Positions 1-64,000 of a stretch of DNA of 64,000 nucleotides are shown piece after piece. The position numbers and the translations under genes are program-made. Each line of letters begins with the position of its first letter. Position 1 is the stretch's first letter. The stretch is from Subsaximicrobium wynnwilliamsii. Its GTDB lineage: Bacteria; Bacteroidota; Bacteroidia; Flavobacteriales; Flavobacteriaceae. The notes beneath the pieces were generated by a model. That model did not search any database. It worked only from the letters and a program-made list of their open reading frames with translations, and had not been told where the DNA came from. The DNA is taken from assembly GCF_007997225.1 (NCBI RefSeq), contig NZ_VORM01000001.1, forward strand, positions 1-64,000, written 5' to 3'.

Positions 1-61
1 CAACAAAAACAACAAAAAAACCTGTAAAGAACTTCGCCAACGTTACCGTTTTTAGCGGCTG

Positions 62-94
62 CAAATATACGCACCTTTCTTTCCATTATCCAAA
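62..94 (-). promoter_or_regulatory. Leftward Bacteroidota-type promoter
   Basis: Read on the minus strand there is TTTG (plus 91-94), a 21-nt spacer and TATATTTG (plus 62-69), an exact match to the Bacteroidota consensus TTTG/N19-21/TAnnTTTG. Transcription would leave the window at its left edge, so the gene served is not visible. The leader that follows is GC-richer than its surroundings, which would suit a stable RNA operon, but that is only inference. Confidence 0.6.
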
Positions 95-99
95 CTTTA

Positions 100-473
100 C
101 AAGGTGTTATTTCTGGTTTTTTTTGCAACTAAACGCCTTCAGTCACGAAACCAAATGTTTAGGGCGAAAAAAAACTATCCTCTCGATAGCATAAGCTCTT
201 TTTTATCTGTCCAGAACGAATTCTATAGCGCGATATAGCCTGAAAAGTTTCAGGGCATTAATTTCTTATACATCTGTATATTTCGTGTAATCCTTCCAAA
301 ACACATTGCAATTGAAAAATAGTCTAGCGTTTTTTCCGAAGTAAAAACTTTGCATGCACACTGCTCAACTCAAATGCAGACTTAATCGCGTACACTATAT
401 TATAAGGTAAATAGATTACTCACAAAACTTGAGAGCTTCAACTGTTCTCTCAATCTCAAATTGGCTGGTCTGT
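100..473. other. Intergenic stretch without recognised gene
   Basis: AT-rich spacer between the leftward promoter and the 3' end of the porin gene. I see no ORF with coding character, no clear hairpin followed by a T-run, and no tRNA. Short plus-strand ORFs here run antisense into the porin gene and are shadows. Confidence 0.5.
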
Positions 474-2426
474 CTAAAGAAAGAAATTCCAAACAATACC
501 AAACCTTATATTAAAGTCTCTATACGGATAGTTTGGAGCCGCGAAATAATCGTAGCCGGTAAAAGCCGCATTAACATGCTCTGCTTTAAGGAATATTCTG
601 GTTTGTCTCACTTTGGCATTGACAAAAACATCCAATCTTGGGAAGTTGCCCAACTTGGTATTGTTTTGCACATAAAATTCAGCCAACAACGGATCGTAGG
701 CGTTTGCATTAAATTCTGTAAAGTAATTAAAGGTAATGCCGGTTTGGAGGAAGAGCGCGTCATTCTTAAACAAACCATCGGAATAATACAGGCTATTTCT
801 TAAAATCAAATCTGGCACATTGATCACGCCTTCAACACCACCAACCTGTTGATACATCACTTTATTGTCTAAGCTGAATTTACCAATCTCAAATTGGCGA
901 CCGGCGGAGAATTTCAGGTAACTTATGGCCTGTGCTTCTTGAAAGGGCTTTACCCCAGCATTTTCTTCAGAAAAAGCAAAATAGGTGTAGTCATTATATA
1001 CTGTATAGTCCAATGAAAAATCTGCAATCTTATTTAGATTCAGGTCGAGCCCTATTTGGGAGGTCTTCTCATTGCTGAATCTATCCTTATTATACCAATT
1101 ATAATTTATATAGTTACTTTGATACAATAAGGTATTAAAATTGGATGCCGCAGAAGCCGAACTGAAATTAGCTATAATCTCATTGTCTTCATCGAATTGG
1201 TAGGAAGCCTCCGCCTCAAATTGATATCCAGAGAATTCTCCCGAAACTATGGTCGATGCCTTTGTCCATAAATTCACATCGCCAAATTGTTTTTTATAGC
1301 TACCTTCTAGAGCGATCGTATTAGTCACTATTCGATTTATGATATACTCATTATCGATTATGGTTGAAAAGTCATATCCGTAATTTAATTTATTGTAGGT
1401 CACTCCAAAAGACACTTCACCTATAACACTTTTCCATAGAGCCGCCAGGTTTGCCTCAAAATTCTCTAGGGTGACGCGGTCCTTGATTCTCCTACTAAAA
1501 GCGGGTCCAAAATAATCGTCCCTCAAACTTTGATTGAATTGGTAATATTTATCTTCAAAAGAAACTCTGTTTTTCAAGATCAAAGTGCCTGAAGTAGAAT
1601 CTGCTTCCCGAATTAGTGCATAACTGTGGTTCAAATAAAAACGTTTCCCCTCTAGAATATTATCTGCATTTTGAATGGCAGGATCAAATACCGATCGGTC
1701 CAAAAATTCATCACTACCAGAGGTAAATTGCTCAACGTCAAAATCTGTTAGGCCACCACTCTCATTATTGAGCAAATCTTGAAACGTGATATGCCCTTTA
1801 AGATGATAACGTTCATCTTTAGTGTGATAATTAGAAGTAAGCCGCAGATTACCTGTACTTGTTAAACTATTTTGGTAATTACCCAAAGACCGCATGCCTT
1901 TATAGGCTACCGACATATTGAACTGCCTCGAGGTGTTGATGGTAAAAAACGCGTCTAATATTTGACCTTGCTCAAATACGGTTTTGAAAAAAAGCTCTGA
2001 GAACGGAGTTGGAACTTCATAATAATCGATATCCTCAACCTCCATATAATTGTAATGTCTCGCCCTCGCGCCAAAAACTGGCAACAGTTTCGAATTACGA
2101 TCTAACTTGAGTGCATTATAAGTTTGACCCGCATTAGCGAAGGGGATCAATCCAAACTCATCCCTTCTCAGGTAATTGAATTTGTAATCCTTTTTAATGG
2201 TTAATGAGGTGTCAACAATGGTGGTGTCGTTTTCTATTGAAATGATTTTATAATAAAATATACTTATGGAATCCTTTAGACCAAAGTTCTTTTGTCTTTT
2301 AACCTTTGAGCTATCTTTTGAAATGCCAGAAGGGAAACTTTGATTGTTATTTTTTTTTAATGTTTGGCAGTTCAAGGTTCCGAAACATGATAGAATAAAG
2401 AATGTAATAAAAATAGGATTTCGCAT
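474..2426 (-). CDS. Putative porin (Porin_10 family)
   Basis: A 650-residue outer-membrane protein. It has an N-terminal signal sequence (about residues 1-20, ending in LNC, so it could be a lipoprotein), a polar linker, then a long run of alternating amphipathic beta segments rich in Tyr, Asn and Phe. The C-terminus is aromatic (WNFFL), as in outer-membrane barrels. Length and pattern fit the Bacteroidota putative porin family (PF14121 type). Substrate is unknown. It is a single gene: the next unit upstream is a dead transposase about 200 bp away. Family assignment is by overall pattern, since I see no catalytic motif. Confidence 0.75.
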   Translation of the reverse strand: MRNPIFITFFILSCFGTLNCQTLKKNNNQSFPSGISKDSSKVKRQKNFGLKDSISIFYYKIISIENDTTIVDTSLTIKKDYKFNYLRRDEFGLIPFANAGQTYNALKLDRNSKLLPVFGARARHYNYMEVEDIDYYEVPTPFSELFFKTVFEQGQILDAFFTINTSRQFNMSVAYKGMRSLGNYQNSLTSTGNLRLTSNYHTKDERYHLKGHITFQDLLNNESGGLTDFDVEQFTSGSDEFLDRSVFDPAIQNADNILEGKRFYLNHSYALIREADSTSGTLILKNRVSFEDKYYQFNQSLRDDYFGPAFSRRIKDRVTLENFEANLAALWKSVIGEVSFGVTYNKLNYGYDFSTIIDNEYIINRIVTNTIALEGSYKKQFGDVNLWTKASTIVSGEFSGYQFEAEASYQFDEDNEIIANFSSASAASNFNTLLYQSNYINYNWYNKDRFSNEKTSQIGLDLNLNKIADFSLDYTVYNDYTYFAFSEENAGVKPFQEAQAISYLKFSAGRQFEIGKFSLDNKVMYQQVGGVEGVINVPDLILRNSLYYSDGLFKNDALFLQTGITFNYFTEFNANAYDPLLAEFYVQNNTKLGNFPRLDVFVNAKVRQTRIFLKAEHVNAAFTGYDYFAAPNYPYRDFNIRFGIVWNFFL

Positions 2427-2625
2427 TTCAAGATATCATTCAATTCACGAAATTAAATATTAAATTAAGAAAGCGAACTTAATTAACTAATTTTTTAAAT
2501 CCTCCTTTCAGGTCGTATATAATTATTTTGAGTCAAACACTTAGTATCTGGTTTGTTTCTCTATGGTAAACAGGTTTTGCCTTTACCATTCTTTCGATTG
2601 TTTTATGGAAAATGCTTTCCTTAAA

Positions 2626-3441
2626 CTAAGAGCGATTTATTCTAAAACAAAATTCATCAAAATAAGTGTATATGCCATTTGCCGACATGGGTCAGTATTG
2701 CCCTTAGACATGACTTCAATTGCATGATCACGAGACGTAGCTCTTTTAAGTTCCTACTGTTGTCTTTGCATTTATGTTCAATCTTTTACAGCTTCTTTAA
2801 AGGCTCGTAGACTCTCCATCTATCAGTGACTATATGTGCTGTCGTGCTTATGTGCTCTTCGAATATCGCCGTTAATGATTTTGCAGAGTAGTCATCAATG
2901 CATTTGACATAAACCCGCTTTACCTGATGCCTCTCGCTAAAGACCACTGATATGACCGCTTTTTTTTTGGAGTCGTAACTCCTTCCCTGCTTCCCCTGTT
3001 CTTTTCCACAAACAGTGAATACGTCAACATGGACTAGGTCCAACAAATGATGGTTCTGACTGCTCTTCATGACACTTCTGACTTTTTGCATAAAATAACA
3101 GGCTGTTCCCTGAGAGATGTCAAAGCGTTTTCCCATTTGTATGCTCGAGACACTTTTACTGCTGGTACTTATTTAGAATACGACGCGGAATGTTTTGTGA
3201 AGTCCGAACTTGACATTGTGAAACAGCGTATTTTCGGTTGAACTCTCGACATGTTTGCAACCACAGCATTGGTATTTATTTCCAGTTTTTCACAGCCCCT
3301 GATGTGTCCATATTTCGTGCAGGTAATGCCATATTGCCATTTTATCTTTGCTAGTTAAGCCTTGAATGAATAATCGTTAGGTAGTTCTTTTATAAAGTTC
3401 AGTATACTTTGTCCTGAGAATTGTTCCCTAAGGCTTATTTT
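2626..3441 (-). pseudogene. IS1595-family transposase remnant
   Basis: Reading the minus strand through all frames gives a nearly full-length but broken IS1595-type transposase. The N-terminal part (near 3420-3270) reads LNFIKELPNDYSFKA, stop, then KIKWQYGITCTKYGH, a degenerate zinc-ribbon half. A second frame gives CCGCKH and TLFHNVKFGLHKTFRVVF, then another stop. The best-preserved segment (2786-3136, 116 residues) carries GKQGRSYDSKKKA and TDRWRVYEPLKKL. After one more stop the C-terminal signature YFDEFCFRINRS ends at 2626. I count at least three in-frame stops and two frameshifts, so it cannot encode a transposase. Terminal inverted repeats were not identified. Confidence 0.75.
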
Positions 3442-3523
3442 TATTCACGACAGAATTTAAGCAACTAAATAAATATGTTTTTTTAAAAGGATTTGTTTTA
3501 AGAATGAGTAGCATAATTTACAA

Positions 3524-5119
3524 TTATTCTTTTAAAACCTTAATAAATCTCGATTTGGTATCATGCAAAATGTTGATGAGGTACATTCCATTCGCCAAAC
3601 TTTTCAAATTAATAAAATCTACGTTACTTCTAGTTATGATTATATTTCCCGACAAACCGAAAACCTCAATTTTATCAATTTTCTTATAAGAACTAAAATA
3701 TAGATAATCTTTTGTAGGGTTTGGGTAATACGTTAAATTAACTAAATCATTTTTAACTAAAGATAATGACTGAGAACAGTTTTCAGAAATAGAGTTTATA
3801 TTCTCAATAATTCCTGAACTACTATTTAACGAAATATTCTCAAAACCGCTAAAACTCTCAGAATACCTATGGGCTCTAAAAGATCCATTTCCAATAGGCT
3901 CTGTAAATTGATCAAATTCTGAATTGTTACCAGCCGGAATTATATAAACCCAGACAACATTGCCTGAATTATCAATTTCTGAAAGTCTTCCATTATCAGA
4001 TTCATTGATTAAAGCGTTCCCGTTAGACATAATTTGCACCCCACATTGAGCACCAGCATGCATAACTTCATTCATAATAGTCCCGTTCCAAGACCAAAAA
4101 TAATCTTCAGGAAGAAATTTACCAGAATTAAGGCTATAGAAACCATTGGTATCGTTTTGGTCAATGATATGAACAGAAGAAGCTGTTAAATTTGAGCCGT
4201 AACCATCATTACTAAATACGGACATTTTACCTTGATTGGGGCCTTCAGTAATCCATTTTATATCATGTTGTCTACCTAGCTTTTTATTGTCAATTGTACC
4301 CATATCGTATACCTCTGGATTTCCCCATCTCCAGAGAAAATCACCGCCTTTTCCATAAATTCCGCCAGAGTGTGTTGCTGCTTCGGCAGTAGTCGTGCTG
4401 TGGTCAATTATAAATACTTCGCTCAGATGTCTTGCAGAAACCGCTATTTGATCTAAATCCTCATTATAATCAATAGCATTTGCATGTATAGGATTCGAAC
4501 CGTGACCACCATCATAATTCATGTCTAATAATTGTACATTATCAGCAACGATTCCATAATTGGGCTTAGTGCTATCAAAATCCTGAACTAAATGATCAAA
4601 AAGTTTCCATTCCCAAACTATGTTAGCGGAGTTAGTCCCTACGGGTTCAATCTCTAAAATTCTTTCTAGTAGTAAAACATCATTAGGATATGAAGTATCC
4701 ATTCCCTCAGCAAACATCTCGTTATTAGTGTATCCATCTCTAACTAAGACCAAAAAATTACCGTTTGGTAAAGGTTCTATATCATGATGTATACGAAAAC
4801 CTAATAAAGCTTCGTAATCAATACTCCATAACACGTTATTATCCCAATCCCTTAGCTCAGCATAAAGGTCATTGGATTGCAACAATGTTCCATCCTCTAA
4901 AAAATAACAATTTCTACTGCCTTCTCCGAAAAAATTCCACTGATTAACCACCTCTCCGCAGTTATCAATTAAAAAGGCTCTATTATCAGAAGAAGGTTTA
5001 AACAGCGTATAGCCCTCTGATTTATTTTCATTAATTTCATTAAACACCAAGCCAACGGTCTCTTGAGAAATGGCACTTCCTGAAATAACAGCAAATAATA
5101 TAAGTACTAACTTTTTCAT
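3524..5119 (-). CDS. Arylsulfotransferase family protein with T9SS sorting domain
   Basis: A 531-residue secreted protein. Residues 1-19 form a Sec signal peptide. The body (about 25-440) has repeated beta-propeller blades with DNCGEVVNQW, IHHDIEPLPNGNFLVLV, HGSNPIHANAIDYN and SNDGYGSN, typical of arylsulfotransferase (ASST) family proteins, which transfer sulfate between phenolic esters in the periplasm or outside the cell. The last 70 residues, starting at YYPNPTKDYLYFSS, are a T9SS C-terminal sorting domain, so the enzyme is probably exported or surface-attached. I cannot place the catalytic histidine with certainty. It lies downstream of the S8 protease on the same strand, 238 bp away. 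Donor and acceptor are unknown. Confidence 0.8.
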   Translation of the reverse strand: MKKLVLILFAVISGSAISQETVGLVFNEINENKSEGYTLFKPSSDNRAFLIDNCGEVVNQWNFFGEGSRNCYFLEDGTLLQSNDLYAELRDWDNNVLWSIDYEALLGFRIHHDIEPLPNGNFLVLVRDGYTNNEMFAEGMDTSYPNDVLLLERILEIEPVGTNSANIVWEWKLFDHLVQDFDSTKPNYGIVADNVQLLDMNYDGGHGSNPIHANAIDYNEDLDQIAVSARHLSEVFIIDHSTTTAEAATHSGGIYGKGGDFLWRWGNPEVYDMGTIDNKKLGRQHDIKWITEGPNQGKMSVFSNDGYGSNLTASSVHIIDQNDTNGFYSLNSGKFLPEDYFWSWNGTIMNEVMHAGAQCGVQIMSNGNALINESDNGRLSEIDNSGNVVWVYIIPAGNNSEFDQFTEPIGNGSFRAHRYSESFSGFENISLNSSSGIIENINSISENCSQSLSLVKNDLVNLTYYPNPTKDYLYFSSYKKIDKIEVFGLSGNIIITRSNVDFINLKSLANGMYLINILHDTKSRFIKVLKE

Positions 5120-5357
5120 AATCTTTTTAAATTAAAGTAATTGATAGAATTTTTATTCCCTTAGCAAATCTTAAAGTCTATTTAATTGCTAAAGAATTAT
5201 CCCTATAAAGCTTTCACAATAGAGTAAAAAAGAAGATTCTATCCCCAACACTATCAAAAAATATTTTATAGGTTTCTTATTGCGTAACGGTAAAATCTTT
5301 CTTCCTATTTGTGCTCAATATATTTACAATACTTCACACCTCAAAAAAAGCTGTAAT

Positions 5358-7334
5358 TTATCTCTTTATCACTATTTTTTTAATTGCAGATTGGTTAACA
5401 CCCTTAATTTCCAGCAAGTAAATTGCTTCGGGCAAGTGGGATGTATTTAGCATGTAACTTCCTGATAAGAATTCGCTTGATTCCAGCGCTATTTCTGATA
5501 TCAATCGACCCTGTATATCAAATAGGGACATATCCACCCTACCTGATTGTTTAATGGTAGAAAGACTTATATTAACATAATCCCCTGCAGGGTTTGGCCA
5601 AATATTAAAATCAGTAAAATCTTCATTGCCTGAACTTAAAGTCACATTGTTTCCTGTCAATATAAGTGAAAAATCTTGAGATTGGGGATCAAATGGCCCA
5701 CCCACATTACCTCTAAGTGTACCTTTATGTGTTACTGTTAATGTGTAACTGCCAGCTTCGGGAGCCTCAATATCAATCCTCTCTATATTATCCACGAAAT
5801 TATCGCCTGTATTGGTGTTAGAGAAACCTCCAGTTTGAGAATATTCTAACTTATAAGGGAAAAAAGTTTCTCCATTTCTAGTAATCCGTAAATCTAAGTC
5901 GTTAATTAACTTCGGCGAGAAACTATTCAACTCGTCAATGACGGCAGCCCCAGGCATATCTGTCCAACATATAGTAGCACTCAGCCTTTGTCCAGCTTGA
6001 GCGAAAAAAGTAAATGAAAATTCATCATTATTATATAAATTTAACTCTTCAATTTGAGATGCCCCTAAAGTTGAACTAGTAATAACATTCGCAGCCCCAA
6101 AAGCATTTAGAAACCCCCATCCAAATACAGGATCTGGACCACTTCTCATATTATCATCAATGGCGGTATGACATACCAGCCCTTTAATTGTCGACGCAAG
6201 CATATATTGCGAATATAACTGTTGATAGTACTCTTGAATAAGAACTAATGTACCAGTCACATTAGGAGCAGACATGGAGGTTCCTGTGTAAGTAGCGTAT
6301 TCATCATTAGCAATAGGAGAAAACAAATTAGTTCCATCTCCAGCTATATCCGGTTTAATTCTTAAATCATCAGTTGGACCCTGACTACTCGAATTGTTAA
6401 TAACCAAGTTAGTTAACTCATTTGTAAATGGAGCTATCGATGGATTGGCGTTTGCTATAACTAAATTATTCTTGGCATTTTTATCTGTCGTCAATTTATC
6501 AAAGCCGGCAAATAGACCACCTGGATAAGATTGGGTTCCAGAATTTCCGGCAGATGTTACCATTAGGTACTGAGGATTATTTTTGATTATCATATCAATA
6601 TTTGCAGCACTAGAATTATACGCTCCCATAAGCCAAGAAGGCAATAAATCCTCGTTATTTTGAAGAATTGGCGTACCATAAGAATGATTTGATAAAATTA
6701 TCGGTGCATCAATATCATTAATTGCGAGTAAGATTTCTGAATTATCATTGGTCCAATTATATGACTTAATCAAAACATCGGGCGCCATACCCTTGGCTTC
6801 TGAAACTACTCCTTTGGCACTAATTGTACCAGCAACATGGGTACCATGATTACTAAACCCTGTATCACCATCAACAACAACATTATCAATAATAGTTATT
6901 CTACTAGCCGTTTCGTTAGAGTTCGAAAACTCAGGGTGTGAAGCTTGAACTGGACCGCCATCCCATACGCCAACAGTCATACCACTCCCGGTAAGATTTA
7001 GATTTAATACTCCACCCGGTTGAAGTGTATTAGTTTTTGTTGCCATTGCTGCGTTATCGTTGGAGGTTGACACGTAAATTGGCTTATTATCGTAAATATC
7101 TCTAATTTCCATCACTCGACCTTTAGAATCTACGAATCGCCTCTTTGTGTCTGGATTATTAATGAGATAAGTAGAAATACGAGTTTCTATACGTGACTCT
7201 TCAATTAATAATTTTTCTAAAAGAATTTTATTTTCTTTGGAGAGGTTTTCTATTGTTTTGTCAGTCCTGTTTTGAGCAAAGAATGTTAAGCTCAAGAACA
7301 GAAACATAAATAGGGTGATATTTTTAATTTTCAT
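5358..7334 (-). CDS. S8 family serine protease with T9SS sorting domain
   Basis: A 658-residue secreted subtilase. It has a signal peptide (1-20, ending FFAQ), a propeptide-like segment, then the S8 domain with a complete catalytic set: Asp125 in VGVWDGG, His163 in HGTHVAGT, Asn264 in SAGNSG and Ser353 in GTSMSAPNV. A beta-sandwich domain (about 430-565) of the kind that follows S8 domains in secreted proteases comes next. The C-terminal module starting FNIWPNPAGDYVNISL is a T9SS sorting domain. The protein should be secreted through the outer membrane and may be cell-attached. It follows the Calx-beta lipoprotein gene on the same strand, but a hairpin lies between them. Confidence 0.9.
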   Translation of the reverse strand: MKIKNITLFMFLFLSLTFFAQNRTDKTIENLSKENKILLEKLLIEESRIETRISTYLINNPDTKRRFVDSKGRVMEIRDIYDNKPIYVSTSNDNAAMATKTNTLQPGGVLNLNLTGSGMTVGVWDGGPVQASHPEFSNSNETASRITIIDNVVVDGDTGFSNHGTHVAGTISAKGVVSEAKGMAPDVLIKSYNWTNDNSEILLAINDIDAPIILSNHSYGTPILQNNEDLLPSWLMGAYNSSAANIDMIIKNNPQYLMVTSAGNSGTQSYPGGLFAGFDKLTTDKNAKNNLVIANANPSIAPFTNELTNLVINNSSSQGPTDDLRIKPDIAGDGTNLFSPIANDEYATYTGTSMSAPNVTGTLVLIQEYYQQLYSQYMLASTIKGLVCHTAIDDNMRSGPDPVFGWGFLNAFGAANVITSSTLGASQIEELNLYNNDEFSFTFFAQAGQRLSATICWTDMPGAAVIDELNSFSPKLINDLDLRITRNGETFFPYKLEYSQTGGFSNTNTGDNFVDNIERIDIEAPEAGSYTLTVTHKGTLRGNVGGPFDPQSQDFSLILTGNNVTLSSGNEDFTDFNIWPNPAGDYVNISLSTIKQSGRVDMSLFDIQGRLISEIALESSEFLSGSYMLNTSHLPEAIYLLEIKGVNQSAIKKIVIKR

Positions 7335-7356
7335 AACAATACTTTTTTATACTAAA

Positions 7357-7388
7357 AGCCATCTTGATAGAAAACAAGATGGCTGTAG
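7357..7388 (-). terminator. Hairpin between lipoprotein and S8 protease genes
   Basis: Perfect 10-bp stem AGCCATCTTG / CAAGATGGCT (7357-7366 and 7375-7384) with an 8-nt loop. On the minus strand it is followed by TTTAGT, a weak T-tract. It may attenuate read-through from the SusC/SusD unit into the protease gene. Confidence 0.45.
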
Positions 7389-7423
7389 CAATTAATAAAA
7401 ATTTGGAAATTGTTTCAATTTTT

Positions 7424-8164
7424 CTAATCTATTGTAAATTCAGATTGACCTGAGTCTCCTGCGACTACACCAGATACAAGAACAGTGCCACCGACACTGA
7501 TGTTATAGTCACTTCCAGCATCGCCTATTCCATCTCCATAAGAGTCGTAAACCACTATTCCATAATCTCCAGAAGCCAAACAGAAGTCATACGACACCGT
7601 TTGCCCGTTATCTGCAGGCCTATTAAACGGGCCAAAAGACTCAATAATAGTAGGTGCTCCAGATAGATCATACAGCTCCCATCTTGTTTCGTCAGGATAT
7701 ATATCTAAGGTCAAGCTGAATGTAACAATTGTTTCCAAGCAACTCTCGGTTACACGGAGTTCAAATGCATCACTGAAGTCTAAACCCACCTCTTTCTCAA
7801 AATTAATCACTAATGACTGAGCAACAAATTGAAGGTTGTCGTCATCAGTAATAGAGACTGAAAAAGTTCCTACGTTACTACCTCCAGGGATCGTAACAGA
7901 AGCAGGAACGGTATAGGAAGTAGCTAAAGAAGATCCGCCATCAATAGCAAGACCATAGGTACGATCAGCCGAACTGGTTTCACTTGCATACACCTTGACT
8001 TCAAAAGATTGAGTAGCATTATTTTCTACAGTAACTCTCATAGGATTCATGATTTCAAAACCTACATAATTAGAGAGCTCAGTTTGAGTAGCATCATCTG
8101 TCTCGCAATTTGTGAAAAGCGCCACAAGACAGATAAACATAAAAATTCTAAAATATTTTCTCAT
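7424..8164 (-). CDS. Calx-beta domain lipoprotein
   Basis: A 246-residue lipoprotein with a signal peptide and lipobox ending at Cys20 (LFTNC). Residues about 33-135 resemble a Calx-beta-type domain (VTVENNATQSFEVKVYASE, GTFSVSITDDD). The C-terminal part (about 145-240) has the CLETIVTFSLTLDIYPDETRWEL and YDSYGDGIGD pattern of a beta-sandwich often found at the ends of secreted Bacteroidota proteins. It lies 7 bp downstream of the susD-like gene and is very likely co-transcribed, so it is probably a surface lipoprotein that helps bind the substrate of the SusC/SusD pair. The ligand cannot be told from the sequence. Confidence 0.75.
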   Translation of the reverse strand: MRKYFRIFMFICLVALFTNCETDDATQTELSNYVGFEIMNPMRVTVENNATQSFEVKVYASETSSADRTYGLAIDGGSSLATSYTVPASVTIPGGSNVGTFSVSITDDDNLQFVAQSLVINFEKEVGLDFSDAFELRVTESCLETIVTFSLTLDIYPDETRWELYDLSGAPTIIESFGPFNRPADNGQTVSYDFCLASGDYGIVVYDSYGDGIGDAGSDYNISVGGTVLVSGVVAGDSGQSEFTID

Positions 8165-8171
8165 AATCTAA

Positions 8172-9668
8172 TTAATTATTTTGATCGTTAATACTTGGAT
8201 TATTATTTATCTCTATTTGAGGGATTTGAAAACTTGCCTCATCTGAATCATAGGCATAAGATTCACCAGCTCTAAACACATGGTTAGTGCCTCTTTGAAC
8301 TGTAGCCTGATTACGCTTCATTGCAAAATAACTCTTCCCTTCGCCCCAAAGCTCTATTTTAGTTTGAAGATATATTTCATCTAATAGAGCCTGCCCAGAA
8401 AGACCTGAAAGGTATGTTGCCGCTTCAGCAGAACCACCTAATCTAATTTCCAGCAAATCTGTTAAGCGACCTAGAGCCGTAGATTCATCACCAATTCTTG
8501 CGGCAGCTTCAGCACTCAATAAGTAAAACTCTTCAACTCTCATAAATAGCAAGTCAGTAGATATTACAAACTGTCCCCCTGGTGTTCTACCTGGATCAAA
8601 AAACTTATTAATTGGCTGTAAAGCAGCAAAGCCTTGTCCAAATTGTGTTTTTCTTATATCATTTGCAGGTATGTCAGCGAATAGATCATTGTCGATAGAT
8701 TTAGCGTCTCCTGCCCATGCATAACTATAGGTAAAATAATCCATTTGACCCCACCAATCAATTAATTGGTGACCTAAATCAGTAGTCAAATCAAATCCCC
8801 AAATCCAGCTCGGTGTATTTATATCATTAAAACCAGAACCTGTACCAGGAAAAGCCAATTGACCCCGAGTCAATAACGGGACACCAGAATTGATGACTGC
8901 ATCAGACTGAATTTTTGCGTCAATATAATTACCCATAGCGGCATAAGTATAAGCTAACAAGCCTTGGGCTACAGTCTTATTTATCTGACTTTTTTGCGTT
9001 CTAACATAACCGTCTAAAAAAGTAATAGACTGTGTTAAATCGCTCACAATAAGCTCATAAATACGTGAGGCCTCGACCTTACCAAACTCTGAAACATCTC
9101 CATCATAAAAAGGCAGAATAGGTTGCATAGGATCATAACTCGGCTGAAAAAATTGAGCTAAATTGAAATAAGCATACGCTCTGTAAGCTTTAGCCTGACC
9201 AATGATACGGCGTGTATTTTCATTTTCTGGAACAGCATCATTACCACCACTCGATAGTATTACTGTGTTAGCCGATTTAATTATTCTATAATAATAATCC
9301 CAAAGAAGTTGATTCTCTTGTCTTGTGAAATCAGTTGTTGCGAGCAAATTCGCTGTACCATTATACCAGCCGAATGAACTAGAAGCCAAAGCGCAGTCTC
9401 CAGTTACAATATCTGATAAAATATCAACTCCCTTTTGCCCAATATCGTAGTGACGATTAGCGCCAACACCTAAAGTACCTCTAGGTTCTACCATAAAATT
9501 GGCTATTCCATCAAGACTCCCTTCAACAAGAGCAGGGTTATTATCAACAGCACCTGCAATATCATCGTTTGTAAGAACATTAGTGTTTCTTACAGGATCT
9601 AAAAAATCTTCACTACAGCTAAAAATAGCGGCTGTGAATATCAATACATAAATTACATGTTTTTTCAT
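8172..9668 (-). CDS. RagB/SusD family nutrient-uptake outer-membrane lipoprotein
   Basis: A 498-residue SusD/RagB homologue. The signal peptide ends in a lipobox at Cys18 (FSC). The alpha-helical TPR-like body shows family segments such as ENENTRRIIGQAKAYRAYAYFNLAQFFQ, KTVAQGLLAYTYAAMGNY and RVEEFYLLSAEAAAR, and a C-terminal ELWGEGKSYFAMKRN. It should form the surface lid of the SusC barrel and bind the substrate. It begins 11 bp after the susC-like gene, the standard order. No glycoside hydrolase or PUL regulator is nearby, so the substrate may be a peptide or something other than glycan. Confidence 0.95.
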   Translation of the reverse strand: MKKHVIYVLIFTAAIFSCSEDFLDPVRNTNVLTNDDIAGAVDNNPALVEGSLDGIANFMVEPRGTLGVGANRHYDIGQKGVDILSDIVTGDCALASSSFGWYNGTANLLATTDFTRQENQLLWDYYYRIIKSANTVILSSGGNDAVPENENTRRIIGQAKAYRAYAYFNLAQFFQPSYDPMQPILPFYDGDVSEFGKVEASRIYELIVSDLTQSITFLDGYVRTQKSQINKTVAQGLLAYTYAAMGNYIDAKIQSDAVINSGVPLLTRGQLAFPGTGSGFNDINTPSWIWGFDLTTDLGHQLIDWWGQMDYFTYSYAWAGDAKSIDNDLFADIPANDIRKTQFGQGFAALQPINKFFDPGRTPGGQFVISTDLLFMRVEEFYLLSAEAAARIGDESTALGRLTDLLEIRLGGSAEAATYLSGLSGQALLDEIYLQTKIELWGEGKSYFAMKRNQATVQRGTNHVFRAGESYAYDSDEASFQIPQIEINNNPSINDQNN

Positions 9669-9679
9669 ATTATTTTTTT

Positions 9680-12600
9680 TTAAAATTCAACTTTTGCACC
9701 TAAGCTAAAGGTTGTTACTGGAGTATACGCTCCCGAATTAGTAGTTGCAATTGCCGTAGTAGGGTTAAGACCTCGTCTAGCAGACAACATCATTAGATTA
9801 TCACCAGCAACAAACAATCTAAATGTAGACAGTCCAATTGCATCAATAGCAGCTTTTGGCAATGTATAACCCAAATTAATGTTATTTAAAGCAAAGAAGT
9901 CTGACCTGGTTAAAAACCGCGTGGAAAAAGCGTTTTGTTGGGCATCAGTGCCAAATTGAGCTGAAGTCCTTGGTACATCGGTAATGTCCCCAGGTTGCTG
10001 CCACGCATTTCTTATATCAGTATGGAAATTGTCTGCACCCACAAGATCATTACCCATTAATACTGAGTACCCTGCATCATAAGTGTATCCTCCTAAACTA
10101 TAGCTAAATTGCGCTGAGACATCGAAGTTTTTGACTCCTAGATTTAATCTAAATCCCCCTCTTATTTTAGGAATAGCAGATTTCCCAACAAATCTTTGGG
10201 TAGCATTGGCATAAGTATCTGTAACAGTGCGGCCTATTTGAGCACCAGGATTTTCGTCTTGATAGGTAAATAAGTTTGATATTTGTGTGTCACCAGCGTT
10301 GAATATACCATCATTATTGATATCATCATAATAGAGATTCCAAAGTGCCGCACCATTTCCTGGATCTACACCTGCCCATTCTCTCATAAACCAGTCAAAT
10401 ATAGATTTCCCTTTGGCCAAGTTATTATTATCATCAAAAACCAATGGCTCTGATTGACCTCGTCCTGTAGGCATTCTAGTGATCTCATTATCAAAAATTT
10501 CACCATTTACATTAACCGATAACCTTAAATTCTCATTTTCGATAATTTTCCCTACGACATTAAATTCAATCCCTCGGTTAGTCAACTCTCCATCATTGTA
10601 TTGAAAGAGCGAAGATCCGATAGAAGGAAACAAATTTTCTGTGAAAAATAGATTCGTAGTCCTCTTATCATAAAGATCAACATCAACATTCAATCGATTT
10701 CCCAACCATGAACTTTCAAATCCAACTTGAGCAATATTAGATGTTTCCCAAGTTAAGTCAGGATTAGCCAATGTTGCGCTTTCTGTAAAACTATAACTAC
10801 CATCTGATGTTGAGTTAATTAGTTGGATTTGATATCCGTATTGTAGACTTGTACCTTGATCACCAATTGCCCCATAACTAGCTTTTAATTTTAAGAAATC
10901 TAAAAAGCGTATATCCGACATAAAATCTTCTTTCGTAACAATCCACCCTAAACCAACAGAACCAAAAGTTCCCCATTTATTATTCTTAAAACGAGAGGAC
11001 CCATCACGTCTAATTGAACCCGTAACATAATACTTGTTATCGTAATTATAGTTCAATTGCGAAAAGTAACTATCTAAAGTCCACCCTTGAGTAAATGATG
11101 AAGCTCTTCCAAATGGAAATGTGTACTGATTTAAATCCAATGTATTTGGTAAAATTGCTGTCTGAGATCCAGCAGCAATAGTTTTAAATCTATCTTCCGT
11201 AGACTCATGAGCAACAAAAAATTCCACACTATGCTGACCAAATGATTGGTTATAGCGAAGTAATTGTAAGAAATTTTGATTGGTGCTTAAATCATCGTCC
11301 AAAAACAGATTTCCACCTGTAGCGGCAGCTCCTCCATAAAAAGAATTTCCACGACTTGCATTTTTAGCAGACTGAAATTGACCGCTATATCTCATCTCAA
11401 AATTTAACCAATCTGTCATTTTTACTCCTACATTAAAATTACCTAATAACGTCGTTATATCTGATTGAGATAAATCATAAGTTGCAACACCAACAGCATT
11501 TGTATTAGTCCATGCCCTTCTTCCTAAACCATAATCATACTGAGAACCCCCGAATATAGGGTCAGATACGAGGCTACCATCCTGATCTCTCAGAAACACA
11601 TCATATATGGCCGGAGTAGTATTTACTAATGCGAATATATTGCCAGAACTTCCAGTATCGCCTTCGGCATCAGAAGAATTTCTAGAACGTGCTCCAGTAT
11701 ACGCCATATTAGCACCAACTGTTAACCATTCTGTTGGTTTGTGCTCTAAATTAAGCCTAGTGGAATATCTCGTATATCTAGAATTCAAGGCATACCCCTC
11801 ATCATCAAGATAACCTATAGACCCAGCAAATTTTGTTTTTTCATCACCACCGCTAAATTGAACATTCGCTTCTGTTCTTTTACCAGTACCGAACGCCGCA
11901 TCACCAAACGTAGTAGGTGTGAACCTTCGCTGAACATTAGGATCAAATCTACCTGTTGCAGGATTTATTAACTGATTACCTGGCACATTCCAAATATTGT
12001 ATAGACTATTTATACCCACACCGCTACCATCTGCACTATATATATTTGAACTGGCATATTGCGCAGGGTTCGATAACCCATTTAAAGTAGCATTATTTCT
12101 TAAAGCTCGCCAAGAAATCTCTACATATTCCTCTGGCGACTCAATTATGTCATACTGAGGCAAAACTAATGAAGTTACACTTGTAGTAAAATCTGCGCTT
12201 ATCCTAGAAGTACCAGCTTTACCTTGCTTTGTTGTAATAAGGATAACCCCGTTAGCACCTCTCGACCCATAAATTGAGGTAGCCGCCGCATCTTTTAGCA
12301 CAACCATTGATTCAATATCAGCGGGATTAATAGCATTTAAATTGATACCAACCTCTTCACGACTATTATTTGTAAGTGGCGCACCATCTACAACATATAG
12401 AGGCAGCTGATTACCATTAACCGAGCCAAAACCTCTAATTCTCACTTCAGCCGTTGAACCTGGCGCACCAGACCTTTGGACAATATTAACCCCAGCGATC
12501 TCACCTCTCAAGGCTTGGGTAACATTAGAAACAATCTTGTTTTCTATTTCTTCAATATCTACAATGGAAGCTGTTCCTGTAAAGGCTTCTTTAGTGGTAC

Positions 12601-12934
12601 TACTATAACCTACTACAACAACTTCTTCCAATGCATTGTCAAACTCCAAGGCGACATCATATACATTAGATGCACCCATTGTAATTTCGGCAGTTTTAGT
12701 TCCTACATAAGAAAAAACCAAAACATCCCCAGTATTGGCAGTGATGGAATATCTACCATCAAAATCCGTTTGCACCCCTCTTGTGGTGCCTTTAACAATT
12801 ACTGATGCTCCTGGCAACGGCAAACCGTCTTCAGAAGTTGTAACTGTTCCTGTGACCGTCTTCTCTTGTGCGTAAGAGAAAGACATCACGCACGCCATAA
12901 ATAGCGTCATTAACCATGTTAATTTTAATTTCAT
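9680..12934 (-). CDS. SusC/RagA family TonB-linked outer-membrane protein
   Basis: A 1084-residue TonB-dependent transporter of the SusC/RagA family. In order: signal peptide (1-22), a carboxypeptidase-regulatory-like domain (about 26-105, TVTTSEDGLPLPGASVIVKG), the TonB-box-like run EEVVVVGY, a plug domain (LPLYVVDGAPL, SIYGSRGANGVILITTKQGK), then a long beta barrel ending in TFSLGAKVEF. It imports a substrate captured by the SusD-like partner, powered by TonB. It is the first gene of a minus-strand unit that continues with SusD and the Calx-beta lipoprotein. The divergent spacer to rnhB (12935-13121) should hold its promoter, but I find no perfect TAnnTTTG there on the minus strand. Confidence 0.95.
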   Translation of the reverse strand: MKLKLTWLMTLFMACVMSFSYAQEKTVTGTVTTSEDGLPLPGASVIVKGTTRGVQTDFDGRYSITANTGDVLVFSYVGTKTAEITMGASNVYDVALEFDNALEEVVVVGYSSTTKEAFTGTASIVDIEEIENKIVSNVTQALRGEIAGVNIVQRSGAPGSTAEVRIRGFGSVNGNQLPLYVVDGAPLTNNSREEVGINLNAINPADIESMVVLKDAAATSIYGSRGANGVILITTKQGKAGTSRISADFTTSVTSLVLPQYDIIESPEEYVEISWRALRNNATLNGLSNPAQYASSNIYSADGSGVGINSLYNIWNVPGNQLINPATGRFDPNVQRRFTPTTFGDAAFGTGKRTEANVQFSGGDEKTKFAGSIGYLDDEGYALNSRYTRYSTRLNLEHKPTEWLTVGANMAYTGARSRNSSDAEGDTGSSGNIFALVNTTPAIYDVFLRDQDGSLVSDPIFGGSQYDYGLGRRAWTNTNAVGVATYDLSQSDITTLLGNFNVGVKMTDWLNFEMRYSGQFQSAKNASRGNSFYGGAAATGGNLFLDDDLSTNQNFLQLLRYNQSFGQHSVEFFVAHESTEDRFKTIAAGSQTAILPNTLDLNQYTFPFGRASSFTQGWTLDSYFSQLNYNYDNKYYVTGSIRRDGSSRFKNNKWGTFGSVGLGWIVTKEDFMSDIRFLDFLKLKASYGAIGDQGTSLQYGYQIQLINSTSDGSYSFTESATLANPDLTWETSNIAQVGFESSWLGNRLNVDVDLYDKRTTNLFFTENLFPSIGSSLFQYNDGELTNRGIEFNVVGKIIENENLRLSVNVNGEIFDNEITRMPTGRGQSEPLVFDDNNNLAKGKSIFDWFMREWAGVDPGNGAALWNLYYDDINNDGIFNAGDTQISNLFTYQDENPGAQIGRTVTDTYANATQRFVGKSAIPKIRGGFRLNLGVKNFDVSAQFSYSLGGYTYDAGYSVLMGNDLVGADNFHTDIRNAWQQPGDITDVPRTSAQFGTDAQQNAFSTRFLTRSDFFALNNINLGYTLPKAAIDAIGLSTFRLFVAGDNLMMLSARRGLNPTTAIATTNSGAYTPVTTFSLGAKVEF

Positions 12935-13097
12935 AAATCAATTATTTGAGTTAGTCTGGCGTAAAAATCATAATAAAAACTTAAAGTGACAAACTTTAAT
13001 GCCAAAACTTTATTAAAATAGTTTGTTTTGAACACTATTTGGATGCCAGAGATTTGATTTGTGAATAAACGCAAAGGAAATCTCCATATTAAAATCT

Positions 13098-13105
13098 TAA
13101 ATTTG
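13098..13105 (+). promoter_or_regulatory. Possible -7 element of rnhB
   Basis: TAAATTTG matches the Bacteroidota -7 element TAnnTTTG and sits 16 nt before the proposed TTG start of rnhB. No correctly spaced TTTG -33 element is seen, so the call is tentative. Confidence 0.4.
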
Positions 13106-13121
13106 TCGAAATTTCAACATA

Positions 13122-13724
13122 TTGAAACTTTCTCCCAATTTTTCTGGAAATGCGCTTGAATGTGGCACAGATGAAGCCGGTCGTGGCTGTCTGGCCGGAC
13201 CTGTTACCGCTGCTGCAGTTATTTTACCCAATACGTTTACCAATGAACTATTGAACGATTCGAAATTGCTTTCAGTAAAAAACAGAGACCTGCTGAAACC
13301 GATCATTGAAGCGCAGGCCCTATGCTTCGCTTACTTTCATATCTACCCAGATACAATAGATGCCATCAATATCCTGAATGCTTCCATTTTGGCAATGCAC
13401 AAATCTTTGGCACTGTTGCAACCCCAAGCGCAATTCATCATCGTGGATGGGAACCGCTTCAAGTCATTCGGCGAAATTCCGCATCAAACCATTATAAAAG
13501 GGGACAGTAAATACCTATCCATAGCAGCAGCCTCAATACTTGCCAAAACCAATCGTGACGCCTATATGGCCGCCATCCATGAAGAATTCCCCATGTACAA
13601 CTGGAAACAGAACAAGGGCTACCCCACAAAAGAGCATCGAGCAGCCATTCGCAAATTTGGCATCACAAAATATCACCGGAAGTCCTTTAGATTATTACCA
13701 GAAGAATTTAAATTAGAACGCTAA
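13122..13724 (+). CDS. rnhB: Ribonuclease HII
   Basis: A 200-residue RNase HII, which cleaves the RNA strand of RNA-DNA hybrids and single ribonucleotides in DNA. The signature GTDEAGRG supplies the first two metal ligands (Asp17, Glu18). The third is in IIVDGNRF, and [17 protein letters not shown] is the other conserved block with the fourth acid. Length is normal. The start is a TTG codon: no ATG or GTG fits upstream of the conserved N-terminus in this frame. It begins 187 bp from the divergent susC-like gene, and the lipoprotein gene follows after 27 bp, so the two are probably co-transcribed. Confidence 0.93.
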
Positions 13725-13751
13725 CTTTCTATATTTGCAAAAACCCCCTGC

Positions 13752-16187
13752 ATGAGAACATATTGGTTGCCATTGTTATGCCTACTCTTACTATTTAGCT
13801 GCAAAGATGACCGCAGTTCTAACGCAACGCTATTATCCAAGATTCCTGAAAACGCCGAAATCGTACTTAAAGCCAATAATTTAGATGGTTTTAAAAGCGT
13901 CATCCAAAACAATCAGCTTTTAAAAGAACTGAAAACGCTCGCAACTTTTCAAGACCTAGAACAGCAATTGAAACCCTTGGAGTACATCAATACTGCCAAT
14001 CCTGTTTATATCGCCTTGGCAAAAGATGATAACGATAGTTTGGAGATTAGCGTCATTACTAAATATGATCCACAAATCATCCAATTTGATTCCGTTCCCA
14101 ATATTATGGTGGAGCGCTTTGAGAGCAAAGACGAGTCCGTTCAAAAAATAAGCTTAAACAACACCATTTATTATAGTGCTTATAAAGACAGCATCCTTTT
14201 TCTGTCAAATCGATTGTATTTGGTGGAGCAGTCTTTTGACACCAAACCCATAGCTTCAGAATTACAACGCATCTACGAAACCTCCAACAGCGAGAAATCG
14301 GTTTCCGTTTTAATCAACCATAAACGTTTCGTCCAGAACCTTTTCATATCGACCAACGCGCATTTCAACGCCCAGCAGTTTACCAATTACAGTTTGCTGG
14401 ACGCCGATATATCACAAAATGACATCATCATCAATGGCATCACTACTGCCAGGGATTCCTCAAAAAGTCTAATCAACATATTCAAGGGAAGCATTCCGCA
14501 GGAACATTTAATGCCAACGGTATTGCCTTCCAGCACCCAAGGGTTCTCTAGTTTTACTACAGACCAGATTAAAAAGCTGAAAACAAACCTACAGCTATTC
14601 AAAAACACAGATAGCATTGTTGAGATGGATCGGCTTTTTGATAATGTGATTGAGTTTGGCCAGGCAGAAATTGAAAATACTTCAGTCTTTTTGATGCGAT
14701 CCATCGACCCAAGCATTACCATAGAAGAGTTAGCATCCCAAGATGTTAGCAGCAGCTATAGAACCGTTGATATTTATAGTCATAATGCTCCCGAAGCACT
14801 TTTCTCTACCTTTTCTCCTTTGGTCCCTAATTTAAGGACCTCCTATTTTATCAATTTGGATGACTTTTTTATTTTCGCGGAAAGCAGTGCCACCCTAGAA
14901 AACATCATCGCCGATTACCAAAACGGAAACATACTTGCTGAAGACGAACCCTACAAGGACATGATGAAACACCTCAGTGATGAATCTTCCCTGTTGTTCT
15001 ACGGAAATTCTAAAAAACTGCAGGCCATTCTTGAGGAAAACATTGCAGGTGCGACAGACTTGAACCTTGACGCTTACAAAACAGCTGCCATACAATATAT
15101 ATATGACAGCGATTTTGCACATGTCAATGCTATTCTAGAAACCCATAAGAGCAGAGGCGCTAGCAAATCGGTTTCCGAAACTGTAAATGTCACTATAGAT
15201 GCCAATTTGAGCGCGGCTCCACAATTGGCCAAAAACCATACTAATAACCAAATGGATGTCGCGATACAAGATATCAACAACAACCTTTACCTCATCTCAA
15301 ACACTGGCAAGGTCTTTTGGAAGAAGCAATTATCTGGCAAAATTTTAGGTAAGATTGAGCAAATTGACATGTATAAAAACGGACGCTTGCAATTGGCCTT
15401 TGCCACGGCAAACCGAGTTTACGTTTTAGATCGAGATGGCAAGGATGTTGCGCCCTTCCCTTTGAAATTCAATGATGAGATTACGCAACCACTTTCAGTC
15501 TTTGATTATGACAATAAGCGCAATTACCGTTTAGTGGTCACCCAAAATAAAGCCTTACTCATGTATGACCAACTCGGGCAAGCGGTGACAGGATTTAATT
15601 TCTCTCCCGCAAACAACAGCATAAGCTCCCAGCCCAAACATTTTAGAGTAGGCCGCAAGGATTATATTGTATTTACTGAAGGCGACCACCTCGAAATTTT
15701 AGACCGTGTGGGCAAGCCCCGCATCAAGGTTAAGGAAAAGATCAGTTTTTCTGGCAATGAGGTTTACCTTTACAACGATCATTTTACTACGACAAACACC
15801 AGCGGTGAATTGCTGGAAGTGAATCAAAATGGCCGTGTGAAGCATGAGAATCTCAACCTCAATGCCAATCATAAAATAGCAACCACCAGCAAAACACTCG
15901 CTGCCATCTCAGATAATAATCTTACCATCAAATCGAAGACCATTGCTTTAGATTTTGGAAATTATACTGAACCTTCCATTTTCTATATCGACGATAAGAT
16001 TTACGTGAGCATTACCGATCTACAGGCTAAAAAAGTCTATTTATTTGACAGCCAAGCCAAGCCCACCGCTAATTTTCCAATCTATGGCAATTCAAAAATT
16101 GAGCTGGCCAATATGGATGGCGATTCCAACTTGGAGGTACTCACCAAAGGCAGTGACAATAGTGTGATCATCTATAAAATCAATTAA
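13752..16187 (+). CDS. Large lipoprotein with C-terminal propeller-like repeats
   Basis: An 811-residue lipoprotein of unknown function. The signal peptide ends at Cys17 (LLFSC). Residues about 25-480 are a mixed alpha/beta region with no motif I can name (NAEIVLKANNLDGFKSVIQN near its start). Residues about 490-811 contain repeated WD/PQQ-like strands, for example GKVFWKKQL, RVYVLDRDGKDVAPFP and KVYLFDSQAKPTANFP, which suggest a beta propeller. The final strand NMDGDSNLEVLTKGSDNSVIIYKI resembles an FG-GAP/VCBS-like calcium loop. It follows rnhB closely, a linkage common in flavobacteria. No function can be assigned. Confidence 0.75.
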   Translation: MRTYWLPLLCLLLLFSCKDDRSSNATLLSKIPENAEIVLKANNLDGFKSVIQNNQLLKELKTLATFQDLEQQLKPLEYINTANPVYIALAKDDNDSLEISVITKYDPQIIQFDSVPNIMVERFESKDESVQKISLNNTIYYSAYKDSILFLSNRLYLVEQSFDTKPIASELQRIYETSNSEKSVSVLINHKRFVQNLFISTNAHFNAQQFTNYSLLDADISQNDIIINGITTARDSSKSLINIFKGSIPQEHLMPTVLPSSTQGFSSFTTDQIKKLKTNLQLFKNTDSIVEMDRLFDNVIEFGQAEIENTSVFLMRSIDPSITIEELASQDVSSSYRTVDIYSHNAPEALFSTFSPLVPNLRTSYFINLDDFFIFAESSATLENIIADYQNGNILAEDEPYKDMMKHLSDESSLLFYGNSKKLQAILEENIAGATDLNLDAYKTAAIQYIYDSDFAHVNAILETHKSRGASKSVSETVNVTIDANLSAAPQLAKNHTNNQMDVAIQDINNNLYLISNTGKVFWKKQLSGKILGKIEQIDMYKNGRLQLAFATANRVYVLDRDGKDVAPFPLKFNDEITQPLSVFDYDNKRNYRLVVTQNKALLMYDQLGQAVTGFNFSPANNSISSQPKHFRVGRKDYIVFTEGDHLEILDRVGKPRIKVKEKISFSGNEVYLYNDHFTTTNTSGELLEVNQNGRVKHENLNLNANHKIATTSKTLAAISDNNLTIKSKTIALDFGNYTEPSIFYIDDKIYVSITDLQAKKVYLFDSQAKPTANFPIYGNSKIELANMDGDSNLEVLTKGSDNSVIIYKIN

Positions 16188-16341
16188 TCAAGACGATCTA
16201 AGCGCAGTACTATAAAACCTCAATCCTATTTTTTCTTCGGACGAAACCCAAAACAATTCAACTGTATTCTTTCAAAATGCTACTCAGTAATCCGCCCATA
16301 ATGTTGTAGTATTGTGAACCTAATTCTTAGCCAAATAAAAC

Positions 16342-17391
16342 ATGATCAAACGCAATAAAGCCTCCATATCCAAATGCATCTTGCATAAAGTGGGCAATAA
16401 ATTCAACAGCACCAAGAATGCTTTTTCTGAGCAACCCATAGATTTTGATGAGGAAAGCTATGATATCCTTGTGCCTTACCTCTTAAGACCATTTGGTAAT
16501 CTGTCCGAAACTTACCGCTTTAACCACCACTCCAACGTTGACCTCAACGAGATCAATAGTTATGCCTCCCAATTGCTCAAGGACGACTCTGAATTTGTGG
16601 ACATCTCCAAACACATCGTGACGCACCTATTTGAGCAATCCAACTCCTCACAGATCAAGATTGGCGATGTGATTATCTGTATGGTGCACGATTTGCAATA
16701 TGAAGATTACGAGACCGATGCCATTGGTATTTTTAAAATTGAGAACAAGACCCACTTTTTTCAGACCTATTTGGAAAACAACAGTTACGACATCATTGCC
16801 CAGAAAGGCATTGGCACCAAAAAAGTGGACAAAGGCTGTTTGATACTGAATGCAGCCGATGGTGAAGGGAAAATCGTTTTAAGCGTTGACAACAACAACT
16901 ACGACGCCCAATATTGGATCAAGAGCTTTTTGAACGTTAAATATCCCGACGATTCCAACGAGCATACCAAAAACTACATCGAGATGTGCCGAGACTTCTC
17001 AAAAGATGTGATGCAAGCCCAATTTGGCGGACAAGAGAAAAGCAACTTTCTCGCCAAGACCGTAGACTTTTTCAAGGAAAACGAGATTGCCAATATTGAA
17101 ACCTTCAAGGAAGAGATCATAGCCGATGAAGATCGCATCCAATTGTTCGAAGATTACAAGAAGGTCTATGAAACCGATCATAATGTATTGATCAGAAATC
17201 AATTTGATGTTTCTGATATTGTCCTGAAAAAGCAAAAACAAAAAATAAAGACCGAAATCAAACTAGACACCAACATACAAATCAAACTCGATGTGGATGC
17301 GCCAGATGCTTCGGAAGAATTTTTAGAACGCGGTTACGACGAGGTCAAAAAGATGCATTTCTATAAGGTATTCTTCAATGAGGAAAACTAG
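16342..17391 (+). CDS. Nucleoid-associated protein, NdpA family
   Basis: A 349-residue protein of the 37-kDa nucleoid-associated (NdpA/YejK) family, PF04245 type. The N-terminal block ISKCILHKVGNKFN, the central KIGDVIICMVHDLQYE and DAIGIFKIENKTHFF, and KGCLILNAADGEGKIVLSVDNNNYDAQYWIKSFL fit the family. Its molecular role is poorly known; homologues bind the nucleoid. It is a single gene with about 150 bp before it. A GATTGAC heptamer array starts about 9 bp after its stop codon. Confidence 0.85.
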   Translation: MIKRNKASISKCILHKVGNKFNSTKNAFSEQPIDFDEESYDILVPYLLRPFGNLSETYRFNHHSNVDLNEINSYASQLLKDDSEFVDISKHIVTHLFEQSNSSQIKIGDVIICMVHDLQYEDYETDAIGIFKIENKTHFFQTYLENNSYDIIAQKGIGTKKVDKGCLILNAADGEGKIVLSVDNNNYDAQYWIKSFLNVKYPDDSNEHTKNYIEMCRDFSKDVMQAQFGGQEKSNFLAKTVDFFKENEIANIETFKEEIIADEDRIQLFEDYKKVYETDHNVLIRNQFDVSDIVLKKQKQKIKTEIKLDTNIQIKLDVDAPDASEEFLERGYDEVKKMHFYKVFFNEEN

Positions 17392-17399
17392 AGGGTTTT

Positions 17400-17428
17400 C
17401 GATTGACGATTGACGATTTACGATTTGC
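17400..17428. repeat. GATTGAC heptamer array
   Basis: Four tandem heptamers, two exact GATTGAC and two degenerate (GATTTAC, GATTTGC), lie immediately 3' of the nucleoid-associated protein gene. The same unit occurs five times in perfect register at 26316-26350, again directly after a stop codon. Confidence 0.7.
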
Positions 17429-17480
17429 CCCTAAATCCCAAAAGGAAACTTTTGCTTGCGTCATTGTATTTGGAATTTGG

Positions 17481-17498
17481 TCCCGATAAATATCGGGA
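17481..17498. repeat. 18-bp palindrome
   Basis: Perfect inverted repeat TCCCGATA-AA-TATCGGGA in the spacer before the GreA/GreB-like gene. A similar core (TCCCGAAATCTTTCGGGA) occurs near 32034-32051. It may be a protein-binding site or a small extragenic palindrome; no T-run follows. Confidence 0.5.
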
Positions 17499-17593
17499 TG
17501 GAATTTGGAATTTTAAAATAGAACATTTTTCTATCTGAAGAATAATGCTTATTTTCAAGGGGAAACTCAATACCCATTGGAATTTAAGATATT

Positions 17594-18100
17594 ATGAGCA
17601 GAGGATTTGTAAAGGAAGATGATCAGGAGGAGATTCCCATGGTGCCACCGAGAGCCGATTTGCCAGAAGGGCTCAAAAACTACGTGACCCAAACCGGGAT
17701 GGATCAACTTTTAGCCGAAAAGGAAGCACTACTAAGCGAGATAAAAGCACTGGATAGCACGAATGAAAAAGATAAGCGCATTGCGCACAATCTTATAAAC
17801 TCAAAATTAGACCTCTTAAACGAGCGGATTGTATCTGCAACAATTATTGACCTCAGTGCTCAGCCACAAGAGGAAGTTCGGTTTGGAGCGAGCATCACAC
17901 TAAAAATAGGCAGTAACAGCAAGACGCAACAATTTCAAATCGTAGGTGTGGATGAAGCCGATATTGCCAAGGGTAAAATCTCCTTTGTTTCGCCCATTGC
18001 GAAAGCATTAGTTAACAAAAAAGTTGGAGATACCGCCGTTTTAAAGCGTCCCTCGGGAGATCTTCGCTATGAAATTCTAGGCATCAGTTATGAAGACTGA
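17594..18100 (+). CDS. GreA/GreB family transcription elongation factor
   Basis: A 168-residue GreA/GreB-type factor. The acidic N-terminal segment (GFVKEDDQEEIPMVPPRADLPEGLKNYVT) is followed by a helical coiled-coil region (about 35-80, LLAEKEALLSEIKAL) and the C-terminal FKBP-like GreA_GreB domain (about 90-168, VRFGASITLKI, QIVGVDEADIAKGKISFVSPIAKALVNKKVGD). Such proteins enter the secondary channel of RNA polymerase and rescue backtracked complexes. The N-terminal extension resembles the Bacteroidota GreB-like group. It is monocistronic by spacing. Confidence 0.88.
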   Translation: MSRGFVKEDDQEEIPMVPPRADLPEGLKNYVTQTGMDQLLAEKEALLSEIKALDSTNEKDKRIAHNLINSKLDLLNERIVSATIIDLSAQPQEEVRFGASITLKIGSNSKTQQFQIVGVDEADIAKGKISFVSPIAKALVNKKVGDTAVLKRPSGDLRYEILGISYED

Positions 18101-18159
18101 TTGAAATTTACAACCCGTTCAGTATTTTAGATCATTATTGTCCGACAAAGACTTAAGAC

Positions 18160-18175
18160 CCTGCCGGCAGGCAGG
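18160..18175. repeat. GC-rich extragenic palindrome
   Basis: CCTGCCGGCAGG is a perfect 12-bp palindrome followed by CAGG. It stands out from its AT-rich spacer (18101-18370), which otherwise shows no gene. A related CCTGCCTGCGCAGG occurs near 60551-60564. Likely a dispersed extragenic repeat. Confidence 0.5.
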
Positions 18176-18370
18176 CATAAGACTTGATTCGTAAAAATTT
18201 GAGAATTAAGCCCATCTGATTTTCAATTTCAATTTCTAAACTTAAAATATCTTTTAGAGCTTTGAATTGATTTATAAGAAAACCGAAGCGAAAAAAAACA
18301 TGATTTTGGGCTTTGTATTCTTCCGAAGCCTTGCCGGATTCATTTTAGTTCCCGTAGGCAACAACTCACT

Positions 18371-19069
18371 CTAAGAATTATTCCCTTCAAATAAAACCAT
18401 AAAATGCTTCAGCAATTTCGCTTTGACTTCAGTTTCAGAAATTCTTTCAACGCCTAATTCTACATTTAGTGATGTTACTGCCTTGCCTTTAATTCCGCAG
18501 GGTACAATATTGTCAAAATAACCTAGATCGGCATTGACGTTGAGCGCAAAACCATGCATGGTCACCCACCTACTGGCACGCACGCCTAAGGCGCAAATCT
18601 TCCGAGCAAAAGGGGTGCCTACGCCCAACCAAACTCCGGTTTCTCCAGGGCTTCGCTCGGTTTCGAGTCCATATTCCGCCAAGGTCAAAATGATCATTTC
18701 CTCTAAAAGGCGCAGGTATTTATGGATGTCGGTAAAAAAATTATCGAGATCCAAAATGGGATAACCCACAATTTGACCGGGGCCATGATAAGTGATATCA
18801 CCCCCGCGGTTTATCTTATAAAAGGTCGCACCTTTCTGCTCCAATTGCGCTTCATTTAGCAACAAGTTGGACATTTCGCCACTTTTACCCAAAGTGTAGA
18901 CATGCGGATGTTCTACAAACAAGAAATAATTAGTGGTTTGCATAGCTGTGGCTTCCCGCCTATTCTTGATCTTTACATCCAAAATGCTTTGAAACAGCTG
19001 TTCTTGATAATCCCAAGTATCTTTAAAATCCTTGGTTCCTAAATCTTCTATGTTGATTTGTTTATTCAC
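18371..19069 (-). CDS. lipB: Lipoyl(octanoyl) transferase
   Basis: A 232-residue LipB, which moves octanoate from acyl-carrier protein to the lipoyl domains of 2-oxoacid dehydrogenases and GcvH. The signature NRGGDITYHGPGQIVGYP (87-104) is intact. The catalytic pair seen in LipB enzymes is present as Lys157 (ARKICALGVRA) and Cys191 (VPCGIKGKAVTSL). It starts 2 bp after the stop of the upstream lipoprotein gene, so the two are translationally close. It would modify the E2 lipoyl domain encoded near 47.9 kb. Confidence 0.94.
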   Translation of the reverse strand: MNKQINIEDLGTKDFKDTWDYQEQLFQSILDVKIKNRREATAMQTTNYFLFVEHPHVYTLGKSGEMSNLLLNEAQLEQKGATFYKINRGGDITYHGPGQIVGYPILDLDNFFTDIHKYLRLLEEMIILTLAEYGLETERSPGETGVWLGVGTPFARKICALGVRASRWVTMHGFALNVNADLGYFDNIVPCGIKGKAVTSLNVELGVERISETEVKAKLLKHFMVLFEGNNS

Positions 19070-19071
19070 TT

Positions 19072-19842
19072 TTATTTATCTTCTAGTACCACTTCAAAAT
19101 CCAAGATTTCTGGTGTTCTCAAAACCGACATAAAACTCAGGTCCATAATTACAGTCTTGCGATCTTCGCTAAACGTGACGTCTTCTTTGGAAACCGATTT
19201 AATGGCTCGTGGAAAGTGGTAATTCAATTTATATCTCGAAGACCCAAACATCATTGCGCTATCGCCAAGGCTATCCATCGCTTGTTGGTGCTTCTGTTGA
19301 TCCACAATTTTAGCGCTTCTTTTGAAAGTCTTACCGTCAAAGGCGTAACTCACTTCTGTACTGGCATCGCCACCTAGAGTATTGAAGGGACTGCCAGCGC
19401 CGTTGCCATCTTGATTGACCTCTGTATTCATGCTACTCATGGCATTTAAGCCCTTAAACATCTTCTGTATTTCGCCAATTTTTTTAAATTCAGTAGACAT
19501 ATCGAATAGCATTTTTTTGGTCTCAGGATTTATGCTGATGTGCATCTTGAAGTCCTCCAAGGCTTTCAACTTTTCCTGATCCTCTGTTGGTAATTTTGAG
19601 ATGCTGTCTTTTTTTTCCTCTAATAATTGCTTAAGCACAATGGTAGAATCCATTGTTTTGTCCAAACCTTTCTTCTCGCCTTCAGCACCCATGTTTGCTG
19701 CCATTTCCATAATCGCAGAAGCATCTACTGAAAATGTCATGCTGCCCGATCCGTCTTCATTGATATAGACATCTTCAGAAAATTCACAGCTCGTAAACAA
19801 CAGGGAAAGCGAAACTACTAACAGCGTCAAAAATCTGTTCAT
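19072..19842 (-). CDS. Conserved flavobacterial lipoprotein
   Basis: A 256-residue lipoprotein of unknown function with lipobox Cys19 (LLFTSC). The start of the mature part, VYINEDGSGSMTFSVDASAIMEM, is strongly conserved-looking; the middle is helical and charged (KLKALEDFKMHI), and the end is beta-rich (VIMDLSFMSVLRTPEILDFEVVLED). It is the first gene of a two-gene unit with lipB. I cannot name a family. Confidence 0.75.
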   Translation of the reverse strand: MNRFLTLLVVSLSLLFTSCEFSEDVYINEDGSGSMTFSVDASAIMEMAANMGAEGEKKGLDKTMDSTIVLKQLLEEKKDSISKLPTEDQEKLKALEDFKMHISINPETKKMLFDMSTEFKKIGEIQKMFKGLNAMSSMNTEVNQDGNGAGSPFNTLGGDASTEVSYAFDGKTFKRSAKIVDQQKHQQAMDSLGDSAMMFGSSRYKLNYHFPRAIKSVSKEDVTFSEDRKTVIMDLSFMSVLRTPEILDFEVVLEDK

Positions 19843-19882
19843 GTCTTTTTCGTATTTAAAGTTGGAAAATTATTCAGGTTCA

Positions 19883-19890
19883 CAAAGGTA
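19883..19890 (-). promoter_or_regulatory. Possible -7 element for lipoprotein-lipB unit
   Basis: On the minus strand TACCTTTG matches TAnnTTTG and lies about 40 nt before the lipoprotein start codon. A TTTG -33 element at the expected distance is not present, so this is tentative. Confidence 0.4.
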
Positions 19891-19969
19891 AAGATTTTAT
19901 CTCTCCTGAAGATTGAAATTAAAGCGGATCCCTCATTTTCAGTTCCTAAAAAAGTTTTAGTTTAGTGGC

Positions 19970-21043
19970 ATGAAAACTTGGTTCATCATAATGTGCTTCT
20001 GTTGCTTCGGAAACTTGCTATACGCACAACATTGTTTCAATGGTTATATCGATAATGAGCGCTGGCACAATGAGGTATATCTTTCTGTAATTGATGATTA
20101 TAGAACCTTGAAAGGCATCAATGATGAGCAGATCATTTCTAAAGCCATTTCTAACGCGCAAGGCTACTTCGAATTTCATGGGAACCAATTGGAAGGCAGC
20201 AATAAAATCTACAAGCTCCACGTTGATAATTGCTCCGATGGCGATCATGAGGCCAACCATTTTGAAGGCTACTGCAAAGACAGCAAGGATATCCTGTTCA
20301 TCGCCAAAAGCGGGGATACCATCAACTTTCCGCTTGGTTTTGAAGATCAGGTGTTTTGTAATGTGAAATCTACAAATGCGAAAACCTCGGCCTTTATCAA
20401 GATCGACTCCTTAAAGGAAGACATGCGTTTTGATTATGCTGAATACCGAAGCAAGGCCAACCGAAATCTCAACAACAACAAATGGTTCAAGGCACTTCAT
20501 GAGTATGGAAAATCACTGAAGGAACCTCTGGCAGAACTTTATATTTACGCTTACCTCTCTGACCGAAGCAATAACCTCCACGGTTATTATTTGGAAGACC
20601 TAAAGGTTAACACCTATTACGAGCATTTGTTAGAACGCCTTAAAACGGCCTATCCCAATTCTAGCTACACCAAGCAATACGAAGCAGAATTGAACGCAGA
20701 CAAGTACATCATCTCTGCCATAAGTTCAGAAAAACCCGCGTTTAAATGGATGTATCTGGTTTTGGGATTGCTGCTGCTTTCCCTAATTACAAATGCCTAT
20801 TTCTTGTATTCAGCAAAAAAAATAAAACCTAAATCCAAAACCGACGTTAAAGAACAACTCACCCCACAGGAGCTTAATGTTTTGGACCTTTTACTTAAGG
20901 AATACTCCAATAAAGCCATTGCCGATACGCTCTTTGTGAGCGTCTCTACCATTAAAACCCACATCAACAACATTTACAAGAAACTAAATGTCAACTCCAG
21001 GGATAAGGTTAAATCACTGTTTAATAGTGAATTAACAAAATAA
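19970..21043 (+). CDS. Membrane-anchored LuxR-type transcriptional regulator
   Basis: A 357-residue protein with an unusual order: signal sequence (1-19, ending LLYAQ), an extracytoplasmic region (about 20-260) with several Cys residues and a helical part, one transmembrane segment (about 262-283, YLVLGLLLLSLITNAYFLY), then a cytoplasmic GerE/LuxR helix-turn-helix (about 297-350: LTPQELNVLDLLLKEYSNKAIADTLFVSVSTIKTHI). It should be a one-component sensor-regulator that couples a periplasmic signal to DNA binding while tethered to the inner membrane. The ligand is unknown. It is divergent from the lipoprotein-lipB unit and just upstream of a DUF1573 gene on the same strand. Confidence 0.85.
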   Translation: MKTWFIIMCFCCFGNLLYAQHCFNGYIDNERWHNEVYLSVIDDYRTLKGINDEQIISKAISNAQGYFEFHGNQLEGSNKIYKLHVDNCSDGDHEANHFEGYCKDSKDILFIAKSGDTINFPLGFEDQVFCNVKSTNAKTSAFIKIDSLKEDMRFDYAEYRSKANRNLNNNKWFKALHEYGKSLKEPLAELYIYAYLSDRSNNLHGYYLEDLKVNTYYEHLLERLKTAYPNSSYTKQYEAELNADKYIISAISSEKPAFKWMYLVLGLLLLSLITNAYFLYSAKKIKPKSKTDVKEQLTPQELNVLDLLLKEYSNKAIADTLFVSVSTIKTHINNIYKKLNVNSRDKVKSLFNSELTK

Positions 21044-21139
21044 ATCGTGGTACTAGTCCCTATTTCCAACCTCGTTATTTAGGCATTTAGAAAGATTATG
21101 GTCAGATTTGTCTTTCTATAAACCACAAACCCTTCAAAG

Positions 21140-21580
21140 ATGAATGCAATAAAAAACAATTTGAAAGCAGTAAGCACTTCACTCGTATTGGTATGCCTAT
21201 TCATGAGTAGCATGATGATGGCACAAACCGAAACCATTGAAAAAGCAGCAACTAATGATGTATTGGGAGTATTAAGTTTTGAAAACGAGACCATTGATTA
21301 CGGCACCATCCAACAAAACGCCGATGGCGTTCGCATTTTTAAATTCACAAATACTGGCGAAGCGCCCATTGTGATTAGCAAAGTAAAAAGCTCATGTGGC
21401 TGCACGGTACCAACTTATCCAAAAACTGCGATTCTTCCCGGTGAGACTTCAGAAATCAGCGTAAAATATGCCACCAATCGCATTGGAGCTTTCAAAAAAA
21501 CAATAACAATTACGTCTAACGCCTCCGAAGCCAATAAAATATTGAGAATCAAAGGCAATGTATTGAAAAGCGATAGCTAA
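21140..21580 (+). CDS. DUF1573 domain protein
   Basis: A 146-residue exported protein. The signal peptide is about 28 residues (CLFMSSMMMAQ). The mature part is a single Ig-like DUF1573 domain with the hallmark VISKVKSSCGCTVPTYP and PGETSEISVKYATNRIGAFKKTITITSNA. Members are common in Bacteroidota, and their role is unknown. It lies 96 bp downstream of the LuxR-type regulator and could be co-transcribed or a target of it. Confidence 0.88.
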   Translation: MNAIKNNLKAVSTSLVLVCLFMSSMMMAQTETIEKAATNDVLGVLSFENETIDYGTIQQNADGVRIFKFTNTGEAPIVISKVKSSCGCTVPTYPKTAILPGETSEISVKYATNRIGAFKKTITITSNASEANKILRIKGNVLKSDS

Positions 21581-21973
21581 TCATAAAATGCAATGACATC
21601 AATTCGGGACCGACAAGTTGGGAACGATTAATAGCAGTTTGATTATTAGATCTTCAAAATTTTGAAATTTCAGAATGGCGAAGGTCTTTTTTTCGTTTAT
21701 AAAAATGCAATAGCTACTGTAAACTCAAACTTGATAAGGTTTAAATGCTTTTTATTAAGACGCTCAGCAGCGATTTTACAGCCATACAAAACGCTCCGTA
21801 AATTGACAAAACATCTGTTTATCAATTAGTTGAAAACATGCTTTAGTCCTTTTACCTAGTGATCATAACTGCAGTCGGGCTGGTCTTGATCATCAATCGA
21901 ACAGTCGCTATAAAAAAGGGCTTCGATAATTACTTCAAAAACTGTAATTTCGTAACTTCAAAAAACATATAGC
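21581..21973. other. Spacer before lysS, nothing recognised
   Basis: A 393-bp AT-rich gap. I find no ORF with coding character, no tRNA and no strong hairpin. It should hold the lysS promoter, but no exact TAnnTTTG was found; ACTGTAATTTCG about 25 bp before the lysS start is the nearest approximation. Confidence 0.4.
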
Positions 21974-23665
21974 ATGCAGCTTTCAGAAGTAGAATTGGTA
22001 CGACGCGAGAAACTCGCCAAATTGAGGGAATTGGGTATAAATCCTTATCCCGCAGAATCCTTTGAGGTGGATCATACCGCCGCACAAATAAAGGAGCATT
22101 ACGAAGAGGGCAAGAAAACAATCATCGCAGGAAGATTGATGACCCGTCGCATACAGGGTAACGCGAGTTTTGCGGAGTTGCAAGATAGCACTGGTCGCAT
22201 CCAAGTGTATTTTAATCGGGACGAAATCTGCACCGGAGAGGATAAAAGCAAATACAACGAAATTTATAAAAAATTGCTAGATATTGGCGATTTCATTGGT
22301 ATAGAAGGCGAACTTTTCACCACCAAAGTAGGCGAAAAAACGGTAATGGTCAAAGACTTTACCTTGTTGAGTAAAGCATTAAAGCCTTTGCCACAGCCAA
22401 GAGTGGATGCCGAGGGCAAGGTGCATGATGCCTTTACCGATCCAGAACAACGCTACCGCCAACGATATGCTGATTTGGTGGTCAATCCCAAAGTTAAGGA
22501 TGTATTTATTAAGCGTAGCAAGCTGTTCACTGCCATGCGCGACTTTTTTAATGATTCGGGCTACTTTGAGGTTGAAACTCCTATTCTTCAGCCCATTCCG
22601 GGAGGCGCAGCAGCAAAACCTTTTGTGACTCACCATAACAGTTTGGACATTCCCTTATATATGAGAATTGCCAATGAACTTTATCTAAAACGCCTCATTG
22701 TGGGCGGATTTGAAGGCGTGTACGAATTCTCCAAAAACTTTAGGAACGAAGGGATGGACCGCACCCATAATCCGGAATTTACCGCCATGGAAATCTACGT
22801 GGCTTACAAAGATTACAATTGGATGATGGATTTTTGCGAGCGTTTGTTAGAGCATTGCGCCATGGCAGTTAACGGCACCACCAAAGCCACTTATGGCGAG
22901 CATCATATCGATTTCAAGGCACCTTACGCACGAGTGACCATGGCCGATTCCATCAAGCACTTCACAGGCTTTGAGATCACAGGTAAAACCGAGGCCGAAA
23001 TACGCCAAGCGGCCAAAGACATGAACATCAGCGTTGATGACACCATGGGCAAAGGCAAATTGATTGATGAGATCTTCGGAGAAAAATGCGAAGGCAACTA
23101 CATACAGCCTACTTTCATAACCGATTATCCCAAGGAAATGAGCCCCTTGTGCAAGGAACACCGTGAAAACCCAGAACTGACCGAACGTTTTGAACTCATG
23201 GTCTGCGGTAAGGAAATCGCGAACGCCTATTCAGAATTGAACGACCCTATTGATCAACGTGAACGTTTTGAAGCCCAATTGAAACTTGCCGCAAAAGGTG
23301 ACGACGAAGCCACTGCATTTATAGATGAAGATTTTTTACGTGCCTTAGAATACGGGATGCCACCATCATCGGGCATGGGCATTGGCATGGATCGCTTGAT
23401 TATGTTCTTGACCAATAACCAAAGTATCCAGGAAGTTTTGTTCTTTCCGCAGATGCGTCCAGAAAAGAAACAAGTGGAATTGAGCGAGAACGAGAAAGAA
23501 GTCTTTCAACTTTTGAAAGGGAATTCACCCATGGACTTGAATGCCTTAAAAGCAGAATCTGGATTGAGCAATAAAAAATGGGACAAGACCATCAAAGGAT
23601 TGACCGCTAAAAAAGTGGTCAACGTTGCCAAGAACGATGAAGGTTTGTTCGTTGAAATGCTCTAA
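21974..23665 (+). CDS. lysS: Lysyl-tRNA synthetase, class II
   Basis: A 563-residue class II LysRS. It has an N-terminal OB-fold anticodon-binding domain (about 55-150, IIAGRLMTRRIQGNASFAELQD), motif 2 (FRNEGMDRTHNPEFTAMEIY) and motif 3 (GMGIGMDRLIMFLTNN). About 60 residues follow the normal C-terminus of the enzyme (EVFQLLKGNSPMDLNALKAESGLSNKKWDKTIKGL), forming a small helical domain as in other Bacteroidota LysRS. It is monocistronic, closed by a terminator 25 bp downstream. Confidence 0.96.
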   Translation: MQLSEVELVRREKLAKLRELGINPYPAESFEVDHTAAQIKEHYEEGKKTIIAGRLMTRRIQGNASFAELQDSTGRIQVYFNRDEICTGEDKSKYNEIYKKLLDIGDFIGIEGELFTTKVGEKTVMVKDFTLLSKALKPLPQPRVDAEGKVHDAFTDPEQRYRQRYADLVVNPKVKDVFIKRSKLFTAMRDFFNDSGYFEVETPILQPIPGGAAAKPFVTHHNSLDIPLYMRIANELYLKRLIVGGFEGVYEFSKNFRNEGMDRTHNPEFTAMEIYVAYKDYNWMMDFCERLLEHCAMAVNGTTKATYGEHHIDFKAPYARVTMADSIKHFTGFEITGKTEAEIRQAAKDMNISVDDTMGKGKLIDEIFGEKCEGNYIQPTFITDYPKEMSPLCKEHRENPELTERFELMVCGKEIANAYSELNDPIDQRERFEAQLKLAAKGDDEATAFIDEDFLRALEYGMPPSSGMGIGMDRLIMFLTNNQSIQEVLFFPQMRPEKKQVELSENEKEVFQLLKGNSPMDLNALKAESGLSNKKWDKTIKGLTAKKVVNVAKNDEGLFVEML

Positions 23666-23689
23666 CCAAATTAGTTTTTTTAAAAAGCA

Positions 23690-23724
23690 AAAAGCATAAT
23701 TTCATGGAAGTTATGCTTTTTTTT
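23690..23724 (+). terminator. Intrinsic terminator of lysS
   Basis: AAAAGCATAA (23690-23699) pairs perfectly with TTATGCTTTT (23711-23720) around an 11-nt loop, followed by further Ts. It lies 25 bp after the lysS stop codon. Confidence 0.85.
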
Positions 23725-23825
23725 AGGCCTTCAATCTAGTTAAAATCATCTTAAAACCAGGCTAAAAGTTCCGTTATGCGCTAAGTTTAAGTATTTTCAT
23801 GGCATCATTTTAAAAACCAATCATC

Positions 23826-26312
23826 TTGAAAAAACTTTCCATTAAACTGCTCTTTGCAGTTTCCGTATGCGTTATGGTATCTTGTAATACCACAAAAAAA
23901 GCAGCAGCATCTGCTGAGGCTGAAAAATCCAAATCAGATTCTGAGAAAAAAGCCGGCAAGGATGACCCCAAACCTTATGATAAGGTCATCACAAAAGAAG
24001 CTATAAGTGACTCTGGTTTATTTACCGTTCACAAGCTGGATGAAAAATACTTTTACGAAATTCCAGATTCGCTATTTGACCGAGAGATGCTCATGGTCAC
24101 AAGAATCGCCAAAACCGCGAGTGGACTAGGCTTTGGTGGTGGAAAACAGAACGAGCAAGTGCTGCGTTGGCAAAAAATGGATAAAAAAGTAGTCTTGAGA
24201 GTGGTTTCCTATAATGTGGTGGCTTCCGATTCATTACCAATTAGTGAAGCCGTGGCCAACTCTAATTTTGAGCCCGTACTTTATACGTTTCCGATAGAAG
24301 CCTTCAGCAAGGATAGCACAAGCACTGTAATAGACGCAACGCCTTTATTCGAAAAAGATGTGCAATCCCTTGGCTTGCCTTCCTTCCGAAGAAAACCTTA
24401 TAAAGTCACAAAATTGGAAAGTGACAAATCCTTTATCGAGGCTATTAAGAGTTACCCCCGCAATATCGAGGCTAGAAGCGTAAAGACCTATGCTGCCGGA
24501 GAACCTCCTTCCAATTCGAGTACGGGAACCATCTCCATAGAAATCAACAATTCCATGATTTTGTTGCCAGACAGCCCAATGAAGCGTCGTTATTTTGATG
24601 AGCGCGTGGGCTGGTTTACAAGTAGCCAAACCGATTATGGGCTAGAAGCCCAAAGAAGCAAAGAACTTGAATACTTAGACCGCTGGAGATTGGAGGTCAA
24701 GGATGAAGATATTGAGAAATTCAACCGCGGGGAGCTTGTAGTGCCTAAAAAACAAATTGTCTATTACATTGACAGAGCAACACCTTACAAATGGCGCGAA
24801 TACATCAAACAAGGGATTGAAGATTGGCAAGTCGCCTTTGAGGCTGCAGGCTTTAAGGAGGCCATAATCGCCAAAGATCCACCAAGCGCTGAGGAAGATC
24901 CAGAATGGAGCCCAGAAGATGTGCGCTACTCGGTAGTGCGATATTTAGCCTCACCAATTCCCAATGCCAATGGGCCTCATGTGAGCGATCCAAGAACTGG
25001 TGAGATTTTGGAAAGTGACATTAACTGGTACCACAACGTGATGACTTTATTACGTGGTTGGTTTTTTGTGCAAACCGCAGCAATCAATACCGAAGCCCAG
25101 AGTCCGGAATTTAGAGACGATGTCATGGGGAGACTCATCCGTTTTGTGTCTTCGCACGAAGTTGGGCACACTTTAGGCTTACCACATAACATGGGAAGTA
25201 GTGTTGCCTATCCCGTGGAAAGCTTACGTGATGCCGAGTTTACCAAGAAAAACGGAACTGCGCCCTCTATCATGGATTATGCACGTTTCAATTACGTCGC
25301 CCAACCTGGAGATGAAGGTGTTGCCTTAATGCCAGATATTGGCACTTATGATAAATACGCCATTTCTTGGGGTTACAGACCAATTTTCGATAAAACCGCG
25401 GAAGAAGAAAAACCCATTTTGAACGAATGGATCATGAAGCATGCCGGCGACCCAATGTACCGATTTGGGCATCAACAAGCAGGCGATGTGGTAGATCCAA
25501 GTTCACAAACCGAAGATTTAGGAGATGACGCCATGTTGGCCAGTTCTTACGGCATAAAAAACCTGAAACGCATTGTGCCCAACCTAATTACTTGGACTAC
25601 AGAAGACGGCGAAGATTATGACGATCTTGAGTACATGTACGGACAGGTCGTTGCCCAGTTCAATCGCTATATGGGCCATGTCTCCAACAATATTGGTGGT
25701 GTTTATGAAATATACAAGACTGCCGATCAAGAAGGTGCGGTTTATACGCCAGTTGCCAAGGAAAAACAAGCAGAAGCAATGCAGTTCATTCAGGATAACT
25801 TATTTACAACTCCAGAATGGCTCTTGGATGAAACTATTTTCAACCGGATTGAATTTTCAGGTTCTGTAGAACGCGTTCGCGGATTGCAAGAACGCACACT
25901 TAACAACATCCTCGATTTAGGAAAAATGCAGCGTTTGACTGAAGCTGAAACTTTTAATGGCGAAGATGCCTATGCTTTGACCGATATGATGAGCGACTTG
26001 CGAAATGGCGTTTGGAGCGAATTGCAAAGCGGAAAAACCATCGATACTTACAGACGCAACCTGCAACGCGCTTATATTGATCGCATGGCATTTTTAATGA
26101 CTGCCAAAGACAAAAGCGGACGCTCAAACAGCACTTATGTAAAAGCTACGGCGGTCAACGCTAGCCAATCGGATATTAGACCGATTGTGAGAGCCGAACT
26201 AAAATCCTTAAGCAGGTCGTTGAAAGCGGCTAGAGGCGCAGATACGATGAGTAAAATTCACATTGCCGATGCCCTTGAACGTGTTGATATGATTTTGAAT
26301 CCCAATGGATAG
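23826..26312 (+). CDS. Zinc-dependent metalloprotease lipoprotein (DUF5117/DUF4953 type)
   Basis: An 828-residue exported protease of a Bacteroidota family annotated as zinc-dependent metalloprotease. It has a lipobox at Cys20 (VMVSC), a low-complexity Lys/Ala/Ser linker, an N-terminal beta-rich domain (about 60-300), then a metzincin-like active site HEVGHTLGLPH (about 443-453) with three His ligands, followed by SIMDYARFNYVAQPGD as a candidate Met-turn. The C-terminal third is helical. The start is TTG, chosen because the signal peptide begins directly there. The substrate is unknown. It is monocistronic, bounded by terminators on both sides. Confidence 0.88.
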   Translation: MKKLSIKLLFAVSVCVMVSCNTTKKAAASAEAEKSKSDSEKKAGKDDPKPYDKVITKEAISDSGLFTVHKLDEKYFYEIPDSLFDREMLMVTRIAKTASGLGFGGGKQNEQVLRWQKMDKKVVLRVVSYNVVASDSLPISEAVANSNFEPVLYTFPIEAFSKDSTSTVIDATPLFEKDVQSLGLPSFRRKPYKVTKLESDKSFIEAIKSYPRNIEARSVKTYAAGEPPSNSSTGTISIEINNSMILLPDSPMKRRYFDERVGWFTSSQTDYGLEAQRSKELEYLDRWRLEVKDEDIEKFNRGELVVPKKQIVYYIDRATPYKWREYIKQGIEDWQVAFEAAGFKEAIIAKDPPSAEEDPEWSPEDVRYSVVRYLASPIPNANGPHVSDPRTGEILESDINWYHNVMTLLRGWFFVQTAAINTEAQSPEFRDDVMGRLIRFVSSHEVGHTLGLPHNMGSSVAYPVESLRDAEFTKKNGTAPSIMDYARFNYVAQPGDEGVALMPDIGTYDKYAISWGYRPIFDKTAEEEKPILNEWIMKHAGDPMYRFGHQQAGDVVDPSSQTEDLGDDAMLASSYGIKNLKRIVPNLITWTTEDGEDYDDLEYMYGQVVAQFNRYMGHVSNNIGGVYEIYKTADQEGAVYTPVAKEKQAEAMQFIQDNLFTTPEWLLDETIFNRIEFSGSVERVRGLQERTLNNILDLGKMQRLTEAETFNGEDAYALTDMMSDLRNGVWSELQSGKTIDTYRRNLQRAYIDRMAFLMTAKDKSGRSNSTYVKATAVNASQSDIRPIVRAELKSLSRSLKAARGADTMSKIHIADALERVDMILNPNG

Positions 26313-26315
26313 AAG

Positions 26316-26350
26316 GATTGACGATTGACGATTGACGATTGACGATTGAC
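26316..26350. repeat. Perfect GATTGAC heptamer array (5 copies)
   Basis: Five exact tandem copies of GATTGAC start 3 bp after the stop codon of the zinc metalloprotease gene. The same unit occurs at 17400-17428 at the same position relative to another gene. Confidence 0.85.
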
Positions 26351-26376
26351 GAATTTTAAGAACATCATGATAATAT

Positions 26377-26405
26377 AAAAGCCCCAACTTAATTTGGGGC
26401 TTTTT
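26377..26405 (+). terminator. Intrinsic terminator of metalloprotease gene
   Basis: AAAAGCCCCAA pairs with TTGGGGCTTTT around a 6-nt loop and is followed by TATTTA. It could also work leftward because of the A-run on the left side. The rest of the spacer to 26741 (about 335 bp) shows no gene or clear structure. Confidence 0.85.
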
Positions 26406-26741
26406 ATTTAGAAAATTTTTTTGAATGTCTTCGGAATAGCAAACACGATTCTACTTTCAAAACCATAAGAAACTGAAGATAACTTCTAATATACGGCATT
26501 GGTTTTCATCGAGTAGCACAAGCGCACCATTGCCTATTCAAGCCTTGGCCAATAGTCTAAGATGCCTGCAACAAATAATTTGTTCGTGGATAGCATTTGT
26601 AGATAGCATGTAAAACCAGCGTCGTTTTGCTTTCTTTCCAACCTTCGAGGCTGGATGGGGTGGTTTTGGCAAACACCTAACTCATTCTAACAAAATCTCA
26701 TCCTAAGCAATCGTGCATCAATTTAGAAGTTTTGCTTAATT

Positions 26742-28748
26742 TCACAAGGTTTTCGTAAGCACCACTTTTTCTTTCTCCTTTTTTACCAAGACTTCAAAAA
26801 ACTCTTTCAGAAAAGGATAATAGGTAGATGCCACTATTGGGGTGTTCAAGTCATAATCCACAGCGATCTGTATGGCATTTGCATCACTTTGAATGAGATA
26901 CTTGAAAGTACCTAGATCATTTGGGAGCTCAAGCACCACAGATTCTGGCAAACTTTCTACTTGATACCCTTCAGGGATGAGAATATTGATTTTATAGGCG
27001 GAACCCGAAGGGTACCCAAAATCTACAGGGAATTCCCTGGATTCGAGTTTAAACGGATTTTCATTTTGTGTGAAAAAGAGCATTGGCGACAGGAACAATT
27101 TATCGCCTATCACTTCCAATTGATTATCTGTAGAAAAAGAATATGCCAAAATCAACGGTTTTGACAACTCCAAGTCATTGGTAGCTTCAAACCCCGATAC
27201 CTCAATCCCACCATAGTCATTCTCAAGGGACTCCAAAAACTCATCTCTGTTTTTGTCCAGTAATGACATTCTATAATTTACGGCATCGTGATTTGTTTTA
27301 AACGTTCTGATCTTGCCTGTAATTGTGCCATCGCCTTCTAGGCTTACGTTCATGAATGTTTTGGTTTCAGCCTTCAACTTAGGGTAAAGATCCACCAATG
27401 CACTACTGCCATGCTCTCTAATAATTCGACCTTCCCAATTCAATGTTCTAAATGGTAGAATATTTGGGGTACTATACATGGAAGTGGCATCGAACAAAAC
27501 CACTTGATTCTCTAACTCTATGGCACTAATCACATAGTTATAACCTTCTCTGGTCGGGAACAAAGGCACACCGTTATTTCTCGAACTCACTAAAACAGGG
27601 TTGGCTTTAAGCCCTGCATATCTGAGCATAGCGGTAAGCATTAAGTTTATTTCGGCTACATTGCCAACATGGTCTTTATAGGCACTCCTAACGCCAACAT
27701 CTGTGTATTTGCCATAGTAACCGTTCCATTTAACATTGGCCTTTACATGATTGAAAATGAGTGCGGCTTTTTCCATGGGCACGCTTGTGTTGGCTAACAA
27801 TGCATCCAAATCTTTTTCGAAGTAATTCGATTTGTCTAGTTCACCCCCAAAATTATCACTTTTATAAATCGTTTTTACAACATCATCCCAGGTAGTGGAG
27901 TAATACGAAATGGGATCATTTGGGAATTTGGTCCAGGATAATTCATATTTTACAGAGGCGCGGTAATTATCTATATTGTTCACATAAGGCTCATCTCTAA
28001 GCGCAGGTACATTATCCAATTCATACTTGGATGTGGTAATACTATATTGTTTTTTGGAATAGCTCATTCTAGAACTCACGACCGCACCGCTAGTTCTTGT
28101 TCTATTCGCGAAATTAATGGTTCCTGTTTTCCTTCCAGATTTTGGGGATACCGGCAAATAGCCTTTTGTATTTAGTTTATAGCTGAAGTATTCGGGCGAT
28201 TCAAAGCTCATTTCCAACTTTTTGATCGGCACTTCGGCCTGCAACTCAAATTCATCAATGCTTGATATAAATGGGGATATGATATCGTATTTATATTCAA
28301 TCACACAACCCGCTTTGATATCTGGCAAAGTGAAAGCCACTTCTTTAGTGTATTTGGATTTTTCATTTTCGAAGATCCCATCTTTTCTAAGTTTGGTATC
28401 TTCAACCTTACCATCAACCAAATCGTAGGTGTACCCTTTTAAACTCTCATACTTCTCCCTAGAAGAGCCATCTTCATGGAGCCAGAACTTTTTAGTGGCA
28501 AAATCGAAACCTTCTTGATTGTAAATTTTTATGCGTTCGTGAATTTCGGTCTTGAGAGAGAAACCTTCGTCCTGCATATAAGTGAAATAGGTTCTTCTGT
28601 ACTTGTATAAATAGGTGGCACTTGCTGAAGAGTCATTGGGGTTGAATTGCTCCTCTAACTCCGCTTTGCTTACTTCGCCAAATTCATAATCTTGCGAATA
28701 GGTCATCGATCCTAAGAGAAAAATGATAATGCAGGTTATTTTTTTCAT
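26742..28748 (-). CDS. DUF3857 / transglutaminase-like protein lacking catalytic residues
   Basis: A 668-residue exported protein: signal peptide (1-18), DUF3857 domain (about 55-230), transglutaminase-like domain (about 260-430) and a beta-rich C-terminal part. The usual catalytic-Cys block (GDCKD in active members) reads KDHVGNVAEINLMLTAMLRYAGL, with no Cys. The usual His block (NHVI) reads NYVI; only the Asp (LFDATS) remains. It is therefore probably not an active transglutaminase or protease but a binding partner. Its start overlaps the stop of the upstream DUF3857 gene by 4 bp (28745-28748), so the two are translationally coupled. Confidence 0.85.
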   Translation of the reverse strand: MKKITCIIIFLLGSMTYSQDYEFGEVSKAELEEQFNPNDSSASATYLYKYRRTYFTYMQDEGFSLKTEIHERIKIYNQEGFDFATKKFWLHEDGSSREKYESLKGYTYDLVDGKVEDTKLRKDGIFENEKSKYTKEVAFTLPDIKAGCVIEYKYDIISPFISSIDEFELQAEVPIKKLEMSFESPEYFSYKLNTKGYLPVSPKSGRKTGTINFANRTRTSGAVVSSRMSYSKKQYSITTSKYELDNVPALRDEPYVNNIDNYRASVKYELSWTKFPNDPISYYSTTWDDVVKTIYKSDNFGGELDKSNYFEKDLDALLANTSVPMEKAALIFNHVKANVKWNGYYGKYTDVGVRSAYKDHVGNVAEINLMLTAMLRYAGLKANPVLVSSRNNGVPLFPTREGYNYVISAIELENQVVLFDATSMYSTPNILPFRTLNWEGRIIREHGSSALVDLYPKLKAETKTFMNVSLEGDGTITGKIRTFKTNHDAVNYRMSLLDKNRDEFLESLENDYGGIEVSGFEATNDLELSKPLILAYSFSTDNQLEVIGDKLFLSPMLFFTQNENPFKLESREFPVDFGYPSGSAYKINILIPEGYQVESLPESVVLELPNDLGTFKYLIQSDANAIQIAVDYDLNTPIVASTYYPFLKEFFEVLVKKEKEKVVLTKTL

Positions 28749-30664
28749 GGTTGATTGGTTTTAATAAGTGCCATTTTTGCATGGTCTTGATTGGTTATTT
28801 CTTTATAGAAATTTCTGAACTCTTTATAATCTTCTTTGGGAAAGTCACCATCGTTCCTGGTAAACTCACGTTTGTAGAGCAAGGTGCTGTCATTTACCTT
28901 TACAATTTTGCGCTTGTAGCTTCCAAACTTAGTACTGAGGTTCTCATCTTTTGGCAAGGCTTCAATAGTATAACCTTTAGGCAAATGCAGTTCTATTTCA
29001 TCAACATCCTTAAAGCCTCTTTTTAATTTCAATGGTAGCATTCTATTGCGGTACCTGTCTGGCACATAATCAAATCGGTTAACCGCGTTCACAACCACCA
29101 GCATGCGCTCACCTGAAAGGTTGCCATAGTTGGTGGCTTTGAAGCTAAGATCCTCAGTGAAGGTCACGCTTTGTTTATCGTTGCCAATTTCAACCGCTTC
29201 TATGCTCATGTTATTGATATAAGACCAGCGCGCTTTATAAGCCTTCTCTAGCTCCCTCTCTGTTGAAGACGCCAGCAAATACTTCTTGTCGTATTGAATG
29301 CCCCTAGAAACACTGTTCAAACTTACATCGATGCTGCCATCCTGAAAAATCTTACAAGTGCTTTTAGTGGTTTGTGTGTTCTCTTTGGCAGTGTACTTCT
29401 TGGTGTGTTGAATTTCGCCGCCACTGGGAGTCACGACCAAAACATCACGGTCATCTGTAAAATCACCAATAAAACCAAATGGCAATTTTTGACTTGTACA
29501 TTCCAGCCAAATGGTTTCATCCTCGTTTGGAATATTCAAAATAACATGGTTCCCTTGTAGGGATGCAAAATCATCTTGTATGTTTTTTTGGGAATTACCG
29601 GCAAAAACCACCGTGTAATATGAGGTAACGCCAACCACATTGAGCAGCGCCATTGTGTAATTGGTAAGCGCCTTACAATCGCCATAACTCAACCGGTCCA
29701 CCTCGGCAGCGCTGAAGGGCTTCCATCCACCAATACCTACTTGCACGCTAATGTACCTGGTTTTGTTTTGCACATATTCATAGACCTTCTTTGCCTTTTC
29801 AATAGGATCGGTCACATTTTCAATAAGGGCATTGACTTCTAATATGGTTTTTTCAGGAAGTTCATGCGTACCATCAAGCAAGTCTTTATACATCCATTTA
29901 CCAAAATCACTCCAGTTTTCAACACTGCCCGCTACACCTTTTAGATTGAATGTTTTTGTGGCAAACATGATTTTGGGCACCAAATCAGCAAGTAAGGGAC
30001 TGTGATCCTCGGGCCGTATGGCCTCAATATGTTCGACTGAAAAATTATAACTGGCATCCTCGTGATGTTCTGTAAACGCATGAGCTTCAGCATTGAGAAT
30101 TTTATAGCGTATAGCCAACTGCGAGGGATTGCTCAAGGAATACGTGCTTTTTTCAACACTCAAATGATAATCTGCCAAAGGATAAAACCAAGGAATAAAG
30201 GCTGTGTTTTTGGTCTCGGTTTCGTAAGTCAATTCAACCGTGTAAGGATAGGTAATAGCTGTGTATTCCAAATATTTCACTCGGGAATCGCCATATAAAG
30301 TGCCGCCATCAACTGCACTCACATCGTTAAAATCCCGGGTTTTTATTTTGTTGATTTCCTTTCCAAAGGCATCATATATTAAAACCTCGAGATCATTGAT
30401 TTCCAAATCATCATCGTAATGCACAAAGGCATCAACGTGGCGATCTCCGTTCTTATTCAAGACGGTAATAATGCGTTTTACATTAATTATCATCTCATCG
30501 GAAGCCCTTAAATTGACCTTAACCTCGTTCAATCTAATGACCGCGTTGGCGTTTTGTTTGAGTTCTGAAGGAATCGAGAACGATTGGAGCAGCGCTTTGT
30601 CTTGTGCCATTGAATAAAATGACGCAAAAACAAGGCATAGTAGTAGGCTATACTTTGTGAGCAT
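28745..30664 (-). CDS. DUF3857 domain transglutaminase-like protein
   Basis: A 639-residue exported protein with signal peptide (1-20), DUF3857 domain (about 50-215) and a transglutaminase-like domain (about 265-400). Unlike its downstream partner it keeps the catalytic Cys in LSYGDCKALTNYTMALLNVVGV and the His in GNHVILNIP; the third position reads IWLECTSQ, as usual in this subgroup. A beta-rich region with LHLPKGYTIEALPKD follows. It heads a two-gene operon driven by a good promoter at 30691-30721. Cellular role is unknown; envelope peptide cross-linking or cleavage is a guess. Confidence 0.88.
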   Translation of the reverse strand: MLTKYSLLLCLVFASFYSMAQDKALLQSFSIPSELKQNANAVIRLNEVKVNLRASDEMIINVKRIITVLNKNGDRHVDAFVHYDDDLEINDLEVLIYDAFGKEINKIKTRDFNDVSAVDGGTLYGDSRVKYLEYTAITYPYTVELTYETETKNTAFIPWFYPLADYHLSVEKSTYSLSNPSQLAIRYKILNAEAHAFTEHHEDASYNFSVEHIEAIRPEDHSPLLADLVPKIMFATKTFNLKGVAGSVENWSDFGKWMYKDLLDGTHELPEKTILEVNALIENVTDPIEKAKKVYEYVQNKTRYISVQVGIGGWKPFSAAEVDRLSYGDCKALTNYTMALLNVVGVTSYYTVVFAGNSQKNIQDDFASLQGNHVILNIPNEDETIWLECTSQKLPFGFIGDFTDDRDVLVVTPSGGEIQHTKKYTAKENTQTTKSTCKIFQDGSIDVSLNSVSRGIQYDKKYLLASSTERELEKAYKARWSYINNMSIEAVEIGNDKQSVTFTEDLSFKATNYGNLSGERMLVVVNAVNRFDYVPDRYRNRMLPLKLKRGFKDVDEIELHLPKGYTIEALPKDENLSTKFGSYKRKIVKVNDSTLLYKREFTRNDGDFPKEDYKEFRNFYKEITNQDHAKMALIKTNQP

Positions 30665-30690
30665 TTAGCTATTTTAGAGGATTAATGACT

Positions 30691-30721
30691 CAAAAATAGA
30701 GCTATTTGCATAAGAACCAAA
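30691..30721 (-). promoter_or_regulatory. Promoter of the DUF3857 gene pair
   Basis: On the minus strand TTTG (plus 30718-30721), a 19-nt spacer and TATTTTTG (plus 30691-30698) match the Bacteroidota promoter exactly. The start codon is 27 nt downstream of the -7 element. Confidence 0.72.
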
Positions 30722-31072
30722 TTTTAAGCTTCTTAAAATTGTCTGGAGTTCTATAGCATCACGCAACAACTAATGATTGGTTTTAGATCTATTGAGCCTG
30801 CTAAAACTCCAAATAAAGTCCTAAGACTTCAAAGTATATAACCAATGCCCAATTAAGAAAATAGTAGATCCTGGAGTTTAAACGTACCTAAAATTAAAGT
30901 CTAAGCTGTAAATCAATACGCTCGGGGCAAGCCCACAAGGTATGAATTGAAATATGGCCTCTGTAGTTCGAGGCAAGCCTCGTAGCATAAAACACTCAGG
31001 AGGGATTCAAATTTCAGCACATCATGACTGAAGGTCGTTGCGTCTCTGGAATGGTCTATGTGATAGCATTCG
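30722..31072. other. Spacer without recognised gene
   Basis: A 351-bp AT-rich gap. It contains a 14-bp palindrome CGAGGC-AA-GCCTCG near 30970 and an inverted pair AAACTCCA / TGGAGTTT spanning roughly 30805-30880. No coding potential was seen. Confidence 0.4.
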
Positions 31073-31204
31073 TTAATTGAAGACATAACCAAGCAACCAA
31101 TACAAAATAATGAAAACGAAAATAACGCCTATGCAGCCGCATCTCCCACCTCCTATTTTTTTTGCTCCCCAAAACGCGCCAATAAATCTTAAAATCTTGT
31201 TCAT
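31073..31204 (-). CDS. Small membrane protein
   Basis: A 43-residue protein, MNKILRFIGAFWGAKK followed by a Gly/Cys turn (GGGRCGC) and one hydrophobic segment (IGVIFVFIILYWLLGYVF). I prefer the internal ATG at 31204 over the longer frame from 31261 because AAAGG lies 5 nt before it and the extra 19 residues look non-coding. Function unknown. It could be a chance ORF, but the start signal and single membrane span are coherent. Confidence 0.45.
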   Translation of the reverse strand: MNKILRFIGAFWGAKKIGGGRCGCIGVIFVFIILYWLLGYVFN

Positions 31205-31377
31205 GCCAACCTTTAATTTAGGAGTTAAATTTAGTGCTTTATAAGTATTGAATACTACCAATATTCGATACAGACACTAATTAATCGAATAATTACAATG
31301 CTACAACACATCGAGCGATTACCTTTAATCGTTTAACCATTGTTTGATGTATTGGAACTTTTTCTATTAACTCAAAA

Positions 31378-31413
31378 AAACCCGCAATCCCAAAACTTAG
31401 GGATTGTGGGTTT
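31378..31413 (-). terminator. Strong bidirectional terminator
   Basis: AAACCCGCAATCCC (31378-31391) pairs with GGGATTGTGGGTTT (31400-31413) with one G-T pair around an 8-nt loop, with A-run and T-run on the two sides. It lies 34 bp downstream of the 31447-31929 gene. Confidence 0.85.
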
Positions 31414-31446
31414 TTAACGAATTGGACCTTTCAAACCAAGCACGCA

Positions 31447-31929
31447 TCAAAATAAAAAAATCATGTATATGATCACACCTTCAGCGATACCGGTAATGAT
31501 GCTCATCCCCAAAATATCCTTGATCTTACTCTTTAAAAAGAACACGATACTCAAAATGGCCATGATGGCTGCCAATAAAATTTCTAGCGCATCAATTTTG
31601 GTTAGCAAATAAGTAATCCCAGTAAAAGCTGCTGTAATCCCTGCAGTGATGAGGCAGAATTTAATAATTTCAGCTTTGTTATAATTGCCTTCCTTAAAGC
31701 CAGTCTTTAAGTCCCGAAGGATGGACAGAATAAAAAGCAGAGGCACAACCGACAAAAACGGAGCGAAAATCACCTTGATGCCCTTGACAATGGTCAAATC
31801 ATAATATAAGAAAAACGCAATGGCAGTGAATGCCAATAAGCCAGTGACAATGATAGACTGAAATGTAAACAAGAGCTCACGTTTGTTGGCATTACTCTTT
31901 GGTTTTGGAGGTTCGATAATTGGATTCAT
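31447..31929 (-). CDS. Hypothetical integral membrane protein
   Basis: A 160-residue protein with a polar Pro-rich N-terminus (MNPIIEPPKPKSN) and four or five hydrophobic helices (about 22-45, 52-72, 88-108, 113-132, 138-160). No motif that I recognise. It stands alone, closed by a strong terminator. Its neighbours on both sides are also small membrane proteins. Confidence 0.65.
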   Translation of the reverse strand: MNPIIEPPKPKSNANKRELLFTFQSIIVTGLLAFTAIAFFLYYDLTIVKGIKVIFAPFLSVVPLLFILSILRDLKTGFKEGNYNKAEIIKFCLITAGITAAFTGITYLLTKIDALEILLAAIMAILSIVFFLKSKIKDILGMSIITGIAEGVIIYMIFLF

Positions 31930-32105
31930 GATTTTTAGATTTTAATTTGTATTAGTTTAGACTCTTAATTTTGGCTTTAATACTTTATAATTCAGGCCAA
32001 TTGATCCTTTTCATGCTTTAAGGATTTAATCGCTCCCGAAATCTTTCGGGATTGGTACTATAAGCGACCTGTACCAGACAAAGTGGAAGCAAGCAGTCCT
32101 GATTC

Positions 32106-32564
32106 TTATATAAACACATGGATCGCCAATGCAAGCAGCACGCCACTTAAGACACCATTGACCCGTAAATTATTGTACAGCATAAAGTTGAGCACATAGC
32201 TGCTAATGGTCGTGGAATTGATGAGATGAGCAAAAATGAGATGGTCTTCCAGTGTTTGATGGGTCAACCACTCTATTAGCTGCATGACTCCCAAGCCAAT
32301 CGCAATAGTGGCTATCAGCAAAATGGTTGCGGGCTTTTGGTGTTTTTGCTTGTAAGCATCTGTGTTTTTTGGCAAAAAATGTTCAATGACTAAAAAGCGC
32401 ACAAACAACAATAAGGGAATGGGAAACACAATGGAAGCAATAATCTTGATCACATCTTTTAGATTATTGATCTCATCAAACCCCAAGAATACCAGATAAA
32501 CAAACACCAGCACCGAAATACCAGTAGTAACCAAAAAAGCGCTATTGACCTGCTTGAGTTTCAT
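32106..32564 (-). CDS. Hypothetical membrane protein
   Basis: A 152-residue protein with four likely membrane helices (about 10-30, 40-60, 80-100, 125-150) and a His/Lys-rich loop between helices 2 and 3. The frame is open to 32639, but I start it at the ATG at 32564, which lies one base after the stop codon of the small upstream ORF; this coupling and the hydrophobic start argue for it. Function unknown. Confidence 0.6.
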   Translation of the reverse strand: MKLKQVNSAFLVTTGISVLVFVYLVFLGFDEINNLKDVIKIIASIVFPIPLLLFVRFLVIEHFLPKNTDAYKQKHQKPATILLIATIAIGLGVMQLIEWLTHQTLEDHLIFAHLINSTTISSYVLNFMLYNNLRVNGVLSGVLLALAIHVFI

Positions 32565-32565
32565 C

Positions 32566-32724
32566 TTATCTGGCAAAAGCCAACCCATTTTGCATGGTGT
32601 TGTGAGATAAAAATGTGACGCATTGGTTGTAGCTTTCAATACATTCCCTTTGGATGGTTTTTGAAAACACCGTTATGGCCATCAATGCCATAAAAAATGC
32701 TGAAATCTTGATCATTCGTATCAT
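32566..32724 (-). CDS. Small exported protein upstream of membrane protein
   Basis: A 52-residue ORF beginning MIRMIKISAFFMALMAITVF, which looks like a signal sequence or membrane anchor, followed by a short tail with two Cys (RECIESYNQC). Its TAA is separated by one base from the ATG of the next gene, an arrangement typical of translational coupling. It could be a leader ORF controlling the downstream gene or a small secreted protein. No family recognised. Confidence 0.45.
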   Translation of the reverse strand: MIRMIKISAFFMALMAITVFSKTIQRECIESYNQCVTFLSHNTMQNGLAFAR

Positions 32725-32872
32725 ATCATTTTGTTTTGATTAGGGTACAAATGTGAGAAGATTCAGTAAGAGTGCGAATCCAAATAATCGCATTTACTGA
32801 CGATATAATTTAACTATTTAGTATATATTTTGCTTTTATCAGTATATTCAGTCAAATTTAAATGACGATATT

Positions 32873-34381
32873 TTGACAGACCTCAGCGCCATAATTGCCA
32901 CATTTTCTTCGGAAGACTTGCAGCACTTCACAACTTATTTAGAAAAAAAGAACAAACGCCGCGACACCAAGAACATTGAATTGTTTCGTTTATTGGCTGA
33001 AGACAAGCTGAGCTCAAATGCAATTTGCGAACGTTTATATAAAGACAATAACAAAGTGGCCTACCATGCACTGCGCAAACGCCTTTACCAATCGCTCATC
33101 GATTTTATTGCCAATCGGAATCTGGAAGAAGAGAATTCCGTCGATATGCAGATCATCAAATACATTCTTGCAGCTCGTACTTTCTTGACCCATAAAGAAT
33201 CAAAAATGGCCTATCAGGTTTTGGATAAGGCTGAAATGTTAGCACAAGAGCATCAGCTTTTTCCTATTTTGAACGAGATCTATCACACGCAAATCCAATA
33301 TGCCTACTTAGAGCCTTCCGCAGATTTGGCGGCACTGATTTCTAAATTCCGAAGCAATCAAAAGCATCAGTTTATTGAGGAAGAATTAAACTTGGTCTAT
33401 GCGAAAATAAGGCAAACACTTAATGCCATGGTTTATAGAGGAGCGGTTTTAGACTTTGAAACCATTCTGAAAGATGCGTTAACCGAGCATCACATCGACA
33501 TTTCTGAAGCATTGTCCTTCAAATCCCTATACCAATTGATGACGATTGTAAGTCTTTCAGCATTTGTGACCAATGATTATCTCAAGATTGAATCGTTTTT
33601 ATTGGATACTTATGACAAACTCAAAGACCATAAAACGAAAGACAAACAGCTGTTTTATCATATTCAAGTGGTCTATATCATTGCCAATACGCTGTTTCGA
33701 AACAAAAAATTCAGCGCTTCCTTGCAATTTTTGGAGCAGATGAAAAGCTTGATGCTTAAAAATCGCAAAAAACACTTCAACAGCTTCAAACCGAAATATG
33801 ATTTGTTGACTGCCCTAAACCTCAACTACTCCAACAGACCAGAAGAAGCCATCTCACTTTTGAACGCAGTTAAGGACACTAAACATGCCGACAGCGAATC
33901 CCTTTTGGATATTAACCTGGCTTTGGTCATGTTTTACATGCAAAGCACCGACCTAAAAAAAGCCAAGCACTTGTTCTCAAAGTTTTACCATACAGATAAG
34001 TACTACAGTGAAAAAGCGGGACAAGAGTGGACTATTAAAAAGAACCTCGCCGAAATAATTCTATTCATGGAAATGGGCGAACTTGACCTGGTTGAATCGC
34101 GACTGCGCAGTTTTAAACGTTCCTTTTATCCGTATTTGAAAGCCATTGACCAAGAACGGGTAATTACCTATTTAAATCTGATAGCAGCGTATTATAAAGA
34201 ACCCGAAAAAGTACGCTCTAAAGCCTTTGCAAACAAATTAGAACAATCTTTTGATTGGGTTGACAGCAGGCAGGAAGACATCTTTGTGATGAGTTTTTAC
34301 GCTTGGCTCAAAAGCAAGATGGAATCGCGACCGCTTTATGAAACGACCTTAGACTTGGTGAAATCTGCACAGCTTATTTGA
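32873..34381 (+). CDS. Conserved all-helical (TPR-like) protein
   Basis: A 502-residue cytoplasmic protein with no signal peptide. It is almost entirely helical with TPR-like pairs (for example YQVLDKAEMLAQEHQLFPILNEIYHTQIQYAYLEP and FSASLQFLEQMKSLMLKNRKKHF). The N-terminal part (SSEDLQHFTTYLEKKNKRRDTKNIELFRLL) looks like a small conserved domain in Flavobacteriaceae proteins of unknown function. The start is TTG at 32873: the ATG 11 bp upstream is out of frame and closes after four codons. Function unknown. Confidence 0.75.
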   Translation: MTDLSAIIATFSSEDLQHFTTYLEKKNKRRDTKNIELFRLLAEDKLSSNAICERLYKDNNKVAYHALRKRLYQSLIDFIANRNLEEENSVDMQIIKYILAARTFLTHKESKMAYQVLDKAEMLAQEHQLFPILNEIYHTQIQYAYLEPSADLAALISKFRSNQKHQFIEEELNLVYAKIRQTLNAMVYRGAVLDFETILKDALTEHHIDISEALSFKSLYQLMTIVSLSAFVTNDYLKIESFLLDTYDKLKDHKTKDKQLFYHIQVVYIIANTLFRNKKFSASLQFLEQMKSLMLKNRKKHFNSFKPKYDLLTALNLNYSNRPEEAISLLNAVKDTKHADSESLLDINLALVMFYMQSTDLKKAKHLFSKFYHTDKYYSEKAGQEWTIKKNLAEIILFMEMGELDLVESRLRSFKRSFYPYLKAIDQERVITYLNLIAAYYKEPEKVRSKAFANKLEQSFDWVDSRQEDIFVMSFYAWLKSKMESRPLYETTLDLVKSAQLI

Positions 34382-34664
34382 GGGGTTTGGGTTCATGTTC
34401 AAATTCAAGTTCACTTTTGAAGTTCAGAGTACTAATTTAAAAGGACCAATGCACCATGCAGCAGCTGGGATTATGATCTTGAAATTCAAATCACTCAACC
34501 AGCTCAAACAACTTTAATCCCAAAACCTCATCCCTACTCCCTCATGCCGCTTACTCCCTCAAAGCTAAAATAGGATCCTCGAAGTCCAAATCTTGATTTT
34601 CACGGCGCAATGCTTTTTTTATGCTAAAAAGTATTATTTTAGTGCTTTGTAAAAAATCCTTGAC

Positions 34665-34994
34665 ATGAAAAAATATCTTAGTCTCTGTTTGATTGCTTTC
34701 GCACTTTGTATTAGCACTCAAGATATGATGGCTCAAAATCGAATTGAAATCGATAGAGCTGCAAACCAAAAAACCAAAACCTTAAGAAAGACGCTTAAGT
34801 TTGACAGCACTAAAATGGAAGATGTCTATGAGGCCTATAAAGCCTACGAACTCATTTATCAAAACATCGATAACAATCTTGAGAAAAATACAGAGCGTTT
34901 AAAAGAAATAAACAACAGGCTTGATGAGAAACTCAAAGGCATCTTAACAGAAGAGCAATTTGAACTTTATCTAAACACCTATAGATCCTCTTAA
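34665..34994 (+). CDS. Small exported helical protein
   Basis: A 109-residue exported protein with a signal peptide (1-24, ending MMAQ) and a charged helical mature part ending LKGILTEEQFELYLNTYRSS. The protein at 43996-44358 has the same plan and the same ending motif (LKGILTEDQFGLYT), so the two are paralogues. The LT-x-x-QF pattern recalls Spy/CpxP-like periplasmic proteins, but I cannot prove membership. It is followed by a terminator. Confidence 0.7.
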   Translation: MKKYLSLCLIAFALCISTQDMMAQNRIEIDRAANQKTKTLRKTLKFDSTKMEDVYEAYKAYELIYQNIDNNLEKNTERLKEINNRLDEKLKGILTEEQFELYLNTYRSS

Positions 34995-35014
34995 AACTAG
35001 TTGTTATAATTTAT

Positions 35015-35060
35015 AAAAAAATCCGGCAGAGGTCTTATTAACCTTCTACCGGATTTTTTT
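35015..35060. terminator. Bidirectional terminator
   Basis: AAAAAATCCGG...AGAGG pairs with CCTTCTACCGGATTTTTTT (one mismatch and one bulge). It separates the convergent small exported protein gene and hemL and can serve both. Confidence 0.85.
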
Positions 35061-35079
35061 TACTTATAAGTTTCAACTT

Positions 35080-36366
35080 TTACAATGTCGAGGCTACTTT
35101 TTCTACTGCTTTTATGGTAGCGTCCAAATCTTCGTAAGACAAGGCATCGTTCAAAAAGTAGCTTTCAAATGCCGATGGCGGCAAATAAACACCTTCAGCC
35201 AACATGCCGTGAAAAAATTGCTTGAAACGCTCGTTGTTACCCAAAGCTGCTGTTTTGAAATCAACCACCTCTCCTATGGTAAAATGAATGGAAATCATGG
35301 AACCTTCCCTATTGATGACGTGCGGAATCTTATGTTTGTTCAAGGCCTTAGCACAGCCTTTATGCAGGTATTCTGTTTTATCGGCAAGTCTTTTAAAAAG
35401 TTCTTGGTCTTCAGCAATCGTTTCTAACATAGCCAACCCTGCGGCCATGGCCAATGGATTTCCGCTGAGTGTCCCCCCTTGATAAACACTGCCCAAAGGT
35501 GCCAAATGTTGCATGATCTCATCTCGGGCTGCAAAAGCGCCCACTGGTAAACCACCACCTATGACTTTTCCGAAGCATACAATATCGGCGTTGACGCCAT
35601 AAAGTTCCTGCACGCCGCCTTTTGCCAATCTAAAGCCCGTCATGACCTCATCAAATACAAGTAATATATTATGTGCATCACAAAGCGTTCTCAATTGCTT
35701 CAAAAAATTCTTTTTTGGCGGAATACAGCCCATATTACCAGCAACAGGCTCTATGATGATACAGGAAATCTCATTCGCATTGGCTTCAATTAGCGTTTTG
35801 ACACTATCAATGTCGTTATAAATGGCCATGAGCGTATCCTTTGCGGTGTTTTGGGTCACACCAGGACTATTTGGGCTGCCAAAAGTGACTGCACCACTGC
35901 CGGCTTCTATCAAAAATGAATCACTGTGACCATGATAACAACCTGCGAATTTGATGATTTTGTCCCGATCTGTAAAACCTCTCGCCAAGCGCACGGCACT
36001 CATGCAGGCTTCAGTCCCAGAATTCACAAATCTTATTTTATCAATGTTTGGGACCATCTCAACCGCCAATTTGGCGATTTTGGTTTCAATTTCAGTAGGC
36101 ATTCCGTAAGAAGTACCATCCTTTGCTTTGGCGATCACCGCATTGACCACCGGCTCAAAGGCGTGCCCTAAAATCATGGGACCCCAAGAACTGATGTAAT
36201 CAATATAGCGATTACCGTCCTCATCAAAAACATAGGCACCCTTAGCCGATTTGGCAAAAATAGGTGTGCCGCCAACCGCCTTGAAGGCTCTAACAGGGGA
36301 ATTCACACCTCCTGGGATGTATTTTTCGGCTTCCTTGAATAAGGCACTACTGCGTTGGTATAACAT
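35080..36366 (-). CDS. hemL: Glutamate-1-semialdehyde 2,1-aminomutase
   Basis: A 428-residue PLP enzyme that converts glutamate-1-semialdehyde to 5-aminolevulinate, the C5 route to heme. It has the family N-terminus [24 protein letters not shown], the substrate block [35 protein letters not shown], the PLP-Asp region [17 protein letters not shown], and the Schiff-base Lys in [16 protein letters not shown]. Length is normal. It is a single minus-strand gene. Confidence 0.96.
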
Positions 36367-36576
36367 ATTGTATTTTTTAAATTCTATAGTTTATTTTGTG
36401 TGAGACTCCAGATACTTCGGAAGGCTTTTTGAACTAAAATCAGAACTTGACTGAAACCAAAGGACTGGCGATGAGCCCTCTTAAATCAAATTTGCAAATT
36501 GATATATTTGGTGTTTTTCATTTTCAATCCTGAAAGGGCTCCGCTCGAAGCAAACCTATCTAAAAAAACACAAGCT

Positions 36577-37383
36577 TTACTTTATGATCAAAATCTGACC
36601 TAAACTGATATCGTTATTTTTTAATTTATTGAGACGCTTAAGCAGTTCAACTGTGGTATTGTAACGTTTTGAAAGCCCATACAAAGTATCGCCTTTAACC
36701 ACTTCATGACTAATATTAGAGGTGGCAATGACCTCTCGTTTTTGATCCAAAACCAAATCATCGTACTCATAAAGCTTATAGCGCTCTATCAAACTAATCA
36801 ATTTCTCTGGATATTTTCTATCGGTTGCATAACCGGCAGCCCTCAAACCTTTTGCCCAACCCTCATAATCGTCTTGACGTAAATCGAATAATTTAGAGTA
36901 ACGCCCGCGGGAAGTCAGAAAAATGGAATGGTCTTCAAAAGAGCTAATGGCATAATCGTATTTGCGAAAGCACTCTTGGTGCCTATCGTCGTCATGATAG
37001 ATTTCTTTACCGGTCCATCCATGACACTTGATGCCAAAATGATTGTTGCCTTCCACAGATAAGCGCCCCTTACCAGAACCCGATTCCAAAATGCCCTGTG
37101 CTAAAGTAATACTGGCAGGAATTTTATACTTGCGCATCTCAATCATGGCAATGTCGCTAAAATTGCCAATGTATTCTTCAGTGGCATTTGCATAGACTTT
37201 TTTAGGAAGCTCGGGAACATTTGGTCTTACTTCAATCTCTTGTTCCACAGGTCTTTTTGAAGGCTCAATGACCACACGCTCGGTTTTGGGTTTCGAATTG
37301 CGTTTTTTGGTCACGATGCGTTTTTTAGAGCCACAGCTCAACACAAACAAACCTAATAATAAAAGTATAAGTAGTTTTTTCAT
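36577..37383 (-). CDS. Glucosaminidase lipoprotein with LysM domain
   Basis: A 268-residue envelope lipoprotein (lipobox Cys17, LFVLSC). After a basic and Pro-rich linker, residues about 70-215 form a mannosyl-glycoprotein endo-beta-N-acetylglucosaminidase-like domain (PASITLAQGILESGSGKGRLS, with the catalytic-type Glu in LESG, and NNHFGIKCHGWTG). A LysM domain closes the protein (about 225-268, HEVVKGDTLYGLSKRYNTTVELLKRLN) and should bind peptidoglycan. It is 8 bp downstream of the PLP deaminase gene and probably co-transcribed. Confidence 0.92.
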   Translation of the reverse strand: MKKLLILLLLGLFVLSCGSKKRIVTKKRNSKPKTERVVIEPSKRPVEQEIEVRPNVPELPKKVYANATEEYIGNFSDIAMIEMRKYKIPASITLAQGILESGSGKGRLSVEGNNHFGIKCHGWTGKEIYHDDDRHQECFRKYDYAISSFEDHSIFLTSRGRYSKLFDLRQDDYEGWAKGLRAAGYATDRKYPEKLISLIERYKLYEYDDLVLDQKREVIATSNISHEVVKGDTLYGLSKRYNTTVELLKRLNKLKNNDISLGQILIIK

Positions 37384-37391
37384 CTCTATTT

Positions 37392-38282
37392 TTAAACGAG
37401 CAAAGACCTATTTTGTTGTTTCAATCTCATGTTCATCCCTTCGATACCTTGGAGTCCCCCTGTGTGAATCACTAATATTCTGGAGGTCTTACTAAAAAAG
37501 CCCTGCTGTATCATGTCATAAATTCCAAAAAGCATCTTTCCAGTGTAAATGGGATCTAAAGGCACATTGTATTTAAACTTGAAATCATTGATGAATTGAA
37601 TCAACTCATCGCTCACTTTTCCGTAGCCACCAAAATGATGGCCGTCCATTAATTCCCAATGCTTTGAATGTGCAAATTTAGTGATTTCTTCTGTTAAAAA
37701 ACCACCTTTCAAGGCAGGAAAACCAAGAACTTTTTGATGTGGCAACGCCGAATTGATGAGTCCTGAAATGGTGCCTCCCGTTCCCACAGAGCAGCATATA
37801 AAATCGAATTGGGCATCGGCCTCGGTTAAGATCTCCTCACAGCCTTTTATGGCCAGCGCATTGGTGCCTCCTTCTGGAATAAGATAGAACTGGCCATATT
37901 GAGATTTCAGCGCTTCCAAAAAGGAGTCTTCATTTTTTCTTCGGAAGTCACTTCGGCTCACAAACTTCAGTAGCATGCCGCAATCGGCTGCAAATTTAAG
38001 TGTAGGATTTGATGCCACTTCAGTAACCAACTCCTCGCCCCTTATGATACCAATGGTCTTGAATCCAAATTTTTTACCTGCAGCGGCCACCGCAGCAATA
38101 TGGTTTGAAAATGCACCGCCAAAAGTAAGCAAGCTGTGCTGTTTCGTTTCCTGCGCCTTGAGAAGATTGTATTTTAACTTGCGGTATTTGTTGCCAGAAA
38201 TGTAGGGATGGATCTTATATTCTGGTTTTATGGATAGCTGCTCGCTAATTCTAATATTTTTTTGATCCTTAAATTCCAACAT
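37392..38282 (-). CDS. ACC deaminase / D-cysteine desulfhydrase family PLP enzyme
   Basis: A 296-residue fold-type II PLP enzyme, shorter at the N-terminus than typical ACC deaminases. The PLP Lys lies in YISGNKYRKLKYNLL, the phosphate loop is in CCSVGTGGTISGLINSA, and TFGGAFSNHIAAVAAAGKKFG is the cofactor-cup block. The end has IYTGKMLFGIYDMI and VIHTGGLQGIEGMN. The exact substrate (1-aminocyclopropane-1-carboxylate or D-cysteine) cannot be decided from sequence; D-cysteine desulfhydration is the safer guess for a flavobacterium. Confidence 0.88.
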   Translation of the reverse strand: MLEFKDQKNIRISEQLSIKPEYKIHPYISGNKYRKLKYNLLKAQETKQHSLLTFGGAFSNHIAAVAAAGKKFGFKTIGIIRGEELVTEVASNPTLKFAADCGMLLKFVSRSDFRRKNEDSFLEALKSQYGQFYLIPEGGTNALAIKGCEEILTEADAQFDFICCSVGTGGTISGLINSALPHQKVLGFPALKGGFLTEEITKFAHSKHWELMDGHHFGGYGKVSDELIQFINDFKFKYNVPLDPIYTGKMLFGIYDMIQQGFFSKTSRILVIHTGGLQGIEGMNMRLKQQNRSLLV

Positions 38283-38331
38283 TTTTTACTGTATCTTTTT
38301 ATGGGACTAAAGCACAACACAAACCCGCTAG

Positions 38332-38339
38332 CAAAATTA
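38332..38339 (-). promoter_or_regulatory. Possible -7 element for PLP deaminase gene
   Basis: On the minus strand TAATTTTG matches TAnnTTTG, about 50 nt before the start codon. No clear -33 TTTG at the right distance. Confidence 0.33.
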
Positions 38340-38385
38340 ACAATTAGGATTCAATTGGATAGCGTGTTTCTTAAATTCATCGGCT

Positions 38386-38718
38386 TCAGATAAACTTTAT
38401 GAACCGCCAAAAGGGCCTAGATTTCAAATAATCAAGGTTCCCATCATTGGCATAAGCTTCCTTTTCAAATGAAATGCTTCTGTAAGCCTGGCTCCAATTC
38501 CGAAGAAAAAGCAATCGCAAAAAAAATTCCATCACGTAAATTATAAAAAAGGGAAGTATTAAGAGTTCCAACTGTTGTTGCAAGTGAATGCGTTCATGGT
38601 TCATAAATACGGCATCGCTTTTCAAATACTTATATTTGAGTACAATAAACGGACAGAGCGTTATGCCCAAATAACCTTTGGGCAGCATTGATTTAGAAAC
38701 CACAACCTTCATATACAC
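38386..38718 (-). CDS. Small membrane protein with HExxH motif
   Basis: A 110-residue protein with a zinc-protease-like HERIH motif (His41, Glu42, His45), a hydrophobic helix directly after it (about 50-72) and a FEKEAY segment at about 84-89 that could give a third ligand. This layout (HExxH just before a membrane helix, Glu about 40 residues later) recalls integral-membrane or minimal gluzincin-like metalloproteases. Bacteroidota genomes carry similar short proteins without known function. It is divergent from the DUF5522-hutU unit. Confidence 0.65.
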   Translation of the reverse strand: MYMKVVVSKSMLPKGYLGITLCPFIVLKYKYLKSDAVFMNHERIHLQQQLELLILPFFIIYVMEFFLRLLFLRNWSQAYRSISFEKEAYANDGNLDYLKSRPFWRFIKFI

Positions 38719-38744
38719 ATCATAAAATTCCTTTCAATTTACGT

Positions 38745-38752
38745 TATCTTTG
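38745..38752 (+). promoter_or_regulatory. -7 element directly before the DUF5522 gene
   Basis: TATCTTTG matches TAnnTTTG. It ends 4 nt before the ATG of the small DUF5522 gene, so the expected transcription start would fall at or inside the start codon, giving a leaderless message. No well-placed -33 element is seen. Confidence 0.5.
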
Positions 38753-38756
38753 TGAT

Positions 38757-38918
38757 ATGAAGAAGATCATTCCTCTAGAAGACGGCGATTTTTATCTCAC
38801 ACCCGAGGGTTACCGTTGCTTTACCGAGCAGTACCACCTCAAACGCGGTTACTGTTGTGAAAGCGGTTGTAGACATTGCCCATACGGTTTCAATAAAAAT
38901 AAATTTAAAACTGACTAA
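38757..38918 (+). CDS. DUF5522-type small cysteine-rich protein
   Basis: A 53-residue protein. Its N-terminal EDGDFYLTPEGYRCFTEQYHLKRG is followed by the Cys/His cluster YCCESGCRHCPYGF, the hallmark of a small Bacteroidota family (DUF5522). The five Cys and one His could bind zinc or an Fe-S cluster. Its stop codon overlaps the hutU start by one base (TAATG), so it is translationally coupled to hutU. Confidence 0.8.
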   Translation: MKKIIPLEDGDFYLTPEGYRCFTEQYHLKRGYCCESGCRHCPYGFNKNKFKTD

Positions 38919-40966
38919 TGCATACGTCCAGATTACATTTTAAAGATCAAGTACAAGAAGGCATCCCAACGCGGTTACCCGATGCGAGGCCCTATGATGA
39001 CTCCATCAACCATGCGCCAATACGTAAAGCTATTTTAACTGCTGAAGAAAAGAAACTGGCGCTTCGTAATGCCCTGCGTTATTTCGAAAAACAGCAGCAT
39101 GAAACCTTGTTGCCAGAATTTAAAGCAGAGTTGGATACCTACGGAAGGATTTACATGTATCGATTTCGCCCCGATTATAAAATGTATGCCAGACCCATTG
39201 AAGCGTATCCGGCTAAATCAAGACACGCCGCAGCCATCATGCTCATGATTCAAAACAATCTGGATCCTGAGGTGGCACAGCATCCGCATGAATTGATCAC
39301 TTATGGTGGCAATGGTGCGGTATTTCAAAATTGGGGCCAGTATCGCTTGACCATGCAGTATTTATCTGAAATGAATGACGAACAAACCTTGGCCATGTAT
39401 TCTGGTCATCCCATGGGATTGTTCCCTAGCCATAAAGATGCGCCTAGGGTGGTTGTGACCAACGGGATGATGATCCCAAATTACTCCAAGCCCGATGATT
39501 GGGAAAAATTCAATGCGCTTGGCGTTACCCAATACGGACAAATGACCGCTGGCAGTTATATGTATATTGGTCCGCAAGGGATCGTGCATGGCACCACCAT
39601 TACGGTTTTGAATGCCTTTAGAAAATTAAATAAAAGCCCGAAAGGGCATCTCTTTGTGACCTCCGGTTTAGGTGGTATGTCTGGGGCGCAACCCAAGGCA
39701 GGAAGTATCGCCGGCTGCATTACCGTTTGCGCAGAAGTGAACCCTAAAATCACTCAAGTGCGCCTTGACCAGGGTTGGATCGATGAAAAAATCACCGACT
39801 TGAATGCACTTGTCACACGGGTTAAAAAAGCCAAAAACCACAAAGAAACGGTTTCACTGGCCTATTTGGGCAATATTGTAAACGTTTGGGAGAAATTTAG
39901 CGAGGCAAACCTACACATCGATATTGGGAGCGACCAGACCTCACTTCACAACCCTTGGGCTGGTGGTTATTATCCCGCAGCGCTCTCTTTTGAGGAAGCT
40001 AATATTATGATGGCTCAAGATCCTGAGCAGTTTAAAATTAAAGTTCAGGAAAGTTTGCGCCGTCAAGTGGCAGCGATTAACAAACATACCGCAAAAGGAA
40101 CCTATTTTTTTGACTACGGAAACGCCTTTCTCTTGGAGGCATCCCGAGCTGGCGCAAGGGTTTATAAGGATTCGAACGAAAAATTTGTCGATAAAGACAC
40201 GCTGGTTTCACTTGGAGAATCGACTGAGCACTGGGCATACCCTTCATACGTTCAAGACATCATGGGCCCAATGTGTTTTGATTATGGATTTGGCCCCTTC
40301 CGTTGGGTTTGCGCTTCAGGAAAACCGGAAGACCTTGCCAAAACCGATGCCATTGCCTGTGAGGTATTGGAAACGATCAAGAAGAATTCCCCTGAGGAAA
40401 TCCAACAACAAATGACCGATAATATCCAATGGATCAAGGGCGCACAAGAGAACAAGCTGGTTGTTGGCTCCCAAGCGCGTATTTTATATGCCGATGCAGA
40501 AGGTCGCCTAAAAATTGCGGAAGCGTTCAATAATGCCATAAAAAATTCCGAAATTGGGATGGTCATATTGGGACGTGACCATCACGATGTATCTGGTACT
40601 GACTCACCCTATCGCGAAACCAGCAATATTTATGATGGATCACAGTTTACAGCAGATATGGCCATTCAAAATGTAATTGGCGATAGCTTTAGAGGCGCCA
40701 CTTGGGTAAGCATTCACAACGGTGGCGGTGTAGGCTGGGGCGAAGTTATTAATGGTGGTTTCGGTATGGTTCTTGATGGGACTGATGATGCGGATCGACG
40801 CTTAAAATCCATGTTATTTTGGGACGTCAACAATGGCATTTCCAGACGCAGTTGGGCCAGAAATGAGCCTGCAGTTTTTGCCATAAAACGTGCGATGACC
40901 CGTGAACCACTTCTAAAAGTTACGCTACCAAACAGCGTCGACGAAAAATTACTGGACGCGTTATAA
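38918..40966 (+). CDS. hutU: Urocanate hydratase
   Basis: A 682-residue urocanate hydratase, the second enzyme of histidine degradation, converting urocanate to imidazolonepropionate with tightly bound NAD. Strong blocks include ELITYGGNGAVFQNWGQYRLTM, TAGSYMYIGPQGIVHGTTIT, LFVTSGLGGMSGAQPKAGSIAGC (dinucleotide site), DQTSLHNPWAGGYYPAAL, and the C-terminal GRDHHDVSGTDSPYRETSNIYDGS. It is longer than the enterobacterial enzyme, as in other Bacteroidota. No hutH, hutI or hutG is in the window; the pathway genes must be elsewhere. A DUF4136 lipoprotein follows after 24 bp. Confidence 0.96.
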   Translation: MHTSRLHFKDQVQEGIPTRLPDARPYDDSINHAPIRKAILTAEEKKLALRNALRYFEKQQHETLLPEFKAELDTYGRIYMYRFRPDYKMYARPIEAYPAKSRHAAAIMLMIQNNLDPEVAQHPHELITYGGNGAVFQNWGQYRLTMQYLSEMNDEQTLAMYSGHPMGLFPSHKDAPRVVVTNGMMIPNYSKPDDWEKFNALGVTQYGQMTAGSYMYIGPQGIVHGTTITVLNAFRKLNKSPKGHLFVTSGLGGMSGAQPKAGSIAGCITVCAEVNPKITQVRLDQGWIDEKITDLNALVTRVKKAKNHKETVSLAYLGNIVNVWEKFSEANLHIDIGSDQTSLHNPWAGGYYPAALSFEEANIMMAQDPEQFKIKVQESLRRQVAAINKHTAKGTYFFDYGNAFLLEASRAGARVYKDSNEKFVDKDTLVSLGESTEHWAYPSYVQDIMGPMCFDYGFGPFRWVCASGKPEDLAKTDAIACEVLETIKKNSPEEIQQQMTDNIQWIKGAQENKLVVGSQARILYADAEGRLKIAEAFNNAIKNSEIGMVILGRDHHDVSGTDSPYRETSNIYDGSQFTADMAIQNVIGDSFRGATWVSIHNGGGVGWGEVINGGFGMVLDGTDDADRRLKSMLFWDVNNGISRRSWARNEPAVFAIKRAMTREPLLKVTLPNSVDEKLLDAL

Positions 40967-40990
40967 CACACAAATAAAAAAGAAAAAGAA

Positions 40991-41572
40991 ATGAAAAAGT
41001 TAATCAAATTCTTACCTGTGGTAATGATTGCAGCCGTTCTTACGTCCTGCAACTCGGTAAAGGTCGCTGCCGATTACGATAAACAAGTCGACTTCAATAC
41101 CTACAAAACTTTCGCTTTTTTTAAGACCGGAATCGATAAAGCCGAAATCAGCGATTTAGATAAACGCCGCATCCTGCGCGCAATTGAGGCAGAGCTTTTT
41201 GCAAAAGGCCTTATAAAATCTGAAAACCCAGACATGTTAGTGAGCATTTTTACCAAATCCCAACAACGGGTTGATATTTACAATAACAACTGGGGCTGGG
41301 GCGGCTGGGGCTGGGGAGGCTTTGGCTGGGGAGGTTTTGGTCCTGGTTGGGGAGGTTTCGGTCCTGGTTTCGGCTGGAATAACCAGCCTCTAGTTTCCAC
41401 AACTAACGAAGGCACCCTATTTATAGACTTTATCGATGCCAACAAGAAAGAACTCGTTTGGCAAGGTAGCGGCACTGGCTATCTTCCCTCTAAAATGGAA
41501 AAAAAAGATGAACGTATCAAAGAGTTTGTTTCTAAAATGATGGAAAAATATCCGCCGGGGATGAACAAGTAA
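40991..41572 (+). CDS. DUF4136 lipoprotein with Gly/Trp-rich insert
   Basis: A 193-residue lipoprotein (lipobox Cys20, VLTSC). It follows the DUF4136 pattern: NSVKVAADYDKQVDFNTYKTFAFF at the start and EGTLFIDFIDANKKELVWQGSGTGYL near the end. Between them (about 98-132) is a low-complexity stretch of GWGG, GFGWGG and GPGWGG units. DUF4136 proteins are outer-membrane-associated and of unknown role. It is 24 bp from hutU and may be co-transcribed. Confidence 0.85.
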   Translation: MKKLIKFLPVVMIAAVLTSCNSVKVAADYDKQVDFNTYKTFAFFKTGIDKAEISDLDKRRILRAIEAELFAKGLIKSENPDMLVSIFTKSQQRVDIYNNNWGWGGWGWGGFGWGGFGPGWGGFGPGFGWNNQPLVSTTNEGTLFIDFIDANKKELVWQGSGTGYLPSKMEKKDERIKEFVSKMMEKYPPGMNK

Positions 41573-42082
41573 GCCATTACAAATCAGTGTTGTGCAATAA
41601 AAAAAGGCTCTAGTTTAAAACAGGTATTATAATTGAGTACTACAATTTGCAGCAGCATATCGCCCTTTTGTCACGACATCTATCGGGAGGGGCAAGAACA
41701 TGATGCCGAAAATTCAATTAATATGTCCTGACCCTAAAGGGAATAATTGAATTTTCTAGAATTGAGACAGCTCAAAATATCTGTATTTGAAATTATATTA
41801 AAGCATCAACGCTTGATTAAACTAGAGCCTGAAAAAATCAAGACCGCTCACTTCAACGCTGCGCAGTACACGGCGCTTTTAGAATCAAGACCAAAGACTT
41901 AATTTTAACGAGCTGATAATCAAATGTAATTTAAAAGTAAGATCGTCTGCTCTATCTCCATGGAACCATTTCGAAAAAGCAAGTTGGCATTTCAATAAAC
42001 TCTTAGAAACACTCTGTTTGAAATGGGTTTTTAAAATCAAAAGCAATGCTAATCATGCACTACTGATTATAAATATAGCTTC
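41573..42082. other. Gene-free region with nested inverted repeats
   Basis: A 510-bp stretch without a credible ORF. AGGCTCTAGTTTAA (41605-41618) is the perfect reverse complement of TTAAACTAGAGCCT (41817-41830). Inside this, GAAAATTCAATTA (41708-41720) pairs perfectly with TAATTGAATTTTC (41744-41756) around a loop that itself contains CCCT-AA-AGGG. The layout fits a structured RNA or a small non-autonomous element with 14-bp terminal inverted repeats. An intrinsic terminator follows at 42083. Confidence 0.5.
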
Positions 42083-42117
42083 AAAAGCACTGATCTTCAA
42101 TCGACAGTGCTTTTTTT
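42083..42117 (+). terminator. Intrinsic terminator before SulP gene
   Basis: AAAAGCACTG (42083-42092) pairs perfectly with CAGTGCTTTT (42105-42114) around a 12-nt loop, followed by TTT. It lies 510 bp beyond the last upstream gene, so it may end a long 3' UTR or a separate non-coding transcript. Confidence 0.75.
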
Positions 42118-42148
42118 GTGTTCTTTTATGGGTTCATTTCTAAAAGCC

Positions 42149-42156
42149 TATCTTTG
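42149..42156 (+). promoter_or_regulatory. -7 element of the SulP gene
   Basis: TATCTTTG matches TAnnTTTG and lies 23 nt before the SulP start codon. There is no TTTG at the expected -33 distance. Confidence 0.5.
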
Positions 42157-42179
42157 CCGCCTTTTAAAATCGATAACCA

Positions 42180-43856
42180 ATGATATTAGGCCAAAAAACC
42201 CGAAAGAACTTTACCCAAAATCCAAAGAACGACATCCTTTCTGGATTAACCGTAGCACTTGCACTGGTGCCAGAGGCAGTGGCGTTTTCATTTGTGGCAG
42301 GTATTGACCCTCTCGTTGGGCTATATGGTGCCTTCATGGTGGGCATTGTGACCGCGCTCTTTGGCGGAAGACCTGGCATGATCTCTGGAGCCACAGGGGC
42401 GATGGCTGTTGTTATGGTGCACTTGATTCAAAAGGGAAACGATGTTGGTGTTGCCCTAGATACACCAATTGAGAACCTAGGCTTACAATGGCTTTTTATC
42501 ACTTTATTGTTTGTTGGTGCCATCCAAATAATGGCTGGCGTTTTCAAACTGGGCAAATTTGTAAGGCTCATCCCACATCCCGTAATGATGGGGTTTGTGA
42601 ATGGTCTGGCCATAGTGATTTTTCTTTCACAATTGGGTTTATTCCCCAATGCAGTGCCAAAGGATATTTCTTTTCTCAATGAGACTTCAGCTTGGTTTTC
42701 AGCACTGTTCTCAAATGCAGGTTTTTGGAAAATGATGGGCTTTATCGGGTTGACCATGGCGATCATGTATGGCTTACCAAAATTGACCAAGAAAATTCCT
42801 GCTGCCTTGATTGCCATAGTTGTGGTTGCCGGCATTACTATTTTGGGAGGCATTGAAATTAGCACCGTGGGCTCCTTTATAAAAGAAGGCGGAGGTACAG
42901 GACTGCAAGGTGGCTTACCAAGCTTTCAAGATCAAATTTTCGGACTCTTCGGAACATTGGCTGGACATTGGGACTTAATCATTTCCACAGCATTTATTCT
43001 AGCTGCTGTGGGCTTGATAGAATCATTGATGACCTTGAACCTCATCGATGAAATGACCGAGACTAGAGGTAATGGCAACCGTGAATGTGTGGCACAGGGT
43101 GGCGCCAATATGCTTAATGGTCTTTTTGGCGGTATGGGCGGTTGTGCCATGATTGGTCAATCTATCATTAACGTGGATTCTGGCGGACGTGGGCGCCTAT
43201 CTGGAGCAGTGGCAGCAGTTGCTTTGTTGTGTTTTATACTTTTTGGAGCACCGTTGATTGAGCAAATTCCTATCGCAGCCTTGGTTGGTGTGATGTTTAT
43301 GGTGGTAATAGGCACCTTTGCCTGGAGTAGTTTTAGAATCATTAAAAAAATTCCCATCTCTGATGCCATCGTCCTTGTTGCTGTTTCAGCCATAACGGTG
43401 TGGCAAGATTTAGCCATTGCAGTCATTGCCGGTGTCATCATATCGGCTTTGGTTTTCGCTTGGAAAAACGCGACCATGATTAGAGCTAGAAAACGCATTC
43501 AACCAGATGGCACCAAAACTTATGAAATCTGGGGGCCATTATTTTTTGGATCCATTCAAAACTTCAACAGTAAATTTGATATCAAGAACGATCCACAGAA
43601 CGTGGAGATTGATTTTGTGGAATCCCGTGTAAGCGATCATTCTGCTTTAGAGGCCATTTTTAATTTAGTCAAGAAATATGAGGCGGAAGGCAAAACCATC
43701 AAGTTGAAACATTTGAGTGAAGACTGTAAATTACTCATGGCTAAAGCGAGTCCGAAATTTAAAGAGGTCATCGTAGAAGCCATTGATGATCCTAGATATC
43801 ATTTGGCTGCAGACCCAGAAAAGTTCACCAAACCGCTTTCAGAGTATCCGCTTTAA
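42180..43856 (+). CDS. SulP family inorganic anion transporter
   Basis: A 558-residue SulP/SLC26-type transporter. The N-terminal block NPKNDILSGLTVALALVPEAVAFSFVAGIDPLVGLYGAF is characteristic. About 11 or more hydrophobic helices follow (up to about residue 425), including QGGANMLNGLFGGMGGCAMIGQS, and a STAS domain ends the protein (about 455-545). Likely substrates are sulfate or bicarbonate; sequence alone does not decide. The ATG at 42180 directly precedes the family N-terminus. It is convergent to a small exported protein gene across a shared terminator. Confidence 0.93.
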   Translation: MILGQKTRKNFTQNPKNDILSGLTVALALVPEAVAFSFVAGIDPLVGLYGAFMVGIVTALFGGRPGMISGATGAMAVVMVHLIQKGNDVGVALDTPIENLGLQWLFITLLFVGAIQIMAGVFKLGKFVRLIPHPVMMGFVNGLAIVIFLSQLGLFPNAVPKDISFLNETSAWFSALFSNAGFWKMMGFIGLTMAIMYGLPKLTKKIPAALIAIVVVAGITILGGIEISTVGSFIKEGGGTGLQGGLPSFQDQIFGLFGTLAGHWDLIISTAFILAAVGLIESLMTLNLIDEMTETRGNGNRECVAQGGANMLNGLFGGMGGCAMIGQSIINVDSGGRGRLSGAVAAVALLCFILFGAPLIEQIPIAALVGVMFMVVIGTFAWSSFRIIKKIPISDAIVLVAVSAITVWQDLAIAVIAGVIISALVFAWKNATMIRARKRIQPDGTKTYEIWGPLFFGSIQNFNSKFDIKNDPQNVEIDFVESRVSDHSALEAIFNLVKKYEAEGKTIKLKHLSEDCKLLMAKASPKFKEVIVEAIDDPRYHLAADPEKFTKPLSEYPL

Positions 43857-43930
43857 CCAATTATGGAGAATAGCGGCCCATGGCTTACAAAGCTTTGGGA
43901 TGTTTGAAACCTGCCTACCAGAAGGCATAA

Positions 43931-43977
43931 AAAAAACGATTTGACACAAGTTTTAAACAAGTGACAAATCGTTTTTT
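43931..43977. terminator. Bidirectional terminator
   Basis: AAAAAACGATTTGACAC pairs with GTGACAAATCGTTTTTT (one internal mismatch) around a 13-nt loop. It serves the SulP gene and the convergent small protein gene. Confidence 0.85.
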
Positions 43978-43995
43978 AATAGACATCGTTTAAGT

Positions 43996-44358
43996 TTATA
44001 GCTTACTTTTTGTATAAAGTCCAAATTGATCTTCAGTTAAAATCCCCTTGAGCTGCTTGTCAATATACACTTGCATTTTTGCTTCCTTCTCAACTTTTTG
44101 TTTAGGATCTTCCAAAGTGGCAATTGCGCTGTATTTGCGCTGGTTATCATTAAACAAAGTAATGATGGCATCCTTTTGTTCTGCACTCACATCGGTACGT
44201 CTCGAGAACGTTTCAATGACTCTCATAGCTCTCATTTTGGGAGTGGCTTCAGAGCTGTACGCCTGATTTTGAACATTGGATGCCGCTTGGGCAAATGTGC
44301 TTTGACTTCCTAAAAATAAACAGACAGCAAAACTTAATAAGAGGAGTTGTTTTTTCAT
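43996..44358 (-). CDS. Small exported helical protein (paralogue)
   Basis: A 120-residue exported protein with signal peptide (1-24, ending TFAQ). The mature part is helical and charged (AEQKDAIITLFNDNQRKYSAI, DPKQKVEKEAKMQVYIDKQ) and ends LKGILTEDQFGLYTKSKL, the motif shared with the protein at 34665-34994. It looks like a small Spy-like periplasmic protein; function unproven. It lies downstream of the E1 gene, 69 bp away on the same strand. Confidence 0.7.
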   Translation of the reverse strand: MKKQLLLLSFAVCLFLGSQSTFAQAASNVQNQAYSSEATPKMRAMRVIETFSRRTDVSAEQKDAIITLFNDNQRKYSAIATLEDPKQKVEKEAKMQVYIDKQLKGILTEDQFGLYTKSKL

Positions 44359-44427
44359 GATTTTATGTAATGGATTAATGGGTCAATATACAAAAATTGA
44401 AAATTTAATTAGATGATTCTGAAAAAT

Positions 44428-46518
44428 TTAGTAATTCATCAAGGTTCTGATTTTAGCTTTTACTTTTTCTGTAGAAGGAATCATCGTTTCCTCTAAGACT
44501 GAATTTAAAGGAATCGCAGGCATGTTCTCACTCCCAATGGTCATTACGGGCGCATCTAAATACCTAAAGCATTCCTCTTGAATTTTCCCTGCCAAGGCTC
44601 TGGCAAAACTATTGTCTGAAGGCTCTTCAGTAACCACCAAACATTTACCGGTTTTTTTGACGGAAGCCATTATGGTCTTTTCATCTAAAGGAAACAAAGT
44701 CCTCAAATCAATAATTTCGATTTGTTTGCGCATATCCAACTCGCCGGAAGCATTATAAGCCCAATGCACGCCCATCCCGTAAGTCACGATGGTCATGGTT
44801 TCTACCTCTTCCTGCTTCCAGATTTCCTGTAACACCCATGCTTTTCCTAAGGGCAACACATAATCTTCCGCAGGTTCAATTGAGGTCGCACCTTTAGTTC
44901 CAGGCACTTTACTCCAATACAAGCCTTTGTGCTCCAAAATCACTACTGGATTCGGGTCGTAATACGCGGCTTTCATCAAGCCTTTTAAATCGGCGCCATT
45001 ACTAGGATAGACAATTTTTATTCCGCGAATATTAGTGATGATGCTTTCTATGGAAGACGAATGGTAGGGCCCGCCGCTTCCGTAAGCACCAATAGGTACA
45101 CGCAATATCATGCTTACTGGCCATTTTCCGTTGGAAAGGTAACAGCTTCGGCTTACTTCAGTAAACAATTGATTCAATCCCGGCCAAATATAATCGGCAA
45201 ATTGCACCTCTACAATGGGTTTTAACCCAACGGCACTCATCCCAACCGTTGAACCCACAATAAAGGCTTCCATAATTGGGGTGTTGAACACCCGCTCATC
45301 GCCAAATTTTTGGGCCAAGGTCGCTGCCTCTCTAAACACGCCTCCCAATCGCCCGCCAACGTCTTGACCGTATAACAAACATTCAGGGTGCTTTTTCATC
45401 AATTCTTCAACTGCAAATAAGGCGCAATCGACCATCACGACTTTTTCCGCACCTTTTGGGGCGCGTTCGCCTTTTTCCTCTGTGATTGGTGTGGGTGCGA
45501 AATCGTGGGTGAATAAATCTTCGGGGGTTGGATCATCCTGTTTTTTAGACAGCATGAATGCTGTCTCTACCTTACGCTTCGCGTCGGTTTCTATTCTTTC
45601 TATTTCTTCGGAAGAAATGCCGTTATCCAACAACTGCTGTTTTAAAACCGGGTATGGGTCACGGGATTTTGCTTCTTCCAAATCATCGCGATACCATTCC
45701 ATACGAACGCCAGATGTGTGATGATTCAATAAGGGCACCTTCGCATGCACCAAAAATGGGCGACGCTCCTCACGCATTGTTTTTATCACTTTTTCAATGG
45801 CCTCATAACTCTCTATAAAATTAGCACCATCGATGGTAATGGCTTCCAACCCGTGGAATCCTTTGGCATATTCAAAGGCGTTTTGGGCTCGGGTCTCTTC
45901 CGCATTTGCTGAAATATCCCAGTCATTATCCTGTATCAAATATAAGATTGGCAATTGCTTCAAGGCTGCCATTTGAAAAGCTTCAGCAATTTCGCCTTCG
46001 GTCACTGAGGCGTCGCCAAGGGAGCAGACGATAATCCCCCTAGCCCCCAAAGGGGGAACGTTGAATGGCGGTTTTTTTCCTTCGGAAAGGGTCTCTTTAT
46101 ATTTTAATCCCATCGCAGCGCCCGTAGCAGGAATGGCTTGCATGCCAGTAGCAGACGATTGATGCGGAATTTTAGGCTTGTCATCATCCCTTAAACTAGG
46201 GTGGGAATAATAGGTTCTTCCGGCAGAAAACGGGTCGTCTTTTTTTGCCAATAACTGCAACATCAAGTCATAAGGCGTACAACCGAAGGATAGTAACATC
46301 GCATCGTCCCGATAGTAGGGATACGCATAATCTTGAGGCAATAATTGCATGCCCAAAGCGGTTTGGATGGCTTCATGACCTCGTGAGGTGGCATGAACGT
46401 ATTTGGAGACTTCCTTGAAATTTTCCTCGTACAAATCTGTCATTGCTTTTGCGGTGCAGAGGTTTGAAAATCCTTTTTTCAATATGTCTTTATTAAATCT
46501 GTTTGGTTTGTTTGCCAC
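44428..46518 (-). CDS. 2-oxoacid dehydrogenase E1, fused alpha and beta subunits
   Basis: A 696-residue fusion of E1-alpha (about 15-330) and E1-beta (about 350-696), as in many Bacteroidota branched-chain 2-oxoacid dehydrogenases. The thiamine-diphosphate motif runs from GDASVTEGE to QDNDWDISAN. E1-beta shows LLYGQDVGGRLGGVFREAATLAQKFG and GAYGSGGPYHSSSIESI. Between residues about 152 and 166 the sequence GKKPPFNVPPLGARG looks inserted: its DNA is a GC-rich palindrome like extragenic repeats (see 46030-46080). With the E2 gene upstream it should decarboxylate a 2-oxoacid. E3 is not in the window. Confidence 0.9.
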   Translation of the reverse strand: MANKPNRFNKDILKKGFSNLCTAKAMTDLYEENFKEVSKYVHATSRGHEAIQTALGMQLLPQDYAYPYYRDDAMLLSFGCTPYDLMLQLLAKKDDPFSAGRTYYSHPSLRDDDKPKIPHQSSATGMQAIPATGAAMGLKYKETLSEGKKPPFNVPPLGARGIIVCSLGDASVTEGEIAEAFQMAALKQLPILYLIQDNDWDISANAEETRAQNAFEYAKGFHGLEAITIDGANFIESYEAIEKVIKTMREERRPFLVHAKVPLLNHHTSGVRMEWYRDDLEEAKSRDPYPVLKQQLLDNGISSEEIERIETDAKRKVETAFMLSKKQDDPTPEDLFTHDFAPTPITEEKGERAPKGAEKVVMVDCALFAVEELMKKHPECLLYGQDVGGRLGGVFREAATLAQKFGDERVFNTPIMEAFIVGSTVGMSAVGLKPIVEVQFADYIWPGLNQLFTEVSRSCYLSNGKWPVSMILRVPIGAYGSGGPYHSSSIESIITNIRGIKIVYPSNGADLKGLMKAAYYDPNPVVILEHKGLYWSKVPGTKGATSIEPAEDYVLPLGKAWVLQEIWKQEEVETMTIVTYGMGVHWAYNASGELDMRKQIEIIDLRTLFPLDEKTIMASVKKTGKCLVVTEEPSDNSFARALAGKIQEECFRYLDAPVMTIGSENMPAIPLNSVLEETMIPSTEKVKAKIRTLMNY
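46030..46080. repeat. Palindromic repeat inside the E1 coding sequence
   Basis: The stretch contains CCCCCTAGCCCCCAAAGGGG followed by GAACG, with CCCCC/GGGGG arms, in an otherwise AT-rich gene. It adds about a dozen residues (PPFNVPPLGA and flanks) before the TPP motif without breaking the frame. Similar C-run/G-run palindromes occur between paaD and paaC (61238-61335). Confidence 0.6.
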
Positions 46519-46647
46519 GAATACACGAATTTTTGAAACCCTTCTGTCCTGCGGACACCTTCCCTCAAAACGGAAGGAATTAAAGAGTAATGGTTATAAT
46601 AAATAATTGCTCACTTGATTAAATCATATCTTTCTTTTCGAACCGAC

Positions 46648-46664
46648 AAGGTTTTTAAAACCTT
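46648..46664. repeat. AAGGTTTT palindrome
   Basis: AAGGTTTT-T-AAAACCTT, perfect 8-bp arms, lies just 3' of the E2 stop codon. It resembles the core of the larger palindrome at 48038-48070 and a degenerate copy near 60300-60322. Confidence 0.55.
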
Positions 46665-46669
46665 ACAGG

Positions 46670-48022
46670 TTATATAGTTCTATCTGCATCAAATTGCTCA
46701 AAATAATCGGCGACCTTTCGCACGAAACTTCCGCCTAAAAACCCATCGACAACGCGGTGGTCAAAGGATAAGGATAAATACATCATGCTGCGAATCGCGA
46801 TTTCGTCGCCTTTTTCGGTCTCGATGACTTCGGGGCGTTTTTTAATGATGCCCAAGGCTAAAATAGCGACTTCAGGTTGGTTGATGATTGGTGTACCCAT
46901 CACACTTCCGAAGGTGCCCACGTTGGAGATGGTAAACGTACTTCCTTTCACATCGTCGCCAGTCAACTTATTTTCTCTGGCTTTGCCTGCCATTTCATTC
47001 ACGTTTTCCGCCAAGGTTTTTAGGTCTTTTTGGTCGGCATTTTTTACGACCGGCACAATTAAATTGCCACTGGGTAATGCGGTTGCCATACCGATATTGA
47101 TATCCTCTTTCACGATAATGTTAGCGCCATCTACCGAGGCATTTATATTCGGAAAATCCTTAATCGCTTTTGCCACCGCTTCCACAAATAGCGGCGTAAA
47201 AGTAAGTCGCTCGCCATATTTCTCTTGAAACGCTTTTTTGTTGGCATTCCGCCAGTTGACCATATTAGTCAAATCGGCTTCCACATAAGCAGTAACGTGA
47301 GGCGAGGTGTGGGTTGAATACACCATGTGGTCTGCAATCATCTGGCGCATGCGGTCCATTTTGATGATTTTCCCTTTGCCTTTATCGAAAGTCAGTTGCG
47401 GTATGCGATACGCAGTTGGGTCTTGTGGCGCCGCAAGTTGCGCAAATTTGTTGGGTCTGCCATCCTCGATATAATTGAACACATCGCTTTTTCGCAGTCG
47501 CCCATCATGACCCGTTGCAGGGATTCTTGCCAATTCCTCAAAACTAATGTGCTGTTCTTTGGCGATGGATTGAATGAGTGGTGAGAAGAAGGTGTTTGAA
47601 TTCGAAATTGAAGTTGAAGTTGAAGTTGAACTTGAAGTTGAAGTTGAACTTGAAGATGACTTTGAAGATGACTTTGGTGTATCAATCTTTTCCTTTTCTT
47701 GATGAGATTCTTTCTCTTTGTTTGAAAAAGATTCTGATTTCGATTTCGATTTCCCCTCATCGGAAACTTCCAAAATAGCCAGTACCTCTCCCACGGGCAC
47801 CACATCCTTAGCTTTATGAACAATTTCTTTTAAGGTTCCTGAAACTGGCGCAGGCACTTCGTTATCCACCTTATCGGTAGCAACCTCCAAAATGATATCG
47901 CCTTCTTCAAAGGTGTCGCCTTCGTTGACGAGCCAATTGATGATCGTGCCTTCAGTGATGCTCTCGCCCATTTTCGGCATCTTTAATTCTTGCGTATTTG
48001 GAATTCCCTTTTCTTTACTCAT
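46670..48022 (-). CDS. Dihydrolipoamide acyltransferase (E2)
   Basis: A 450-residue E2. It has a lipoyl domain (about 12-88) with the lipoylated Lys51 in EVATDKVDNEVPAP, then a Ser/Thr/Lys-rich linker (about 92-145), a peripheral-subunit-binding domain (about 148-185, PLIQSIAKEQHISFEELARIPATG), and the catalytic domain with SFDHRVVDGFLGGSFV. The linker is coded by hexameric TTCAAC/TTCAAG tandem repeats (about 47598-47680) like the arm repeats of the paa cassettes. It lies between paaY and the E1 gene. Acyl specificity is uncertain; branched-chain 2-oxoacids are likely. Confidence 0.93.
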   Translation of the reverse strand: MSKEKGIPNTQELKMPKMGESITEGTIINWLVNEGDTFEEGDIILEVATDKVDNEVPAPVSGTLKEIVHKAKDVVPVGEVLAILEVSDEGKSKSKSESFSNKEKESHQEKEKIDTPKSSSKSSSSSTSTSSSTSTSTSISNSNTFFSPLIQSIAKEQHISFEELARIPATGHDGRLRKSDVFNYIEDGRPNKFAQLAAPQDPTAYRIPQLTFDKGKGKIIKMDRMRQMIADHMVYSTHTSPHVTAYVEADLTNMVNWRNANKKAFQEKYGERLTFTPLFVEAVAKAIKDFPNINASVDGANIIVKEDINIGMATALPSGNLIVPVVKNADQKDLKTLAENVNEMAGKARENKLTGDDVKGSTFTISNVGTFGSVMGTPIINQPEVAILALGIIKKRPEVIETEKGDEIAIRSMMYLSLSFDHRVVDGFLGGSFVRKVADYFEQFDADRTI

Positions 48023-48037
48023 GTATTTTGTTTTCTC

Positions 48038-48070
48038 AGACCTAACAGGTTTTCAAAACCTGTGAGGTCT
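48038..48070. repeat. 33-bp extragenic palindrome
   Basis: AGACCTAACAGGTTTT, one base, AAAACCTGTGAGGTCT: 15 of 16 arm positions pair. It fills most of the 61-bp spacer between paaY and the E2 gene. No T-run follows, so it is more likely a dispersed palindrome or processing site than a terminator. Confidence 0.65.
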
Positions 48071-48083
48071 ATTTTCAACGTTT

Positions 48084-48680
48084 CTATTTTTTCATAAAAT
48101 CACGAAGCGTTTTATATACATCTTCCTGAAGTTTCCTGTTTTCTGGAACCGTTCTCAAAGGCTGCACTTCTCTTAAACTCTCGTGGCAATCGGTTGGCAA
48201 TTGTTGATACAATTGCGTGCCCTTGGTTTTCCAAGCAATCATGTCATCACTCACTTGTTTAATCACTTTGGCGGGGTTCCCAACGACCAGGCTCCTCTTA
48301 GGGATTTTGGTTTCGGCCTTGACAAAAGACATCGCGCCTATGATACTTTCGTCGCCAATTTCGGCATCATCCATGATGACGGAATTCATCCCAATCAAGC
48401 AATTTCTGCCCAAGTTTGCACCATGAATTATTGCACCATGACCTACATGCGCGCTTTCTTTCAAGGTTATCGACTTCCCAGGAAACATGTGCACCGTACA
48501 ATTTTCCTGCACGTTGACGCCATCTTCCAAAATAATCTGCCCCCAATCGCCACGTATCGCCGCTCCTGGACCGATGTAACAGTTTTTGCCAATAATCACA
48601 TTTCCCGTTACCGCAGCGAGTGGATGCACGAAACTGGATTCGTGGATGACTGGGATGAAATCTTTAAATGAATAAATCAT
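48084..48680 (-). CDS. paaY: PaaY-type hexapeptide-repeat protein
   Basis: A 198-residue left-handed beta-helix protein of the gamma-carbonic-anhydrase-like group. Hexapeptide repeats run through residues about 10-135 (AVTGNVIIGKNCYIGPGAAIRGDWG, VGHGAIIHGANLG). The tail QLPTDCHESLREVQPLRTVPENR is characteristic of PaaY, a thioesterase that releases dead-end CoA adducts in the phenylacetate pathway. Its place in the paa cluster supports this. The inverted-repeat cassette of the first four-helix-bundle gene begins about 8 bp upstream of its start codon. Confidence 0.9.
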   Translation of the reverse strand: MIYSFKDFIPVIHESSFVHPLAAVTGNVIIGKNCYIGPGAAIRGDWGQIILEDGVNVQENCTVHMFPGKSITLKESAHVGHGAIIHGANLGRNCLIGMNSVIMDDAEIGDESIIGAMSFVKAETKIPKRSLVVGNPAKVIKQVSDDMIAWKTKGTQLYQQLPTDCHESLREVQPLRTVPENRKLQEDVYKTLRDFMKK

Positions 48681-48687
48681 GTTCTAA

Positions 48688-49160
48688 GCTTTGAGTTGTG
48701 AGTTGTGAGCTATGAGTTTCAACATCTTCAAGATGTTAATTTCTTTCTTAATGAAGAAATCATCTTTCCGATTTCAGTAAGTAATTCTCGATTTGCTTCA
48801 AACTCTTCCATAGTAATATACTTTCTTAGATACGCTTTGGTATTCCAAGTGACACATTCGTGACTGCTATCCCACGCCATTTTCAAATATCTATTAAAGT
48901 TAGGATCAGTACTCGCTGAACCTTCAGAAATATTGGCTGGAATTGCGTCTGCTGCTCGGCTAAACTGGGAAGATAAGCGGAACATTTCATCTTTCGGAAA
49001 AGTCTTTACTAACTTGTCAATTTGCTCCCCAAATACAATTGCCTTTTGATAAACAATCAAATTTTCAAAACTAAAATGATACTTACTTTCGAATTGCATA
49101 TAGTTTCATTCTAAATTATAAGGTTATCTACTCATGGCTAAAAGCTCATTACTCACAGCT
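48688..49160. repeat. Cassette A: inverted short-repeat arms around a four-helix-bundle ORF
   Basis: Left arm 48688-48719 (units like GAGTTGTGA) and right arm 49129-49160 are inverted relative to each other; aligning the left arm with the reverse complement of the right gives about 24 matches in 33. The right arm ends inside the stop codon of the paaF-like gene and the left arm lies about 8 bp before the paaY start, so the cassette fills the spacer. AACATCTT-C-AAGATGTT (48721-48737) is a further perfect palindrome overlapping the ORF's stop codon. Confidence 0.7.
48728..49099 (-). CDS. Four-helix-bundle protein (S23/IVP family), copy A
   Basis: A 123-residue helical protein of the TIGR02436 four-helix-bundle family, first known from intervening sequences in 23S rRNA genes. 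Diagnostic blocks are FENLIVYQKAIVFGEQIDKLVKTFP, SSQFSRAADAIPANISEGSAS and LLTEIGKMISSLRKKL. Relatives include RNA-binding Avd proteins of diversity-generating elements, but no reverse transcriptase is here. It is one of four such genes in paa spacers; A and B (56653-57033) form one subgroup. Function in an mRNA setting is unknown. Confidence 0.88.
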   Translation of the reverse strand: MQFESKYHFSFENLIVYQKAIVFGEQIDKLVKTFPKDEMFRLSSQFSRAADAIPANISEGSASTDPNFNRYLKMAWDSSHECVTWNTKAYLRKYITMEEFEANRELLTEIGKMISSLRKKLTS

Positions 49161-49911
49161 ATTTATACGTTTTCAACTTCTCCTTCGTAAAGGCACTTAA
49201 TACCAATCTTCCGCTGGTTTCTGCGCGTTCGGCCAATAAATCGTCCCAATTATCAGTACCTGTCCAGAATACTTTTTTCATTTCTATCATGGCTTCAGGA
49301 TTGTAAGTACATAAATGCTCGGCGGTTGCTTTTACGGCCTCATCCAAAGCTTCTGTGCTATCGTAAACCTGAGTGAACAACCCTTTTTGCTTCGCCCATT
49401 CTGGCTCATAAAAACTGTTGGCATCAATGGCGATTTGCGACATGGCGCTTAAGCCTATTTTGCGTTCGATGACTGGACCAACTACAAATGGGCCAATGCC
49501 CAAATTCAATTCACTTAACTTAATGGCTGAAAATTTAGTCGCCATGCAATAATCGGTTGAAGCTGCCAATCCAACACCTCCTCCAACAGTCTTGCCCTGG
49601 ATGCGCCCAATGATAAATTTCGGACATTTACGCATCGCGTTAATGACGTTCGCAAAGCCTGAGAAAAACTCCTTTCCGGTCTCGGCGTCGTTGATGTTGA
49701 TGAGTTCCTTAAAACTTGCACCAGCACAGAATGTCCTGTCGCCGCCACTTTTCAGGACGATGACTTTAATATCGTCATTCTCGCCTGCTTCGGTTATGGT
49801 TTTAGCCAATTTTGCCAATATATCTCCAGGTAAGGAATTGTGCGCTGGATGGAAAAATTCGATGTAGGCTACTTCACTTTCTATATTTTGTTTTACGTAT
49901 GGTTTGGTCAT
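49159..49911 (-). CDS. paaF: Enoyl-CoA hydratase/isomerase family protein, PaaF-like
   Basis: A 250-residue crotonase-fold enzyme. The oxyanion-hole blocks are DRTFCAGASFKELIN and GRIQGKTVGGGVGLAASTDYCMA. It most likely hydrates 2,3-dehydroadipyl-CoA in the lower phenylacetate pathway. I start it at the ATG at 49911 (MTKPYVKQNIE), since the eight residues upstream (MRNDKRKN) lie in the repeat-rich spacer next to the GIY-YIG cassette. Its stop codon touches the right arm of cassette A. Residues beyond the fold do not distinguish it from other hydratases; context decides the name. Confidence 0.82.
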   Translation of the reverse strand: MTKPYVKQNIESEVAYIEFFHPAHNSLPGDILAKLAKTITEAGENDDIKVIVLKSGGDRTFCAGASFKELININDAETGKEFFSGFANVINAMRKCPKFIIGRIQGKTVGGGVGLAASTDYCMATKFSAIKLSELNLGIGPFVVGPVIERKIGLSAMSQIAIDANSFYEPEWAKQKGLFTQVYDSTEALDEAVKATAEHLCTYNPEAMIEMKKVFWTGTDNWDDLLAERAETSGRLVLSAFTKEKLKTYK

Positions 49912-49920
49912 GTTCTTTCT

Positions 49921-50367
49921 TTTGTCATTGCGCACTTGTTGCGCATTCGTATTAATCGTTATTCTTATTGTATTCTGAAAAACCCCAATTTGCGCTCAGG
50001 TCTTTCCATTCATGATTCATTTCTGTAATTATATTGATCTTCCATTGTCGTTTCCACTTTTTAATGGTTTTTTCTCTTCGAATGGCAACTCTAATATCTA
50101 TGTGTTCTTCGAAGTAAACTAACTTTTTTATATTGTAATAACCCACGTGGGTCATGAGTAGCTGTTTTGTGTTCACTCATGCGTCTTTCAATATTGTTGG
50201 TTACCCCAACATAGAAAATATGATTTCTTTCATGGGTTAAAATGTAAGTGTAATATTTTTTCGACATTTCTCTGATATTTTAAGAAACCATGATTTGTGT
50301 ATTCGTAATCAATCAAACGAATGCGCAATAAATGCGCATTGACTTATGAATGCTGCGCATTGACAAT
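49921..50367. repeat. Cassette E: inverted repeats around a GIY-YIG ORF
   Basis: TTGTCATTGCGCA (49922-49934) matches the reverse complement of 50354-50366 in 12 of 13 positions, and TTGCGCATTCGT (49939-49950) matches the reverse complement of 50317-50328 perfectly. The right arm has an extra internal TGCGCATT unit. The right arm reaches the stop codon of paaZ and the left arm lies 10 bp before the paaF-like start, so again the cassette fills a paa spacer. Confidence 0.72.
49952..50267 (-). pseudogene. GIY-YIG nuclease gene, frameshifted
   Basis: From the ATG at 50267 one frame reads MSKKYYTYILTHERNHIFYV then GVTNNIERRMSEHK, the start of a small GIY-YIG nuclease (UvrC-like/YhbQ type). The continuation GYYNIKKLVYFEEHIDIR...KTIKKWKRQWK...HEWKDL is in another frame and ends at 49952. 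A single-base indel near 50120 breaks the gene. The catalytic motif is KYYTYI...FYVGVTN with Arg in ERRMSEH. The protein would be about 100 residues if intact. It is flanked by inverted repeats like the four-helix-bundle ORFs. A sequencing error cannot be excluded. Confidence 0.75.
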
Positions 50368-52868
50368 CATAATAGCCCAAATTGTTCAAAGTGGTGCGAT
50401 AGGTGCTTTCTTTCAAGTAAATAAGATTCATAGCGATTCAATTCCCCAAAAACCAGATTTTTTAATTTGGCGTCGGGATTTTCTTTAAAAAACTCTAAAT
50501 ACTTTTCGCGTTGTGCCTTGAATTTATCTATAGCTGTTTGCAAATCGGGATACTTTAAATCCTCTAGTTTGTCTTTTTCCAACAGCGGGAAATTGGTGCC
50601 CTTCGGAAACTTCTCGTAATTATATAAGCTGTGATGCACTTTCTCCAAATACTTTTCGGGCGTCGCCACTTCAAAATCCTGAATCTCGCCGGAAGCAATC
50701 TTATAAGTGAATTCCAAATGCTCTATCATGTGCTGCGGCGTCATGATGCCCCATTTTGGTTTGGTGTCTTGGAAAAGATTATCAAGACATTCCTCTATTT
50801 TTTCCGAAGTCAACTCTACAAAAATTTCCTGTTTTTTCTGAACCATGGTCAATACGGTGGCAAAGGCAACTTTCTCGTCGGTAAGTGCATCAAAAACCTC
50901 AACGTACCATTTTACGATGCCGCTAGGGTGCTCGGCGGAAGCGACATCTCTGTCCACTTTTTGCTTGCAGGTCAATCTTACATAAACTGTATCGTTATGG
51001 TACAAGGGACGCAGAAATCGGCATTCTTCGAGACCATAATTGGCAGCGACAGGGCCTTTATTGGGATACACAAACAATCCTGCTGCTGCAGAAATAATAA
51101 AATAACCATGTGCCGTTCTATGTTCAAAAATACTTCCGTCGAGAGATGTGATATCGGTATGCGCATAAAAATGGTCCCACGTGAGATTCGCAAAATTGAT
51201 GATATCGGTATCGGTAAAGGTTCGGTTATGTGTTTTTAGCGACATTCCAGGCTCAATATCTTCCCAATGGTATTTGAACGGATGCTGTTCAGCTTCCTTA
51301 TATTTTGAATTTTGCTGATAAATACCAGTGATTTCGGTAATTGTGCTTGGCGAACCTTGAATGGCGGTGCGCTGCAAATAATGTTTTATACCTCTCATGC
51401 CACCCATTTCCTCGCCACCTCCAGCGCGCCCCGGACCTCCGTGCACCAAATAGGGCAATGGCGAACCATGACCTGTGCTTTCCTTGGCGCTTTCGCGGTT
51501 GAGTACTAAAATCCTTCCGTGGTGGCTGGCAGCATTAATCACATAATCTTTGGCGATTTTATCATCATTTGTAGCGATGGAAGACACTAAAGAGCCTTTC
51601 CCCATCTGTGCCAACTGAATGGCTTCGTCTAAATTTTTATAAGGCATAATCGTACTCACTGGACCAAAAGCCTCTCGCTCATGAATAATGCTATTCTGAA
51701 ACGGATGGTCTGCCCTGAGTAAAATAGGACTAATAAACGCGCCTTTTTTGGCATCGGCACCTATGGTTTCAATCGTATCCAAATCCCCATAAACGATTTG
51801 AGCTTCCTTAGCCAAATCGGCAACCGAATCCCGAACCGCCTGCACTTGCTGTTGACTTACCAAAGACCCCATGCGCACTTCTTTCAATCTAGGGTCGCCA
51901 ATGGTCACTTTATCCAAGGCTTTACCGAGTGAAATTTGTACGTCTTCAACCAAATGTTCCGGAACAATGACACGACGAATGGCCGTACATTTTTGTCCGC
52001 ACTTTGAGGTCATTTCATTTCTAACTTCCTTGATAAACAAGTCGAATTCTGGTGTTCCTGGCACCGCATCTTCGCCTAAAACAGAAGCGTTCAATGAATC
52101 TGCTTCCATGGTAAAAGGCACCGATTCCTGAATCAATCGAGGGTGTGCCTTTAACAAACGTCCCGTTTTTGCAGAACCCGTAAAGGTTACGACATCTTGG
52201 GATTCAACGGTGTCCAAAATATTTTTAACCGTCCCGTTGATGATTTGCAGAGCTCCTTCAGGTAAAATCCCAGAAGCGATGATGCTTCGCGCAACAGCTT
52301 CTGCCAAATACGAAGAAGAAGGTGCCGGCAAGACCACTGCTGGTACGCCCGCCATCCAATTGACAGCGCATTTCTCCAACATGCCCCAAACTGGAAAATT
52401 GAAGGCATTGATATGAACCGCCACGCCTTTTTTAGGCACCATGATGTGGTGCGCCATAAAGCGTCCACCGCGGGATAAATCTATGGGTTCGCCTTCAACG
52501 TGATAGGCTTGATTGGGAAATAGTTTTCTTAGGGAAGCATTGGCGAATAAGTTACCGAAGCCCCCTTCAATATCAACCCAGCTGTCTTTGCGCGTGGCGC
52601 CTGTTCTATAGCTTAATTCGTAGAATTCTTCCTTGCGCTTGGTTAAATAAAAAGCCAGGCTTTTGAGCATATTACCACGCTCCTGAAAGGTCATTTTACG
52701 AAGTTTCTCGCCACCTTTTGTTCTTCCGTAGTTAAGGATTTCTGGGATATCAAGACCTTCAATGGCGATACTAGTGAACGCTTCGCCCGTGATGGCATCG
52801 TGTATTGGTGTGCCTTCTTCAGTTCCTGTGGTCCAGTTGCCTTGTATGTAGTGTTGTATTTTATTCAT
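50367..52868 (-). CDS. paaZ: PaaZ oxepin-CoA hydrolase / aldehyde dehydrogenase with extra C-terminal domain
   Basis: An 833-residue bifunctional ring-opening enzyme. Residues 1 to about 520 are an aldehyde dehydrogenase domain (catalytic Cys in MTSKCGQKCTAIRR, Glu in FTMEADSLNASVLG). Residues about 535-685 are a MaoC-like hydratase domain (DHFYAHTDITSLDGSIFEHRTAHGYFIISAAAGLF) that hydrolyses oxepin-CoA. About 145 further residues, absent from the roughly 680-residue enterobacterial enzyme, look like a DinB/DUF1569-type helical domain (WGIMTPQHMIEHLEFTYKIASGE, ERKHLSHHFEQFGLL). It lies between the GIY-YIG cassette and the toxin-antitoxin pair. Confidence 0.93.
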   Translation of the reverse strand: MNKIQHYIQGNWTTGTEEGTPIHDAITGEAFTSIAIEGLDIPEILNYGRTKGGEKLRKMTFQERGNMLKSLAFYLTKRKEEFYELSYRTGATRKDSWVDIEGGFGNLFANASLRKLFPNQAYHVEGEPIDLSRGGRFMAHHIMVPKKGVAVHINAFNFPVWGMLEKCAVNWMAGVPAVVLPAPSSSYLAEAVARSIIASGILPEGALQIINGTVKNILDTVESQDVVTFTGSAKTGRLLKAHPRLIQESVPFTMEADSLNASVLGEDAVPGTPEFDLFIKEVRNEMTSKCGQKCTAIRRVIVPEHLVEDVQISLGKALDKVTIGDPRLKEVRMGSLVSQQQVQAVRDSVADLAKEAQIVYGDLDTIETIGADAKKGAFISPILLRADHPFQNSIIHEREAFGPVSTIMPYKNLDEAIQLAQMGKGSLVSSIATNDDKIAKDYVINAASHHGRILVLNRESAKESTGHGSPLPYLVHGGPGRAGGGEEMGGMRGIKHYLQRTAIQGSPSTITEITGIYQQNSKYKEAEQHPFKYHWEDIEPGMSLKTHNRTFTDTDIINFANLTWDHFYAHTDITSLDGSIFEHRTAHGYFIISAAAGLFVYPNKGPVAANYGLEECRFLRPLYHNDTVYVRLTCKQKVDRDVASAEHPSGIVKWYVEVFDALTDEKVAFATVLTMVQKKQEIFVELTSEKIEECLDNLFQDTKPKWGIMTPQHMIEHLEFTYKIASGEIQDFEVATPEKYLEKVHHSLYNYEKFPKGTNFPLLEKDKLEDLKYPDLQTAIDKFKAQREKYLEFFKENPDAKLKNLVFGELNRYESYLLERKHLSHHFEQFGLL

Positions 52869-53028
52869 TACTATCCTTATTCCTTTCCTAAGAAAGGTAA
52901 TTTGTTTATTCTTCTATTATGATCTATATAAAACCCTTATATTAAACGAACACTAAGAGCTCTATTTCATTATTTCTGTAAACCCTCAAACTGCAGGATT
53001 TAAAATCTTGCATGCATGACTCATGAAC

Positions 53029-53361
53029 TTAAAAAACCATTAAATCATTTATCGTTACAAAAACGGCATCCATTTCCTTTGAAGAAATTGAACCAATCTT
53101 TTTTTTAAATCGTTCTTTGGAGATTGACCTCAAATGGAATATCATGATTTCTGATTTCAGTTTTAATCCGTTCTCAGCGTCTGGCTCAAGTATAGGATTT
53201 CCTTCAAACTTATGTATCGATGAGGACAAGGGACAAACCCACACCACATCCAAGTTTTTATTTAAGTTGTTTCCGCTAACAATTACCGCTGGTCTATTCC
53301 CTGCCTGCTCACTTCCTTGAACAGGGTCAAAATAGACGTTCCAAATTTCTCTTTGCCTCAT
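53029..53361 (-). CDS. MazF/PemK-type toxin endoribonuclease
   Basis: A 110-residue toxin of the MazF/PemK family, usually a sequence-specific mRNA interferase. It starts MRQREIWNVYFDPVQGSEQAGNRPAVIVSGN, the typical GxEqxxxRPavVvs block, and has VVWVCPLSSSI and LKSEIMIFHLRSISKERF. Its start overlaps the antitoxin stop by 4 bp, the normal antitoxin-first order. It lies between paaZ and the thiolase on the same strand, an unusual place for a stress module. Confidence 0.9.
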   Translation of the reverse strand: MRQREIWNVYFDPVQGSEQAGNRPAVIVSGNNLNKNLDVVWVCPLSSSIHKFEGNPILEPDAENGLKLKSEIMIFHLRSISKERFKKKIGSISSKEMDAVFVTINDLMVF

Positions 53362-53603
53362 TCTGTATCATGTTTCTGAAGCATTTCGAAATAATCTGCC
53401 ATGCCTTCTTCCGCCATTGCCATGACATCCTTATCCTCTGAAGCGCGTCGAAAAGATTTCGCATATCGCGCTTTTTTCAATTCCTGTAAATACATGGTTA
53501 AGGCTTTCTCAATAAGCTTGTTTTTCGGAATATGAAGGTTTTTGGCTTCGTTGGCCAATTTTTCCAAAAGGTCGTCTGGTAAAGAAGATGTGAATGTTGC
53601 CAT
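53358..53603 (-). CDS. Ribbon-helix-helix antitoxin
   Basis: An 81-residue protein with an N-terminal ribbon-helix-helix (MATFTSSLPDDLLEKLANEAKNLHIPKNKLIEKAL) and an acidic C-terminal tail (DKDVMAMAEEGMADYFEMLQKHD) that would block the toxin. Being upstream and overlapping the MazF-like gene by 4 bp makes the pair convincing. It probably represses its own promoter; the spacer upstream (53604-53661) is AT-rich with TATATTTATATTTTG-like sequence. Confidence 0.88.
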   Translation of the reverse strand: MATFTSSLPDDLLEKLANEAKNLHIPKNKLIEKALTMYLQELKKARYAKSFRRASEDKDVMAMAEEGMADYFEMLQKHDTE

Positions 53604-53661
53604 TTTATATTTATATTTTGTAAATATAATTCATATTTACAAATCGGAAAAATGCAAGATG

Positions 53662-54873
53662 TTAAAAATTAGCGTTTTCAATCACGCAGGCATAGCCTTG
53701 CCCAACACCAATACACATGGTAACCAAAGCATATCGTTTGTTTTGCTCCTTCAATTCAATAGCTGCAGAATAGGTAAGTCGAGCACCTGTGACACCTAGC
53801 GGATGCCCAATTGCAATGGAGCCGCCATTGGGATTCAATCTTGGGTCGTCATCGGCAATGCCCCAAGCTCTGGTGCATGCCAAAGCTTGGGCAGCGAAGG
53901 CTTCATTCAATTCAATAACGTCCATATCGGCCATGGTCAAGCCTGCTTTTTTCAAGGCTTTATTTGAAGCTTCCACCGGTCCAATGCCCATAACTCGAGG
54001 TTCAACGCCCACTACTGCAGAGCTTACAATCCTTGCTAAAGGCGTAAGATTATATTTTTTTATAGCGGCTTCGGAAGCAATAATCGTTGCCGCCGCACCA
54101 TCGTTTAACCCCGAGGAATTTCCAGCAGTAACGCTCCCGTTTTCCTTTTTGAACGCCGGGCGCAATTTCCCTAAAATTTCTAGGGATGTTTTTGGTTTGA
54201 CAAATTCATCTTTAGAAAATTGTATCGGGTCCTTTTTGCGCTGCGGAATTTCGACCGTCATGATTTCTTTGGCCAATCTTCCGTTTTCTTGTGCTTTTGT
54301 AGCCTTCATCTGGCTCCAATAAGCAAATTTATCTTGGTCTTCACGTGAGATTTTGTACTTCTCGACTAGATTTTCAGCAGTGGTTCCCATACCGTCGGTA
54401 CCGTACATTTTTTCCATTTTCGGGTTGATAAAACGCCATCCGAAGGTAGAGTCGTACATCTTGGAATCGCCACCAAACCCTGTGGACGGTTTAGACATCA
54501 CGTAGGGACCGCGGGTCATATTCTCAACCCCGCCAGAAATAAACACGTCGCCATCGCCGGCCTTTATAGCTCGGTTGGCATGAATCATGGCCGATAAGCC
54601 AGAACTGCACAACCGGTTCACTGTTTCTCCAGGCACCGTAAACGGCAATCCTGCTAAAAGCGAGGCCATTCTTGCCACATTTCGATTGTCTTCGCCAGCC
54701 TGATTGGCACAGCCCATAATGACATCGTCATAGGCCTCTGGTGGAATGTTTGGGTTTCGTTTTACGATTTCGGCAATGACCAAGGCTGCTAAATCGTCTG
54801 TTCGCACTGTCGATAATGTGCCTTTGTAGTTTCCTATTGGTGTTCTAATTCCGTCTATGATGTATGCTTCCAT
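53662..54873 (-). CDS. paaJ: 3-oxoadipyl-CoA/acetyl-CoA thiolase
   Basis: A 403-residue thiolase, probably the beta-ketoadipyl-CoA thiolase that ends the phenylacetate pathway with succinyl-CoA and acetyl-CoA. The nucleophilic Cys lies in TVNRLCSSGLSAMIHANRAI, the His in GGSIAIGHPLGVTGARL, and the second Cys in VTMCIGVGQGYACVIE. I start it at the ATG at 54873 (MEAYIIDGIRTPIGNYKGTLS); the frame is open 23 codons further but those residues come from the tandem repeat upstream. A 144-bp tandem repeat begins right at this start codon. Confidence 0.92.
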   Translation of the reverse strand: MEAYIIDGIRTPIGNYKGTLSTVRTDDLAALVIAEIVKRNPNIPPEAYDDVIMGCANQAGEDNRNVARMASLLAGLPFTVPGETVNRLCSSGLSAMIHANRAIKAGDGDVFISGGVENMTRGPYVMSKPSTGFGGDSKMYDSTFGWRFINPKMEKMYGTDGMGTTAENLVEKYKISREDQDKFAYWSQMKATKAQENGRLAKEIMTVEIPQRKKDPIQFSKDEFVKPKTSLEILGKLRPAFKKENGSVTAGNSSGLNDGAAATIIASEAAIKKYNLTPLARIVSSAVVGVEPRVMGIGPVEASNKALKKAGLTMADMDVIELNEAFAAQALACTRAWGIADDDPRLNPNGGSIAIGHPLGVTGARLTYSAAIELKEQNKRYALVTMCIGVGQGYACVIENANF

Positions 54874-55236
54874 TGTTAATTGTGAATATCGAATTTTGAT
54901 TACTGAATATCGAAGTAAAAAACCCCAAATCTCAAAATTCATTATTTAAGTTTAAATTTTATAGTTACCGCTAAGCCGATTTGTTACTCGTCATGCTTCG
55001 GTTATGCATTGGATATTGTTAATTATGAATATCGAATTTTGATTACTGAATATCGAAGTAAAAAAACTCCGAAATCTCAAATTTCATTAGTTTGGTTTAA
55101 ATTTTATAGTTATCGCTAAGCCGATTTACTAATCATTATGCTTCGGTTCAGCATTGGATATTGTTAATTATGAATATCGAATTTTGATTACTGAATATCG
55201 AAGTAAAAAAAAACTCCGAAATCTTAAAATTCATGC
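54872..55236. repeat. About 144-bp tandem repeat, 2.5 copies
   Basis: Copies at 54872-55014 (143 bp), 55015-55159 (145 bp) and 55160-55236 (partial). Each begins ATTGTTAATTATGAATATCG and continues with TTTTGATTACTGAATATCG. The first copy starts at the start codon of the thiolase. The remaining spacer (55237-55317) has opposite-sense units such as TTCATTATTCATCATTC, so the whole spacer could fold. No ORF lies inside. Confidence 0.85.
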
Positions 55237-55317
55237 TTTGATCTCAAACTCGTTGGTTATCAAGACGCCACTTCATTATTCATCATTCTTCAGTTCAATA
55301 TTCGTTATTCTATTCGT

Positions 55318-56178
55318 CTAATTTAAAAGCGCTGAAAACGTATCGCCTTGTCTAATATCTCCAGTGTTATAGCCTTTCATAAACCATTGCATCCGTTGCT
55401 CGGAAGTACCGTGGGTAAAGCTATCTGGAGACACACTACCTCGTGTTCTTTTTTGAATGGCATCGTCGCCCACAGCATTGGCAGCACTCATGGCTTCTTC
55501 GATGTCGCCAGCTTCAAGGTATTGCTTGTTTCGATTTGCCCTAACGCCTGCGTAGAAATCGGCCTGAAGCTCTTGTGCCACCGAAAGTTCATTTGCCTCA
55601 GTCTCATTGGTTTGCTATTGTAATTGCCTTACTTTTTTGGAAGTGCCCATTAAGGTTTGGATGTGGTGCCCAATTTCATGGGCAGTGACGTAAGCAATGG
55701 CAAAATCGCCACCCTTGGCACCAAAACGGGTTTTCAATTCATCAAAGAAAGCCAAATCCATGTACAGTTTTTGGTCTGCCGGACAATAAAACGGGCCGGA
55801 GGCCGAACTGGCGTTTCCACAACCTGTGCTTACCGCATCTATAAATAATACCATATTCGGTTTTTGATAGGTTCCTAAATTATTTTCGCTGAAAATATCC
55901 GTCCAAGTATCTTCAGTATAGGCCAGAATAGTCGCCATAAAATCGCCCATTTCCTGTTCTTCGCTTGTCAGCTCTCTTTGCTCTACTTGCTGTGTGGATT
56001 GACCGCTACCCAACTGTTCGACGATGGGTGCCAATTGCTGACCTGTTTCGCCGCCAAAGAGCTGCAATGCGATTACTATAATCGCAATAACGCCGCCACC
56101 GGCAACGAGCTTGCCTTTGCCGCCCATCCCACGACGGTCTTCCACATTACCGCTTTTTCTATTACCCTGCCATTTCAT
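55318..56178 (-). pseudogene. ypfJ: Neutral zinc metallopeptidase (YpfJ type) with in-frame amber stop
   Basis: Both parts are in the same frame. The first 187 residues hold a basic N-terminus (KWQGNRKSGNVEDRRG), a membrane segment (about 28-45, VAGGGVIAIIVIALQLFGG) and the active-site motif TAHEIGHHIQTLMG. A TAG at 55615-55617 follows. The frame resumes with TNETEANELSVAQELQADFYAG, the block with the third zinc ligand Glu, and runs to a normal end at 55318. The stop probably replaced a Gln codon (CAG or CAA). The protein would be truncated and inactive unless the stop is read through. It sits between paaI and the thiolase. Confidence 0.85.
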
Positions 56179-56221
56179 TTTTTTAGTGTTTTGGTTAAAC
56201 GCTTATAAAAGTAATAATTTT

Positions 56222-56632
56222 TTATTCCCATTCTTTATTAGTTCTGTAAACAATCCCTTTAAAAAGCGCAACTAATTCATTGTCTCGTTTAACCTCAACG
56301 ATGTTAAATCCCAATTTATTTTTCACTTTTTCGATTACCGATTCCGCCACCAAATAATCGCCTTCTTCCAAAGCTTCAATATGGTTGATACTGGTTTCAA
56401 TAGACACCGCATATTTTCCGTGGGAGTTGGCTGCAAAGCCACAAGCGGTATCTGCCAAAGCATAACTTATCCCGCCGTGTGCTTTGCCCATACTATTGAG
56501 CATGTCCTTTCTAATGGTCATCCCAACCTTACAGCGCCCGATTTCAGATTCCAGGATTTGGATGCCGAGCCAGGAGCTGAAGGCATCTTGACTTAGCATT
56601 TTATGGGATATGTTACTTTCGTTGATTGGCAT
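56222..56632 (-). CDS. paaI: PaaI-type hotdog thioesterase
   Basis: A 136-residue single hotdog-fold acyl-CoA thioesterase. The active-site block is MLNSMGKAHGGISYALADTACGFAANSHG, with VSIETSINHIEALEEGDYLVAES after it, as in PaaI, which hydrolyses ring-hydroxylated phenylacetyl-CoA and other blocked CoA esters. It precedes the broken metallopeptidase gene. Cassette B begins directly at its start codon. Confidence 0.9.
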   Translation of the reverse strand: MPINESNISHKMLSQDAFSSWLGIQILESEIGRCKVGMTIRKDMLNSMGKAHGGISYALADTACGFAANSHGKYAVSIETSINHIEALEEGDYLVAESVIEKVKNKLGFNIVEVKRDNELVALFKGIVYRTNKEWE

Positions 56633-57083
56633 TAGGGATTTGGGATTAGGGATTAGTTATGCTGATTCCTTTCTAGAATTTTTCTCATCAATGAAGACAT
56701 CATCTTTGTCAGTTCTGACAACATCTTTCGATTCTCTTCATCTGTTTCAAATTCAAAATAGGAACGCCGTTTCGCTTTAGTGCTGCAACTAACGCATTCA
56801 TTTGCGCTATAAATAGCATGATTCAAATGTTTAACGAATTGTGCATCAGAACCTGGATAACCCTCGGCTATATTTAATGCAATTGAGTCGGAAGCTCTTC
56901 TAAATTGAGAAGACAATGCATACAATTCATGATTTGGGAATTTTTTTACCAATGCATCCACTGTTTCTCCAAAATCCATTGCTTTTTGATAGACCTGTAA
57001 ATCTTCAAACTTAAAATGATAATTACTTTTCATATACTCACATTTACTAATTCCTAATTCCTAATCCCTAATGCCTAGTCCTT
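56631..57083. repeat. Cassette B: inverted GGATTAG-type arms around a four-helix-bundle ORF
   Basis: Left arm 56631-56656 (ATTAGGG, GGATTAGGGATTAG units) matches the reverse complement of 57047-57072 (CTAATTCCTAATTCC, CTAATCCCTAAT) in about 23 of 26 positions. The left arm begins at the paaI start codon and overlaps the ORF's stop; the right arm ends just before the paaH stop codon. The cassette therefore exactly fills the paaH-paaI spacer. Confidence 0.8.
56653..57033 (-). CDS. Four-helix-bundle protein (S23/IVP family), copy B
   Basis: A 126-residue member of the TIGR02436 family: FKFEDLQVYQKAMDFGETVDALVKKFP, LSSQFRRASDSIALNIAEGYPG (the conserved NIAEG), AIYSANECVSCSTKAKRR and MLSELTKMMSSLMRKIL. 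It is the same subgroup as copy A (48728-49099), but the arms around it have a different repeat unit. The basic C-terminal helix would suit RNA binding, which is known for relatives but not shown for this protein. Confidence 0.9.
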   Translation of the reverse strand: MKSNYHFKFEDLQVYQKAMDFGETVDALVKKFPNHELYALSSQFRRASDSIALNIAEGYPGSDAQFVKHLNHAIYSANECVSCSTKAKRRSYFEFETDEENRKMLSELTKMMSSLMRKILERNQHN

Positions 57084-58254
57084 AAATCTCAAACCCCACA
57101 CCTTCTTTTAGTTTTTTCCGCAACAAAGGGCTGCATCGGTATCGGTCTTCGCGATAGGTGTTGTAGAGTTCGTCCATGTGGTCAACGCACCAAGCGATGC
57201 CTTTTTCGTTAGCCCAAGCCAATAGGCCTTTTGGATAATTGACGCCTTTGGTCATGGCGTTATCGATGTCTTCCGCGGAAGCGATATTTAGAAACAAAGC
57301 ATCTGCTGCTTCGTTGATGAGCATGACGAGAACGCGGTTGAAGATTTGCTCCTGCAATTTGGTATCATGAGATTCCTTCGTTGCGCTCGGAATGACAGCC
57401 TTACCGTTTGAATCATAGTCGTAAAATCCTTTTCCAGATTTTCTGCCGAGGTAGCCAGCTTCTGCAAAGCGCTTTTGGGTAAGTGAGGGCTTGTACCTTG
57501 GGTCGAAATAAAAGGCGGTAAATACGGTTTCGGTTACGGTGTAATTGACGTCGTTGCCAATGAAATCCATAAGCTCGAAAGGCCCCATTTTGAAACCTCC
57601 CAGTTTTTTCATGGCTGCATCTATGCTCGCAAAATCTGCAATGCCTTCTTCATAAATCCGTAAGGCTTCGCCGTAAAATGGTCTTGCCACACGGTTGACG
57701 ATAAAGCCGGGCGTGTCTTTGGCGATGGCGACGGTTTTTTTCCAGTCGGAAATGGTTTTTACTGCAGTTTCCAATACCGCTTTAGACGTCTGAATGGCAG
57801 GAATCACTTCTACCAACCTCATCAAAGGTGCTGGGTTGAAAAAGTGAATCCCGATACATCGCTCGGGTTTTTTGAGGGATGCTGCGATGGATGCAATTGA
57901 CAAGCTTGAGGTATTTGAAGCGATGATGCAATCTTCGGAAACGTAGGTTTCCAATTCTGAAAAAACGCTCTTCTTGATGTCTAGATTTTCGACAATGGCC
58001 TCAATGGTCAAATCGGAATCTGATAAATCCTTTAACTGCGACACGTAAGTTATGTTATTCTGAATGCGCTGTTTTTCTTCGGAATCGATGCGTCCTTTTT
58101 CAATCAACCGCGCCAATATTTTTTCGAGGGAAGCTTTTGCTTTATCGAGAGCCGCCTGATTGGTGTCGAATAATTTGACATTGCACCCTGCTGTGGCTGC
58201 GACTTGCGCTATGCCGGAACCCATTGTTCCGCTTCCTATAATTCCTATGTTCAT
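57082..58254 (-). CDS. paaH: 3-hydroxyacyl-CoA dehydrogenase
   Basis: A 390-residue NAD-dependent 3-hydroxyacyl-CoA dehydrogenase, here 3-hydroxyadipyl-CoA dehydrogenase of the phenylacetate pathway. The Rossmann motif is at the very N-terminus (MNIGIIGSGTMGSGIAQVAA). IASNTSSLSIASIAASLKKPERCIGIHFFNPAPLMRLVEVI contains the catalytic His, and GFIVNRVARPFYGEALRIYEEG and GPFELMDFIGNDVNYTVTE follow. A second C-terminal dehydrogenase domain repeat ends in YNTYREDRYRCSPLLRKKL. I start at 58254 because the 20 preceding residues come from repeat arm sequence. Confidence 0.92.
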   Translation of the reverse strand: MNIGIIGSGTMGSGIAQVAATAGCNVKLFDTNQAALDKAKASLEKILARLIEKGRIDSEEKQRIQNNITYVSQLKDLSDSDLTIEAIVENLDIKKSVFSELETYVSEDCIIASNTSSLSIASIAASLKKPERCIGIHFFNPAPLMRLVEVIPAIQTSKAVLETAVKTISDWKKTVAIAKDTPGFIVNRVARPFYGEALRIYEEGIADFASIDAAMKKLGGFKMGPFELMDFIGNDVNYTVTETVFTAFYFDPRYKPSLTQKRFAEAGYLGRKSGKGFYDYDSNGKAVIPSATKESHDTKLQEQIFNRVLVMLINEAADALFLNIASAEDIDNAMTKGVNYPKGLLAWANEKGIAWCVDHMDELYNTYREDRYRCSPLLRKKLKEGVGFEI

Positions 58255-58395
58255 AATTCTAAAATATAAATATCGAATATCCAATTTGGAATGTTGAATT
58301 TCGAAGTTTTTCAATCTTGCTTCTATTTGAAGGTGGTGCTCACATCAGCATTTATTTAAGTCTTAAGTTTTCAATTAAGTGCTTTACCTTACTTT

Positions 58396-58770
58396 TTATT
58401 TTTGGATATTATTCTTACTCTGTGCCGTACGAATACTGGAAACGAAAATGGCAATCAATTCATTATTCTCCGATAGCAACTTATCTAAGCGCTCTATATC
58501 CTTAATTAAATTTGCGCCTTTCTGAATCTTTAAGTTGACTAAGGACTCTCTCAATTCCTTTAAGCAAATCTTCATTTTATGAAGAAAATCCCTTGAAGAT
58601 TCTGCACCTTGCGCTTCGCCATAATTTAAGGCTGAAGCTGTGGCAGAACGAATCAATTGTTTTGCCAAATGCTGAGAGGCGAAATTTCCATCGATTTTTC
58701 CACAGATTAATATAACCTCCACAGCAAACTGAATTAAGCGTTCCTCTAAATCGTATTTATAGTTTGCCAT
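58396..58770 (-). CDS. Four-helix-bundle protein, copy C
   Basis: A 124-residue helical protein of the four-helix-bundle family, second subgroup: YDLEERLIQFAVEVILICGKI, SQHLAKQLIRSATASALNYGEAQGAESSRDFLHKMKICLKELRESL, and a C-terminal helix DKLLSENNELIAIFVSSIRTAQ. It shares LAKQLIRS...ALN.GE...KELRES with copy D (62146-62487). It lies in the paaG-paaH spacer inside cassette C. Confidence 0.88.
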   Translation of the reverse strand: MANYKYDLEERLIQFAVEVILICGKIDGNFASQHLAKQLIRSATASALNYGEAQGAESSRDFLHKMKICLKELRESLVNLKIQKGANLIKDIERLDKLLSENNELIAIFVSSIRTAQSKNNIQK

Positions 58771-58899
58771 TTTAAACTTCTTTTTTGGTTATTCGTTATC
58801 AACGTAAGTCGTTGACACCAAAACTTTTCGTTATTCAAATCGTTTTTTTACTTCTTTATTCGTTATTCAACAGTTCATTATTCAGTATTCATCTGTTCA

Positions 58900-59052
58900 T
58901 TATTCGATATTCTTTGCAGCTGTGGCTGAACGAATCAATTGCTTTGCCAAATGCTGAGAGGCAAAATTTCCATCGATTTTTCCACAGATTAATATAACCT
59001 CCACAGCAAACTGAATTAAGCGTTCCTCTAAATCGTATTTATGGTTTGCCAT
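58900..59052 (-). pseudogene. Duplicated 5' fragment of four-helix-bundle gene C
   Basis: A 50-residue frame, MANHKYDLEERLIQFAVEVI then LICGKIDGNFASQHLAKQLI and RSATA, identical to copy C except at residue 4, then AKNIE and stop. It is the product of the 259-bp segmental duplication (58636-58894 to 58918-59176) and lacks the last two helices. It is probably non-functional. Confidence 0.85.
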
Positions 59053-59170
59053 TTTAAACTTCTTTTTTGGTTATTCGTTATCAAAATAAGTCGTTAACAC
59101 CAAAACTTTTCGTTATTCAAATCCTTTTTTTACTTCTTTATTCGTTATTCAACAGTTCATTATTCGATAT

Positions 59171-59953
59171 TCATCTCCCTTTAAACTCTGGTTTTCGCTT
59201 TTCCATAAACGCTGCGACGCCTTCTGCATAATCTTCAGTACTTGCTGCTTCGATTTGTAATTTGCTTTCTAATGCCAATTGGGCTTCTAAATCGTTGGTC
59301 ATGGATTGGTTGTACAATTCTTTGATGAGACCCAAAGCCTTAGTCGGCATATTGGCTAATTTTAAGGCCAAGGCATTGATGGTTGTTTCAAATTCTTCCG
59401 TAGGCACACACTTATAAATCATTCCCATTTTTTCAGCTTCTTCCGCAGAAATCTTATCGCCCAACAGCGCTAATGCCAAGGCTTTTTGAAAACCGATAAG
59501 TCTTGGTAAAAAGAACGTCCCAGCACTGTCTGGAACCAATCCAATTAAACTGAAGGCTTGAATGAAGCTCACTTTGTCATGCGCTACCACAATATCACAG
59601 GCCAAGGCGATATTCGCACCGGCTCCTGCCGCCACGCCATTTACGGCTGCAATGATTGGTTTTTTAATGGCGCGGATTCTTGTGATTATCGGATTGTAAT
59701 GCTCTTCCAGAATTTTTTTGAAGCCGGGATTCAAATCTGGGTTGGTCACTTCCTTTAAATCTTGGCCTGCGCAAAATGCTTTTCCGTTTCCGGTTAGCAC
59801 AATGGCTCTTACCGCTGCGTTTTTTTCGCACTCATCTAATGTGTCCTGTAGCAGAAAAGCCATTTCCCGATTAAAACTGTTGAAGACTTCGGGACGGTTT
59901 AGCCTTATGGTTGCTACTTTGTTTTCTATTTTTACTTCTATTGAATTACTCAT
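59171..59953 (-). CDS. paaG: 2-(1,2-epoxy-1,2-dihydrophenyl)acetyl-CoA isomerase
   Basis: A 260-residue crotonase-fold enzyme that isomerises ring-1,2-epoxyphenylacetyl-CoA to oxepin-CoA. It has the PaaG pattern NGKAFCAGQDLKEVTNPDLNPGFKKILEEHYNPIITRIRAIKKPIIAAVNGVAAGAGANIALACDIV, with both oxyanion-hole regions, and FIQAFSLIGLVPDSAGTFFLPRLIG containing the catalytic Asp. Length is normal. It lies downstream of paaD after a 615-bp repeat-rich spacer. Confidence 0.92.
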   Translation of the reverse strand: MSNSIEVKIENKVATIRLNRPEVFNSFNREMAFLLQDTLDECEKNAAVRAIVLTGNGKAFCAGQDLKEVTNPDLNPGFKKILEEHYNPIITRIRAIKKPIIAAVNGVAAGAGANIALACDIVVAHDKVSFIQAFSLIGLVPDSAGTFFLPRLIGFQKALALALLGDKISAEEAEKMGMIYKCVPTEEFETTINALALKLANMPTKALGLIKELYNQSMTNDLEAQLALESKLQIEAASTEDYAEGVAAFMEKRKPEFKGR

Positions 59954-60568
59954 ATATATTAATTTTTGGTTATAGGTTAAATCTATTGGGTAACCAATAT
60001 CTTTTTCATTTTTTCCTTGATGAAAAAACGAAACAAAAAAATCAAGACTTGAGATACTTTTACTAAAAATTTCTTTCGCTTCGGCGCAAAAATAAAGTTT
60101 GCGTAGTTCAAGATTTATTTTGTAAGTATCAAGTTTTTATTTATATGATTTTTAAATGCGACGATTTTTGCTTAATCCTTCGCTTCAATTCATTTTTTAC
60201 GTAAAATCCTCTTATGTCGAACTTAAACCTAATCAAAGAACACGATGTTATCATACCTACAATAAACCATATCGAGCTTTATTTTTATCCTATACGCAAA
60301 GGTTTTTAAATCCTGTGAGGCCTTTTGCGTTAAGGATTGCAGCGGCATCCTTTTTTGTTTTTCTCAAAAAAGATATAGCGGAAAGCCTGACCCTTTTTTT
60401 CCTTCAAAAAAGGGTAACGCCCTTAAGAATCTTTTTTCTATCTTGAGTTTTAAAACGCTCTATACCCGCTCTTGGTTTTTTCTTACTCGTAAAATTGGTT
60501 TGCTTTGGCCATTGACTTTTCTTTGTTTCTGTTATACTTGGCTGGAGATTCCTGCCTGCGCAGGACTA
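59954..60568. other. Repeat-rich spacer between paaD and paaG
   Basis: A 615-bp spacer with no credible gene. It holds a perfect 10-bp hairpin ACCCTTTTTT / AAAAAAGGGT (60390-60399, 60406-60415), a degenerate AAAGGTTTTTAAATCCTG palindrome near 60300, CCTGCCTGCGCAGG near 60551, and an imperfect inverted pair CTTGAGATACTTTTAC / GTAAGTATCAAG (about 60047-60132). Phrases such as AAGGATTGCAGCGGCATCC and ATAGCGGAAAGCCTGACCC have the look of dispersed Bacteroidota extragenic repeats. Plus-strand ORFs here are repeat-derived. Confidence 0.5.
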
Positions 60569-61069
60569 TTACTTCAAGCATTTAAAATAATCAAAAGGCT
60601 CTTGGCAATCATCACATTGAAACTGTGCTTTACAGGCTGTTGAACCAAACTGACTCACTAATCGTGTGTTTTGAGAACCACAATTGGTGCATTTCACAAT
60701 CCGTTTCCCGTTGAGCAAGACGTCAATATCGGCCTCGGCACCTAAGGGCGCCGCGATACCATAGTCTTCAAGAGCTTTTCTGCCACGAGGGGTAATCCAA
60801 TCTGTGGTCCAGGCGGGATGAAGAATGAGCTCCACTTCAGCTTCATAACCTGCGTCTTCTAAAGCCGTTTTGATATCGTCGCCAATAACATCCATGGCAG
60901 GACAACCGCTATAGGTTGGTGTGATTTCAACTTTAACCTTGTTATTCTTAATGACCGCAGAGCGAACGACCCCCATATCCATAATGGACAGGACAGGGAT
61001 TTCTGGGTCGGAAACGGCTTCCAGAATCTCTATTAGTTTTTTGTCTATATTTTGTTCTGTTGTGGTCAT
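60569..61069 (-). CDS. paaD: Phenylacetate-CoA epoxygenase subunit PaaD
   Basis: A 166-residue PaaD, a MIP18/DUF59-family protein needed for maturation of the PaaABCE epoxidase. The N-terminal DUF59 domain has LEAVSDPEIPVLSIMDMGVV and TPTYSGCPAMDVIGDDI. A zinc-ribbon-like C-terminus has CTNCGS, then CKAQFQCDDCQEPFDYFKC, giving six Cys. It follows paaC after a 266-bp spacer with palindromic repeats. PaaE, usually the next subunit gene, is absent here and must lie elsewhere. Confidence 0.94.
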   Translation of the reverse strand: MTTTEQNIDKKLIEILEAVSDPEIPVLSIMDMGVVRSAVIKNNKVKVEITPTYSGCPAMDVIGDDIKTALEDAGYEAEVELILHPAWTTDWITPRGRKALEDYGIAAPLGAEADIDVLLNGKRIVKCTNCGSQNTRLVSQFGSTACKAQFQCDDCQEPFDYFKCLK

Positions 61070-61335
61070 AATTAATAGGGAATGTCGAACTCTGAATATC
61101 GAATCATGAAGTTTTTAATTTCAAGTTCTGCATGTTTATTTAATTTATCTGCCTGAGAAATAGGTGCCGAATGAGAAGTTATAGGGCTGTTTCACTTCGG
61201 AATTCGTTATCTTAAATTCATCACTCAAAGCTCTATTTGGTTTCCCCCAAGGGGAAGAACTCTCACTCGATTGTACTATGTTTTCTTTTTTACTACTAAT
61301 CAAACTTCCTCCCTTTGGGAGGATTGAGGTGGGCA
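61070..61335. repeat. paaC-paaD spacer with C-run/G-run palindromes
   Basis: The spacer carries TTTCCCCCAAGGGGAAG (61241-61257) and CTTCCTCCCTTTGGGAGG (61307-61324) in inverted relation, like the repeat inside the E1 gene, plus GAATATCGAATCATGAAG at its left end, the same motif as cassette C arms. The 65-codon minus-strand frame through it is repeat-derived rather than a gene. Confidence 0.5.
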
Positions 61336-62088
61336 TTACCAATCCATATTTGGATAGGCGCGTTGCATGTACTGTAGCTCACTCAACAAAAAGCCTAAAT
61401 GCTCTGTGTGGATGCCTTCTTTGCCGCCTTTTTGGAAGTATTTGGATTCTGGGATTTCCAATGTGGCTTGCTCTAAAATAGTGCTGACTTTTTCGTAATA
61501 GTCCTTTTTCAATTTTGTCACATCAACACCAATGCCTTCCTCAACCATGGCCTTATCTGCTTCGGTTTGATGGAACAATTCATCGGTATAGGTCCATAAA
61601 TCGTTGATGGCTTGTTGCATTTTGGAATGACTTTCTTCAGTGCCATCGCCTAAGCGCTTGACCCAATCTGAAGAAAACCGCTGGTGGTAACGCACTTCCT
61701 TAATCGATTTTTTGGCGATGGCCGAAAGCGTTAAATCCTTGCTTTTTTCCAATTCGGTTAAAAACAATAAATGATAGACATCGAATAAAAATTGCCGACC
61801 AATGGTGTAGGCGAAATCGGTATTGGGTTGCTCTGCCAACAGCACATTGAGATAATCCCGCTCTTTCCGGAGCATGGCAATATCATCTTCGGTACGCCCA
61901 TCATTTGCGATTTTTGCTGCATATTGAAAATAGCCGCGCACCTGTCCAAACAAATCCAAGGAAATATTGGTACAGGCGATATCGGTTTCCAAATTGGGAC
62001 CATGACCGCAGAGTTCGCCCATGCGCTGGCCGAGGATTAGGGAGTTGTCGGCGATGCCGAGGATGTAGTTGTATAGATTTGTGTTCAT
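61336..62088 (-). CDS. paaC: Phenylacetyl-CoA epoxidase subunit PaaC
   Basis: A 250-residue helical, ferritin-like structural subunit of the epoxidase that pairs with PaaA. Family blocks: YILGIADNSLILGQRMGELCGHGPNLETDIACTNISLDLFGQ, KERDYLNVLLAEQPNTDFAYTIGRQF, KEVRYHQRFSSDWVKRLGDGTEESHSKMQQAI and a C-terminal GKEGIHTEHLGFLLSELQYMQRAYPNMDW. Length is normal. The left arm of cassette D begins 6 bp upstream of its start codon. Confidence 0.95.
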   Translation of the reverse strand: MNTNLYNYILGIADNSLILGQRMGELCGHGPNLETDIACTNISLDLFGQVRGYFQYAAKIANDGRTEDDIAMLRKERDYLNVLLAEQPNTDFAYTIGRQFLFDVYHLLFLTELEKSKDLTLSAIAKKSIKEVRYHQRFSSDWVKRLGDGTEESHSKMQQAINDLWTYTDELFHQTEADKAMVEEGIGVDVTKLKKDYYEKVSTILEQATLEIPESKYFQKGGKEGIHTEHLGFLLSELQYMQRAYPNMDW

Positions 62089-62093
62089 ATTAT

Positions 62094-62530
62094 GAATTTG
62101 AAATTGAAGTTGAAATCGAAGATGAAGATGAAGATGAAGACGACTTTAGTATCGTTTCAAAATCGTGACTATAATTCTTATCAACTCATCGTTTTCTTTA
62201 TTTAAACTTTCTAAATCTTCTTTTTTATAAATAAGCGCTTTTGTTTGAATATTTATATTTCTAATACTCTCTCTAAGTTCCTTGAGGACAATGCGAAGCT
62301 TATTTGCTTTATCTTTATCACTTGCTGCGCCTAAAAATTCTCCAAAATTAAGAGCCGCTGAACAAGAGGAACGAATCAACTGTTTAGCCAAATAATCTGC
62401 CGCAAAGGTTTTTGGATTATTCGAATAAAAACGAATTATCGATGCCGCAAAGTCTTCTAATCTATCATCTAAATCAAATTGCTTCATGATATGCGATTCA
62501 TCTTCGTCTTCATCTTCATCTTCGTCCTCA
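62094..62530. repeat. Cassette D: inverted GAAGAT hexamer arms around a four-helix-bundle ORF
   Basis: Left arm (about 62094-62143) is a run of GAAGAT/GAAATC/GAAGAC hexamers; right arm (62496-62530) is the inverse, TTCATCTTCGTC-type. Aligned as reverse complements they match in about 27 of 32 positions of the core. The right arm ends 2 bp from the paaB stop codon and the left starts 6 bp from the paaC start. Its outer part (GAATTTGAAATTGAAGTTGA) is nearly the same as the hexamers in the E2 linker. Confidence 0.82.
62146..62487 (-). CDS. Four-helix-bundle protein, copy D
   Basis: A 113-residue helical protein of the same subgroup as copy C: FDLDDRLEDFAASIIRFYSN, DYLAKQLIRSSCSAALNFGEFLGAASDKDKANKLRIVLKELRESIRNINIQ and LESLNKENDELIRIIVTILKRY. 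It lies between paaB and paaC, splitting the epoxidase subunit genes that are normally tightly linked. It is flanked by inverted hexamer arms. Confidence 0.88.
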   Translation of the reverse strand: MKQFDLDDRLEDFAASIIRFYSNNPKTFAADYLAKQLIRSSCSAALNFGEFLGAASDKDKANKLRIVLKELRESIRNINIQTKALIYKKEDLESLNKENDELIRIIVTILKRY

Positions 62531-62532
62531 TT

Positions 62533-62823
62533 TTACATATGTTTTACCTCATCGGGCAAATCATAAAACGTGGGATGACGATAGACTTTGTCTTGAGCCG
62601 GCTCAAACAATTCGCCGTTGTGGTCTGGGTTGGAGGCTGTGATATTGCATGATTCCACAACCCAAATGCTCACACCTTCGTTGCGTCTTGTGTAAACGTC
62701 CCGAGCGTTTTCCATGGCCATTTCGGCATCTGCTGCGTGCAGACTACCAAAATGCCGGTGTTCTAATCCGTTTTTACTTCTTACGAAGATTTCCCAAAGG
62801 GGCCAGTTTTTTTTTTGTGACAT
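62533..62823 (-). CDS. paaB: Phenylacetyl-CoA epoxidase subunit PaaB
   Basis: A 96-residue small subunit that bridges PaaA-PaaC heterodimers. Family blocks: WPLWEIFVRSKNGLEHRHFGSLHAADAEMAMENARDVYTRRNEGVSIWVVES, then TASNPDHNGELFEPAQDKVYRHPTFYDLPDEVKHM. Complete and of normal length. It lies between paaA (156-bp spacer) and cassette D. Confidence 0.95.
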   Translation of the reverse strand: MSQKKNWPLWEIFVRSKNGLEHRHFGSLHAADAEMAMENARDVYTRRNEGVSIWVVESCNITASNPDHNGELFEPAQDKVYRHPTFYDLPDEVKHM

Positions 62824-62979
62824 GTGGTTTTATCTTTTAGATTATAGACGAATAGAATATAAAGGCTAGACGAATAAAATTGAGACTTATGAATGCTTCG
62901 CTTTTAGACGTAAGACTTAAAACAAAAATTTAAAATCAATTGTCTTAAGTCATAAGTCATTTCGTCTTAAGTCATTTTT
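62824..62979. repeat. paaA-paaB spacer with inverted short repeats, no ORF
   Basis: Units AGACGAATA, GAGACTTATGAATG, GACGTAAGACTTAAAAC on the left face TTGTCTTAAGTCATAAGTC and CGTCTTAAGTC on the right in inverted sense. It looks like the arms of a cassette that carries no ORF. Confidence 0.5.
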
Positions 62980-63936
62980 TTAGACTGCTTGCTTTTCTTT
63001 ACGCTCCTGATTTTTTGAAGCATAAGCCATAGCGGCATCACGCACCCATTCGCCACCTTCCCAGGCGTTGACTCTGGCTTTTATGCGTTCTTTATTCATT
63101 GGGCCATGACCTTTGACTACTTGCCAAAACTCGTCCCAATTGATTTCGCCGAAATCGTAGCTTTGACGTTCTTCATTCCATTTCAAATCTTTGTCTGGAA
63201 TGCTAAGGCCTAAAATATCGGCTTGCGGAACGGTCTGGTCAATGAATTGCTGACGCAGCTCGTCGTTGGATTTGCGCTTGAGTTTCCATTTCATGGATTG
63301 CTCGGTATGCACCGATTCTGCATCTGTTGGGCCCAACATCATCAAACTTGGCCACCACCAGCGGTTCAAGGCATCTTGTGCCATGTCCTTTTGCTCTGGA
63401 GTGCCTTTGCACAATTTCAACATGATTTCATAGCCTTGTCTTTGGTGGAAACTCTCTTCCTTACACACCCGAACCATGGCTCTGGCGTAAGGTCCAAAAG
63501 AGGTGCTGCACAAGGGCACTTGATTGATAATCGCAGCGCCATCTACCAGCCAACCTACGGTACCCATATCGGCCCATGTGACGGTTGGATAATTGAAAAT
63601 GGAGCTGTACTTCGCTTTGCCTGTATGCAATTGCTCATACATTTCTTCTCTTGAAATGCCCAAGGTTTCGGTTGCGGAATACAGGTATAATCCGTGACCT
63701 GCCTCATCTTGAACTTTTGCCAACAAGGCAACTTTACGTCTTAAGGACGGTGCTCTGGTAATCCAATTGCCCTCAGGCAACATGCCCACGATTTCAGAAT
63801 GTGCGTGCTGCGACATTTGCCTAATGTGGGTTTTACGGTATTTCTCGGGCATCCAATCTTTAGGTTCGATTTTCTCGTCCCTTTCGATGCGCTCGTCAAA
63901 TTGTTTTTCTAGACTTCTTACTTGTTCTTCACTCAT
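62980..63936 (-). CDS. paaA: Phenylacetyl-CoA epoxidase catalytic subunit PaaA
   Basis: A 318-residue diiron oxygenase subunit that epoxidises phenylacetyl-CoA. Blocks: [60 protein letters not shown] (diiron ligands in QDEAGH), [16 protein letters not shown] (second Glu-x-x-His), and [26 protein letters not shown] start it at the ATG at 63936 ([17 protein letters not shown]); the frame is open to 63972, but those codons read through AGCCAAAAGC-type short repeats like the other spacer arms. Confidence 0.94.
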
Positions 63937-63938
63937 CT

Positions 63939-63975
63939 TATTATCAGCTTTTAGCTTTTGGCTTTTGGCCAATAG
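63939..63975. repeat. Short tandem repeat upstream of paaA
   Basis: On the minus strand three or four units of GCCAAAA/GCTAAAA lie directly before the paaA start codon. By analogy with the other spacers this may be one arm of another cassette whose second arm is outside the window. Confidence 0.45.
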
Positions 63976-64000
63976 CAGGTTGAACTTTATTTTTATTTTT

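Follow-up and report, generated by a model that had tools for sequence, protein, structure and literature searches.

Four-helix ORFs between inverted heptad arms at operon junctions: candidate mobile intercistronic elements in Bacteroidota and beyond

The window, the whole 64,000-nt stretch of Subsaximicrobium wynnwilliamsii DNA analyzed here, carries a minus-strand paa cluster in whose spacers a preliminary description had placed four S23/IVP-type ORFs. We confirmed all four, each of which scores above the curated cut-offs of both TIGR02436 and PF05635 (Table 1). Inverted arms had been described for each of these spacers and for a fifth holding a GIY-YIG ORF; among the four-helix loci, we found them at FHB1, FHB2 and FHB4 and not at FHB3. 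A repeat search gave arms of 30 nt and 90% complementarity for FHB2 (56628-57075) and of 31 nt and 87% complementarity for FHB4 (62113-62534), while the FHB1 pair (~48687-49160) is weaker, with 77% complementarity and a shuffle p of 0.010. All three pairs reach p <=0.010 against their own shuffles (200 shuffles each). In predicted RNA folds, the arms form the outermost helix in FHB2 (z -4.64), FHB4 (z -3.42) and FHB1 (z -2.08), and these folds would allow a long stem in the mRNA at each of the three. The FHB3 copy is damaged, and arms do not reach significance there (shuffle p 0.09; fold z -1.09).

Table 1. Four-helix elements and related features of the paa cluster
Feature	Position	Strand	Junction	Remarks
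FHB1 element 3' arm	48687..48717	-		TGAGTTG heptads, which Tandem Repeats Finder reports as well; coordinates read off the sequence
FHB1, PF05635/TIGR02436 ORF	48728..49099	-	paaG/paaY	above curated cut-offs
FHB1 element 5' arm	49130..49160	-		coordinates read off the sequence
Frameshifted GIY-YIG remnant	49952..50267	-	paaZ/paaG	separate element type, by sequence
FHB2 element 3' arm	56628..56657	-		paaI ATG falls inside
FHB2, PF05635/TIGR02436 ORF	56653..57033	-	paaH/paaI	above curated cut-offs
FHB2 element 5' arm	57046..57075	-		ATTAGGG/ATTAGGA heptads
FHB3, PF05635/TIGR02436 ORF	58396..58770	-	paaF/paaH spacer	arms not significant
Shortened FHB3 N-terminal duplicate	58900..59052	-		within 282-nt tandem duplication (58636-59176), which includes part of FHB3
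FHB4 element 3' arm	62113..62143	-		repeat continues to ~62100, adjoining paaC start
FHB4, PF05635/TIGR02436 ORF	62146..62487	-	paaB/paaC	above curated cut-offs
FHB4 element 5' arm	62504..62534	-		6-nt GAAGAT-type units; overlaps paaB stop codon
ORF-less heptad hairpin spacer	62824..62979	-	paaA/paaB	

Homologues of these ORFs occupy the same junctions in other genomes. One relative each carries a homologue of FHB1 at paaG/paaY (61% identical), of FHB2 at paaH/paaI (82-83%) and of FHB3 at paaF/paaH (73%), and homologues of FHB4 lie at paaB/paaC in two relatives and at paaA/paaB in a third. In the window, the paaA/paaB spacer lacks an ORF; its best match is the full fadB/fadA element of the same genome (score 66, next 41). 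This spacer folds with z -1.79 as a whole and z -3.00 over its first 96 nt, where the lag-7 self-match is 0.52.

The GIY-YIG ORF had been described as enclosed by arms of 6-9-nt degenerate tandem repeats. It is frameshifted, and its flanks, judged by eye, hold repeated TGCGCA palindromes instead of degenerate heptads. Across the genus, 7-nt periodicity is absent from the flanks of 44 small GIY-YIG loci, and 23 of these 44 have short palindromic motifs on either side of the ORF, a feature of none of the 47 four-helix loci. Like the four-helix elements, GIY-YIG ORFs sit at operon junctions within these clusters and have ORF-less counterparts, here palindromes, at other junctions; they differ in lacking the 7-nt periodicity and, at those 23 loci, in carrying palindromic motifs and not heptads. 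To judge from these sequence features, the GIY-YIG ORF is a different element type, and its earlier grouping with the four-helix elements does not hold.

We scored inverted arms around the 47 four-helix ORFs of the genus and at 79 testable loci in other genomes, mostly of Bacteroidota. Arms exceed their own dinucleotide shuffles (p<0.05) in 32 of the 47 genus elements and in 67 of the 79 others, in keeping with the proposed plan of a PF05635 ORF between inverted arms, as in 23S rRNA intervening sequences. Against mismatched arm pairs (2104 in the genus), 29 genus elements (61.7%) and 49 of the others lie above the 95th percentile. The same cut-off is exceeded by 4.4% of 704 control genes, such arms accompany 4.5% of 245 small control genes, and 13.6% of 176 ORF-free spacers pass on a related but not identical measure. 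The preliminary description had named two findings that would speak against it. The first, arms equally common where no such ORF is present, is at odds with these rates; the second, ORFs without flanking complementarity, applies to a minority, with significant arms not found by the shuffle test in 15 of 47 genus elements and 12 of 79 elsewhere.

The arms are repetitive with a period of seven. At lags of 7, 14 and 21 nt, self-match in the genus is 0.39, 0.36 and 0.36 upstream and 0.38, 0.36 and 0.35 downstream, compared with 0.26-0.31 in controls and GIY-YIG flanks at the same lags; in other genomes, lag-7 self-match is 0.41 and 0.43 in the two flanks. The 6-9-nt units originally described are mainly 7 nt long, with 6 nt in the lineage of the ORF at 62146 (FHB4), and the description does not extend to the GIY-YIG palindromes. 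Arms are locus-specific, differing between loci and having in common merely a loose heptad consensus, which for the 5' arm is AGWNNTN (2.39 bits in 89 arms; 30 column-permuted nulls gave <=1.78). By eye, AG-type 5' arm heptads recur in loci of other phyla.

Placement is equally regular. The ORF is co-directional with both neighboring genes in 46 of 47 cases in the genus and 67 of 73 elsewhere, as against 462 of 622 control genes. Measured over 87 elements, the gap to the upstream stop codon has a median of 2 nt and the gap before the following start a median of 9 nt, so in general the outer ends do abut the flanking genes, as had been noted for the paa cluster. The full form usually measures ~0.41-0.6 kb, and an ORF-less form of ~70-120 nt lies at the same kind of junction. 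The four-helix family is present in 153 of 198 genomes of a Bacteroidota sample, with up to 16 copies.

A single junction can be tight, hold an ORF-less hairpin, or hold a full element. In 21 genomes of the genus, fadB/fadA is tight (4-5 nt) in 14, carries an ORF-less hairpin (68-120 nt) in four and is full (436-512 nt) in three. Among 30 genomes of 29 genera, 11 are tight, nine ORF-less and hairpin-like, nine full and one other; seven of these nine ORF-less spacers show a clear lag-7 excess. Comparison of syntenic paa clusters for empty sites had been suggested, and such sites exist: in 20 genomes, paaB/paaC is full in three, overlaps by 1 nt in four, and has other spacers (38-186 nt) in 13. 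ORF-less hairpins also occur at neighboring junctions of one operon. Some of these "hairpins" fold hardly more stably than their shuffles (z -0.5 to -1.8), namely L268, L272, the fadB/fadA spacer of genome G003 and spacers of G016 and G019. Genome G001 keeps ORF-less hairpins without any four-helix family gene; such hairpins can therefore last, for a while at least, in the absence of the protein. By-eye inspection of the paa and fad junctions revealed no clear target-site duplication, and none of the comparisons caught a transposition event.

The case for shuttling between operons comes mainly from one clear example and from word statistics. The example is an Aequorivita element (L130) in a paaA/paaB context, whose ORF is 77-78% identical to those of two fadB/fadA elements. 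Both 45-nt flanks are alike between L130 and these elements (matched in 0 of 500 shuffles), whereas the ends of the adjoining genes show no such likeness (117 to 413 of 500). Moreover, in 88 pairs with different neighbors and >=60% ORF identity, sharing of arm words lies above all 2000 permutations. In a second case of cross-operon likeness (L158, L167, L170 and L171), the alignments span one arm only. ORF identity and arm similarity show no overall correlation across contexts (Spearman -0.057), which gives no sign of a deep protein-heptad code. Arms evolve quickly, and both arms of a locus change jointly. Among pairs with a shared neighbor gene and 40-50% ORF identity, the within-locus arm match exceeds the cross-locus match in 748 of 768 (28.2 vs 17.5); at >=70% ORF identity (108 pairs), within-locus arms match no better than cross-locus arms (52 vs 49). 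The protein is under purifying selection, with a median dN/dS of 0.08 (56 pairs, dS<2).

We compared these loci with known systems. The 23S rRNA intervening sequences of Coxiella and Leptospira are built in the same way, with terminal inverted repeats that pair into a stem and a PF05635-type ORF in its loop; the Coxiella insert is reported as 428 nt long with a 28-bp stem, and such S23-ORF inserts, known for more than 25 years by 2016, were then described as unclear in function and origin (PMC4990558). The elements described here differ in lying between protein genes, in paa and fad clusters, and an Rfam scan gave no rRNA match in 40 element loci or in window positions 46000-64000. They also differ in their purifying selection, where ORF decay is reported for Coxiella (PMC4990558). 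MITEs and their autonomous parents among insertion sequences share full and ORF-less forms, inverted ends, and presence or absence at orthologous sites, which is precise at the paa and fad junctions; they differ in having fixed family-wide terminal repeats in place of locus-specific heptads, and our elements carry a PF05635 ORF with no transposase noted. TAACTGA heptamer repeats, reported from Beggiatoaceae, Cyanobacteria and some Bacteroidetes, likewise repeat a 7-nt unit in short arrays between genes, and those of one genome mostly lie immediately before start codons. The account consulted, however, presents a single sequence repeated in direct orientation, apart from one inverted case, and describes no enclosed ORF (PMC4679880).

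Avd of diversity-generating retroelements belongs to a related four-helix family, and PF05635 is reported to be common near such retroelements (PMC10053308). One of the four window proteins matches the Avd model with E 2.8e-05 and bAvd with E 2.8e-04, both below cut-offs; the best Avd score is 24.4 bits, far short of the 80 that the model requires, so none of the four qualifies as Avd on that model. We also rejected group I or II introns, as no catalytic core surrounds the ORF in window positions 46000-64000 or in 20 genus and 20 other loci. Intron-core searches gave no match in that part of the window or in the 20 genus loci, and the other 20 gave one group II match (L178), which lies ~2 kb away from the ORF, close to where a short contig ends.

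We think it probable that the loci are copies of small mobile intercistronic elements, which form a widespread family and share the plan of 23S rRNA intervening sequences. In its full form, an element consists of a PF05635 four-helix (S23/IVP) gene between inverted arms of degenerate heptads, filling the stop-to-start gap between two operon genes with its ORF in the operon's direction. The protein would be made from the host operon's transcript, and therefore only sense copies would keep a useful gene and persist. Its probable role is to bind its own element's heptad hairpin, in RNA or DNA form, and to assist the element's movement or retention. By sitting between a stop and a start codon, the element would do its host almost no harm, by analogy with the 23S rRNA insert, which is tolerated because the cut rRNA is still functional. 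Of the two possibilities raised in the preliminary description, it is the selfish, intergenic-targeting one that gains from the three junction states, from the ORF and arms common to different operons, and from strict co-direction. Many same-junction copies could, however, reflect vertical inheritance or whole-operon transfer instead of insertion.

The other possibility, that these are host-serving mRNA devices, strikes us as unlikely. Hairpins would fold between cistrons, undergo RNase III cleavage or shield 3' ends, and determine the relative levels of operon segments, with the four-helix protein as an operon-specific RNA-binding regulator of several heptad hairpins per operon. Strict co-direction, operon placement, the conserved protein and ORF-less hairpins at adjacent junctions of one operon all agree with this, as do the arms of FHB1, FHB2 and FHB4, predicted to form the outermost helix (z -2.1 to -4.6), and the reported excision by RNase III of the S23-ORF insert from Coxiella 23S rRNA (PMC4990558). 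Fourteen junction spacers (one of them non-heptad) also fold more stably than 31 control spacers, one of which is also among the 14 (mean z -2.98 vs -1.86). But FHB3 lacks such a fold, and the operon works without elements, since fadB/fadA is tight in most genomes of the genus. Moreover, arm mismatches in 124 elements show no G-U excess (120 vs 165 in the reverse class), unlike the expectation under RNA-pairing selection, which argues against strong selection of this kind.

The absence of a wobble bias, together with the way the two arms of a locus keep matching as their sequence changes, fits a by-product at the DNA level. On this account, heptad hairpins at weakly selected operon junctions would be enlarged and corrected by tandem slippage and by template switching at quasipalindromes, and the four-helix gene would be a passenger that happens to survive in their loops. 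ORF-less hairpins do exist without the gene, and heptamers are reported as the commonest short repeats in most genomes surveyed (PMC4679880). We nevertheless find this account quite improbable: the same arms and ORF travel together to another operon, close ORFs share arm words, AG-type 5' heptads recur over the pooled set and by eye in other phyla, GIY-YIG ORFs of the same operons lack heptad arms, and control genes rarely have arms. Finally, ordinary small operon genes, vertically inherited with attenuator-like hairpins and with arms that are plain terminators or spacers, would explain the conserved protein and the many copies at one junction across many genera, but are very hard to credit given full, hairpin and tight states scattered over one junction inside one genus, one ORF lineage at different junctions, and the rarity of such arms at small control genes.

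More tentatively, these loci might constitute a new mobile-element class in several phyla that colonizes operon stop/start junctions in sense, with its own four-helix protein, self-matched heptad arms, and non-autonomous hairpins that this protein moves or works on in trans. In that case, 23S rRNA intervening sequences would merely be its best-known, rRNA-located branch. Our literature searches found no description of such operon-junction elements. PF05635/TIGR02436 genes are common in Bacteroidota. Should the operon-junction form be the main one, mobility could be tested in free-living bacteria grown in the laboratory, using operons of protein genes and not rRNA, and some of the intercistronic DNA of these genomes would be mobile-element DNA able to alter operon RNA structure. 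The Coxiella insert is reported to carry tandem GACAGAT heptamers just upstream of its ORF (PMC4990558); read as AGATGAC, this unit would fit the AG-type heptads in part.

The minus-strand paa cluster of the window, in which profile searches identified PaaZ domains, contains in its spacers the four four-helix-bundle ORFs that the preliminary description had placed there; some of the gene names that we use for the paa and fad operons are assumed. The ORFs are 113-126 codons long, and all score above the TIGR02436 and PF05635 cut-offs. Inverted arms had been described at all four: they are strong at two ORFs and weaker at a third, and at the fourth (58396) they do not go beyond chance. This fourth copy adjoins a truncated copy of itself within a 282-nt tandem duplication. 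In the RNA folds of the three good copies, the outermost helix is formed by the arms (z of -3.42, -4.64 and -2.08), and the fourth copy folds without the arms in that position (z of -1.09). Profile searches further gave ten TIGR02436 matches in the host genome and matches in 15 of 23 genomes of its genus.

Positions of elements and neighboring features in the window (a slash marks the junction between the stop codon of one gene and the start codon of the next)
Positions	Strand	Location	Feature
44.4-64.0 kb			Minus-strand phenylacetate-type degradation cluster, then 2-oxo acid dehydrogenase genes
48728-49099	-	paaG/paaY	Four-helix ORF
49952-50267	-	paaZ/paaG	GIY-YIG locus, frameshifted remnant
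53029-53603	-	paaJ/paaZ	PemK/MazF-like toxin gene with ribbon-helix-helix partner, another small cassette in the paa operon
54872-55234		5' of thiolase gene	145-nt unit in 2.5 copies, with GAATATCGAA-type words
55318-56178	-		Apparent single gene, which we take to encode a metallopeptidase, split into ORFs of 187 and 87 codons in different frames; HEIGH motif seen
56653-57033	-	paaH/paaI	Four-helix ORF
58396-58770	-	paaF/paaH	Four-helix ORF
60322-60396	+	Between paaF and paaD homologues	Flavo-1 RNA (RF01705, 59.5 bits)
62146-62487	-	paaB/paaC	Four-helix ORF

For the genus, we assembled 47 four-helix loci and 44 small GIY-YIG loci, excluding GIY-YIG frames of at least 200 codons and merging broken copies by coordinates, and aligned the 150 nt before each ORF match to the reverse complement of the 150 nt after it. 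ORFs were called in all scripts simply as longest ORFs rather than with a gene finder. The comparison proposed earlier, of the flanks of TIGR02436 ORFs with shuffled sequence and with ORF-free spacers, came out in favor of inverted arms: they exceeded their own dinucleotide shuffles (p<0.05) at 32 of the 47 four-helix loci, and 29 of the 47 scored above the 95th percentile of 2104 mismatched arm pairs. The same arm score was exceeded by 4.4% of 704 control genes, taken from the window and 40 other regions, and by 4.5% of the 245 small ones; among 176 ORF-free spacers of at least 150 nt, 13.6% reached it on a related but different measure, the comparison of spacer halves, and some of these spacers contain ORF-less hairpins. 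Self-match peaks at lags of 7, 14 and 21 nt appeared on both flanks of four-helix loci only (0.35-0.39, against 0.26-0.31 in GIY-YIG flanks and controls), and the four-helix arms are therefore heptad arrays, while the GIY-YIG flanks are something else.

The same anatomy is found outside the genus. Species genomes were scanned with a query that contained two fadB/fadA members, so that the site counts are biased, and gave 584 loci. The best 80 are mostly from Bacteroidota; the others include records named as Acidobacteria, Beta-, Alpha- and Deltaproteobacteria, Clostridia, Gemmataceae, Ignavibacteriae and SAR324, and metagenome bins are frequent. Of these best 80, 79 were testable (one flank being too short); inverted arms were found at p<0.05 in 67 and above the mismatched 95th percentile in 49, and the 7-nt peaks of the 79 loci are about as high as those of the genus. 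Sampling the phylum evenly, we found the four-helix family in 153 of 198 genomes, with up to 16 copies per genome. The 5' arms of 89 pooled elements with an arm score of at least 24 show a loose common heptad, AGWNNTN (2.39 bits, versus at most 1.78 in 30 column-permuted nulls); AG outnumbers CT in 74 of these arms, and CT outnumbers AG in 5.

The elements are strongly co-directional with their neighbors. A same-strand gene lies on both sides of 46 of the 47 genus four-helix ORFs, and at the single exception a 110-codon co-directional ORF stands before the opposing gene. Among control genes the figure is 462 of 622, and 55 of 94 for small control genes of the host genome; random insertion in random orientation would be expected to give roughly half of the control value. 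Beyond the genus, co-direction holds for 67 of the 73 loci with both neighbors known among the best 80 of 584. Shared descent is not enough to account for this bias, because the 44 genus elements left after later filters are spread over at least 18 distinct contexts.

Boundaries could be placed in 99 of 137 elements, the set left after removal of short flanks, N runs and short matches; both neighbors were found for 87, which are not independent of one another. As the preliminary description had it, the element ends abut stop and start codons: median distances are 2 nt between the upstream stop and the outer end of the 5' arm, 9 nt between the outer end of the 3' arm and the next start, and 473 nt from stop to start (n=87). 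The upstream stop codon is TAG in 40 of the 87 (controls: 52 of 233 genes and 59 of 293), which would fit an opening AG of the element that frequently completes the codon. At three loci (L220, L235 and L153), the end of fadB together with the start of the element or hairpin is palindromic about the stop codon (TTCGCAACTAGTTGCGAA in L220 and L235), a pattern that an inverted copy of the gene end at the junction would give.

Individual junctions occur in three states: tight, with an ORF-less hairpin, or with a full element. We called the hairpin state at paa and fad junctions by eye and computed folds and periodicity separately. Gene order in the paa operon is conserved in 20 relatives. In 20 genomes including the host, paaB and paaC overlap by 1 nt in 4, are separated by 436-448 nt with an ORF in 3, and have other spacers of 38-186 nt in 13, many of which are palindromes of the kind associated with GIY-YIG loci. 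The remaining element junctions come down in relatives to 3 nt or to overlaps, and paaA/paaB to 10 nt; elements at these remaining paa junctions span 414-478 nt, except for the duplicated 856-nt spacer at paaF/paaH of the host. An ORF-less hairpin in this style occupies paaA/paaB in the host and in four relatives (five folded, z of -1.3 to -5.1).

At fadB/fadA, the best 30 of 142 genomes with a match, from 29 genera, comprise 11 tight junctions (3-13 nt), 9 ORF-less hairpin-like spacers (77-116 nt), 1 other palindrome and 9 full elements (429-604 nt). Seven of the nine hairpin-like spacers show a clear lag-7 excess (not loci L228 and L233), and six have z below -2.5. Within the genus (n=21), 14 junctions are tight (4-5 nt), 4 ORF-less (68-120 nt) and 3 full (436-512 nt). 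Eight ORF-less genus spacers folded with z of -1.2 to -5.1. The mean z was -2.98 for 14 ORF-less junction spacers, one of them non-heptad, versus -1.86 for 31 controls of similar length, with one spacer present in both sets; by eye, interior loops recur in the ORF-less folds at a spacing of about 7 nt. Several fad operons have a full element at one junction and a hairpin at the next, three fad operons hold two full elements with different heptads, and one fad operon holds a shortened 293-nt copy. One genome (G001, locus L275) has two heptad hairpins at fad junctions and is without any TIGR02436 match.

ORF and arms together are shared between different operons. The Aequorivita element L130, whose gene neighborhood (read by eye) is that of the genus paaA/paaB elements, has an ORF 77-78% identical to those of fadB/fadA elements in Salegentibacter and Haloflavibacter. 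In both comparisons, the 45-nt stretches flanking the ORF resemble each other more than in any of 500 shuffles, but for the adjoining gene ends 117 to 413 of 500 shuffles were as good, and the shared unit thus runs from arm to arm. Members of a second lineage (L158, L167, L170 and L171) stand before fadA and before fadB, in alignments that cover one arm only. The 88 pairs with different neighbors and ORF identity of at least 60% shared arm words beyond all 2000 permutations. A search for a deep protein-to-heptad code found none: over 7392 different-context pairs from the 137 elements, ORF identity and arm similarity did not correlate (Spearman -0.057), and the sharing of arm words was confined to close ORF pairs. 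ORF-less hairpins, too, frequently resemble the arms of full elements at other sites. The closest counterpart of the host's paaA/paaB hairpin is the fadB/fadA element in its own genome (score 66, against 41 for the runner-up), and a fadB/fadA hairpin in genome G022 matches an element lineage found in another operon; of ten hairpins whose genomes contain elements, just one had its best match within that genome. In 12 of 99 elements, the 3' arm has a further direct copy before the ORF, and recombination between such direct copies could leave a hairpin without an ORF. Overall, the four-helix elements are likely a mobile element family of operon junctions.

The two arms of an element change faster than its ORF, but together, as seen from the within-locus arm match outlasting ORF divergence. 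Among pairs sharing a neighbor, a loose definition based on tblastx similarity of either neighbor that also links paralogous neighbors and gives non-independent pairs, within-locus matches exceeded cross-locus matches in 748 of 768 at 40-50% ORF identity (28.2 versus 17.5), in 553 of 605 at 50-60% and in 71 of 87 at 60-70%. At 70% identity and above (108 pairs), we found no such difference (52 versus 49), because the arms are still alike. Joint change is expected from compensatory change and likewise from DNA-level correction between inverted repeats. Selection on RNA pairing was sought as an excess of G-U, and the test spoke against it, with 120 G-U and 165 A-C arm mismatches in 124 of the 137 elements (arm score of at least 24 under softer scoring). 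Given this lack of G-U preference, DNA-level correction is at least as likely as compensatory change. The protein itself is conserved, with a median dN/dS of 0.08 (56 pairs with dS<2; 11 further pairs were saturated), and matches two solved proteins by sequence, 2gsc and 2rld, the former described as a pentamer of four-helix bundles (PMC4990558).

The elements are similar in plan to 23S rRNA intervening sequences, in that both carry an S23-family ORF inside a stem. The insert of Coxiella is reported to have a 28-bp stem with tandem heptamers 5' of the ORF, where RNase III cuts, and an ORF in decay (PMC4990558). In contrast to these sequences, for which an rRNA location is a defining feature, an Rfam scan of 40 element loci and window positions 46000-64000 found no rRNA location. 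For this reason, and because excision by RNase III, another defining feature, is only a possibility here, we do not file the elements among them. Unlike MITEs, the elements have no fixed end sequence, and we noted no transposase; unlike the heptamer arrays of other phyla, described as direct repeats (PMC4679880), their arms are inverted. A literature search of titles and opening abstracts in open journals found no description of such intercistronic elements. Another reported location of PF05635 genes is cas loci (PMC3936711). In a Flavobacterium columnare gene table, a four helix bundle protein stands about 35 nt from guanylate kinase on one side and 34-89 nt from a nucleotide adenylyltransferase on the other (PMC5524665), a position that fits the placement seen here.

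The GIY-YIG ORF of the window had been grouped with the four-helix elements, a grouping that does not hold. The frame of this ORF is broken. GIY-YIG flanks in the genus lack 7-nt periodicity and about half have palindromic motifs, so we rejected a common class. Flanks inverted beyond shuffles also occur at 26 of the 44 small GIY-YIG loci, and 25 of the 30 with both neighbors known are co-directional; palindromic motifs stand in both flanks of 23 of the 44, versus none of the 47 four-helix loci. ORF-less palindromes such as TTCCTGCGAAGGCAGGAATCTC and GTCACCTTGAGCGCAGTCGAAAGGTCTC occupy many paa junctions in loci L068-L087, and small GIY-YIG ORFs lie between palindromes of this kind; together they form a parallel junction element family.
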